Shown piece after piece: positions 1-38,839 of a stretch of DNA of 38,839 bases. The stretch is taken from NCBI GenBank assembly GCA_903838125.1, contig CAILXF010000023.1, positions 1 through 38,839 on the forward strand, given 5' to 3'. The first letter of the stretch is position 1, and every line of letters starts with the position of its first letter. A program made the position numbers and the translations under genes. This stretch comes from an uncultured Pseudomonadota bacterium (GTDB lineage: Bacteria > Pseudomonadota > Gammaproteobacteria > Burkholderiales > Methylophilaceae). Below the pieces are notes generated by a model. That model worked only from the letters and a program-made list of their open reading frames with translations. It was not told the DNA's origin and ran no database searches.

Positions 1-361
1 ATATTCCACCTAGATTGTCTGATGGGTGGCCCCATTCTGCTGCCAACCAAGTATCGTTAAAGTCTAACCAACGTATCATGGCGCCGATATTGAAAGCTGC
101 AAGAATTGGGTCTAACTGGAAGGTGGTACCAGGAACCTTTGCGCCGTTAGGCACAATAGTGCCAGATACCACTGGGCCTAATAACTTGACGCAAGCTGGA
201 TAGTCTAAGGCTTCAAAGCCACAACCTAAAGTATCTATCAGGCAGTTACGTGCAGTATCAAAGGCTTCATCTGATTTAATTTCAAAATCAGCAACATAAT
301 TGGCGATATCAACCAATACTTGATCTGGGGCAGGGCGTACGTTTGAGATGTGAGATGACAT
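1..361 (-). CDS. prpD: 2-methylcitrate dehydratase PrpD (N-terminal part, cut by window edge)
   Basis: PrpD dehydrates 2-methylcitrate to 2-methyl-cis-aconitate in the cytoplasmic methylcitrate cycle. Only the first 120 codons are present; the reading frame runs off the left end of the window. The start ATG is the reverse complement of bases 359-361 and gives a protein beginning [20 protein letters not shown], followed by the MmgE/PrpD-type segment with [18 protein letters not shown] and, further on, [20 protein letters not shown], which is characteristic of PrpD. It follows prpC by 17 bp on the same strand and is the last visible gene of the minus-strand prp operon. The family assignment is secure; the C-terminal two thirds cannot be judged. 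Confidence 0.9.
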
Positions 362-378
362 GATGTGCTTTCAGTAAA

Positions 379-1530
379 TTAACGGTTTTCTAAAGGAAGG
401 TAAGGGCGATTTTCAGGGCCGATATATTCAGCATTCGGGCGTATTATTTTATTGTCTATACGCTGCTCAATCACGTGGGCTACCCAACCGGTAGTGCGCG
501 AGATCACAAATATTGGTGTAAACATGCCAGTAGGAATACCCATCATATGGTAACTGGAGGCGCTGTACCAATCCAGGTTGGGAAACATTTTTTTCTCACG
601 CCACATCGTGTTCTCTATGCGCGCGGATACATCAAATAATGTCATGTCGCCATTGTCTTGACATAAACTGCGACTCACTTCTTTGATGGATTCATTTCTA
701 GGGTCAGCAATGGTGTACACAGGATGGCCAAATCCGATAATAATTTCTTTCCGGGCCATACGCAGCATGATGTCTGCTTCTGCTTCATTTGCGTTGCGAT
801 AGCGCTCAATAATTTCCATGGCGGCTTCATTAGCACCGCCATGTTTAGGGCCACGCAGCGCACCAATTGCGCCGGTAATGCAGGAATACATATCAGACAA
901 GGTGCCAGCAATCACACGCCCTGTAAAAGTAGAGGCATTAAATTCATGCTCCGCGTACAGCACTAGAGATGTATTCATTGCCCGTACGTGTAAATCAGAC
1001 GGAGTTTTTCCATGCAAAAGTTGCAGAAAATGTGCTGCGATCGAATCATCGTCAGTTTCGACTTCAATGCGTTTATGGTTATGGCTAAAATGGTACCAGT
1101 AGATCAAAATTGAGCCAAAGCAAGCGATTAAGCGATCACCCAATAGTTTAGCATCATCAATGTTGCGGTCTTGTGATTCTGGCTCAAGCGTGCCTAGCAT
1201 TGAACACCCAGTGCGCATTACATCCATAGGATGAGCACTGGCAGGGATTTGTTCTAATACAGTTTTTAATGCCGTTGGCAAGCCACGCAGAGTTTTTAAT
1301 TTTTGATGATAAGCGCTAAGCTGGATCTTATTTGGCAGTTCACCATGAATAAGCAAATATGCAACCTCTTCAAAAGTTGCGTATTGTGCTAGTTCAGTAA
1401 TGTCGTAGCCGCGATAATGGAGGTCATTACCAGTATGACCCACCGTGCAAATGGCAGTAGTGCCAGCAGAAACGCCGGCGAGGGCTACGCCTTTTTTCTT
1501 TTTGATTTCAATAGGGGCTGCGCTCGTCAC
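379..1530 (-). CDS. prpC: 2-methylcitrate synthase PrpC
   Basis: Condenses propionyl-CoA with oxaloacetate to 2-methylcitrate, the entry step of the methylcitrate cycle. The 383-residue length is usual for PrpC, shorter than TCA citrate synthase. The citrate-synthase catalytic triad is visible: His230 in [10 protein letters not shown], His269 in [14 protein letters not shown] and Asp320 in [10 protein letters not shown]. The N-terminal [13 protein letters not shown] and HYRGYDI segments are also PrpC-like. Its start overlaps the prpB stop region by one base (1530), so it is translationally coupled within the prp operon. Some PrpC enzymes also accept acetyl-CoA, so a partial citrate-synthase role is possible. 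Confidence 0.95.
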
Positions 1531-2414
1531 TATTTTTCTCCTCTAAATAACTCATCCAGTTTTTGTTCAAATACGTGGTAGCCAAGGTGCTCATATAGAT
1601 CAGCACGGCTTTGCATCAGATCAATCACATTTTTCTGGCTACCATCTTTGCGCACAGCTTGATAGACTTTAAGCGCAGCTTGGTTCATAGCTCTAAATGC
1701 TGAGAGTGGGTACAGCACCATGCTGACATCAACTTCGCGAAGTTCGTCTACTGTAAATAAAGGCGTAGAGCCAAATTCGGTAATATTAGCTAATACTGGA
1801 ACTTTAACTGCGGCTGCAAATTGTTTATACATTCCTAGTTCGGTAATGGCTTCTGGGAAAATCATATCGGCACCAGCTTCTACGCAGGCGCAGGCTCGGT
1901 CTATTGCTGATTGCAGGCCTTCTACTGCTAGCGCATCGGTACGTGCCATAATTACAAAATTAGCATCAGTTTTTGCATCAACGGCAGCTTTGACTCTGTC
2001 TACCATTTCCGCTTGGCTAACAATGGCCTTGTTTGGTCTATGACCACAACGCTTGGCTTGCACTTGGTCTTCAATATGCACGGCAGCAGCGCCAGCTTTA
2101 ATCATACTTTTAACACTGCGAGCAATATTAAAAGCACCGCCAAACCCTGTGTCAATATCCACTAATAACGGTGTGTCAGTGGCATCGGTGATGCGGCGTA
2201 CATCAATTAACACATCTTCCAATGATGAAATGCCTAAGTCGGGTAGCCCTAAGGAACCTGCAGCCACGCCCCCACCAGAAAGATAAAGTGCTTTATAGCC
2301 CGTTTGAGTAGCAAGCATGGCGTGATAGGCGTTAATCGCGCCTATAATCTGTAATGGTTTTTCTTGGGCTAGCGCCTGACGAAACCTAGCGCCGGCTGAA
2401 GTTGCAGTTGTCAT
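1530..2414 (-). CDS. prpB: 2-methylisocitrate lyase PrpB
   Basis: Cleaves 2-methylisocitrate to pyruvate and succinate, the last step of the methylcitrate cycle. An open frame extends upstream to 2468, but I place the start at the ATG at 2414 ([15 protein letters not shown]). That choice gives 294 residues, the usual PrpB length, avoids overlap with the upstream CitE-like gene and leaves an AGG about 7 bases upstream. The isocitrate-lyase family signature KRCGHRPNK contains the catalytic Cys123, in the same numbering as the E. coli enzyme. Asp86 and Asp88 ([10 protein letters not shown]) and Glu115 (HIEDQ) match the Mg-binding residues. It lies between a CitE-like lyase and prpC. Confidence 0.93.
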
Positions 2415-2442
2415 ATAAGTACCTGATATTGAAGAGGGTGTA

Positions 2443-3438
2443 CTAGCTAAAAAATGCCTGCGCAGCATCGTTTGGAATTGGCGTATTGGTTAATTTAGCT
2501 TTTTGCAAAATTTCCCAGAAATAGCGATATGTGGCGCGATCATGCAGTTCGCCATCGTATTGAATTGGGCCCCAACCTACTTGTTGTGCGGCAAGTAAAA
2601 TATTGGCAGCATCGTTCACTTCATCGAAGTTAGGTTTCATTGCGTCAACAATGGCTTGAATTTGTGTAGGGTAAATGCTCCACATACGCAAAAAGCCAAA
2701 TTCATTGCGTGCTCTAGAAGCATCAGAAAAAGTAGTTTCTACATTTTTTAAGTCTAATGTTACGTTATGTGCAGGAACAACACCATTTGCAAGCGCGGCA
2801 GCCACTACTTCCGCTTTAGCTCTAGCGAGTAGACGATGTTCAAATTGTGCAGGGCTACGCATGGCTGAAGCTGGAATCGCACCATGATGGCCGCTGACAA
2901 AATCCATTAAACCAAAATCAAGAACTTGTATCCAAGGCAGCGCTGCAATTTCAAACACTTGTTTTAGCGCGCCATGGGTTTCAATTAGGGCGTGAATTGG
3001 TATTTCTCGGCTGATATTATTACTTTTCGCTACGGCTTGAATGTAACCAATCATCTCCGATAGTTGCGCTGCATTGGTGGCCTTTGGAATGGTAATGTAG
3101 CTAATAATTTGACCCAAACCTTTCACCAGAATATCTACATCAAGTCTCCAAGCTGGGTGCGTGTAATCATGGATGCGTGCACCGGCCATGCGTACTTTAT
3201 TTGCCTCACTATTTAATACGCGCACAATCATTTCCGCATGCTCACGTTCTTGGCCTGCCATGGCGCCGTCTTCACAGTCACAAGTGATATCAAATACTGG
3301 ACCGATGGTCTCTTGTAGCTGTAATGCTTTTAGGATGAGCTTTTCACTGCCAGCAAAATGCTCACAAGAAGGAATGATTGGGAACGCTTTTTCGCCACTA
3401 AATAGGGCGACGTTCGGGTGCACGAGTGTGGTATTCAT
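2443..3438 (-). CDS. HpcH/HpaI (CitE-like) CoA-ester lyase, 331 aa
   Basis: Member of the CitE/malyl-CoA lyase group of TIM-barrel enzymes that make or break 3-hydroxyacyl-CoA thioesters such as malyl-CoA, beta-methylmalyl-CoA or citramalyl-CoA. Visible family landmarks are the acidic motif [10 protein letters not shown] near residue 55, the metal-binding Glu in [10 protein letters not shown], the Asp in [10 protein letters not shown] and, where most members have GKxxIHPxQ, the variant [10 protein letters not shown]. The gene lies 5 bp downstream of the MaoC-type dehydratase and just upstream of prpB. Cleavage of beta-methylmalyl-CoA to glyoxylate and propionyl-CoA would feed the cycle directly. 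That substrate is inferred from context; citramalyl-CoA or malyl-CoA are alternatives. Confidence 0.8.
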
Positions 3439-3443
3439 AATTT

Positions 3444-4529
3444 CTATCCTTGTTTGCGTGGCATAAGCACGGTGTAATCTAAATCTAATACAACATTAGG
3501 GTGATAAGCAGTTTTGCCTGCCGTTTCAATATGGGTGCTCGCTAAGCTATCTGCGCTTTGATTTTTGACGCCCACCATACGCAGTCTTAATGCAGCAATA
3601 TCCACGCGGTCAGCTAATGTCCATTTTTCAACAATTTCGGTCCAAGTGTAGATAGTGTCATCGCCAAAACATGGGTTGCAATGATTGCCGGCATTGATTG
3701 CCGCTATGGATAATGCATTTTCTAATCCATCGTGAGAAAGTGCACGACAGATTGAGATTACATGTCCGCCGTACATTAACCGACGTCCAAATGGGCTGGC
3801 TTTCATCATGACATCATCAAAATGTAGGCGCGCATTATTCTGATAAAGTTTCGTAGCGAGCGTATGGTCTGTGTCAGTAATTGTCATGCCTGCAGGATGG
3901 TTAATCCGTTCGCCCACTTGGTAGTCATCCCAAAGGTAGGCGCCACCAGTTGTAGTCGTATCAAAATGGCGGGCATCAAGAAAGCTAGGGACTGCTAATT
4001 CGTTAGCAGCTACATGCGAGGAAAGTGCAGGCACTACTGTTTCTGGCGCTGCAGCCTCTAATTTATTTTTATGCACCATTACCCACCGCACCCAAGACAG
4101 CACTGGTTGAAATAGCTGATTCACAGATACTGAGCGTACATAGACCACACCAGATTTGCCGTTAGAATTTTGTTTTAGCCCAATCACAGTAGAGCGGGTG
4201 CTTAAAGTGTCACCTATATAAACTGGATGCAGAAAACGCACATCGGAATAACCTAAATTGGCAATCGCATTTACAGAGATATCTGGTACGGTTTTACCAA
4301 AGGCCAAGTGGAATGCAAGCATATCGTCTACTGGTCGGCTTTTGTATCCTAAAGATTGTGCTACAGGCTCTGCGCTATGGAGCACCTGGCGTGCGCCAGT
4401 TAGTGCAATGTAAAGGGATACTTCACCTTCACCTACGGTTCGAGGTGTGGCATGTGCGAGCACTTGCCCGACATAAAAGTCTTCAAAGTAATTGCCAGCA
4501 TTGACTTTGTTGGCTGATGAATTAGACAT
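3444..4529 (-). CDS. Beta-methylmalyl-CoA dehydratase / mesaconyl-CoA hydratase-like double MaoC protein
   Basis: A 361-residue protein with two MaoC-type hot-dog halves, the size and layout of mesaconyl-CoA hydratase (Mch) from the ethylmalonyl-CoA, 3-hydroxypropionate and methylaspartate routes. The N-terminal half has FEDFYVGQVLAHATPRTVGE and AFGKTVPDISVNAIANLGY, both Mch-like. The second half carries DDYQVGERINH, TKLYQNNARLHFDD and GRRLMYGGHVIS, with the Asn-x-x-Arg-x-His hydratase signature. It overlaps the upstream CitE-like gene by 8 bp and sits 5 bp before another. In known pathways this enzyme interconverts mesaconyl-CoA and beta-methylmalyl-CoA, next to a beta-methylmalyl-CoA lyase, exactly the gene neighbourhood here. 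Direction and true substrate are inferred. Confidence 0.85.
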   Translation of the reverse strand: MSNSSANKVNAGNYFEDFYVGQVLAHATPRTVGEGEVSLYIALTGARQVLHSAEPVAQSLGYKSRPVDDMLAFHLAFGKTVPDISVNAIANLGYSDVRFLHPVYIGDTLSTRSTVIGLKQNSNGKSGVVYVRSVSVNQLFQPVLSWVRWVMVHKNKLEAAAPETVVPALSSHVAANELAVPSFLDARHFDTTTTGGAYLWDDYQVGERINHPAGMTITDTDHTLATKLYQNNARLHFDDVMMKASPFGRRLMYGGHVISICRALSHDGLENALSIAAINAGNHCNPCFGDDTIYTWTEIVEKWTLADRVDIAALRLRMVGVKNQSADSLASTHIETAGKTAYHPNVVLDLDYTVLMPRKQG

Positions 4530-5403
4530 GGCTTTCTTCCAAGGTGGTAATCATTTCACTAAGTTTTAGTAAGCGTGTAGCCGCCTTGACATGGTGATGC
4601 TCAACCAATTTATCATTAACCACTACTGTGCCTTTTCCGCTTTCATTTGCTGCTTTAAGTGCTTGAATAATTTCACGTGCATTACTCACTTCCGAGGTCT
4701 TGGGTGTGTAAGCATCGTTGCTGTAATCTAGTTGTGCTGGATGTACCAATGATTTTCCGTCAAAACCCATATCTCGACCTAGGCGACAAGCATATTCAAA
4801 AGAATGCATATTTTTAAAGTCGCTGGTAATGCCGTCAACTACAGCACGCCCGTACGCACGAGCCGCTAAGATTACTAGAGATAGCGACGTTAGAATCGCA
4901 GAGCGCTCATGGGTGACTCGGGCGTGTAACTGTGAAATTAAATCTGAAGTTGCCATGACAATACAGACAATACGGTCAGATGCGCTGGCAATTTCTTTTG
5001 CGTTTAGAACTGCAATAGGACTTTCTATCATGACCATGATTGGGATATGTCCGCCACCTGCAGCATCGAGCAGTGCTAATGCGTTAAGCACATCTTCTCG
5101 CGACTCAATGTTAGGAAATAGGATTGCATCCACATTAGTTTTTGCGATTGCTTTAATGTCATCGCTACCCCATGGTGAGTTTAAGTCGTTCACGCGCACA
5201 ACGACTTCACGTGAACCGTACCCACCTTCGTTTACAAAATGGACGACATTAGCGCGAGATTCTTCTTTGCATTCAACTAAGATAGGGTCACCTAAATCAA
5301 GAATCACTGAATCCGCATGCAACGTGCGTGCACGCTCTAAGTAGTGAGTATTGCATCCCGGTACGTAAAGCATCGAGCGGCGAGGGCGAAAGTATTGATT
5401 CAT
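4522..5403 (-). CDS. CitE-like lyase family protein with altered motifs, 293 aa
   Basis: First gene of the minus-strand prp operon. It has the CitE N-terminus (RRSMLYVPGCNTHYLERA), the metal-binding Glu in IMVMIESPIAVLNAKEIA, an Asp in MATSDLISQL and the C-terminal GFDGKSLVHPAQL. Two positions are unusual: the normal DLEDAV acidic motif reads DLGDPI, so the Glu is replaced by Gly, and the usual VxGxxDL reads VMATSDL. The length equals bacterial CitE and CitE-like lyases. It may be a lyase with shifted substrate use or a partner of the other CitE-like proteins. No citD, citF or citX is present, so it is not a citrate lyase subunit. Overlap with the next gene is 8 bp. Confidence 0.78.
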   Translation of the reverse strand: MNQYFRPRRSMLYVPGCNTHYLERARTLHADSVILDLGDPILVECKEESRANVVHFVNEGGYGSREVVVRVNDLNSPWGSDDIKAIAKTNVDAILFPNIESREDVLNALALLDAAGGGHIPIMVMIESPIAVLNAKEIASASDRIVCIVMATSDLISQLHARVTHERSAILTSLSLVILAARAYGRAVVDGITSDFKNMHSFEYACRLGRDMGFDGKSLVHPAQLDYSNDAYTPKTSEVSNAREIIQALKAANESGKGTVVVNDKLVEHHHVKAATRLLKLSEMITTLEESHV

Positions 5404-5575
5404 TGCAGTACCTTTATTTGAGTGACTTTATTTAAGTTGACGTAATTTATAGCGATCTAAATCAAGTCAGCTATGTTTATAAGTATGGTCACTTTCGTTA
5501 AGTGGCTATGTAGTGTAATGCGCTTTGGCATTATCCATACAGCATTGCATTATGTTTAATTAATCTACAGAACTG

Positions 5576-5605
5576 ATTATATAGACTGAAAATAAAAACT
5601 GTCAA
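5576..5605 (-). promoter_or_regulatory. Sigma-70 promoter of the prp operon
   Basis: Read on the minus strand, TTGACA (5605-5600) is followed by 18 bases and TATAAT (5581-5576), both exact consensus hexamers. It points toward the CitE-like/MaoC/prpBCD operon. A promoter this strong next to a repressor gene suggests that repression rather than weak basal strength sets expression. Confidence 0.75.
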
Positions 5606-5618
5606 CTTATATATTATG

Positions 5619-5630
5619 TCTTATATAAGA
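5619..5630. promoter_or_regulatory. Candidate GntR operator palindrome
   Basis: TCTTATATAAGA is a perfect 12-bp palindrome, extended imperfectly to 18 bp (16 of 18 positions symmetric, 5616-5633). It lies 14 bp upstream of the prp -35 box and overlaps possible -10 sequences (TATAAG, TATAAA) for the divergent gntR gene. Symmetric AT-rich sites with a central TATA are typical of HutC/FadR-type regulators. Binding is inferred, not shown. Confidence 0.6.
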
Positions 5631-5737
5631 TATAAAACACTAGACTATTCAAAACCAGCATGCTATAAATGCATCTAATGTAAATGAGATGATGATTAAA
5701 GATATTTACATGGCTTAGAAATTTAGGATAACGCGCT

Positions 5738-6475
5738 ATGAAAGAGAAAAACTACAGTTCACCCAGCTATAAGCCACTTTATGAGCAGATTAAAGTGTTG
5801 CTTACGCAAAGCTTAATTGGTGGTGAGTGGGGCCCTGGCGATATGATTCCAAGCGAAATTGAGCTGGCAAGTCGTTATAAGGTTAGCCAAGGCACTGTTC
5901 GTAAAGCTATTGATGCACTGGCAACCGAGCACATCTTGCTCCGTCGCCAAGGTAAGGGCACGTTTGTGGCAACCCATAGTGCAGAAGGCATGAAGCTACG
6001 CTTTTTAAGATTAACTTCGATCGACGGACAAAAAGAATTTTTAAAAAATGAGTTTATTTCCTGCACTAAAGGTAAGGCAGATGTCCGTATGGGGCAGATA
6101 CTAGATTTGAAAGCGGGTGCTTCAATTATTGAAATTAAACGCCTGTTAACCTTTTCGGGAAGGCCATTGATTTACGATCATATTGTTGTGCCAGCTAGTC
6201 CATTTAAAGGATTAAGCGGTAATCGCGTAGAAGAGAAAAATGGGTCTATGTACAGTATGTACGAGTCTGAATTCGGTATACGTATGATACGTGCAGAAGA
6301 AAGATTGAAAGCGGTTGGGGCTAGCGGTGATGTGGCGGTGGCACTAGGGTTAAAGAATGGAGAACCTTTATTAAGCATAGAGCGCGTCTCGTTCACCTAT
6401 GGTGATAAACCTATGGAGTGGCGATTAGGCTTATGTATTACTGATAATCATCATTACATGAACGAACTAGAGTAG
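5738..6475 (+). CDS. GntR/HutC-family transcriptional regulator
   Basis: A 245-residue regulator with an N-terminal winged helix-turn-helix (residues about 11-80: PLYEQIKVLLTQSLIGGEW, DMIPSEIELASRYKVSQGT, then RQGKGTFVA) and a C-terminal UTRA ligand domain (about 95-240, with KRLLTFSGRPLIYDHI and PLLSIERVSF). UTRA domains bind small organic acids, sugars or CoA-linked metabolites. It is divergent from the prp operon and 96 bp upstream of the malic enzyme/sdh arm, so it most likely controls one or both arms and itself through the palindrome at 5619. The ATG has an AGGAT ribosome-binding sequence about 9 bases upstream. The ligand (methylcitrate, a TCA acid or a C5 acid) cannot be read from sequence. 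Confidence 0.9.
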   Translation: MKEKNYSSPSYKPLYEQIKVLLTQSLIGGEWGPGDMIPSEIELASRYKVSQGTVRKAIDALATEHILLRRQGKGTFVATHSAEGMKLRFLRLTSIDGQKEFLKNEFISCTKGKADVRMGQILDLKAGASIIEIKRLLTFSGRPLIYDHIVVPASPFKGLSGNRVEEKNGSMYSMYESEFGIRMIRAEERLKAVGASGDVAVALGLKNGEPLLSIERVSFTYGDKPMEWRLGLCITDNHHYMNELE

Positions 6476-6571
6476 CGCTATTTGAGCATCTCGCCTTGGT
6501 TGTATTGAACGGCAATGGCCTTTAGATTGCTAAATATATGATTCAAAAATCTTACAAAAGGTAGTGAAATT

Positions 6572-7777
6572 ATGGACTTAAAACAAGCTGCATTGGATTA
6601 CCACCAGTTTCCTAAACCAGGAAAGCTTTCAGTGGAGTCTTCTAAGCCATGTGCCACTCAAGAAGACTTGTCTTTGGCCTACACTCCTGGTGTTGCAGAG
6701 CCTGTGCGTGAGATTAACCGCGACCCCGCAAATGCTTACAAATATACTAATAAAGGTAACCTAGTTGCAGTCATTACCGATGGCACTGCCGTATTAGGGT
6801 TAGGCAATATGGGCGCGTTGGCAAGTAAGCCAGTCATGGAGGGCAAGGCGATATTATTTAAACGATTTGCCGATATCGATGTCTTTGATATTGAAATTAC
6901 TGCACCTAGCGTAGAAGCTTTTATTGAAACCGTGGTAAATATCGCGCCAACCTTTGGTGGCATCAATTTAGAGGATATTGCAGCGCCACATTGCTTTCGT
7001 ATCGAAAAAGAATTACGTGAACGCTTAGACATTCCAGTATTTCATGATGATCAGCATGGTACTGCGGTGATTGTTGCGGCGGCTTTATCCAATGCTTTAG
7101 AAATTCAAGGTAAAACCTTGGCGTCTGCAAAAATCGTATTTCTTGGTGCCGGTGCAGCAGGTTGCTCTTGTGCTCGCCTACTTAAGCTAATGGGCGCAAC
7201 TAATATCACTATGGTTGATAAATCAGGTGTGTTGAATACAGCGCGCAGCGATTTGCATGACAATAACCGTCATTTGGCGGTAGCGCCGACTGCAGCAAAA
7301 TCTTTGGCAGATGTCATGCCAAATGCCGATGTGTTTGTTGGAGTTTCTGCGGCCAATACTTTAGCGCCAGAATTATTATTGTTAATGGCGCCTAATCCAG
7401 TGGTATTTGCTTTGGCTAATCCTGATCCTGAAATTCAACCTAGCTTAGCGCATTCAGTACGCGATGATATTTTAATGGCGACTGGACGTTCTGACTTTCC
7501 AAATCAGGTCAATAATGCCTTGTGTTTCCCGTATTTGTTCCGCGGTGCGCTTGATGCTAAGGCTAAGCAAATTACAGATGAAATGCAGATTGCTGCCGCT
7601 CTTGCCTTAGCGGCGTTGGCGCGTCAACCTGTGCCAGAGGACGTGCTTAAGGCTTATCATGTAACTAGCTTAAGCTTCGGTAAAGATTACATCATACCTA
7701 AGCCGTTTGATACACGCTTACTGAAAGTGGTATCAGGTGCAGTGGCAGATGCTGCGCGCTTGCAGCAAGCCAAGTAG
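6572..7777 (+). CDS. NAD(P)-dependent malic enzyme, short form
   Basis: Oxidatively decarboxylates malate to pyruvate and CO2. The 401-residue protein is the short form without the C-terminal phosphotransacetylase domain of MaeB. It shows the malic N-terminal domain ([34 protein letters not shown]), the metal/substrate segment [13 protein letters not shown] and the nucleotide-binding loop [15 protein letters not shown]. It starts the plus-strand arm and is only 10 bp from sdhC, so it is probably cotranscribed with succinate dehydrogenase. In this order it converts the malate produced by Sdh plus fumarase into pyruvate, completing net oxidation of the succinate released by PrpB. Cofactor preference is not determined. 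Confidence 0.93.
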
Positions 7778-7787
7778 TTGAGTGTAA

Positions 7788-8201
7788 ATGATGAATAGTA
7801 ATCGTAAAGTGCAGTCTACCAATCCAAAAAAAGTACGCCCGAAGAACCTGAATCTATTTACGATTAGGATGCCAATTAATGCGTTGGTGTCTATTTTGCA
7901 TAGAGTGACTGGGTGTGCCTTATTTTTAGCTTTGCCATTATTGTTGGTGACTTTTCAATTATCAATTAGCTCGGCTTCTAAGTTTCAGTTGGTGCAAGAT
8001 TTGATGCATTCTCCTATAGCTAAATTGATTGTTCTAGGTTTGGCATGGTCATTTTTTCACCATTTTTTTGCGGGCATTCGCCATTTAGCGATGGATGTGC
8101 ACTGGGCGACAACCTTAATTAAAGCACGCTATACCAGCAAAGTGGTTTTTGTATTAGGTGGGTTAGCAACATTGCTACTTGCCATCTCTTGGGTTTTTTA
8201 A
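7788..8201 (+). CDS. sdhC: Succinate dehydrogenase cytochrome b556 subunit SdhC
   Basis: Membrane anchor subunit of complex II. It has three predicted transmembrane helices (about 34-57, 78-97 and 113-135). The quinone/heme signature is present: SILHRVTG near residue 35 and HHFFAGIRHLAMD near 91, where His92 aligns with the heme b ligand of E. coli SdhC. Two adjacent ATG codons (7788 and 7791) are possible starts. SdhD begins 4 bp after its stop, so translation is probably coupled. Confidence 0.93.
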   Translation: MMNSNRKVQSTNPKKVRPKNLNLFTIRMPINALVSILHRVTGCALFLALPLLLVTFQLSISSASKFQLVQDLMHSPIAKLIVLGLAWSFFHHFFAGIRHLAMDVHWATTLIKARYTSKVVFVLGGLATLLLAISWVF

Positions 8202-8205
8202 CGAT

Positions 8206-8553
8206 ATGCTTTTAAGTTTACTCACTAAACGTTACCCAGGCATGCGTGCTTGGCTTACACAGAGACTTACTGGATTGCTGATGGCAATCTATAGCGTCGT
8301 TTTATTAATCCGTGTTTTGGTATTAACGCCTAGTAGCTATGACGATTGGTTAGCATTTTCACGGCCATGGTGGTGGCGTTTAGCCACTTTAATTTTCTGG
8401 GTGAGCTTGTCTAGCCATGCATGGCTAGGGGTACGCGATGTACTAAAAGATTATGTGCCCAATGTAAAAATTAGAATGGTGTTATTAAAATTGGTGGTGC
8501 TTGCCTTGTGGGTTTACTTGGTTTGGATCACGCTTTTACTCTGCAATTTATAG
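8206..8553 (+). CDS. sdhD: Succinate dehydrogenase membrane anchor SdhD
   Basis: Second membrane anchor of complex II, 115 residues with three hydrophobic helices. An upstream in-frame ATG at 8179 would overlap sdhC by 23 bp; I use the ATG at 8206, which sits 4 bp after the sdhC stop. Typical SdhD features are RAWLTQRLTGLLMAIY at the N-terminus and SSHAWLGVRDVLKDYV in the second helix, where the His is the likely heme ligand. Confidence 0.92.
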   Translation: MLLSLLTKRYPGMRAWLTQRLTGLLMAIYSVVLLIRVLVLTPSSYDDWLAFSRPWWWRLATLIFWVSLSSHAWLGVRDVLKDYVPNVKIRMVLLKLVVLALWVYLVWITLLLCNL

Positions 8554-8577
8554 TGTTTTTATATAAGGTTTATCGAA

Positions 8578-10338
8578 ATGGCATTAGCAACAGCAAAATT
8601 TGATGCATTAGTCATCGGTGGTGGTGGCGCAGGTTTACGCGCTTCATTGCAGTTGGCGAACTCCGGCTTAAAAGTGGCGGTGTTATCCAAAGTGTTTCCT
8701 ACGCGCTCACATACAGTTGCAGCGCAGGGTGGCATTGCCGCAGCGTTAGGAAATGTTGCAGATGATAAGTGGCTATGGCATATGTACGACACCATTAAAG
8801 GATCAGACTTTTTAGGTGATCAAGATGCTATAGAATTTATGTGCAAAAATGCCGCTAAAGCAATTATTGAACTTGAGCATTTTGGTATGCCGTTTGACCG
8901 CTTAGAAAATGGGAAAATATTTCAGCGCCCATTCGGTGGTATGACGCAGAATTTCGGTGAGAAAGCCATTTCACGGACCTGTGCAGTTGCTGATAGAACT
9001 GGTCATGCTATGTTGCACACGCTATATCAGCGCAACATTCAAGCTAAGACCCAATTCTTTGTTGAGTGGTTTGCCTTAGATTTAATTCGTGATTCCGCAG
9101 GGGATGTTTTGGGTGTGTTGGCGTTAGAAATTGAAACCGGCGAAATTCATGTATTGCAAGCCAAAACGACCTTACTCGCAACCGGTGGTGCTGGTCGTAT
9201 TTTCCAAGCCAGTACGAATGCTTTTATTAATACGGGTGATGGTCTAGGTATGGCAGTGCGTGCAGGTTTGCCGTTACAAGATATGGAGTTCTGGCAGTTT
9301 CACCCTACTGGCGTGTTACATGCTGGCGTCTTGATTACCGAAGGTGTCCGTGGTGAGGGTGGTTATCTAGTAAATGGAGAAGGGGAGCGCTTTATGGAGC
9401 GTTATGCACCTAATGCTAAAGATCTAGCCAGTCGTGATGTAATTTCACGGGCCATTGCAACAGAAATTAAAGCAGGTCGCGGTGCAGGTAAAAACAAAGA
9501 TGCCGTATTTTTAAAACTAGATCATTTAGGTGAAGAGCTTATTAATAAGCGTTTACCAGGCATCCGTGAAATTGCAAAAACCTTTGCCAACGTAGACCCA
9601 ATTTACGATCCAATCCCAGTGGTACCAACCGCTCATTACATGATGGGTGGTATTCCGACGAATCTAGATGGTCAAGTAATAGAGCCTACGGCAGATGGCC
9701 AAAAAGTAGTGAATGGCTTATATGCAGTAGGAGAATGTGCTTGCGTATCTGTGCATGGCGCAAACCGATTAGGTTCCAACTCATTATTAGATTTGGTGGT
9801 ATTTGGCAAGGCGGCTGGAGAGAAAATGGCTTTAGAAATTGCGCAGAACCAAGCGCATAAAGACCTACCAGCAGATGCGGCGGATATGACCTTGGCGCGT
9901 ATTGCCCGTATTGAAAATACGAAAAACAAAGAAAGTGTTAGCGCGGTTGGTGAAGATATGCGCAGAACCATGCAAACCCATTGCGGTGTATTTAGATTCC
10001 CTGATTTACTGGCATCCGGTATAGAGGCGATAGATGCGGTAGCTAAGCGCGCACAAGAGATTCAAATTAAAGATAAAAGCGCCGTATTTAATACTGCACG
10101 GGTAGAGGCCTTGGAGTTGGATAACCTGATGGAAGTGGCCGTGGCGACAATGCATGCAGCGCACGCTCGTACTGAAAGTCGTGGCGCACACGCGCGTGAA
10201 GACTTCTCTGCACGCGATGATATAAATTGGTTAAAGCATTCTTTGATTTACAAACAAGATCAACGATTGGTATACAAGCCGGTGCGTTTGCAGCCACTGA
10301 CTGTGGAATCATTTGAACCAAAAGCACGCGTTTATTAA
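8578..10338 (+). CDS. sdhA: Succinate dehydrogenase flavoprotein subunit SdhA
   Basis: Catalytic subunit oxidising succinate to fumarate. The 586-residue length is normal. It contains the FAD-binding GGGGAGLRA motif, the histidine that covalently carries FAD (His45 in [10 protein letters not shown]), the substrate loop [20 protein letters not shown] and the C-terminal segments [18 protein letters not shown] and [13 protein letters not shown]. It lies between the membrane anchors and sdhB in the canonical sdhCDAB order. Confidence 0.97.
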
Positions 10339-10359
10339 TTTAATTAAGACACCAAAATT

Positions 10360-11121
10360 ATGAAATTTTCTATTTATCGTTATAACCCTGATGTAGATAA
10401 AAAGCCGTATATGCAAGACTATGATGTTGTCTTAGAGGACAGCGATCAAATGCTTCTTGACGCCTTACTTCGGATTAAAGACTTGGATGATAGTTTAAGT
10501 CTACGCAAGTCTTGTCGTGAAGGCGTTTGCGGTTCTGACAGCATGAATATTAATGGTAAAAACGGTTTGGCTTGCATTACCAAGCTTTCTGATTTAGAAG
10601 AACCTGTTGTTCTGCGTCCTATGCCAGGATTGCCGGTTATTCGTGACTTGATCGTTGATATGACGCAGTTTTTTGAAAACTATAATTCGGTTAATCCTTA
10701 TCTTGTTAACAACGACGAGCCCCCAGAAACTGAGCGCTTACAGTCCCCAGAAGATCGCGCGAAATTAGATGGTTTGTATGAATGTATTTTGTGTGGCGCT
10801 TGTACCACTTCATGCCCTTCATTCTGGTGGAATCCAGACAAATTTGTAGGCCCAGCAGGTTTATTGCAAGCCTATCGTTTTATTGTAGATAGTCGTGATC
10901 AGGCTTTAGATGATCGTTTAGAGAACTTGGAAGCGCCTGACCGATTGTATCGTTGTCATAACATTATGAACTGTGTCGATGTCTGTCCTAAAAAACTAAA
11001 TCCATCTTTAGCTATTGCTAGAATAAAAGATCTAAAAATTAAAGAAGCGAATCACAGTAAGACGCTTGAGAGCAAGGCACCGACGAAAAGACAGATTGCC
11101 ATCAAAAGTCTGCATGACTGA
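10360..11121 (+). CDS. sdhB: Succinate dehydrogenase iron-sulfur subunit SdhB
   Basis: Electron-transfer subunit with three Fe-S centres. The [2Fe-2S] ligands are Cys52, Cys57, Asp60 and Cys72. The second cluster set is Cys143, Cys146, Cys149 and Cys153, and the third is completed by Cys200, Cys206 and Cys210. Asp instead of Cys at the third [2Fe-2S] position is normal in bacterial SdhB. At 253 residues it is slightly longer than usual because of a lysine-rich tail of about 20 residues after the last cluster domain. The tail end overlaps the region where sdhE starts. Confidence 0.97.
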   Translation: MKFSIYRYNPDVDKKPYMQDYDVVLEDSDQMLLDALLRIKDLDDSLSLRKSCREGVCGSDSMNINGKNGLACITKLSDLEEPVVLRPMPGLPVIRDLIVDMTQFFENYNSVNPYLVNNDEPPETERLQSPEDRAKLDGLYECILCGACTTSCPSFWWNPDKFVGPAGLLQAYRFIVDSRDQALDDRLENLEAPDRLYRCHNIMNCVDVCPKKLNPSLAIARIKDLKIKEANHSKTLESKAPTKRQIAIKSLHD

Positions 11122-11122
11122 G

Positions 11123-11413
11123 ATGGTAACGCAATACACCATGACTGAAGTTGAAGTCAAACGGCTAGGTTGGCGGTGCCGTCGCGGTTTGTTGGAATTA
11201 GATATTGTTTTGCAGCGTTTTTCAGCAAAATATCTTGCTGAGTTAAGTAACGATGAGTTGGTAGTGTTTGATATATTGTTAGATTATCCAGACAACGAGT
11301 TACTAGACGTGGTGACATTAAGGAAAGAATTGAAAAACCTTGGGCCAGAAGAAACTACGTTTTTTAAAGCGCCAGCCTTACAGCAATTGCTAGAAAAATT
11401 AAGAACCAATTAA
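11123..11413 (+). CDS. sdhE: Succinate dehydrogenase assembly factor SdhE (FAD flavinylation)
   Basis: Small protein of the SdhE/YgfY/Sdh5 family that helps attach FAD to SdhA. The defining RGxxE motif is present in CRRGLLELDIVL, followed by the acidic LSNDELVVFDILLDYPDNEL. The open frame begins at 11066, but starts at 11114, 11123 or 11141 fit the family length of about 90 residues better. I choose 11123, which follows the sdhB stop by one base. Its position directly after sdhB is typical of betaproteobacteria. Confidence 0.88.
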   Translation: MVTQYTMTEVEVKRLGWRCRRGLLELDIVLQRFSAKYLAELSNDELVVFDILLDYPDNELLDVVTLRKELKNLGPEETTFFKAPALQQLLEKLRTN

Positions 11414-11458
11414 ACAAAAAAAGACTTGATGTAAGCCAACTACGGAAAGACAAACATT

Positions 11459-12610
11459 ATGAGCGAAGCACATATAGACACTAGTGAAAATAATTTCGGC
11501 CATGTCCGCCACCAAGCGGCTAATGCTGCGCTAGGTGACAGTTGGCCGGGAATACAACTATATTACCCACCGGTGAAATATTCGCCTGCGCTTGGTATCT
11601 ATGAAGACATGGAGCAAGCAGCAGCGCGCATGAAAAGACATGCACATAATACTAATGCGCATACGCTAATTTTCGATTTGGAAGATGGTTGCCGACAAAA
11701 AGAAATGAGCCGTGATTTATTACGGCAAGAGCTGCCTAAACTCAAGCATGAAAAAGAGGTCACGATAGCTATTCGTGCTAATTCGTTCCGTACTGAAGAG
11801 TATGAATTGGATATGCAGTTGGTCAGTGATTTGGCAGATTGTATTGATGTGGTCATGTTAGCCAAAGCCGGTGAGGCTTATGGCGCTGCTGAAGTACGTG
11901 ATTTATCTAGCTTTCTGATTGAGGTTAATCCGAACATCACTATCCAGCCCATTATTGAGCATCCTAAATCACTTAAAATCGCGCCAGAGCTCATGCAGTA
12001 CAGCACAGTCAAGCATGTAGTGTTTGGTATCCATGACTTTTCAAAAGCCATGGGCATCCACATAACGCCAGAAAACTGGATTAATGAGTTGCAGTTCTAT
12101 ATGAATCAACTCATGTTTGAAGCACGGATTGCCGGAAAGGGTGTTATTGGCGGTGTTGAAACCTTGATTGGTAGCAGCATTATGCCGGAAAAGTTTTTAG
12201 AGCCACACGATGTTAGGCGTTGGTTAGATTTGCATGGTGACAACGAGTCTCGCGTAGTTTATAAGCATGCTTGTATGGAGTCCGCCATGGGCTTGACTGG
12301 AAAGCAGGTGATTCACCCTGGACATATTCATTTATGTAAAACCGCCTATACGCCTTCACCAACAGAAGTAAATCAGAAAGTACGTATTTTGAAAGCGGCA
12401 ATTGAAGCTGATGCCTTACTTGGTGGTGCGATTAAGTTTGAAGGCGAAATGTTGGATCCGCCTATGTTTGGTAAAGCGCTACAAACGTTATTGCGTGCAC
12501 ATGCACTGCGTGCGCTGACCCCTGAAGATATGAATTTCGCCGTACATGTACTTGAGCTATTGCCAGCACAAGTGGTACGTCAAAACTGGCCATATGGAGT
12601 TTTACTATGA
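11459..12610 (+). CDS. CitE-like HpcH/HpaI CoA-ester lyase, 383 aa
   Basis: Third CitE-like protein of the locus and the longest. It keeps the canonical acidic motif (TLIFDLEDGCRQKEM), the metal-binding Glu (PIIEHPKSL) and Asp (VFGIHDFSKAMGI) and the CoA-binding GKQVIHPGHIH. An N-terminal extension of about 60 residues and an enlarged C-terminal region (about 320-383) distinguish it from the two minus-strand paralogues. Its last codon overlaps the start of the acyl-CoA synthetase by 4 bp (ATGA), so the ligase and lyase very likely act on the same substrate: the ligase makes a CoA thioester and the lyase cleaves a hydroxylated form of it. The substrate is unknown. Confidence 0.82.
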   Translation: MSEAHIDTSENNFGHVRHQAANAALGDSWPGIQLYYPPVKYSPALGIYEDMEQAAARMKRHAHNTNAHTLIFDLEDGCRQKEMSRDLLRQELPKLKHEKEVTIAIRANSFRTEEYELDMQLVSDLADCIDVVMLAKAGEAYGAAEVRDLSSFLIEVNPNITIQPIIEHPKSLKIAPELMQYSTVKHVVFGIHDFSKAMGIHITPENWINELQFYMNQLMFEARIAGKGVIGGVETLIGSSIMPEKFLEPHDVRRWLDLHGDNESRVVYKHACMESAMGLTGKQVIHPGHIHLCKTAYTPSPTEVNQKVRILKAAIEADALLGGAIKFEGEMLDPPMFGKALQTLLRAHALRALTPEDMNFAVHVLELLPAQVVRQNWPYGVLL

Positions 12611-14238
12611 GTACATTTAAGCCATTTGAACCTTGGACATGGCAAGTCCCTAAGCATTTCAATATCGGGGTAGCTTGTACTGATCAGCATTTGAATACCC
12701 CCGTGGCAAAAACGATTGCTATGATCGTTGAAGACGATGTGCTTGGTACAGCGCAAATTAGTTTTGAACAGTTAGCTAGACGTACTGACCAGTTTGCACA
12801 GTTATTGCGTAATCTAGACGTTGGCTTAGGGGATCGTGTATTAATCCGCCTACCCAATAACCTCGATTATCCGACTGCCTTTTTGGGTGCGATGAAACGC
12901 GGTGCGATTGCAGTGCCAACTTCAACATTATTGACGCCTGAAGAAGTTGCCTATTTAGCGCGTGATTCCAGCGCTACAGTATTGGTCACAGACAAAGCGG
13001 CATGGCCACAGTTGCAAGGTCATTTAAATGACTTAAAAAATCTAAAGCATATCTTCTTATCGGGCGAGGGGGCAGTCAGCGCACATCCAAGTTTGAATGT
13101 ATGTGATTTAGATGCAGTTTTAGCAACTATTAATCACTGCGAGCCGGCACAATCAACTTCCGCTGATGATCCTGCATATTTAGTTTATACGTCAGGTACA
13201 ACGGGTTACCCTAAAGGGGTTTTGCATGCACACCGTGCTTTAATCGGTCGCGAGCCAGCATCTAAATACTGGTTTAACTTTGCTAACGATAGCCAAGATC
13301 GGATTATGCATTCAGGCAAGTTCAACTGGACCTATGTCTTGGGCTCAGGCCTAATGGATCCGCTATATTTAGGTAAAACCGTGATTGTGCATGAAGGCAA
13401 AAACGATGCCGATACCTGGACGCGCTTGATTGCCAAGCACAGCGCCACCATTTTTGTTGGTGTACCGACAATTTATCGGCAAATTATACAAAAAAGCAAA
13501 GCCTTGCAGGCTGATGTGCCAACCCTACGCCATTGCATGAGTGCTGGAGAGCATTTGTCTGATGAAGTCCTGCAGCAATGGCGTGATCGTTTTGGCGTAG
13601 ATATTTATGAAGCCGTTGGCATGAGCGAGTTTTCTTATTACTTATCCCAAAGCATTGCACGCCCAATTCGCGCAGGTTCAGCTGGCTTTCCACAGCCTGG
13701 CCATGATATTCAATTATTAGATCCTGAAACTTTACAACCAGTTGCCACTGGCGAAGAAGGCATGATCTGTGTGCCTGATAATGACCCAGGCCTGTTCTTG
13801 CGCTACTGGAATCTTGATGAAGAAACGGCCAAATACAAACATGATGGCTGGTTTTTTACTGGTGATTATGCCCGCTACGATGGCGATGGTTATATTTGGT
13901 TTTTGGGTCGTAAAGATGACATTATTAAAAGCTTCGGCTACCGTGTATCGCCCTATGAAATCGAGCGTGTTTATAAATCACATCCTGCCGTGGCTGATTG
14001 TGCTGCCGTTGGTGAAGAATTAGAAAAGGACAAGCTATTAGTAGTGACTTATGTCATTTTACAGCCTAATGCTGAGGTAACTGCCGACGAGTTGTTAAGC
14101 TTTGGTAAACAACATTTAGCGGCTTATAAAGCACCTAAAACCGTTTATTTGACTAAAGATTTCCCCCGCACTAAAAATGGTAAAATCCTACGCAAAGATA
14201 TTAACAATAAAATGGCTTACGCAAAATCCGCGCGCTAA
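12607..14238 (+). CDS. AMP-forming acyl-CoA synthetase
   Basis: ANL-superfamily ligase of 543 residues that activates a carboxylic acid to its CoA thioester using ATP. It shows the P-loop LVYTSGTTGYPKGVLHAHRA, the A5 region YEAVGMSEFS, the A7 aspartate in GWFFTGDYARYDGDG, the hinge GRKDDIIKSFGYRVSP and the A10 catalytic lysine Lys526 in RTKNGKILRKD. The sequence resembles the benzoate/medium-chain/acetyl-like ligase groups, but the acid pocket cannot be assigned by eye. Coupling to the CitE-like gene points to a short hydroxy- or dicarboxylic acid, or to propionate itself. Confidence 0.87.
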   Translation: MSTFKPFEPWTWQVPKHFNIGVACTDQHLNTPVAKTIAMIVEDDVLGTAQISFEQLARRTDQFAQLLRNLDVGLGDRVLIRLPNNLDYPTAFLGAMKRGAIAVPTSTLLTPEEVAYLARDSSATVLVTDKAAWPQLQGHLNDLKNLKHIFLSGEGAVSAHPSLNVCDLDAVLATINHCEPAQSTSADDPAYLVYTSGTTGYPKGVLHAHRALIGREPASKYWFNFANDSQDRIMHSGKFNWTYVLGSGLMDPLYLGKTVIVHEGKNDADTWTRLIAKHSATIFVGVPTIYRQIIQKSKALQADVPTLRHCMSAGEHLSDEVLQQWRDRFGVDIYEAVGMSEFSYYLSQSIARPIRAGSAGFPQPGHDIQLLDPETLQPVATGEEGMICVPDNDPGLFLRYWNLDEETAKYKHDGWFFTGDYARYDGDGYIWFLGRKDDIIKSFGYRVSPYEIERVYKSHPAVADCAAVGEELEKDKLLVVTYVILQPNAEVTADELLSFGKQHLAAYKAPKTVYLTKDFPRTKNGKILRKDINNKMAYAKSAR

Positions 14239-14273
14239 CACACACTATTTCTTTTAAATCATAGGCTGCTACA

Positions 14274-15830
14274 TTGACCACTGTTCATCAAGAAGACTTT
14301 ATTCAAAGCATTGCTGATGCCTTGCAATATATTTCTTATTACCATCCTGTTGACTATATACAGGCGTTAGGGCATGCCTATGAGGCAGAGCAGTCGCCAG
14401 CAGCTAAGGACGCAATCGCACAAATTCTAACAAACTCCAGATTATGTGCTGAAGGTAAAAGACCGCTATGTCAGGATACTGGCATTGTTGTTGCTTTCGT
14501 TAATGTCGGTATGCAAGTGCGCTGGGATACTAAATCAGGTGTAGCGTTGATGGATGTAGTGCAAATGGTGAACGCGGGTGTTAGCCGAGCTTACCAATTG
14601 CCTGAGAATAAATTACGCGCGTCAATTGTGAGTGATCCTGCTGGAAAGCGCACCAATACTAAAGACAACACACCTGCAATCGTACATGTTTCTCTAGTTG
14701 CGGGTGATAAAGTGGATGTGAGTATTGCTGCAAAGGGCGGGGGTTCGGAGAATAAAGCGAAGCTGGCAATGCTTAACCCAAATGACAGCATTGTGGATTG
14801 GATCTTAGAAGTTGTGCCCAAAATGGGTGCAGGTTGGTGCCCACCAGGCATGCTAGGAATAGGAATTGGTGGCAGTGCGGAAAAAGCCATGTTACTCGCT
14901 AAAGAATCATTAATGGCGCCGATTGATATCCATGAACTCAAAACAAAAGGTGCGAAGAATCGGATAGAGGAGTTGCGCTTAGAAATTTTTGATAAAGTAA
15001 ATGCACTGGGTATAGGTGCGCAAGGTTTAGGCGGTTTAGCCACCGTGCTTGATGTGAAAATTTTGGATTATCCTACTCATGCAGCCAGCTTGCCTGTGGC
15101 GATTATCCCTAACTGCGCAGCAACGCGCCATGTACACTTTGAATTAGATGGTAGCGGTGCTGCTGAATTGGTCGCACCAAATTTAGATGATTGGCCTAAG
15201 GTGCATTGGTCACCTAGCGCTGATTCACCAAGAGTGAATTTGGATACGATTACACGGGCTGATATTCAAGCTTGGCAGCCAGGACAGACTTTATTGCTAA
15301 GTGGCAAGTTGCTTACAGGACGTGATGCAGCGCATAAGCGCATCGCGACTATGCTAGCTAAGGGTGAAAAGTTACCAGTAGATTTTAGCAATCGCTTTAT
15401 TTATTACGTAGGGCCTGTAGATCCAGTGGGTGATGAAGCTGTAGGGCCTGCGGGTCCAACGACGGCAACACGTATGGATGGTTTTACCGAAATGATGCTT
15501 AGCCAAACTGGGTTATTGGGAATGGTAGGTAAGGCTGAGCGTGGTGATGATACGATAGCCGCCATTGCCAAGCACCAGTCAATTTACTTGACTGCAGTTG
15601 GTGGTGCCGCTTATTTGGTGAGTAAAGCGATTAAAAAAGCAGAAGTATTGGCCTTTGCAGACTTGGGCATGGAGGCGATATATGAGTTTACGGTGCAAGA
15701 TATGCCTGTAACTGTTGCGGTTGATAGTAAGGGTGTTTCAGTGCACAGCACTGGACCGGCTTTATGGAAAGCAAATATTGCGGCAGAAAAGTTGGCTCGG
15801 CATCCGCAAATAGAGATTACTGAGATTTAG
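14274..15830 (+). CDS. fumA: Class I (Fe-S) fumarate hydratase
   Basis: Hydrates fumarate to malate, linking succinate dehydrogenase to malic enzyme in this locus. The 518-residue protein matches single-chain class I fumarases with fused alpha and beta domains. Alpha features are RPLCQDTGIVVAFVNVG, with the first cluster Cys, GKRTNTKDNTPA, VSIAAKGGGSENKAKL and GAGWCPPGMLGIGIGGSAEKA. The beta domain starts near residue 330 and has YYVGPVDPVGDEAVGPAGP and TTATRMDGFTEMML. The start codon is TTG (14274) with an AGG 8 bases upstream; no ATG fits. It is oxygen-sensitive in other bacteria. Confidence 0.93.
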   Translation: MTTVHQEDFIQSIADALQYISYYHPVDYIQALGHAYEAEQSPAAKDAIAQILTNSRLCAEGKRPLCQDTGIVVAFVNVGMQVRWDTKSGVALMDVVQMVNAGVSRAYQLPENKLRASIVSDPAGKRTNTKDNTPAIVHVSLVAGDKVDVSIAAKGGGSENKAKLAMLNPNDSIVDWILEVVPKMGAGWCPPGMLGIGIGGSAEKAMLLAKESLMAPIDIHELKTKGAKNRIEELRLEIFDKVNALGIGAQGLGGLATVLDVKILDYPTHAASLPVAIIPNCAATRHVHFELDGSGAAELVAPNLDDWPKVHWSPSADSPRVNLDTITRADIQAWQPGQTLLLSGKLLTGRDAAHKRIATMLAKGEKLPVDFSNRFIYYVGPVDPVGDEAVGPAGPTTATRMDGFTEMMLSQTGLLGMVGKAERGDDTIAAIAKHQSIYLTAVGGAAYLVSKAIKKAEVLAFADLGMEAIYEFTVQDMPVTVAVDSKGVSVHSTGPALWKANIAAEKLARHPQIEITEI

Positions 15831-15849
15831 CCACTTTATGACGAGCACT

Positions 15850-15873
15850 ATTTGCATTAATATTAATGCAAAT
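15850..15873. promoter_or_regulatory. 24-bp perfect palindrome between fumarase and EF-hand gene
   Basis: The half-site ATTTGCATTAAT is followed directly by its exact reverse complement. It lies 20 bp after the fumarase stop and 33 bp before the small secreted gene. It could be an operator for a dimeric regulator, or an AT-rich hairpin ending the fumarase transcript: a run of six T follows about 12 bases later (15886-15891 region). I cannot decide between these. Confidence 0.5.
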
Positions 15874-15906
15874 TGACTATATTTTTTCATAAGCGACCGT
15901 GACATT

Positions 15907-16200
15907 TTGAATTTAAGATTACTTTTTGCTTCGAGTTTACTGTGCGTAAGCCTTATGTCTAGTGCACACGAAGTATTGTCTTATCTGATTGAGCCTGAGT
16001 ATCTTGGCCCAAGCGTGGAAGATAACGTGATATTAATGGACACCGATAAAAATGGCTATGCCGATATATTTGAAGTGCGTGCTTATTTAGAAAAAATACA
16101 CGGCAGAGATTACCAAAAAGAGCTTCTGGATAAATGGGAATCCTCGGCTAGTGGCAAGAGCTGCAGTACTTCGTTTGCCAAACAGTTGTACCTAAAGTAA
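15907..16200 (+). CDS. Small secreted EF-hand calcium-binding protein
   Basis: A 97-residue protein with a cleavable-looking signal peptide (MNLRLLFASSLLCVSLMSSA, cleavage probably after residue 20) and one perfect EF-hand loop at residues 45-56 (DTDKNGYADIFE), with Asp45, Asp47, Asn49, Tyr51, Asp53 and Glu56 at the calcium positions. The helices around it look suitable (EDNVILM before and VRAYLEKIHG after). The start is TTG; the only later Met (residue 17) would remove the signal peptide. Its place between fumarase and aconitase does not explain its function. Probably periplasmic. Confidence 0.7.
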   Translation: MNLRLLFASSLLCVSLMSSAHEVLSYLIEPEYLGPSVEDNVILMDTDKNGYADIFEVRAYLEKIHGRDYQKELLDKWESSASGKSCSTSFAKQLYLK

Positions 16201-16255
16201 TAGAACTAAATTAGATAAACTATGCTGCATAGGCGCTAGCCACTAGTGCAGCTTG

Positions 16256-16261
16256 TATAAT
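16256..16261 (+). promoter_or_regulatory. Candidate -10 box upstream of acnB
   Basis: An exact TATAAT sits 40 bp before the acnB start codon, in the 100-bp gap after the EF-hand gene. No recognisable -35 hexamer is present at 16-18 bp spacing, so acnB may use an activator-dependent promoter or be read through from upstream. Confidence 0.35.
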
Positions 16262-16300
16262 GAACATTAACGATTCAATAAAACTTAAGACGCCTAACCC

Positions 16301-18880
16301 ATGCTAAAAGCCTATGCTGCGCACGTTCAAGAACGTGCAACCCAAAATCTACCACCTTTACCTTTAAGTGCCGAGCAAGTGGCAGAAGTCGTAAGTCTGC
16401 TAAAAAATCCACCCGTGGGTGAAGGTGAAAATCTACTCAATTTAATTAGCAATCGAACTCCAGCAGGCGTAGACCAAGCCGCTTACGTAAAGGCTGCATT
16501 TTTATCTGACTTAGCGATTGGTAAAGCACAGTCACCATTAATTAACGCAGATCTTGCTGTGGAATTGCTCGGTACGATGCTAGGTGGATACAACGTGCAG
16601 GCGTTGGTGGCTTTGCTTGACACTACGATGGCAGTCGCGGCGGTAAAAGCGTTGTCTAATACGATCTTAATGTTTGATGCATTTCATGATGTAGATGAAA
16701 AAATGAAAGCGGGCAATGTGCATGCTAAAGCACTGATCGAATCTTGGGCTAATGCCGAGTGGTTTAGTAATGCGCCAGCACTAGAGCAAGAAATTAAAGT
16801 GGTGGTGTTTAAAGTCGATGGTGAAACCAATACCGATGATTTAAGCCCAGCTCAAGAGGCTTGGAGCCGTCCAGATATTCCATTGCACGCCAAAGCGATG
16901 TTGGTCAGTAAAATGCCTGATGGTTTAAAGTTAATTGAAACCCTCAAGCAAAAAGGCTTGCCTTTGGCTTACGTTGGTGATGTCGTTGGTACAGGATCTT
17001 CACGTAAATCTGCTATTAACTCCCTGCAGTGGTTTATGGGAGATGATATTCCTAACATCCCAAATAAGCGTACTGGCGGCGTGATTCTAGGCAGCAAAAT
17101 TGCGCCTATTTTCTTTAATACGGCTGAAGATTCTGGAGCTTTACCGATTCAGTGCGACGTCTCTAAGATGCAAACTGGAGATGTCATCACGATAAAGCCC
17201 TACGCAGGACAAGTATTGAATGCTTTAGGAGATGTGATTTCAAGTTTTGATCTAGCACCTTTGACGATGCCTGATGAAGTGCGAGCTGGCGGCCGTATTT
17301 CCTTGATCATTGGTCGTGGATTAACCGCTAATGCACGTGAAGCATTAGGGTTGGCACCATCTACTATATTTATCAAGTCAATGACACCTAAAGACACCGG
17401 GAAAGGCTATACCTTAGCGCAAAAAATGGTGGGTCGTGCTTGTGGTTTGCCTGAAGGTACTGGTGTTCGTCCCGGTAGTTACTGTGAACCAAAAGCGACC
17501 ACGGTAGGTTCGCAAGATACTACTGGTGGCATGACACGTGATGAGCTGAAAGAACTCGCTTGTTTAGGCTTTAGTGCAGATTTAGTGATGCAAAGTTTCT
17601 GCCATACTGCTGCTTACCCAAAACCGGTTGATATTAAGTTGCAACATAGCTTGCCAGAATTTATGTCGAGTCGTGGTGGTGTTTCTTTACGTCCTGGTGA
17701 TGGTGTGATTCACTCTTGGTTAAACCGCCTAATTCTGCCAGATACAGTCGGCACAGGAGGTGACTCACATACACGTTTCCCTATCGGCATTTCTTTTCCT
17801 GCTGGTTCTGGATTAGTTGCATTTGCTGCTGCGATGGGGGCAATGCCACTTGATATGCCAGAATCAGTTCTGGTTCGATTCACAGGCACAATGCAGCCTG
17901 GTATTACACTAAGGGATTTGGTAAATGCTATTCCTTATGCCGCTATTCAAAAAGGCGAGCTTACAGTAGGTAAGCAAGGCAAAAAAAATGTATTTAATGG
18001 CCGTATTTTAGAAATTGAAGGTTTGCCAGATTTAAAAGTGGAGCAGGCGTTTGAATTTGCTGATGCTTCAGCTGAGAGATCAGCCAATGGCTGTACAGTA
18101 AAGTTAAATAAAGAGCCAGTAATTGAGTTCTTAACTTCAAATATCGTATTGATGCAAAATATGATTGATAACGGTTATGAAGATGCACGCTCACTGCAAC
18201 GCCGTATTGCGAGTATGCAGGCATGGTTAGCTAAACCTGAATTGCTGTCACCAGATGCAGATGCAGAATATGCTTACATCATTGAAATTGACCTAAATGA
18301 AATTAAAGAGCCACTGTTAGCTTGCCCTAATGATCCAGATGACATTAAATTGTTGTCAGCTGTGTCAGGCGATAAAGTGGATGAAGTATTTATTGGCAGT
18401 TGTATGACCAATATTGGCCATTATCGCGCAGCTGCCAAAGTGCTTGAAGGCTCTACCAATATCCCAACCCGTTTATGGATAGCGCCACCTACACGTATGG
18501 ATGAAGATCAATTGCGTAATGAGGGTGTGTATTCTGTATTTGGTGTGGCTGGAGCGCGCACAGAGATCCCAGGTTGTTCACTGTGCATGGGCAATCAGGC
18601 GCGTGTTGCGGATAAAGCCACTGTGTTCTCTACCAGTACCCGAAATTTTGATAACCGCATGGGTCGAGATGCGCGCGTATACTTAGGTTCTGCCGAATTG
18701 GCTGCTGTGTGTGCCAAGCTAGGCCGCATCCCAAGTTATGCTGAATATATGGAAACGGTAGGAAATAAATTGCAGAATGTGGCTGAAATCTATAAATATC
18801 TTAGTTTTGATCAAATGCCAGATTATTCTGCCAGCATGGCCAAAGCCAAGAAAATTATTGCCATTGCAGAAGTTAGCTAA
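16301..18880 (+). CDS. acnB: Bifunctional aconitate hydratase B / 2-methylisocitrate dehydratase
   Basis: Fe-S hydratase of 859 residues with the AcnB layout: N-terminal HEAT-like domain (to about 160), the swivelling domain with [19 protein letters not shown] (about residue 225-245), then the catalytic domains. Cluster cysteines are seen in SFCHTAAYP (about 431), [18 protein letters not shown] and [12 protein letters not shown]. In the methylcitrate cycle AcnB rehydrates 2-methyl-cis-aconitate, the product of PrpD, to 2-methylisocitrate, the substrate of PrpB. It also serves as the TCA aconitase. Its presence here fills the one step missing from prpBCD. Confidence 0.96.
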
Positions 18881-18919
18881 CGCACCATTCATTGGTGGCC
18901 AATAATCTAAGGTATTTTA

Positions 18920-19348
18920 ATGGTTGATCCTGACAATCCAAATAAAAAAACGGATATTTTTGACCAAGATGCGCTAATAGAAACGCCTAAGCGCGGAGCT
19001 TGGAAAATTATGTTGCCGTTAAGCTTGGTGTTGCTTGCGGTAATTTTTGCTGCTTGGCATTTGGGTTGGCATGCCAAAGCCGTGACTGCAGGGGTGCTTT
19101 TATTTGCAGCATTCTCGCATCTTTTTGCATGGATATTGGGCATCATTACTTTGCTCCCGTTTATCGGCCCATTACTGGTAAAAGTGCTTAGCCTATCAAT
19201 TATTTGGCTGTTAAATGCAATTGGCTACCTTGTGGCCTATGTTGCGATCAAGCGTGGTTACTCTAAAGATGTATTGACCTATCGTGCAATTACCATCGCT
19301 TTAATAACTGGCATTGTCATTGGTTTTTTGATGGGTAGCTTGCTTTAA
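18920..19348 (+). CDS. Hypothetical integral membrane protein, 142 aa
   Basis: I do not recognise the family. The first 27 residues are polar and rich in Asp and Lys (probably cytoplasmic), followed by about four hydrophobic helices (around 29-47, 52-72, 75-105 and 122-142). It is 39 bp after acnB and 9 bp before the DUF2914 protein, so it is more likely paired with the latter. No catalytic motif or cysteine is visible. Confidence 0.65.
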   Translation: MVDPDNPNKKTDIFDQDALIETPKRGAWKIMLPLSLVLLAVIFAAWHLGWHAKAVTAGVLLFAAFSHLFAWILGIITLLPFIGPLLVKVLSLSIIWLLNAIGYLVAYVAIKRGYSKDVLTYRAITIALITGIVIGFLMGSLL

Positions 19349-19357
19349 TTATTAGGC

Positions 19358-20473
19358 ATGGTGATTGCTAAATTTAAGCAAAGTCGGCTTTATAGACATA
19401 TATTAAAGTTAGGTGATTTCTTCCCTGCCATTTTCTTTTTTGGCGGTTTTCTATGGGATGCGCTAACCATAGGCCAAAATGTTGCGGCGCTTGATTTGTA
19501 TATCTTTGGTGTTTATCTTAGCGTTGCCGCGTTCATTCTGTATGTCATCGGTAGACCTAGCTATGTCGATGCGGACGCAAGCCATTTATCTTCAAGATTA
19601 GGTAAGTTTCGGACGCGAATAAGACAGTCACGTATACACTGGCCACACTTTCCTTATTTTTTGCTGCAGTTTATTTACGGAAATTTACTAAGCTCACTTT
19701 TTATTTTGTATTTTAAAAGTGCCAGTCATTGGTTGGCGTGGTTAATGTGCTTGCTATTAGGCGGGCTACTAGTTGGCAATGAGTATCTAGAAAGTGAATA
19801 CAAGCGATTTACCCTCAGTTGGGCTTTGTTTGGCTTTTGTGCCATGCTGTTATTTAATTTTGCCTTACCTTTTTTAATCGGTAGCATTCATCCAATCTGG
19901 TTTTACTTAAGCACACTCATGGGTGTAGTCGCCACGCATAGCCTATATAAACATACACCTAATCACTTTGGTAGTATTAAACCTGTATGGATAATTGCAG
20001 TATTGTTGATGTTGGCTTATACCGCCGATATGATCCCGCCAGTCCCTTTGGTTAAGCGAGATATTGCCGTGGCCTATGCGCTCACTAAAGTTAACGGAGA
20101 TTTCCAGTTAACGCAGCAACCATCAGCTTGGTTCGTATTTTGGCGCAAAACTAGTAATGATTTAGAAGTATTGCCAGGTCAGCGCGTTTATTGCGTATCC
20201 TCTGTATTTGCCCCCCCTGGGCTAAATACCAAGCTATACCATCGCTGGCAGTTGTATAACAAAAAACTAGGATGGCAGACCCAGTCTCTCATTGGCTTTT
20301 CTTTAGCTGGTGGTCGTTATAACGGATTTCGCGGCTATACCTATAAGCAGAATCTTGCAGAGGGTGAATGGCGGGTTGCTGTAGAAACTGAAAACCAAAA
20401 GACTGTGGCAATTTACACCTTCACAATCAAGAGCGTAACTGCAACGATCCCTACAATCACGCAAACCTTTTAA
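19358..20473 (+). CDS. DUF2914-containing membrane protein
   Basis: A 371-residue protein with about seven N-terminal transmembrane segments (residues 20-230) and an extracytoplasmic C-terminal DUF2914 domain (about 235-365). Domain features include KRDIAVAYALTKVNGDF, QRVYCVSSVFAPPG, KLYHRWQLYNKKLGW, GFRGYTYKQNLAEGEWRVAV and a final ETENQKTVAIYTF. The function of DUF2914 is unknown; it looks like a beta-sandwich ligand or envelope domain. It begins 9 bp after the 142-residue membrane protein, suggesting a two-gene unit, and ends 50 bp from the convergent DUF779 gene. Confidence 0.75.
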   Translation: MVIAKFKQSRLYRHILKLGDFFPAIFFFGGFLWDALTIGQNVAALDLYIFGVYLSVAAFILYVIGRPSYVDADASHLSSRLGKFRTRIRQSRIHWPHFPYFLLQFIYGNLLSSLFILYFKSASHWLAWLMCLLLGGLLVGNEYLESEYKRFTLSWALFGFCAMLLFNFALPFLIGSIHPIWFYLSTLMGVVATHSLYKHTPNHFGSIKPVWIIAVLLMLAYTADMIPPVPLVKRDIAVAYALTKVNGDFQLTQQPSAWFVFWRKTSNDLEVLPGQRVYCVSSVFAPPGLNTKLYHRWQLYNKKLGWQTQSLIGFSLAGGRYNGFRGYTYKQNLAEGEWRVAVETENQKTVAIYTFTIKSVTATIPTITQTF

Positions 20474-20522
20474 TAGCTTTTGGCCGGGGTTGTCTTAATA
20501 ATTTTAGCTTTCTAGTCCCTAG

Positions 20523-20894
20523 TTATCCAAATTTATTTACTGCACCAAGTTGCTGTAACTCTTCATCGTTGTATAAGCGACCGCGAGTAATAAACGCCAT
20601 GCCTGTGCCGCAGTCTAATGAAAATGATCCGCTAGAGCCTGATACCGCGTCTAAGATGGTGTGGGTGTTTTCTGAGAATTGAAAATGGCTGTGGCCCATG
20701 TAAAAAATAGCGCCATCTAGTTCGCCCAGGATCACATCGGAAGGGCTAGGTTTGAATTCATTTGCTGGCATACATAATGGGCCGCTGCCTTCGCAACAGC
20801 CCCCAGATTGTAGAAATACAATGGGGCCAAATTGTGCTGTGAGCTTGTGTATTAATTCTAATGCGGCAGGGGTTGCAGAAAGACGTTCAGTCAT
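20523..20894 (-). CDS. DUF779 protein (aldehyde dehydrogenase partner)
   Basis: A 123-residue DUF779 member. The conserved cysteine-rich segment VFLQSGGCCEGSGPLCM (Cys33, Cys34 and Cys41 region) and the ending DCGTGMAFITRGRL are typical. DUF779 genes are commonly found just after AldB/ExaC-type acetaldehyde dehydrogenase genes, as here. Its biochemical role is not established; the clustered cysteines suggest metal binding or redox sensing. A hairpin separates it from the dehydrogenase gene. Confidence 0.85.
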   Translation of the reverse strand: MTERLSATPAALELIHKLTAQFGPIVFLQSGGCCEGSGPLCMPANEFKPSPSDVILGELDGAIFYMGHSHFQFSENTHTILDAVSGSSGSFSLDCGTGMAFITRGRLYNDEELQQLGAVNKFG

Positions 20895-20930
20895 AAAAAG
20901 TCTCCTATTACATATAAAAAACTAGCATAT

Positions 20931-20961
20931 AAGCAAAAGGCGGCATAGCCGCCTTTTGCTT
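20931..20961 (-). terminator. Strong hairpin between aldehyde dehydrogenase and DUF779
   Basis: AAGCAAAAGGCGGC is followed by the 3-base loop ATA and its exact reverse complement (14-bp perfect stem). It lies 25 bp past the aldehyde dehydrogenase stop. On the minus strand the 3' arm contains TTTT followed by GCTTATATG, so it is a plausible intrinsic terminator or attenuator, or an mRNA-stabilising hairpin that lowers DUF779 expression. Confidence 0.7.
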
Positions 20962-20985
20962 TACTTATTGCTTAAAACAAGTCGC

Positions 20986-22506
20986 TTAGAAGAAGCCTAG
21001 TTTTTTAGGACTATAGCTTACTAATAAGTTTTTGGTTTGTTGGTAGTGATCTAACATCATTTTATGTGTTTCACGGCCAATACCAGACTCTTTATAACCA
21101 CCAAATGCAGCATGTGCAGGGTATGCATGGTAGCAGTTAGTCCATACGCGACCAGCTTTAATGCCACGACCCATACGGTAAGCTCGGCTACCATCACGTG
21201 ACCAAACGCCAGAACCTAGACCAAATACTGTGTCATTAGCAATCGCTAGTGCGTCTGCTTCATCTTTAAAGGTTGTAACAGCTAATACTGGGCCAAAAAT
21301 TTCTTCTTGGAACACGCGCATTTTGTTGTTGCCTTTTAGTAAGGTAGGTTGCACATAATAACCTTCAGCAAATGCTCCGCTTAATACATTACGTTGACCG
21401 CCAATTAAAAGTTCTGCACCTTCTTGTTTACCAATATCCATGTAAGACATGATTTTGTTTAATTGGTCTTGTGATGCTTGTGCACCGATCATGGTGTTAG
21501 GATCTAAAGGGTTACCTTGCACAATAGCAGCCACACGTGGCAACACTCTTTCCATGAATTTGTCATAAACAGACTCTTGGATTAACGCACGTGATGGGCT
21601 AGTACAAACTTCGCCTTGGTTGAATGCAAATAGCACCAAGCCTTCAACCGCTTTATCAAAGAAGTCATCGTCAGCATCCGCAATATCTTCAAAGAAGATG
21701 TTAGGTGACTTGCCGCCTAATTCTAAAGTAGCTGGAATTAAGTTAGATGCAGCAGCTTGAGCAATGACACGACCCGTTGCGGTTGAACCGGTAAATGCAA
21801 TTTTGCCAATACGACGACTGTTAGCAAGTGGTGCGCCGACTTCACGACCGTAACCATTCACAATATTGATTACGCCTGGTGGCAAGATATCAGCAATCAA
21901 TTCCATTAAAATCAATATGCTGATTGGTGTAAATTCTGCTGGTTTCATGACAACACAGTTACCAGCAACCACTGCAGGTGCTAGTTTCCAAGCGGCCATA
22001 AGGATTGGGAAGTTCCATGGAATAATTTGACCAATGACACCGATAGGCTCATGGAAGTGATAAGCCACCATAGTCTCATCGATTTCACTTAAAGAACCTT
22101 CTTGCGCACGCATACAGCCTGCGAAATAGCGGAAGTGATCAATCGCCAACGGAATATCAGCATTCATTGTTTCACGAATTGGTTTGCCGTTATCTATGGT
22201 TTCAGCCGTCGCTAGTAATTCAAGATTAGCTTCTAAGCGATCTGCAATTTTAAGTAACAAATTAGCGCGCTCGCCTGGTGCCGTACGACCCCATTTGTCA
22301 GCTGCAGCATGTGCTGCATCTAATGCCAATTCAACATCTTCTTCGCTTGAACGCGCTGCTTTAGTATAAGGTTTGCCAGTAATTGGTGTAATTACATCAA
22401 AATACTCGCCTTTAACAGGTGCAACCCATTTGCCGCCAATAAAATTATCATACTTGGCTTTATAAGGTATTTTTACGCCAAGGCCTTTTAGTAGATCTAA
22501 ACTCAT
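20986..22506 (-). CDS. NAD+-dependent aldehyde dehydrogenase (AldB/ExaC type)
   Basis: Oxidises acetaldehyde or similar short aldehydes to the acid. The 506-residue length fits AldB/ExaC. Visible motifs are the oxyanion Asn in [17 protein letters not shown], the NAD loop [11 protein letters not shown], the general-base Glu in [15 protein letters not shown], the nucleophile Cys in [12 protein letters not shown] and the [10 protein letters not shown] motif. The C-terminal [20 protein letters not shown] is a marker of this subgroup. With DUF779 downstream, ethanol or other short alcohol/aldehyde handling is likely. In a methylotroph it might also deal with formaldehyde, but this is a guess. Confidence 0.93.
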
Positions 22507-22951
22507 GCTGACTCCTCTAGTTTTTCTATTGTAAATATAGTTTATCTGCTCGTTAAACCTGATTGATTCGTGAGCATTATCATGTTGCTAAAAAGCTCGT
22601 TTGGTTTCCTATACCCTATATGCAGCAAGGGATTTGTAAGTAAATTGTAAACGCTAGCCCGTACCAAACAATAACCCTTAGCACGGCGCAAATCAAGCAA
22701 TAATTTTCACTTTTTCATAAGTCTTGTATATGAGTTGTGCTTATATTTTTGTCTGCTAGTTAAAAGCATTGTTGAATTTAAATTGGTATTAGCCACTATA
22801 GGACTATGTTGTATTTATTGTAATTAGTTGCAGAAATTTAGTTATGATTTATGGGGTGGTAACGTTAAAATGCCTAGTTGGAAATGAATAGCAAACGCCA
22901 GTTGCGCTTGTCATGAATCGCTTGGTTTTACAACATTCAAGGAGCAATAAG
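22507..22951. other. 445-bp gap between aldehyde dehydrogenase and CDGSH gene
   Basis: No coding sequence is supported. It must hold the divergent promoters of the two genes. I looked for a sigma-54 site (GG-N10-GC), as found for some exaC genes, and saw none with correct spacing; no strong palindrome stands out. The stretch is AT-rich. Confidence 0.4.
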
Positions 22952-23140
22952 ATGAGTCAAAATAGCGTAGTAGTTGAATCTATCCCTAAGTGTGGCTGTG
23001 GCCGCAGTTTACATATGCCTTATTGTGATGGCAGTCATGGACGTTCTGATGCGCAATATGCAGAATGGAAGTTACAAACCGAGCAAGAAAAGCTTCAGGC
23101 GACTGCAGACAAAGAAAAGTCTTTAAATAAGTGTCTTTAA
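22952..23140 (+). CDS. CDGSH-type iron-sulfur protein
   Basis: A 62-residue protein with one CDGSH signature, CGCGRSLHMPYCDGSH. The two-Cys/one-Cys/one-His set should bind a [2Fe-2S] cluster. The open frame starts at 22913, but the ATG at 22952 has an AAGGAG ribosome-binding site 9 bases upstream and gives the normal short length. The C-terminal third is a charged helix (EQEKLQATADKEKSLN). Small CDGSH proteins of this size occur widely in betaproteobacteria; their function (redox or cluster transfer) is not settled. Monocistronic. Confidence 0.85.
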   Translation: MSQNSVVVESIPKCGCGRSLHMPYCDGSHGRSDAQYAEWKLQTEQEKLQATADKEKSLNKCL

Positions 23141-23187
23141 GGGTAAATTTAGTTTTTTGTAATAGTGATTAAAGTATCTTGCTAGAT

Positions 23188-23193
23188 TATAAT
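23188..23193 (+). promoter_or_regulatory. -10 box of the tRNA-Ser-like gene
   Basis: An exact TATAAT lies 14 bp before the first base of the tRNA-like sequence. The -35 position at 17-bp spacing reads GTGATT, a poor match. The position fits a short-leader tRNA promoter. Confidence 0.45.
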
Positions 23194-23207
23194 TCAGCAT
23201 GTTTTTT

Positions 23208-23289
23208 AGAGGGTTGTTGCTTTGGAAGCTAAGTACCTTGGAAAGGTATTCCAACCGCAAGGTTGACAGTTCGATTCTGTAGCCCTCTG
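23208..23289 (+). tRNA. tRNA-Ser(GGA)-like gene, divergent or degenerate
   Basis: The sequence folds as a type II tRNA. The 7-bp acceptor stem is AGAGGGT/GCCCTCT, and the anticodon arm is GTACC-TTGGAAA-GGTAT with anticodon GGA. The long variable arm is CAACC-GCAA-GGTTG, and the T arm has TTCGATT in the loop with four good pairs. Weak points are a short D arm (only TTG/TAA pairs, loop without the usual A14), a mismatch closing the T stem, about 82 bases instead of about 90, and GCCC rather than GCCA at the 3' end. It is either a divergent accessory tRNA or a decaying copy of tRNA-Ser(GGA). Confidence 0.6.
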
Positions 23290-23377
23290 CCCATTATTTA
23301 CTAACCAGTTTTTATCATACTTTTAGTATGTTAAATCTCACCTATTCCAAGATTTAAATTCCACATATTGATTAAGT

Positions 23378-24796
23378 CTAACACCCCGACTTATTACAAG
23401 CATCACGCACTTGTCCTAGCGTTGTAATAAACCCGTCAATATCAGGTAACTTTGGTTTGTAATACTGATTTACAGACGCCTTAATTGTAGACGCTGCGTG
23501 GTCAGGATAGTCTTTGGTAATGTTAACAAGCTCGGCAACCCTATCTCGACAATGTTTAGCGCTCATCCCCATATGAACGCCGAAGTCGCATATTTTCTCA
23601 AATAAATTGTCTGGAGTTTTGCCTGATTGTGCAAAAGGCAGGTCGCCCATGCCGCCAATACCGGAAAATGAGATGGCGGAAAGTATGTCATGATTAGCGC
23701 GCATGCCTCGGTAGGCTCGCATAGGCGCAGGGTCGAACACAGGAGATAGTCGTGCATTTCCGTTAGCGCCGAGGATAGCCCAGTTTTCAAGGTGCAGGTC
23801 TCCGTTACCGGTTAGAAATGACATGACTAATCGGGTGAATAGATCGGCACGATCCAGAGTGCTGTTTTCACTCACAAGTTTCAGCGCCTTCCAGACGTCC
23901 TCCATGCTGCCGTCCGTGGTATCGAAGAACTTTCCAGGACTGCCTGATTGCAGGATACTGTAAAGCGATTCTAGTGGAATTGGTAATCCATGGTGACGAT
24001 CGAATCGTTCCGTTGCCATGACAGAGACTTTCTCGCTTTTGAATTCAAACTCATGCCTCCAAATACGAGGAATATCAAGGCCTGCCAGTTTGTGATACTG
24101 GTAACAAAGGTGTTCAAGTGGAATCAAACCTGGGTAATGCGGCGTATCAATCTTAGCTAACACTAAGGTGCCATTGTCTGGGGAAGTGACCCCATCCCAA
24201 TCCCCATTTGCATTCAATGTAATGCCTGTGAGCAATTTTGGATTTAAACCAGTTACTCCCGGTGTGGGGCCAACAGCCTCGATAATTTCTTCAATTTCAT
24301 CGTCGTTACTTGCCGTTCCTTCAGCAATTCTTTTGAAGGCTGCCCAAAGGGCTGATGAGCCTTCTTTTGATAAATCTTTCCGTGAAGGAATTAAATAATA
24401 CCTTTCTGCATCTTGGTCAGATTTAAAGGCGTCAACATGCCCAATGCCATTTCTACCAGCGAACAAAAGCATCTCCCACTCTTGGTCGATGATAGGCATT
24501 CCGCGGATGTTGATACGTCGCTCTAATAGCTTACTAAGAATTACGTACTGCGGATTATTATTCCTTGGAGGCATGAGTACCCGTAATTGGGGTGGCAAAT
24601 TACTGGTAGGTGTGCGCGGGAAAACCATGGTCGGATGATTCAGTTTATCGTGAACCAGGCTAATCCCTGGAAGTCCAAGGTCTATAGCCTCTTTTGTTTT
24701 TGTAACGCGTAGCTCTGATGGCGTTAATGTCATCTCTGCCAGTTTAACTGGACTACCACTATACCGAGTCCAAAGTACACCGTACTTGTCCATCAA
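23378..24796 (-). CDS. hipA: HipA-type serine/threonine kinase toxin
   Basis: HipA-family toxins phosphorylate cellular targets (glutamyl-tRNA synthetase in E. coli) and promote dormancy. This 472-residue protein has the N-terminal lobe ending in a Ser/Pro-rich ATP-lid-like region (GVTGLNPKLLTGI), a TLVLAKIDTPHYPGL segment holding the ATP-binding Lys, VMATERFDRHHG, the catalytic loop FLTGNGDLHLENWAILG and the metal Asp in LSPVFDPAPM. It starts with ATGATG; the first ATG overlaps the HipB stop by 4 bp, the usual coupling. The catalytic Asp and Asn are intact, so the kinase may be active. It is longer than E. coli HipA (440). Confidence 0.88.
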   Translation of the reverse strand: MMDKYGVLWTRYSGSPVKLAEMTLTPSELRVTKTKEAIDLGLPGISLVHDKLNHPTMVFPRTPTSNLPPQLRVLMPPRNNNPQYVILSKLLERRINIRGMPIIDQEWEMLLFAGRNGIGHVDAFKSDQDAERYYLIPSRKDLSKEGSSALWAAFKRIAEGTASNDDEIEEIIEAVGPTPGVTGLNPKLLTGITLNANGDWDGVTSPDNGTLVLAKIDTPHYPGLIPLEHLCYQYHKLAGLDIPRIWRHEFEFKSEKVSVMATERFDRHHGLPIPLESLYSILQSGSPGKFFDTTDGSMEDVWKALKLVSENSTLDRADLFTRLVMSFLTGNGDLHLENWAILGANGNARLSPVFDPAPMRAYRGMRANHDILSAISFSGIGGMGDLPFAQSGKTPDNLFEKICDFGVHMGMSAKHCRDRVAELVNITKDYPDHAASTIKASVNQYYKPKLPDIDGFITTLGQVRDACNKSGC

Positions 24797-25029
24797 AACA
24801 GCTCCCCACGCGCAAGCTTCTCTGAAGCTTCGTTATCTGGAACAACAACAAGCTTTAGCCCTGCCGCCTCAAGCAGTTTATTGATGGTAGAAAATCGACA
24901 GTCTCCCGTAGACAATAATCGACTAATAGCAGGCTGATGCAATCCAGCATGATTGGTTAGTTGTTGCCTACTTAAATTTTTTTTTGCGGCATCAGAAAAA
25001 ATCTGATCGATAAGATAGTTGAGCTTCAT
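24793..25029 (-). CDS. hipB: HipB-type antitoxin / HTH repressor
   Basis: A 78-residue Xre-family helix-turn-helix protein (helices around LSRQQLTNHAGLHQPAISRL, recognition helix near residues 31-40), with a tail (VPDNEASEKLARGELF) that could contact HipA. It is the first gene of a two-gene toxin-antitoxin operon and overlaps hipA by 4 bp. It probably represses the operon by binding the palindrome at 25065-25086 immediately upstream. Confidence 0.85.
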   Translation of the reverse strand: MKLNYLIDQIFSDAAKKNLSRQQLTNHAGLHQPAISRLLSTGDCRFSTINKLLEAAGLKLVVVPDNEASEKLARGELF

Positions 25030-25064
25030 AACACTAACGTTAATTTTTAAGTTAATTAGTTTTA

Positions 25065-25086
25065 ATTATAACGTTTACGTTATAAT
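25065..25086. promoter_or_regulatory. hipBA operator palindrome
   Basis: ATTATAACGT, a TT spacer and ACGTTATAAT form a perfect inverted repeat with 10-bp arms, 36 bp before hipB. A second short symmetric site, TAACGTTA, lies at 25036-25043, sharing the AACGTT core. The arrangement suits cooperative repression by the HipB/HipA complex over the promoter. Confidence 0.65.
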
Positions 25087-25154
25087 ATGGCAAGTGTTTT
25101 TAACGAGTTTTCTTTTTGTCCTCGATTAATGCTTGAATTAAGCGTGACTTTTTT

Positions 25155-26423
25155 TCATGACATTGGTGGTCGACGATTTTCAGGTTTGGCTAACAACAAA
25201 TGTACATCACCTAGCGCTCTCTCTAAAAATCCACCTTCGCAATAGCTTAAATAAAATTCCCACATACAGATAAACTCATCCGAATAGCCAAGTTGCTTCA
25301 CTTGAAGCCTATTGGCCATAAAGTTTTTGCGCCACAATCTTAATGTAGTCGCGTAGTGTGGGCCGATATCCTCTAAATCAAATAGCCGCAAGTCTGTCAT
25401 TTTGCTGATGCTATTAATCATTGCGGTGATTGATGGAATGCAGGATCCTGGGAAAATATACCGCTGTATAAAATCCACTGAGTTTTTTGCACTTTCATAG
25501 CGCTGGTCAGCGATTGTGATGGCTTGTATTAGTGCCAACCCATTAGGCTTAAGTAGACTTCCAACTTTAGCGAAGTAGGTGTCGTAGAATTGATGCCCCA
25601 CGGCTTCTACCATTTCAATTGAAACTAATTTATCGAACTGACCCTGCAATTCACGATAATCTTCAAGTAACAACGTAATTTTATGGCTTAATCCAGCGGC
25701 TTCTACGCGAGCCTTTGCCAAAGTAAATTGCTGCTTGGATATCGTGGTGGTGGTGACATGACATCCATAATGGCTCGCTGCATATATTGCAAACCCAGCC
25801 CATCCAGTACCGATTTCCACAACGTGATCAGTAGATTGCAAGTCGAGCTTCTCGCAAATGGTTTTAAGTTTAAGTTCAGATCCTGATTGTAAACTGGTAG
25901 TCTGCGCATTAAACATTGCACTTGAATACATCATGGTTGGGTCAAGAAATAAGGAGAACATCTCATTGCCTAAATCATAATGTGCAGCGATATTTTTACG
26001 ACTACCCTCAGTAGTATTACTGTTTAGCCAATGCAGCAATTTGAGTGCTGGTTTAGTTAGCCATTGGTAACCTCCCTCCAGAGTGTCCATTACGGATTGG
26101 TTTATACACATAATGCGCACTACATTAGTTAAATTGTCAGCAGACCAGTAGCCGAGCATATACGCTTCACCAGCACCAATGCTGCCACCAAAGGCTATTT
26201 CTCCATAAAAGCGTTGGTCATGTATGGTGATACTCGCTTTAATCCCACCGCTATTACCAAAGGTATGTTGATCATCACTATCAATTAAAATTAGCTGACC
26301 TAAACTAAGTTTTTGTAGCTTTTTAAGTATTTGCGTTTTAGCCAGTTTCGATACCCATTGTGCGCGGCTTTTGACTTTAAGGTTTGTGGTCAGTGTTTCT
26401 TGTATTGGGATTGGTTTATTCAT
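25155..26423 (-). CDS. cfa: Cyclopropane-fatty-acyl-phospholipid synthase family methyltransferase (long form)
   Basis: SAM-dependent enzyme that adds a methylene or methyl group to unsaturated fatty acyl chains in membrane phospholipids. The 422-residue protein has the N-terminal Cfa lipid-binding domain (about 40-125, with [20 protein letters not shown]) and the linker [20 protein letters not shown]. The methyltransferase core has the SAM loop [16 protein letters not shown] and the signature [17 protein letters not shown]. The usual GCGWGG loop reads GTGWAG. It is the last gene of the eight-gene lipid operon and overlaps DUF1365 by 8 bp. Product could be a cyclopropane, methyl-branched or furan-precursor fatty acid. 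Confidence 0.9.
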
Positions 26424-27195
26424 CGTTGTCTACAATTGGTTTTGCATAAAATGGGGTGCGTTTTAGCCAAAGAAGGAGTGCGTTCCAGTAAATGCCGCTA
26501 ACAACTTTGAGCGTCATAAAGGGGTAAGCCAGTAAAATCTTATTCAGAGTTTTTTCGCTGATTTCTTTGCGCTCCAATGATAATTTGGCGTTAAAGATTT
26601 GTTCACTGTTTTCAATATTTCTCATATGAATATAAAGCTGCTTAGCTTCTACTATGAATGCCCATTGATATTCAATATTCATCGACATAAACGGAGAAAC
26701 ATGAAAGATTTTCTTAAATTCAAACTCAGTGACTTCTCCACGAGGTGTTAATTTTACAGATCTATCTTTACTGAAATCATGGACATAGGCATGATCATCC
26801 CCCCATGGTGTATTAGTAATATGACTGACGATGGCTTGCAAAGTCACACCATCGGCTTCGAAGCAATAATAAAAAGAGACTGGGTTAAAGCAATGACCAA
26901 AGTAGCGCATATTTGTTAGTAAGCGAATGGGGCCCCGTAAGGTGGATCCAGTAGTTTTCGCCACTAAGTTGCTAATCTCTTTTTTGAGCGGAATTAAGGG
27001 ATTGCCGTAGTAGTCTTCACGCTTAAACCAGGCCCAATTGTTTCTCAGATATGACCAATTTTTATAGTCTTTAAACAAACTAGGTAATTCGTCTAAATCA
27101 AGATACATCATAAATACGTGGTAGAAAAAGCCATGCGACTTAGGCTTAGAGCGATGATGGCTCACGATGCCTTCAAAAATAGCACTATGCTTCAT
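26416..27195 (-). CDS. DUF1365 family protein
   Basis: A 259-residue member of the DUF1365 (COG3496) family: [16 protein letters not shown] at the start, [32 protein letters not shown] and [13 protein letters not shown]. No reaction is firmly established. The family nearly always lies beside a COG2907 FAD protein and a CFA-like enzyme, as it does here, and it overlaps both neighbours (11 and 8 bp). Possibly an acyl-chain-binding or modifying protein. Confidence 0.87.
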
Positions 27196-28441
27196 TGTTT
27201 TTAATAGCTAGCTCAAAATGATTAATTGCAGCAAGCGCACTGACGACACCATCTTCGTGAAAGCCATTACCCCAATACGCGCCAGCGTATCCAGTGCGAT
27301 TCTTTCCGCTAATTGCCGCATGTTTAGCTTGGGCTGCCGCACCTGCCAAGGTGTAAATAGGGTGCATATACTTAATACGTTTTATTACTTTGGCAGGATT
27401 GATATTTTGGATGTGATTTAATGTCACTAACAGCGGTGTTACGCTTTTTAAGCTCTGTAATATATTCATATTGTAGGTGACCGCCACCTGAGTGGCAGTA
27501 GGGGTGGTGACATGGTAGTTCCATGCCGCCCACGCTAACTTGCGTTTAGGCATTAGCGTGTCGTCGTGATGTAAATAAATGGTGTTTTCTTGAAATGGAA
27601 TTGCGCTCAAGATGGATTGCTCGTCCGGTGTTTTGTCACTGAGTAACTTGAGTGCTTGGTCGCTATGGCAGGCAAAAAATACATAATCAAAAGTTTCTTC
27701 TTTCTGATGCAATGGTTTTACTCGCACAGAAGACTTGAGTCTACGTACTGATTCAATAGGAGTGTTGAGGCGTATTTTATGTTTAAAGCTGTTAGTTAAT
27801 GCCTTTACGTAACTAGCGGAACCGCCTTTAATCGTTAGCCATTGAGGTCTGTCATTAACAGTAAGCATGCCGTGATGATGAAAAAAACGAACAAAAAAAC
27901 GTGCAGGAAAGCTTAGCATCTGCTGAGCATCTGTCGACCAGATTGCGGCACCCATAGGAATGATGTAATGATCAATAAATTGCTGGCTATAAGCGCCCAC
28001 TTTTAAATACTCACCTAAGCTGATTTCATGACCATCACTTAATAACTCGGGTGCTGTTTTATTGAAGCGCAAAATATCACGAATCATGCGATGAAATGAA
28101 GGTTTAAACAGGTTGCCACGTTGCGCAAATAAGCTATTTAAATTAGTACCGTTATATTCCAGATCAGTGTGGTCACATCGCACGCTAAAGCTCATGTGGC
28201 TTGGTTGCCAAGCTACTTTAAGTTCGTTTAGTAAGGCCATAAAGTTGGGGTAGGTGCGATCGTTAAACACAATAAAGCCCGTATCTACATTAACCTGCTT
28301 GCCTTCATGCAAAATTTGATGCGTATGCGTATGGCCGCCGATATAGCTCTCAGCTTCAAAAACAGTAATATCGTGGTTTTTGTGCAGGTAGTAAGCAAGT
28401 GTATTTCCTGCGATTCCACTTCCTATAATGGCTATTTTCAA
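27185..28441 (-). CDS. FAD-dependent amine-oxidase-like protein (COG2907)
   Basis: A 418-residue NAD(P)/FAD-binding protein with dinucleotide motif [18 protein letters not shown] at the N-terminus, the [11 protein letters not shown] turn, [17 protein letters not shown] and the C-terminal [18 protein letters not shown] that closes the FAD site. Homologues in singlet-oxygen regulons of alphaproteobacteria take part in conversion of methylated fatty acids to furan fatty acids; I recall this from published work but cannot match the exact orthologue here. It overlaps the desaturase by 4 bp (ATGA) and precedes DUF1365. Confidence 0.87.
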
Positions 28442-29379
28442 AGTTTTTCTGCGCTTATTCTGCGTGAGTTACGCATCTGAATTGAGACTGTTCTAACATC
28501 CCATATTAATCCTAGGGCAGCGAGTATTTTTAAGCCGTAATAGGTAATGTCAATTTCCCACCAGTAAAAGCCTTGTCTAGCGGATCCTGGAAAGTGATGA
28601 TGGTTGTTATGCCAACCTTCGCCTAGTGTAAGCAGAGCTATCCATAAGTTATTGCGGCTTTGATCAGGGGTGGCGTAACGCCGATTTCCCCAAACATGCG
28701 CCAGTGAATTGACGGTAAATGTGGCGTGATATAGCAACACGGTAGAAATTACAAAGCCCCATACCAATAATTGTGGGCCATTGGTATTGAAATGTGGGTA
28801 ATAGTCCGCGAGGAATACTCCTAGCATATATATGCTTAATGCAAATAAACTCGGCACGACGACATCAAAACGGTCTAACCAACGTAACTCTACAAATTTT
28901 GCCAAATCTTTCACACGCATTGTTTGCGTTGCAAAATGTTGATTGGATAAAAACCACCCTAAATGACTCCATAAAAAGCCATGCTGAACTGGTGAATGTG
29001 CATCATCGTTTTGATCTGAATTCACATGATGTTGTCTGTGGTGGGAAGCCCACCATAGCGGGCCACGTTGAACAGCTGTGGCGCCTATCACCGCTAATAC
29101 AAGTTGGAATGCTCGCGTAGTGCGAAATGTTTTATGAGAAAAATAGCGATGATAAAAGCCTGTTACTGCAAACATACGAATGGCATATAAAGCCAATGCA
29201 AAAAGAACAGCAAACACACTCACACCAACCCAAAATACGGCAAAGCATGCAAGGTGCAAGATGATAAAAGGGACTACGCGCACAATATCAACTTCTCTCC
29301 AGTCTGCTTCATAGTCAGTTAATGCTCCCTCAACTTTGACGGCATTATTGTCAAACCATTTACTTAGTTTTTTTAGCAT
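28438..29379 (-). CDS. Acyl-CoA/delta-9-type fatty acid desaturase
   Basis: Membrane di-iron desaturase of 313 residues. The three histidine boxes are present: HRYFSH at residue 77-82, HHRQHH at 113-118 and HNNHHH near the end of the core in GEGWHNNHHHFPG. Hydrophobic helices flank the boxes. It inserts a double bond into an acyl chain using oxygen. Placed between the lipocalin and the FAD protein, it probably supplies the unsaturated chain that the CFA-like enzymes methylate. Confidence 0.92.
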   Translation of the reverse strand: MLKKLSKWFDNNAVKVEGALTDYEADWREVDIVRVVPFIILHLACFAVFWVGVSVFAVLFALALYAIRMFAVTGFYHRYFSHKTFRTTRAFQLVLAVIGATAVQRGPLWWASHHRQHHVNSDQNDDAHSPVQHGFLWSHLGWFLSNQHFATQTMRVKDLAKFVELRWLDRFDVVVPSLFALSIYMLGVFLADYYPHFNTNGPQLLVWGFVISTVLLYHATFTVNSLAHVWGNRRYATPDQSRNNLWIALLTLGEGWHNNHHHFPGSARQGFYWWEIDITYYGLKILAALGLIWDVRTVSIQMRNSRRISAEKL

Positions 29380-29402
29380 AATATTGTGGTGTGGTTTTGT
29401 TG

Positions 29403-29954
29403 TTATTGGTGTTTGTTTTGGTTGTGCGGCACTTTTCGTAATAAGCTCAAATCGTATCCAAGCTTAGCAATCAATGCGATTGACTCTCGATATTCAGTGT
29501 CGCTAATAGTGGGGGTTCGAGCCATCAGCCATACAAAATCACGTTTATTACGTGCAATGATGGTTTGGGTGTAATCTTCATTTAAGTAAGCGATGATGTA
29601 TTCAGCTTTAATTGGCCAAATAAACTGCATATCCCACAAAGCATTGCCACTATTTTCAACCACAAATCCACGTGGTTTGTAAGTCTTGAGTTTTCCATCA
29701 AGGCTACCTTGATTAAACGTGAAGGTGGTAGCGATACTGCCATCTTTATCTAGTTGGTAGCTTTCAACTGCATTGTAAGATTCAGTTTCTATCATGGTTG
29801 GAATAGCAGCAATTACATACCAGTCCCCCATAAATTTAGGTAAATCCACTTTGGGTACCATTTTGATTGGTGGTAGATTAGGGCTAGCGCACGCAGTAAT
29901 CATTGACGAGAGTAGTGACATAATTAAAATTCTTTTTATATAGTAAGCAATCAT
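29403..29954 (-). CDS. blc: Blc-like outer-membrane lipocalin lipoprotein
   Basis: A 183-residue lipoprotein. The signal peptide ends in the lipobox MITAC (Cys22), and the lipocalin motif follows in LPKFMGDWYVIAAIP with the Gly-x-Trp pair. Later strands show YNAVESYQLDKDGSI, IIARNKRDFVWLMARTP and a C-terminal helix DTEYRESIALIAKLGYD, as in Blc. Bacterial lipocalins bind lysophospholipids or fatty acids at the outer membrane, fitting a lipid-repair operon. The C-terminal tail is short and basic. Confidence 0.9.
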   Translation of the reverse strand: MIAYYIKRILIMSLLSSMITACASPNLPPIKMVPKVDLPKFMGDWYVIAAIPTMIETESYNAVESYQLDKDGSIATTFTFNQGSLDGKLKTYKPRGFVVENSGNALWDMQFIWPIKAEYIIAYLNEDYTQTIIARNKRDFVWLMARTPTISDTEYRESIALIAKLGYDLSLLRKVPHNQNKHQ

Positions 29955-29967
29955 TTATGAATAAAAC

Positions 29968-30759
29968 CTAATGTAATTTATTGATTTTTTTCTTAGCAAG
30001 ACCGGGTAGGAATGCGTTGGTATTTTTAATGTATTGCAAATAAGCGGGACGACGTTCTGCGATATCTTTTTCTAATAGTGCTACACCGCTGACTTTAAGC
30101 AACAGCAAAGTCATCAGCAATGGTGACGCTATTGTCCACCAAGCGCCTGCACCTACACTGATTAAATAGAAGCCCCACCAAACACAACATTCTCCAAAGT
30201 AGTTCGGATGCCGGCTATAGCGCCATAAGCCACTATTAAGCACTTTATCTTTGTTATTAAACTTAGCCTTAAAGCTACTTAACTGCCAGTCAGCAATGCT
30301 TTCCCAACTTATTCCTACAATGACAATTATTGCACCCCATATATCGATGCTGTTTAATGCTGATTTGCTGCCTATAGCGCCAAATAATGACAGGGAGATA
30401 ACCCATGCCAATACTGCCTGCAACCCAAATACAATATAAATGCTAGTGAACCAGAAGTAGGGGCCGTTATTTCGTCGTATGGCCGCATAGCGATGATCCT
30501 CATGTGGATTCCAATTTCGCCAAGTTAAATAGACGCAAAGTCGAATCGACCAAATCGTGACCAAAGACAGCACTAGCAACGTGCGTGTGTCAAGTTCATA
30601 AAAGGACAAAGTGTAGGTGTAAGCAGATATACCCAAAAACAAACTCCACATACTATCCACATGAGTAACATTGTTCCGGAATAAGCTCAACAGCCACCCA
30701 GTTAAAGCAAGAAGTCCTATTGAGAGCAACCCAGCACTGTAGATATGCCAGTTAATCAA
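29968..30759 (-). CDS. DUF1295 steroid 5-alpha-reductase-like membrane protein
   Basis: Integral membrane protein of the DUF1295 family with the C-terminal signature KVLNSGLWRYSRHPNYFGE and VWWGFYLISVG, followed by LLLLKVSGVALLEKDIAERR. About six hydrophobic helices. The frame is open from an ATG at 30810 (280 residues), but that start lies 59 bp inside DUF2878. A TTG at 30759, with AAGG 8 bases upstream, gives 263 residues and an 8-bp overlap, so I prefer it. The family is a putative lipid reductase or methyltransferase; the exact reaction is unknown. Confidence 0.8.
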   Translation of the reverse strand: MINWHIYSAGLLSIGLLALTGWLLSLFRNNVTHVDSMWSLFLGISAYTYTLSFYELDTRTLLVLSLVTIWSIRLCVYLTWRNWNPHEDHRYAAIRRNNGPYFWFTSIYIVFGLQAVLAWVISLSLFGAIGSKSALNSIDIWGAIIVIVGISWESIADWQLSSFKAKFNNKDKVLNSGLWRYSRHPNYFGECCVWWGFYLISVGAGAWWTIASPLLMTLLLLKVSGVALLEKDIAERRPAYLQYIKNTNAFLPGLAKKKINKLH

Positions 30760-31300
30760 AGTTTGATACCTTAAACGTATGTGTGTTGGTGCTTTGTTCA
30801 AAGCCATCAAAGCGTTTTGAGATGAATAGTAATAGGGGGGTAATGATTGCCCACCCTAAGGCTAACGTTACATAACTAATATTACTTAATATGACCACTG
30901 CCCCAAGTTTTTCTGCGCTTAAATAGGCCAAAGGCCCGCCCATGAACCCAAATAGAATAGCTATTAAATGTTGGTTGCGCATCCAGCGTAAACTGACATT
31001 GAGTATGGTGCTAAAGCCTAACCAGAGCCCTAAAATCCATACAGGCACTACAGATGAACTCCAGCCGTGGTTCATATAGGTGACTAAATTAAATGACAGT
31101 AACGCCTGGTCAAAAGATGCACCTAGTGCTAACGCACTTCCCATTAGCCATATCTCAGCTTTAGGTGCTTTGGCTTGTATTAAATGCCAAGCCAAAATCC
31201 CAGCGGTAACGATGATGCCCATATACGGCAAACTATTTGCTGCGCCTAGGACACAGGCAAACCAGGACACTTGAAATAAAATAACATTAATAATCATCAA
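30752..31300 (-). CDS. DUF2878 membrane protein
   Basis: A 182-residue hydrophobic protein with about six transmembrane helices. The N-terminus IINVILFQVSWFACVLGAAN matches DUF2878, and the family is typically encoded beside DUF1295 and a CFA-like enzyme. It begins 3 bp after the methyltransferase stop. No soluble catalytic motif is visible; function unknown. Confidence 0.82.
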   Translation of the reverse strand: MMIINVILFQVSWFACVLGAANSLPYMGIIVTAGILAWHLIQAKAPKAEIWLMGSALALGASFDQALLSFNLVTYMNHGWSSSVVPVWILGLWLGFSTILNVSLRWMRNQHLIAILFGFMGGPLAYLSAEKLGAVVILSNISYVTLALGWAIITPLLLFISKRFDGFEQSTNTHTFKVSNFD

Positions 31301-31303
31301 ATT

Positions 31304-32377
31304 TTAGGCGTCCGTCACCGGACGCTCAAATTGATAGTGCGATACCCACCATTCCTGACCATTGTTATAGCCAAAAAGCTCAGCACAAGCCATAAAGAAT
31401 ATGCGCCAGCGGTTACGCCATTTAACAGCATCTTGAGCACCATAGGTCTTCACTAAAATGGGGGTGATGACCGCTTCATGTTTGTCCATATTGGCCAGCC
31501 ACGCATTAGCAGTTTTTTCGTAATGGGTACCATCCCAACGCCAGCGACGGTTTAGCTTTAATTTTTCCTGAAAGTGAAGTGGCAGGTCATCACTTGGCAT
31601 CATGCCGCCAGAGAAAAAATACTGGCTCATCCAGTCGTCGTCGCCTTGCACTTCAAATGCGTAAGGCGTAGATCTGTGGACAAAGATATGCATAAAGAAC
31701 TTACCACCAGGGATTAGCCAATCATGAATTTTTGCATACAACACTTGATGGTTGCGCATATGCTCAAACATTTCTACGGATACCACGCGATCAAAGCCCG
31801 CTTCTATGGAGAACTGACTAGGCTCAAAGGTATTCATATCACAGGTAATGACTGTAATGTTTTTTAGACCACGTTCTTTTGCGGTTTTATTGATGTATTC
31901 GCGTTGCGAATTTGAATTAGAAACTGCCGTGATTCTGCTGTTGGGATAGTGTGATGCCATCCATAACGTTAGGGAACCCCATCCGCATCCTAGTTCAAGG
32001 ATGTTCTGACCGTCTTGCAAGTCCGCATGCTCACAGCTTAGCTGCAAGGCTTGGGTTTCCGCATCTTCTAAAGTGCTGGTTTCTTCTAGCCAAAAGCAGC
32101 TGCTATATTTTCGATGCTTACCTAAACAAAATTCAAAAAACTCGGTTGGCAACTCATAGTGCTGTGCATTTGCCAGTTCTGGCACCAAGGCAATCGGCGC
32201 GTCACTCATGGAGTCAAAAAAAGCGGTTTCAATTTGTGCGCCAACTTCACAATTATTGGCGACAATTTCTTGCAGACGCTGTTTAGATAAGTTGGTAATG
32301 CCTTGTCGGATGAGCCTATCTGGCAGTAATCCTTTTTCTGCCAACTGTATGGCCAATCTCGTTAATTGCATTTCCAT
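31304..32377 (-). CDS. CFA/coclaurine N-methyltransferase-like SAM methyltransferase
   Basis: First gene of the lipid operon, 357 residues. It has the CFA-related core without the N-terminal Cfa domain: KYSSCFWLEETSTLEDAE, the SAM loop ILELGCGWGSLTLWMA, ITAVSNSNSQREYI, and RVVSVEMFEHMRNHQVL. The C-terminal half, with MHIFVHRSTPYAFE and DDWMSQYFFSGGMMPSDDL, resembles the coclaurine N-methyltransferase-like subgroup found in proteobacterial stress-lipid clusters. The acceptor is probably lipid rather than alkaloid. The ATG lies about 40 bp from an ECF-like promoter. Confidence 0.87.
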   Translation of the reverse strand: MEMQLTRLAIQLAEKGLLPDRLIRQGITNLSKQRLQEIVANNCEVGAQIETAFFDSMSDAPIALVPELANAQHYELPTEFFEFCLGKHRKYSSCFWLEETSTLEDAETQALQLSCEHADLQDGQNILELGCGWGSLTLWMASHYPNSRITAVSNSNSQREYINKTAKERGLKNITVITCDMNTFEPSQFSIEAGFDRVVSVEMFEHMRNHQVLYAKIHDWLIPGGKFFMHIFVHRSTPYAFEVQGDDDWMSQYFFSGGMMPSDDLPLHFQEKLKLNRRWRWDGTHYEKTANAWLANMDKHEAVITPILVKTYGAQDAVKWRNRWRIFFMACAELFGYNNGQEWWVSHYQFERPVTDA

Positions 32378-32403
32378 CCTTTATTTTTTTAATCGTTTGC
32401 AAT

Positions 32404-32447
32404 GTGGCCACTTTGAAATACGTGGCCAAAAGCGATTTTTTTGATCA
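32404..32447 (-). promoter_or_regulatory. Possible ECF-sigma promoter of the lipid operon, with GTGGCCA repeats
   Basis: On the minus strand TGATCA (32447-32442) is followed by 19 bases and CGTATT (32422-32417), ending about 40 bp before the start codon. This resembles promoters of RpoE-ChrR (ECF11) sigma factors (TGATCC ... CGTA). Two direct copies of GTGGCCA (32404-32410 and 32422-32428, 18 bp apart) overlap the -10 and start area and may bind a regulator. Assignment is tentative. Confidence 0.35.
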
Positions 32448-32560
32448 GAGACGCCTATATTACTTAGCAATTATGACTTTCTTAATACTGCTGCTAGCAA
32501 AATATATTTTTAATACTCTGTTTTAGTCCAGCAGCATTTTTTTAAGTTCAATTGTATTTT

Positions 32561-33835
32561 TTACTGTATGGCGGGCAAGTCTTCCCAGTGAGTGGTGTAA
32601 CTCGGACTCTTATTGCCTTGCTTCATGCGCCACGGGCGCTTAAAGCCTTCACTTGCGAGTTTAATAGATGCCTTGCCCATTTTGCGGTTGATGTTATCCA
32701 TGGCAGCCATCAACGCCTCAGACTTGGGTGAGGCTTCACTCTGACTAAATAAATCTGTTTGAACCCTTAGCTTTGACACAATCTCACCGAGTATGACGCC
32801 AGCCTTAGCGTAGTTGTAATTAGGTTTATAGATTTGCTTTAAACCCCAAAGAGCCGCATTGACCAGTTGCCGACTGTCGTCGGTGGGGTAGGTGAGTGGG
32901 ATAGTCATGCCGTTGCTATAAAACGGGTCATTTGGCTTAAATGGGCTGGTGCGAATGTAGATGTAAACGGAACCAGAAAAACAGTGTTGACGGCGTAGTT
33001 TTTCTGCGGCGCTACACACATAGAGTGTGATTGATTCAGCTAGACTATTGTAATCGCACACAGCATAACCAAAGCTACGTGAGCTGATGATTTGCTGTTT
33101 TGGCGGGCTTATTTCTTCTAGCTCAATACACACTGTGCCATTAAGCTCTCGGATGGTTTTTTCCATTACTACGCTAAATTGCTGACGTATGCGTCGGGGA
33201 TTGGCGCGCTTAAGGTCAAGCGCGCTGTTAAAGCCCAGCGCTTGCAACTGGGGTGCAAGTTTGCGACCTATCCCCCAAATTTCACCCACATCAAGTTGCG
33301 CAAGCAAAGCATCTAAATCTAAGTCTGGCATGGTGTTGAAGTTACATACGCCAATAAAAGCAGGGCGCTTTTTAGCGCAATGGTTGGCCAGCTTCGATAA
33401 GGTCTTGGTTGAAGCGATGCCGACAGACACGGGTAGCCCCGTCCACTTTAAAATGCGCTTACGCATCTGCTGACCGTATTGAATTAAGTCACGCGATCCA
33501 AAGCCACTAAGGTCTAGGAACGATTCGTCAATCGAATACACTTCTTGATTTGGACTAAACGCATGCAAGATTGACATGACCCGATTGCTCATGTCGGCAT
33601 ACAGTGCGTAGTTACTAGATAATCCAATAATGCCATGCTGCTTAACTAAGTCTTTAAGCTTAAACCAAGGCGTCCCCATTGCAACGCCTAGTGCTTTAAC
33701 CTCGTTGCTCCTTGCCACCGCACAACCGTCGTTGTTAGAAAGTACCACCACGGGTTTGCCGGCAAGCTTGGGGTTAAATACACGCTCGCAAGAGACATAG
33801 AAGTTATTAACATCAATGAGCGCAATGCTACGCAT
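32561..33835 (-). CDS. umuC: UmuC, Y-family translesion DNA polymerase V catalytic subunit
   Basis: A 424-residue Y-family polymerase. Metal-binding residues are seen in [16 protein letters not shown] and [13 protein letters not shown], and the fingers region in [18 protein letters not shown]. The thumb helix-hairpin segment [18 protein letters not shown] and the C-terminal UmuC domain follow. It performs error-prone synthesis across lesions together with cleaved UmuD. It starts 4 bp after the umuD stop, so the two genes form an operon. Length is normal and no catalytic residue is missing. Confidence 0.95.
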
Positions 33836-33839
33836 CGTT

Positions 33840-34484
33840 TTACTTAAAGCGTCTAAAAGAACCGGTGGCTACGCCCCAAATTTCAAAACTCATCTCTTCG
33901 GTAATTTCTATAGGCGAGTAAGCACCAGTTGAGTTGGCTGGTAATAACCTAGGGGTACCATCGGCTCTACGGCTTAAGATTTTAATGGTGAATTCACCAT
34001 CCACCACAGCTAGTACGATATCGCCCACAGAGGCGAGCTTCGATCGATCAATCACAGCTTTGTCCCCTGGCAACAGCCCGACATCAATCATGGAGTAACC
34101 TTGAATAGTGACGAAAAAGGTAGCGTCTTTTTGGTCAATTAAAAACTCACTAGGATCTAGTCGTTTCTCTACATGCTCTTCTGCGGGAGAGGGGAACCCC
34201 GCCGACACTTTGGATGAATACAATGGTAGTTTAATAGACGGCGCGTATAACGCTGGCAGTTCAAACTCGCTAATGGCATCAATATCAACCATTAATTTTT
34301 TACGTTGATAGGCAGCCAGAAAATCCTTAATCACTGGTGATTGACTGGTTGGAATACGTAGCACAGCAGTAGGCTCGCCAAACTTACCTGAACCGACCTT
34401 GCGACCAGCCCCAGGTTGATTTTTACGTGGCGCAATTTTGCTTACATTCGTTTTATTGGTATTTGTTTCGTTAGATTGGCTCAT
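33840..34484 (-). CDS. umuD: Long-form UmuD (LexA-like autoprotease)
   Basis: A 214-residue protein with the S24 peptidase fold in its C-terminal part: cleavage site Ala95-Gly96 (KVSAGFPSP), nucleophile Ser131 (QGYSMIDVG) and Lys168 (FTIKIL). E. coli UmuD is about 140 residues. Here an extra N-terminal region of about 75 residues is basic and contains [20 protein letters not shown], seen in other long UmuD variants. Autocleavage would activate it for polymerase V. No normal ribosome-binding site precedes the ATG; instead a perfect palindrome sits 3 bp upstream of it. Confidence 0.9.
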
Positions 34485-34487
34485 GGC

Positions 34488-34506
34488 AATTATTGTAACA
34501 ATAATT
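34488..34506. promoter_or_regulatory. Palindrome at the umuD start
   Basis: AATTATTGT, one central base and ACAATAATT form a perfect 9-bp inverted repeat, ending 3 bp from the umuD ATG, where the ribosome-binding site would be. No canonical LexA box (CTGT-N8-ACAG) is visible upstream. It is the best operator candidate for the umuDC operon. Confidence 0.55.
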
Positions 34507-34570
34507 AATGAGCTGTGCTTAGCGGATGAATAAAAAAATTTATTTGCTTAGATAGGGTGTTGATATTTTT

Positions 34571-34607
34571 GGTGCGGCCGAGGTGATGGAACTGGGCGCT
34601 GGCAAGA
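34571..34607. repeat. 37-bp diverged repeat, copy A
   Basis: GGTGCGGCCGAGGTGATGG and the following bases match copy B at 35500-35536 in 29 of 37 positions by hand count, in the same orientation. The two copies flank the HigBA-like module. Read on the minus strand, this copy encodes SAQFHHLGRT. Confidence 0.6.
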
Positions 34608-34663
34608 AATTTTGACAATAAGTTGATTGATCCGCCACTTTGGGATAAATGGACCTTAGCTTG

Positions 34664-34954
34664 TTAAGCCACTAATAATTCACGCAACACTTCAGGGTGT
34701 TTGGTCGCAACGTTAATTAATGTTCTAGCAGCACCTGATGGCGTTATTCTACCTTGCTCCCATCCCTGTAAGGTGCGTACAGACACCCCCAGTAAACTAG
34801 CAAATTGACTTTGAGAAAGCCCCGTGTTGTGACGAACGCTTACAACAGCAGGGATTTCAACGAGCGTTGAGCGTGAGAACTTGCCAGACTTTAATTCACG
34901 AGCAGAAGCTAACAAGTCCGCTTTGAATTGCTCCAATTCAATATCTTTAGCCAT
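34664..34954 (-). CDS. higA: HigA-type antitoxin
   Basis: A 96-residue helix-turn-helix antitoxin. An upstream in-frame ATG exists at 35026, but the ATG at 34954 follows an AGAGGA ribosome-binding sequence and gives the usual length. The Xre domain is at about residues 40-90: NTGLSQSQFASLLGVSVRTL and GWEQGRITPSG, the common HigA motif. It follows the toxin gene and overlaps its end by 8 bp, the toxin-first order of higBA systems. With the toxin broken, it may persist as a regulator or a remnant. Confidence 0.85.
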   Translation of the reverse strand: MAKDIELEQFKADLLASARELKSGKFSRSTLVEIPAVVSVRHNTGLSQSQFASLLGVSVRTLQGWEQGRITPSGAARTLINVATKHPEVLRELLVA

Positions 34955-35261
34955 GATTAAATTCCTCTTTGAGTTGTGAAAAAAATTCAGCAGGTAAGTT
35001 ATCAAATTTAGATTTTGCATACACAATCAATAATCCAATTTTACCCAGTTCAAGTTGATTAAAATAAATCACTCTCACACCACCACGCTTACCCATACCT
35101 TGACGTGACCAGCGCACCTTACGGCAACCACCGCTATTTGGTATGACATCTCCTGCTAATGGATTAATTGCAATCCAATTGATAAACGCAATACGTTAAT
35201 CGTCTGCCCATATCGGCTTTGCATATTTAATAAACACACTGGTTTCGATTACGGTCAACAT
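34947..35261 (-). pseudogene. higB: HigB/RelE-type toxin, interrupted by a stop codon
   Basis: The frame from the ATG at 35261 to the stop at 34947 is 105 codons and reads as a RelE/HigB mRNA interferase. The first part is MLTVIETSVFIKYAKPIWADD, then TAA (35198-35196) at codon 22, then RIAFINWIAINPLAGDVIP, NSGGCRKVRWSRQGMGKRGG and VRVIYFNQ. Homologues have a charged residue, usually Glu, at codon 22, so one G-to-T change would explain the TAA. The rest of the frame is undamaged, suggesting a recent mutation, or a sequencing error. No good internal restart is visible before the conserved core. Confidence 0.8.
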
Positions 35262-35263
35262 AC

Positions 35264-35294
35264 GCTTACTATACTCTTTAGAAGTATAGTAAGC
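35264..35294. promoter_or_regulatory. Operator palindrome of the HigBA-like module
   Basis: GCTTACTATACT, a 7-bp spacer and AGTATAGTAAGC form a perfect inverted repeat with 12-bp arms, 2 bp upstream of the toxin start. The arms contain TATACT, a possible -10 element, so antitoxin binding would block transcription. Confidence 0.65.
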
Positions 35295-35600
35295 AATGAG
35301 TATTTAGCTGTTCTAGGAGTGCTCTGAATTATTCTTTTTTACTTAATTGGCAGAATTAACAAGAAGCCCAGCATCATGGCAACTTTCGCGTTTGCATCTA
35401 CTACAAGCTGAAGCTAATGTTAAAAAGTGCCCAGTTTCATATTGTATGCTTATGAGTAAACAGCTATAACCTTTAAGGGGTGAGCCTTTTAACTTTTTCG
35501 GTGCGTCCGAAATGATGAAGTTGGGCGCTAGTAAGAGTCTCTGCTAATTTTTTTAAGTTTTAATTTGACGAGGGTCTGAAAGATCATAATCATTTGAAGT
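35295..35600. other. Gap between HigBA-like module and L,D-transpeptidase
   Basis: No gene is supported. The stretch holds repeat copy B and a hairpin around it (AACTT-TTTCGG, loop TGCGT, CCGAAA-TGATG-AAGTT, 35491-35522). The remainder is AT-rich without recognisable motifs. Confidence 0.4.
35500..35536. repeat. 37-bp diverged repeat, copy B
   Basis: Partner of the copy at 34571-34607. On the minus strand it encodes SAQLHHFGRT, differing from copy A mainly by third-codon-position and Phe/Leu changes. This suggests a former coding sequence or a mobile repeat family. It contains GTTGGGC (35520-35526), which fits the integron GTTRRRY pattern, but copy A does not. Confidence 0.55.
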
Positions 35601-36830
35601 CTAAGTGGTGCTTTCGTAAATTATTTTCCAGTCATTATTTTCTAATATCCAATACTGACGTTTTTGCATTTTATTGCTCAAGTTAGGACTGTTATAGTCT
35701 TGCATAAAATCCACTACGACTAAATTTTTATCAGTGTCTGGGTAACTAAACATACTAATCCCTGACACGGATATCGCTACTTTAGATTTTCCCGCCTGTA
35801 CACCAGTCTTATGCTCAGCCCATTGATTATAGTTAATCCCGTTACTTGAGAATTCATGCGAGTAGTGAGATAAGTATTTGTCAGTTTCCTGCGAATTCCA
35901 GTCTAATAGCCAGCTATCTAAGGCCTGTTTTAGAGTGAATCTGTTTGTGGACACATTGGAATTTTCTAGCCACTTAAGATGACTAACAATGACCATTGGC
36001 GTTTTCCCATTTTGTAATATGGGATCAAGTGCCTTTAAGTCTGGATTTGTGAGCACTACACAGCCATCACTCGCGCGAGGTGGGCGACTATAGGTATTAC
36101 TAGGCGTGCCATGAAGCCAAATGCCAGAACCTTTTTTGTTGTGCTGCCTATCCCATTCATTTGGGTAGTTAAGAGGGTAAGCAGCATCACCGTATATATC
36201 AGCTAAAGGTTGAGATAACTTTTTCCCCACAAAGTAAACGCCTATTGGGGTACGTTTATCACCATCAGTTTGCTTGCCCGTCCCATTTTTCCCTACGGTA
36301 ATATAATAGTCGGCTACGTAACTCAAGCGATCATGTTCATTTTTATACAAATAAAGTCTAGATTTGTCGGTATCAACAACCATTACATGGCTTTGCTCTG
36401 GGTTTGGCGCCAGTAATAAGTTTGGCAGATTATCTAAATTTTGCTTAGATAAATAGCGATCTAGTCTCACGCGGGCTTCGTCTTGCAAATCTTTAACGGC
36501 AGCAGAATTATTGTTGCTAGCCCCACCAAACTCTTGGAGTGATTGCGCCTGTGACATTAACAAATCTCCACGCACTAAGTTGGCCAAATTAAAATTGGGC
36601 GTCTTGAGCAGAAGTTGGTCGATGGTTTGAAGTGCCTGCTGGTTTTTGCCTTGGGTTATCTCAAGCAAACTTTTGGCTAATAAATTTTCAGTAATATCGT
36701 CTACGCTACTTAGAGCTGGTTTGGCCAAAAGAAGGCCTAAGCTAATGCGATTGATTGCCGTGGCATTCCATGGCAATAATGTAATCGCCGCTAGTAGGGA
36801 ATAGGTTAATACTTTTTTGGCGTAAAGCAT
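35601..36830 (-). CDS. Secreted L,D-transpeptidase (YkuD) with NTF2-like C-terminal domain
   Basis: A 409-residue periplasmic enzyme of peptidoglycan modification. It has an N-terminal signal peptide (cleavage near residue 25) and a helical TPR-like region (about 45-130). The YkuD catalytic domain (about 148-265) has WLHGTPSNTYSRP and the catalytic SDGCVVL. The last 120 residues form an NTF2/SnoaL-like domain (ALDSWLLDWNSQETDKYLSH to the WKIIYE end), as in the Cds6 family. Such enzymes make 3-3 cross-links or attach and trim peptides at the cell wall. It lies 91 bp downstream of the TPR protein on the same strand, which ends in a similar domain. Confidence 0.88.
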   Translation of the reverse strand: MLYAKKVLTYSLLAAITLLPWNATAINRISLGLLLAKPALSSVDDITENLLAKSLLEITQGKNQQALQTIDQLLLKTPNFNLANLVRGDLLMSQAQSLQEFGGASNNNSAAVKDLQDEARVRLDRYLSKQNLDNLPNLLLAPNPEQSHVMVVDTDKSRLYLYKNEHDRLSYVADYYITVGKNGTGKQTDGDKRTPIGVYFVGKKLSQPLADIYGDAAYPLNYPNEWDRQHNKKGSGIWLHGTPSNTYSRPPRASDGCVVLTNPDLKALDPILQNGKTPMVIVSHLKWLENSNVSTNRFTLKQALDSWLLDWNSQETDKYLSHYSHEFSSNGINYNQWAEHKTGVQAGKSKVAISVSGISMFSYPDTDKNLVVVDFMQDYNSPNLSNKMQKRQYWILENNDWKIIYESTT

Positions 36831-36921
36831 TTAGTTAGTTTCTCAGATCAGAAAGCACTAAGTTGCACATAGAAGCTTTAAAGAGGGTGGCTGGCTTTGA
36901 AGGTGACATCATAAATAAGTG

Positions 36922-37938
36922 CTAATGGCCGACAATTTCTTGTTCAATAAACCAGTTATCGCCAGACTTTTTCATTATCAAAGTTTTTGACGTGTAAATA
37001 GGCTTGCTACCAGCACGATATGATTGTTTAAAATGTACTTTTGCATTATTGCTATCAATTGATTTGATTGTGATATTGCTGAGTTCCACGCTTATCTTTT
37101 CTGGTCTATTGATACGCTCTCGTCGCTGCACTTCCCATGTTTTTAGGCTCTCACCTTTAGGTGGTTTGAAATTGCTACCATAGCTAGCAAAATATTTATC
37201 AAGATTTTTGGCTGACCAGGCTTGTGACCAATTATTTACACTCTCTAATATTTTATCATCCGATTTTTTAGGCGTATCAGGGATAACTTTATCTGACAGT
37301 GCTTCAGGTTTTTTAAACTCAGAGGCTTTAATTTGGGAAGTGCGAGGTAAGTTAGCAACTTTAGGTGGCTCATTGGTTGTAATTGTTGGTTTATTTCCAG
37401 GGCCAAATAGATCCTTAATTAAAACTAGTTTAGTTTGTGTGCGTGAATTTTTTGAATCTAGCTGCAATGCTTTGTCGTAAGCTACTGAAGCCATCTGTGC
37501 ATAAATATCCCCTAAATTCTCATGGGCTGTGGCGTAGCTAGGGTTGGTTCTTATTGATGTTTCTAGCGCTTTTTTAGCTTTATCAAATTGGCCTTGCTCT
37601 GCGTAAAGAACAGCGAGATTATTAAAAGGTTCTGGAAGGGCGGGGAATTTTTCAGTAAGTTCAGAAAAGGTTTTAATAGCCTCATCACGTTGACCTCGTT
37701 CTGCTAGAAGCACCCCTTTCGTAAACAAGGCTTGAGCGTTTTTTTGGTCGGATGTGGTGTAAGTGTTTAATTTATCTATGGTTACAATAGAATGGCTCTC
37801 ACTTGCCCTTTGCGAAATGCCTTTAAGTTCATCGGCATAAGTTGGAGTTGAGAATACATTGGCCGCTAAAACGATAGCACTTAAAATCAAGGCTAGTTTT
37901 TCCACAATGGTGGTGGGAGTTACAATAAAATTATTCAT
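36922..37938 (-). CDS. Secreted TPR protein with NTF2-like C-terminal domain
   Basis: A 338-residue protein with a signal peptide (cleavage near residue 35, after FSTPTYA) and three TPR units at about residues 65-170 (ALFTKGVLLAERGQRDEAIK, EPFNNLAVLYAEQGQFDKAK, TAHENLGDIYAQMASVAYDK). A Pro/Lys-rich linker (about 180-225) leads to an NTF2-like domain (VNNWSQAWSAKNLDKYFASY to NWFIEQEIVGH). The final domain resembles that of the downstream L,D-transpeptidase, so the two may share a partner or assemble together in the envelope. Confidence 0.82.
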   Translation of the reverse strand: MNNFIVTPTTIVEKLALILSAIVLAANVFSTPTYADELKGISQRASESHSIVTIDKLNTYTTSDQKNAQALFTKGVLLAERGQRDEAIKTFSELTEKFPALPEPFNNLAVLYAEQGQFDKAKKALETSIRTNPSYATAHENLGDIYAQMASVAYDKALQLDSKNSRTQTKLVLIKDLFGPGNKPTITTNEPPKVANLPRTSQIKASEFKKPEALSDKVIPDTPKKSDDKILESVNNWSQAWSAKNLDKYFASYGSNFKPPKGESLKTWEVQRRERINRPEKISVELSNITIKSIDSNNAKVHFKQSYRAGSKPIYTSKTLIMKKSGDNWFIEQEIVGH

Positions 37939-38392
37939 GGTTTTATATATAAATTCTGCGTCAACTCTCCAATTCTACCAACAGCCTAGGTAACAACCAA
38001 CACATCATTTAGATTTCACCTTAATATTTTCTGTTGACACTCAAATTCAAGCCAATTCACTTTTTGAGTTTCTGGAAGTTTGCTTTGGTGAGATTTTAAG
38101 ATGTCGCTATTTTCTGCTGATATTACAAGCTCTCGTCCCAACTCTCTAAAACTTCACTGTGCGTTGAGCTTGGATGTGCAAGGTGCGAATTTGCGTTCAC
38201 CATTCTCAAATTTTTAATACAAGTGATAACTGATTTAGGATCAACTTCTAAATCAATTACGTTTGATCCTTGATAGTATTAGGTGATATATAAAATAAGT
38301 GAAATATGTGATAAGATGGTATTTCAGCATTATTCTAATAATGCTCGTGTTGTTATCCTTAAGAGTTAAAAGCTATTACTTAAGGGATTGCC
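37939..38392. other. AT-rich non-coding stretch with inverted repeats
   Basis: No gene is supported in the 454 bp between the TPR protein and the ESPR fragment. It holds AGGATCAA (38237-38244) and its reverse complement (38263-38270), a 20-bp hairpin at 38326-38345 and a CCTTAAG/CTTAAGG pair (38357-38363 and 38379-38385). The latter two immediately precede the ESPR-like start and may belong to its former promoter region. Confidence 0.4.
38326..38345. repeat. Short perfect inverted repeat
   Basis: AGCATTATT-CT-AATAATGCT has 9-bp arms and a 2-base centre. It lies 48 bp upstream of the broken ESPR gene. It may be an operator or a terminator stem; no T-run follows. Confidence 0.45.
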
Positions 38393-38563
38393 ATGAGAAA
38401 TCGCGCATCGCTTAACCGAATCTACCGCCTAGTTTGGAGTAAGGGCACTTGAGCTTAGGTAGTATTTGCAGAGAGTAGTCGTGGTTTTGGTAAAGGTGGT
38501 AACCGAAAAACGGTTGTCATGATTGTCATGCCGTTTGGGATCGCCCAAGCCGAACCGATTTGA
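38393..38563 (+). pseudogene. ESPR signal peptide of a type V secreted protein, broken
   Basis: From the ATG at 38393 the frame reads MRNRASLNRIYRLVWSKGT, then TGA (38450) and, two codons later, TAG (38456). It then continues in the same frame as VVFAESSRGFGKGGNRKTV and VMIVMPFGIAQAEPI before a final TGA at 38561. This is the extended signal-peptide region (ESPR) used by large autotransporters and FhaB/hemagglutinin-like exoproteins, whose normal form continues from LVWSK into xxxAWVVVAE. The TAG probably replaced the Trp codon. A ribosome-binding AAGGG lies 6 bases upstream. No passenger domain follows, so it is the decayed start of a lost gene. Confidence 0.75.
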
Positions 38564-38839
38564 TTGTTATTTTGAGAAATTACTCGAACTGCAAGTACTT
38601 TTGTTTTTTTAATCTTAGTTCTATTGATATGGCTCAATGTGATGAATTTCATTCGGAATATAGTATTTATTATAAAATATGTAATCAAAATTAAAATTTA
38701 ATAATTACTAAGTGCAAATTATATAAGCAATTTTTCGAAGCGTTATAAATGTAAAACTGAAATTAGTAAAAAGAATATAGGAGTTCAAAGCTAAACAATT
38801 AAGGTTGTTGATGTTTGTATAAAGCCAATTAATAGAATA
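38564..38839. other. Very AT-rich window end
   Basis: No coding sequence or RNA is supported. A minus-strand frame here is simply the antisense of the ESPR fragment plus AT-rich DNA. It could be the decayed remainder of the exoprotein gene or an intergenic region. Confidence 0.35.

Follow-up and report, generated by a model that had tools for sequence, protein, structure and literature searches.

The closest described system is the methylcitric-acid-cycle cluster of the Methylophilaceae, which in the parts of PMC4109929 drawn on here comprises prpCBD, cyl1, maoC, cyl2, gntR, mdh, sdhABCD, cyl3, prpE, fum and can, in a gene order called conserved. The metabolite it processes was stated to be unknown in 2013 (PMC3728764), and high expression of the cluster in Methylotenera under in situ conditions has been reported. 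The locus analyzed here, the first part of a 38,839-nucleotide stretch of DNA (the window), is the same gene cluster. Because the CitE and MaoC genes were already published as part of it, going by those parts of PMC4109929, the cluster itself is not new. Compared with that description, we delimit a separable core, predict an operator, distinguish the Cyl proteins from one another and argue that the gene named prpE does not encode PrpE.

In the window a gntR regulator gene separates two divergent arms (Table 1). A first-pass annotation from the sequence alone had recognized the methylcitrate cycle genes prpBCD and acnB, and the strong profile scores agree. PrpC, PrpB and AcnB pass curated cut-offs, while PrpD is identified by its N-terminus only, since the contig start falls inside the gene and leaves 120 residues of a protein that has 485–491 in relatives. 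The annotated sdhCDAB, fumarase and malic enzyme genes are present as well, with three amendments: sdhE had gone unlisted, the fumarase belongs to class I, and the malic enzyme matches the NADP malic enzyme model NF009501 at positions 8–401 of 764 only and therefore lacks the phosphotransacetylase-like half. Mapping of Methylophilaceae loci, a synteny check that the annotation had called for, showed the gene order again, and maoC was found in 92 of 150 genomes of the family. Together with the published description, this shows that the arrangement is not due to chance.

Table 1 Features of the locus, with positions in the window.
Feature	Position	Strand	Evidence
prpD, 2-methylcitrate dehydratase, first 120 residues	2..361	-	NF006943/TIGR02330 and PF03972, N-terminal matches
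prpC, 2-methylcitrate synthase	379..1530	-	NF009006 681 bits, cut-off 550
prpB, 2-methylisocitrate lyase	1530..2468	-	TIGR02317 436 bits, cut-off 354
citE3 (cyl), CitE-like C-C lyase, 3QQW/3R4I group; proposed beta-methylmalyl-CoA (malyl-CoA) lyase	2443..3438	-	PDB 3qqw 520 bits; catalytic residues intact
maoC, proposed mesaconyl-CoA hydratase / beta-methylmalyl-CoA dehydratase	3444..4529	-	PDB 8hgn, full-length
citE1 (cyl), CitE-like, malyl-CoA-thioesterase type	4522..5403	-	Glu replacing catalytic Asp299
predicted GntR operator, palindrome TTATG-TCTTATATAAGA-TATAA	5614..5635 (core 5619-5630)	.	conservation
gntR, GntR-UTRA transcriptional regulator	5738..6475	+	PF00392 and PF07702; member of stand-alone six-gene unit
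malic enzyme without phosphotransacetylase-like half, 401 aa	6572..7777	+	PF00390/PF03949; NF009501 partial
sdhC	7788..8201	+	TIGR02970 above cut-off
sdhD	8179..8553	+	TIGR02968 above cut-off
sdhA	8578..10338	+	TIGR01816 939 bits, cut-off 727
sdhB	10360..11121	+	NF004616 and TIGR00384 above cut-off
sdhE, FAD assembly factor	11066..11413	+	PF03937 above cut-off
citE2 (cyl), CitE-like C-C lyase; proposed citramalyl-CoA or malyl-CoA lyase	11459..12610	+	PF03328 above cut-off; catalytic residues intact
AMP-forming acyl-CoA ligase; proposed C5-acid (mesaconate or citramalate) CoA ligase	12607..14238	+	PF00501/PF13193
class I fumarase, possible mesaconase	14274..15830	+	PF05681/PF05683
acnB, aconitase / 2-methylisocitrate dehydratase	16301..18880	+	TIGR00117 1462 bits, cut-off 1287

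The core of the cluster is a separable six-gene unit, citE3-maoC-citE1 diverging from gntR-citE2-ligase, which is delimited here for the first time. It stands alone in Gallionellales-labelled genomes: the G521 family has 16 bearers, and every one of the ten fetched shows it (two of them cut by contig ends). It also occurs in Thiobacillus-labelled genomes. A class I fumarase gene adjoins it in L074 (Thiobacillus-labelled) and L079. In L055–L058 a related gene order lacks gntR, and in Cupriavidus L131 maoC is paired with citE3 alone. A TauE/SafE-type gene follows citE3 in L055 and an MFS gene lies close to maoC-citE3 in L131; neither is recurrent. In the Methylophilaceae, the genes that consume propionyl-CoA have been joined to the unit, and elsewhere they lie apart.

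Both arms are predicted to form one regulon, controlled by the GntR-UTRA regulator at a common palindromic operator. The operator core is found within one mismatch in all 33 divergent citE1/gntR regions examined. A search of 134 loci (2.38 Mb) for it gave 42 hits, 41 of them at the unit; five Markov shuffles of the window gave no hit. Where the arms are parted by other genes (G025) or lie on different contigs (G018), each arm has its own copy of the predicted operator. The core is absent from the separate prp loci L188–L207, so prp there seems to be outside the control of the GntR regulator. Among the papers listed in a literature search on the operator core and PrpQ, none was relevant.

The first-pass annotation had joined the CitE/MaoC/ligase genes and the methylcitrate genes into one functional unit, and this is supported. 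The six-gene unit accompanies propionyl-CoA oxidation also in genomes in which the two sets are unlinked. In the chosen panel all 26 bearers have a propionyl-CoA sink, 24 through a prpB over the cut-off and two through methylmalonyl-CoA-mutase-family genes, and prpB is found in none of the 12 Methylophilaceae non-bearers. In the G521 family prpB lies outside the unit in 16 of 16 bearers, on another contig in 12 and at least 22 kb away in four, and occurs in 31 of 104 non-bearers (hypergeometric 4.8e-8, ignoring relatedness). This co-occurrence is compatible with either pathway direction and does not fix it.

MaoC was annotated as a mesaconyl-CoA hydratase-like protein, and it aligns over its full length with PDB 8hgn, 'Beta-methylmalyl-CoA dehydratase' (357 bits; some 350 residues aligned, 50% of them identical). 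We therefore propose that it is a mesaconyl-CoA hydratase / beta-methylmalyl-CoA dehydratase. In several loci resembling the 3-hydroxypropionate bicycle its orthologs are accompanied by CitE proteins together with a CaiB-type transferase. Against the reading favored below, orthologs lacking an adjacent CitE lie beside acyl-CoA dehydrogenases in L059 and L060, and the L076 ortholog lies beside a ligase only.

All three CitE-like proteins belong to PF03328, and two of the three lyases claimed at first retain the residues of a lyase. The catalytic set Glu44, Asp45, Arg76, Glu141, Asp168 and Asp299 is kept in all 28 CitE3 copies that reach Glu44 (three further copies begin after it and are left out of the count) and in all 27 CitE2 copies. 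In malyl-CoA lyases Ala at residue 167 admits propionyl-CoA; that CitE3 has Met and CitE2 His at this position counts against the reading favored below, although human CLYBL has Glu. The position that contacts the methyl group of the keto acid is Trp in CitE3, as in malyl-CoA lyases, and Gln in CitE2, as in the human citramalyl-CoA lyase CLYBL. CitE2 passes the cut-off of no curated family, and its AlphaFold model (mean pLDDT 62.8, from 16 close relatives) was too poor for a fold search. CitE1, which groups with alphaproteobacterial copies next to maoC-sdhCDAB, looks like a malyl-CoA-thioesterase-type protein and not a lyase. The signature of that type, a Glu substituted for the catalytic Asp299 (PMC3832036), is present in the window and in all Methylophilaceae and Gallionellales-labelled copies aligned; the L055–L057 copies have Gln. 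Even so, its activity is doubtful: of Glu44 and Asp45, the water ligands of Mg, the window copy has lost Glu44, described as absolutely conserved and retained in alphaproteobacterial-type copies, to Gly, while one Mg ligand is missing from the L055–L057 copies and the Arg from the L058 copy. The idea that CitE1 is degenerate only where a malate synthase exists fails on L057 (G396), in which CitE1 is degenerate and no malate synthase was found.

The acyl-CoA ligase of the annotation is present and is of the AMP-forming kind, and its reading as PrpE is mostly rejected. In the window genome it has no match to the PrpE model TIGR02316 (cut-off 827 bits) at E <= 1e-100, and the only such match in that genome is on contig C43 (513 bits). 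None of the 28 panel Methylophilaceae has a match above the cut-off, whereas separate prp operons in the Gallionellales-labelled family and in the Thiobacillus-labelled G518 carry a PrpE-type gene of their own while the unit keeps its ligase, so the latter is not simply PrpE. Read against benzoate-CoA ligase, at what we take to be the acyl-pocket positions, it has no evident positively charged residue for a second carboxylate, a point against the reading favored below.

We tentatively favor, at somewhat less than even chance, a reading in which a branched dicarboxylic acid of five carbons, probably mesaconate, is turned into propionyl-CoA and glyoxylate by the core of the regulon, with the sink genes joined on. 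The ligase would activate mesaconate, MaoC would hydrate mesaconyl-CoA to beta-methylmalyl-CoA, and CitE3 would cleave this to glyoxylate and propionyl-CoA. Some CitE lyase could condense the glyoxylate with acetyl-CoA, after which CitE1 may free malate in place of the missing malate synthase. The sink steps are standard chemistry of well-identified families: PrpC, PrpD, AcnB and PrpB would convert propionyl-CoA and oxaloacetate to pyruvate and succinate, the latter of which would be taken on to pyruvate by SdhCDAB, fumarase and malic enzyme. Mesaconate may be obtained from (S)-citramalate by the class I fumarase, a possible mesaconase; in the parts of PMC4682846 drawn on here, the hydration of mesaconate is suggested to be common to fumarases of this class in general. 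The interpretation in the first-pass annotation is partly supported: for the activation and splitting of a C4-C5 acid, which it had proposed, substrate and direction are inferred. The uptake of such an acid by the locus, also proposed there, has little evidence, because the neighbors identified include no transporter that recurs with the unit.

This lack of a conserved transporter is also what an endogenous citramalate cycle would lead one to expect. Here CitE2 would form citramalyl-CoA from pyruvate and acetyl-CoA, (S)-citramalate would be freed by CitE1 or a different enzyme, the fumarase would form mesaconate, and ligase, MaoC and CitE3 would yield propionyl-CoA and glyoxylate while the methylcitrate cycle regenerates pyruvate, so that neither 2-oxoglutarate dehydrogenase nor isocitrate lyase nor B12 would be needed to oxidize or assimilate acetyl-CoA. 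Each step described in the available parts of PMC8307300 has a candidate in one regulon, with the methylcitrate cycle replacing propionyl-CoA carboxylase/mutase and malic enzyme supplying pyruvate, and the Gln that CitE2 shares with CLYBL and the mesaconate hydration by class I fumarases are in line with it. Neither 2-oxoglutarate dehydrogenase E1 nor canonical malate synthase was found in the 28 panel Methylophilaceae. These include the 12 non-bearers, however, and of the ten bearers outside the family eight have the dehydrogenase and three a malate synthase. The unit thus does not track absence of the dehydrogenase, and its role as a general stand-in for either enzyme is not supported. Moreover, for the enzymes studied, the formation of citramalyl-CoA from pyruvate is reported to be unfavorable, CitE1 is degenerate, and AMP-forming activation makes the cycle costly. 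We regard it as unlikely, and slightly more so its fullest form, in which the regulon is a complete citramalate-methylcitrate cycle that regenerates pyruvate and oxaloacetate via the methylcitrate cycle, Sdh, fumarase and malic enzyme. If true, each turn would oxidize an acetyl-CoA to two CO2 with no need for 2-oxoglutarate dehydrogenase, isocitrate lyase, malate synthase or B12, which would reveal a hidden respiratory cycle in 'obligate' methylotrophs and a genetic basis for the long-disputed citramalate cycle. Less probable still, in our view, is the reverse direction, from glyoxylate and propionyl-CoA through mesaconate and citramalate to pyruvate and acetyl-CoA, in effect the half of the 3-hydroxypropionate bicycle that assimilates glyoxylate, run with free acids. 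All enzyme types fit such an order, the MaoC orthologs in bicycle-like loci agree with it, and the asymmetry by which the unit implies prp could arise because both draw on propionyl-CoA. It requires, however, that CitE1 hydrolyze mesaconyl-CoA, a hypothetical activity, and the prp genes next to it would compete for propionyl-CoA; nor is a source of glyoxylate known to us for RuMP methylotrophs.

Two further readings keep propionyl-CoA and change the substrate. The ligase may be a propionyl-CoA synthetase in a cluster that burns propionate, the usual methylcitrate substrate, with the CitE and MaoC proteins in a side role with propionyl-CoA or glyoxylate; it is published as prpE in the parts of PMC4109929 cited above, and no protein elsewhere in the 28 Methylophilaceae passes the PrpE cut-off. 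The chances of this appear small given the missing TIGR02316 match and the PrpE-type genes that the Gallionellales-labelled family and G518 hold beside the ligase of the unit, and five other conserved genes would be left unexplained. Alternatively, the unit may act on another beta-hydroxyacyl-CoA or dicarboxylate, with propionyl-CoA as one product. Met167 and His167 are unlike known malyl-CoA lyases, the 3QQW/3R4I group of CitE3 is without known function in PMC3832036, and CitE2 falls into no curated family, but the strong, full-length likeness of MaoC to beta-methylmalyl-CoA dehydratase makes this improbable.

The unit of six genes, with one predicted operator and named steps, makes the substrate question testable by a small number of enzyme assays and deletions. 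The unit may explain a cluster of reported unknown purpose in methanol-eating bacteria, and it gives pathway context to the CitE-like group of the solved structures 3QQW and 3R4I.

Production of propionyl-CoA and glyoxylate from a C5 acid, as we favor, has parallels in several known systems. The lower half of the Rhodobacter ethylmalonyl-CoA pathway uses the same enzyme kinds (MaoC hydratase, CitE lyase, CitE thioesterase), and in many alphaproteobacterial loci CitE1-MaoC adjoins sdhCDAB. Unlike that pathway, the locus has an AMP-forming ligase and the methylcitrate cycle as sink. The pathway is rejected as a source of mesaconyl-CoA, as no crotonyl-CoA carboxylase/reductase passes the TIGR01751 cut-off in the 39 panel genomes (one of 14 control genomes does; the window genome is 86% complete). 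The itaconate Rip/Ict-Ich-Ccl cluster also combines a MaoC hydratase and a CitE lyase on branched C5-CoA esters, but it has a CoA-transferase, which is missing from the unit. Itaconate degradation is rejected here, with scores far below the NCBIfam cut-offs for RipB (340; MaoC 105.7 bits) and RipC (375; CitE1 119.4, CitE3 52.0 and CitE2 48.8 bits). MaoC is similar to the Mch-type hydratase in the second cycle of the 3-hydroxypropionate bicycle (Mcl, Mch, Mct, Meh), whereas the unit lacks Mct and Meh and its CitE proteins are of different subgroups. The haloarchaeal methylaspartate cycle and the proposed Rhodospirillum rubrum citramalate cycle, as set out in the parts of PMC8307300 available, share the sequence from mesaconate via mesaconyl-CoA and beta-methylmalyl-CoA to propionyl-CoA and glyoxylate; in the locus, by contrast, a ligase replaces the CoA-transferase, the methylcitrate cycle takes over from propionyl-CoA carboxylase/mutase, and the lyases are of other CitE subgroups.

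Gene calls and profile matches recovered in the window cluster every gene that the first-pass annotation had named in joining the methylcitrate cycle to CitE-like lyases, a MaoC protein and an acyl-CoA ligase. The gene order is the one published for Methylophilaceae in the accessible part of PMC4109929.

Genes of the window cluster and their orientation
Gene	Product or remark	Position	Strand
prpD	cut by contig start		minus
prpC, then prpB			minus
citE3	CitE3, CitE-like, 331 aa		minus
maoC	MaoC protein, 361 aa		minus
citE1	CitE1, CitE-like, 293 aa		minus
gntR	GntR-UTRA regulator, divergent from citE1 arm		plus
malic enzyme	without phosphotransacetylase-like half	6572-7777	plus
sdhCDABE			plus
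citE2	CitE2, CitE-like, 383 aa		plus
lig	AMP-forming ligase, 543 aa	12607-14238	plus
class I fumarase, then acnB			plus

The genome holding this contig comprises 1.61 Mb at a completeness of 86%. Among the 80 best of 541 named loci, the MaoC closest to that of the window, at 76%, belongs to a Methylotenera oryzisoli record (L081); on this match and on the gene order we assign the window to Methylophilaceae. In another locus, L187, a 756-aa malic enzyme (12411-14681) lies directly 3' of the ligase, compared with the half-length malic enzyme of the window. Elsewhere in the window, two cyclopropane-fatty-acid-synthase-family proteins, a DUF1365 protein, a flavin amine oxidase-family protein, a fatty acid desaturase-family protein and a lipocalin (25155-32377) look like a membrane lipid modification cluster. 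An aldehyde dehydrogenase adjoins a DUF779 protein (20523-22506), and a HipA-like C-terminal domain protein (23378-24796) lies beside a tRNA-Ser gene (23208-23291).

The cluster itself is not new, and three papers bear on it. PMC4109929 lists prpCBD, cyl1, maoC, cyl2, gntR, mdh, sdhABCD, cyl3, prpE, fum and can as methylcitric acid cycle genes, a set present in 9 of the 9 genomes of its table. PMC3728764 reports high expression of the cluster in situ with strong induction of gntR, and states that the metabolite handled 'still remains unknown'. For the marine OM43 strain NB0046, PMC5120137 gives values about tenfold apart between treatments for a CitE-like gene and for the acyl-CoA ligase gene next to it; judging from the adjoining gene numbers, these two probably correspond to citE2 and lig.

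MaoC is present in 92 of 150 family genomes, and a sample of 369 class genomes contains a full-length orthologue (at least 370 bits) in seven genomes besides the window's own, two of which (G417, G306) have no CitE gene adjoining maoC. A home-made gene caller served to map the genes around these MaoC loci and around 80 named loci, the top 80 of 541 that a single scan of a genome collection had confirmed. The full cluster occurs in Methylophilaceae. Two Methylophaga-labelled genomes (L077 and L078, the latter seen again as L054) carry lig-citE2-malic-gntR/citE1-maoC-citE3-prpBCD with no sdh between, the slash separating the two arms. The unit citE3-maoC-citE1/gntR-citE2-lig stands alone in a family of Gallionellales-labelled genomes (the G521 family, after a record titled Gallionellales bacterium), as seen in all ten bearers fetched out of 16, two of them cut by contig ends. 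An arrangement citE2-lig-citE1-maoC plus citE3, without gntR, is found in L055-L058, L074 and L079, the last two with a class I fumarase lying divergently beside it. Cupriavidus lacunae (L131) has maoC-citE3 alone with a GntR-UTRA gene, and L076 has lig-maoC without CitE. On these arrangements, the window cluster reads as the stand-alone unit after several additions in a presumed order: one arm extended by prpBCD, the malic enzyme and sdh genes inserted after gntR and ahead of citE2, and the other arm lengthened by fumarase and acnB.

In L055 (11087-14376) a phosphotransacetylase and an acetate/propionate-family kinase follow the unit, which suggests that acyl-CoA is exchanged there with free acid. 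In the C. lacunae region (3458-14463), the pair and its GntR-UTRA gene have as neighbours an acyl-CoA dehydrogenase, an MFS transporter, an ATP-grasp CoA-ligase-like protein and a protein with a citrate-synthase-like domain, perhaps another pathway with the same pair. MaoC orthologues 51% identical to that of the window (L059, 5805-12097, and L060) have no CitE neighbours and adjoin two acyl-CoA-dehydrogenase-family proteins, so that the hydratase may be put to a different use.

The best evidence that both arms would form one functional system is the conservation of a predicted operator. The palindrome TCTTATATAAGA lies between citE1 and gntR (5619-5630), and the extended consensus is ATCTTATGTCTTATATAAGATATAAAA. 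All mapped loci with citE1 and gntR both found, divergent and less than 600 bases apart provided 33 regions (at least two genomes twice); the core is present in all 33 with at most one mismatch, and exactly in 30. Scanning 134 loci (2.38 Mb, some genomes twice) yielded 42 matches, 41 upstream of the unit's citE1 or gntR and a single one away from the unit (L136); none turned up in five Markov-shuffled versions of the window. Each arm has its own operator copy in G025, where other genes set the arms about 5 kb apart, and in G018, where each arm lies close to the start of a separate contig. The core was not found in the six gntR-less units or in the separate prp loci L188-L207.

Genomes with the unit also encode a propionyl-CoA sink. 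In a self-chosen panel of 39 genomes (28 Methylophilaceae, of which 16 are bearers and 12 are not, with 10 bearers from elsewhere and C. lacunae), 26 carry CitE2; prpB exceeds the cut-off in 24 of these, and the remaining two (G233, G357) have methylmalonyl-CoA-mutase-family genes (PF01642). No prpB was found in the 12 Methylophilaceae non-bearers of the panel. Weak PrpB-model matches in the Methylophilaceae genomes G027 and G019 lie in a frame of 436-437 aa, possibly an isocitrate lyase. Since prp and the unit are linked in Methylophilaceae, the G521 family offers the cleaner test. Among its 120 genomes, 16 have CitE2 and 47 have prpB, the latter in 16/16 bearers versus 31/104 non-bearers (hypergeometric 4.8e-8, relatedness ignored); in the bearers prpB is on another contig (12) or at least 22 kb away (4). 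The relation is one-sided: the unit implies a sink, and a sink does not imply the unit. This fits a unit making propionyl-CoA, and is also compatible with one using it. A 1245-aa open frame in L070 (3008-6745) matches AcnB and the PrpD N-terminus and is apparently a fused aconitase/methylcitrate dehydratase.

The ligase is probably not the propionyl-CoA synthetase PrpE: where separate prp operons have a ligase-type gene, the unit still carries a 543-aa ligase of its own, and the cluster ligase is absent from the PrpE-model matches at E <= 1e-100. In the G521 family, eight of nine bearer loci (the remaining one stops at a contig end) and 10 of 10 non-bearer loci encode in the separate operon a ligase-type protein of 619-639 aa, 24-28% identical to the window ligase; the prp operon of Thiobacillus-labelled G518 also has such a gene. 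Scored for these two genomes only, the PrpE model gives 677 bits in G521, below the 827 cut-off, and 1079 bits in G518, above it. Matches at E <= 1e-100 in 27 of 28 Methylophilaceae score 495-599 bits and are read as acetyl-CoA synthetases; there is none in G018 or in G520, a bearer outside the family.

The three CitE-like proteins differ in their catalytic residues. According to the accessible part of PMC3832036, CitE-like enzymes carry Asp at position 299, save for the group around the malyl-CoA thioesterase of Rhodobacter, which carries Glu. CitE1 of the window has Glu there. So have all 39 CitE1-like copies from outside the unit, most of them from alphaproteobacteria (L075, a unit copy, was left out), and in a tree built from 52 selected rows the window protein forms one clade with them, with support 100/98. 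The catalytic function of CitE1 is uncertain because Glu44 is lost, Asn replaces the Mg ligand Asp168 and Gln occupies 299 in L055-L057, and the Arg is lost in L058. In an alignment omitting copies of at most 230 aa from the 80-locus set (some genomes twice), the catalytic set is complete in 27/27 CitE2 copies and in 28/28 CitE3 copies reaching Glu44; three more start after it. CitE3 clusters with 3QQW and 3R4I in the same tree and retains the Trp of glyoxylate-using lyases, a position at which CitE2 shares a Gln with the human citramalyl-CoA lyase CLYBL. At the position admitting propionyl-CoA, the Ala of malyl-CoA lyases is replaced by Met in CitE3 and by His in CitE2. This would speak against a simple assignment of either, but it does not decide since CLYBL has Glu there.

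The conserved parts of the unit and its relation to a sink are direct observations; its substrate, its direction and the activities of single proteins are inferred. The best-supported reading would have the unit convert a C5 dicarboxylic acid, with mesaconate as the simplest choice, to propionyl-CoA and glyoxylate. Glyoxylate would be salvaged as malate, and the methylcitrate cycle would burn the propionyl-CoA. Within the panel, neither 2-oxoglutarate dehydrogenase E1 nor malate synthase was found in the 28 Methylophilaceae, bearers and non-bearers alike, and crotonyl-CoA carboxylase/reductase did not exceed the cut-off in any of the 39 genomes. A bolder variant closes the route into a citramalate-methylcitrate cycle, for which the regulon would hold a candidate for every step, although citramalate formation is a candidate step only, from gene content. 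In the accessible open-licence literature searched, neither C5-acid breakdown nor this cycle was found proposed for Methylophilaceae.

The MaoC protein shares 50% identity along its whole length with PDB 8hgn, which bears the name Beta-methylmalyl-CoA dehydratase, and 55% with PDB 4e3e; both are taken to be Chloroflexus proteins. In 24 of the 80 named loci (best 80 of 541), sdhA lies three genes downstream of maoC, mostly in alphaproteobacteria in which a CitE1 relative immediately precedes maoC. Many alphaproteobacterial loci, among them L085, L095, L100, L107, L119 and L144, place this pair directly upstream of sdhCDAB, and the pair is therefore linked to succinate dehydrogenase beyond the window's lineage. 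In loci labelled as Chromatiaceae, Magnetococcales and Gammaproteobacteria (L109, L113, L135), a MaoC orthologue is accompanied by a CaiB-type transferase, a 283-aa protein and two CitE proteins. No profile matched the representative of the 283-aa protein, and that of the transferase fits best the succinate-glutarate CoA-transferase model and next mesaconate models, none over the cut-off. These gene sets resemble that of the 3-hydroxypropionate bicycle.
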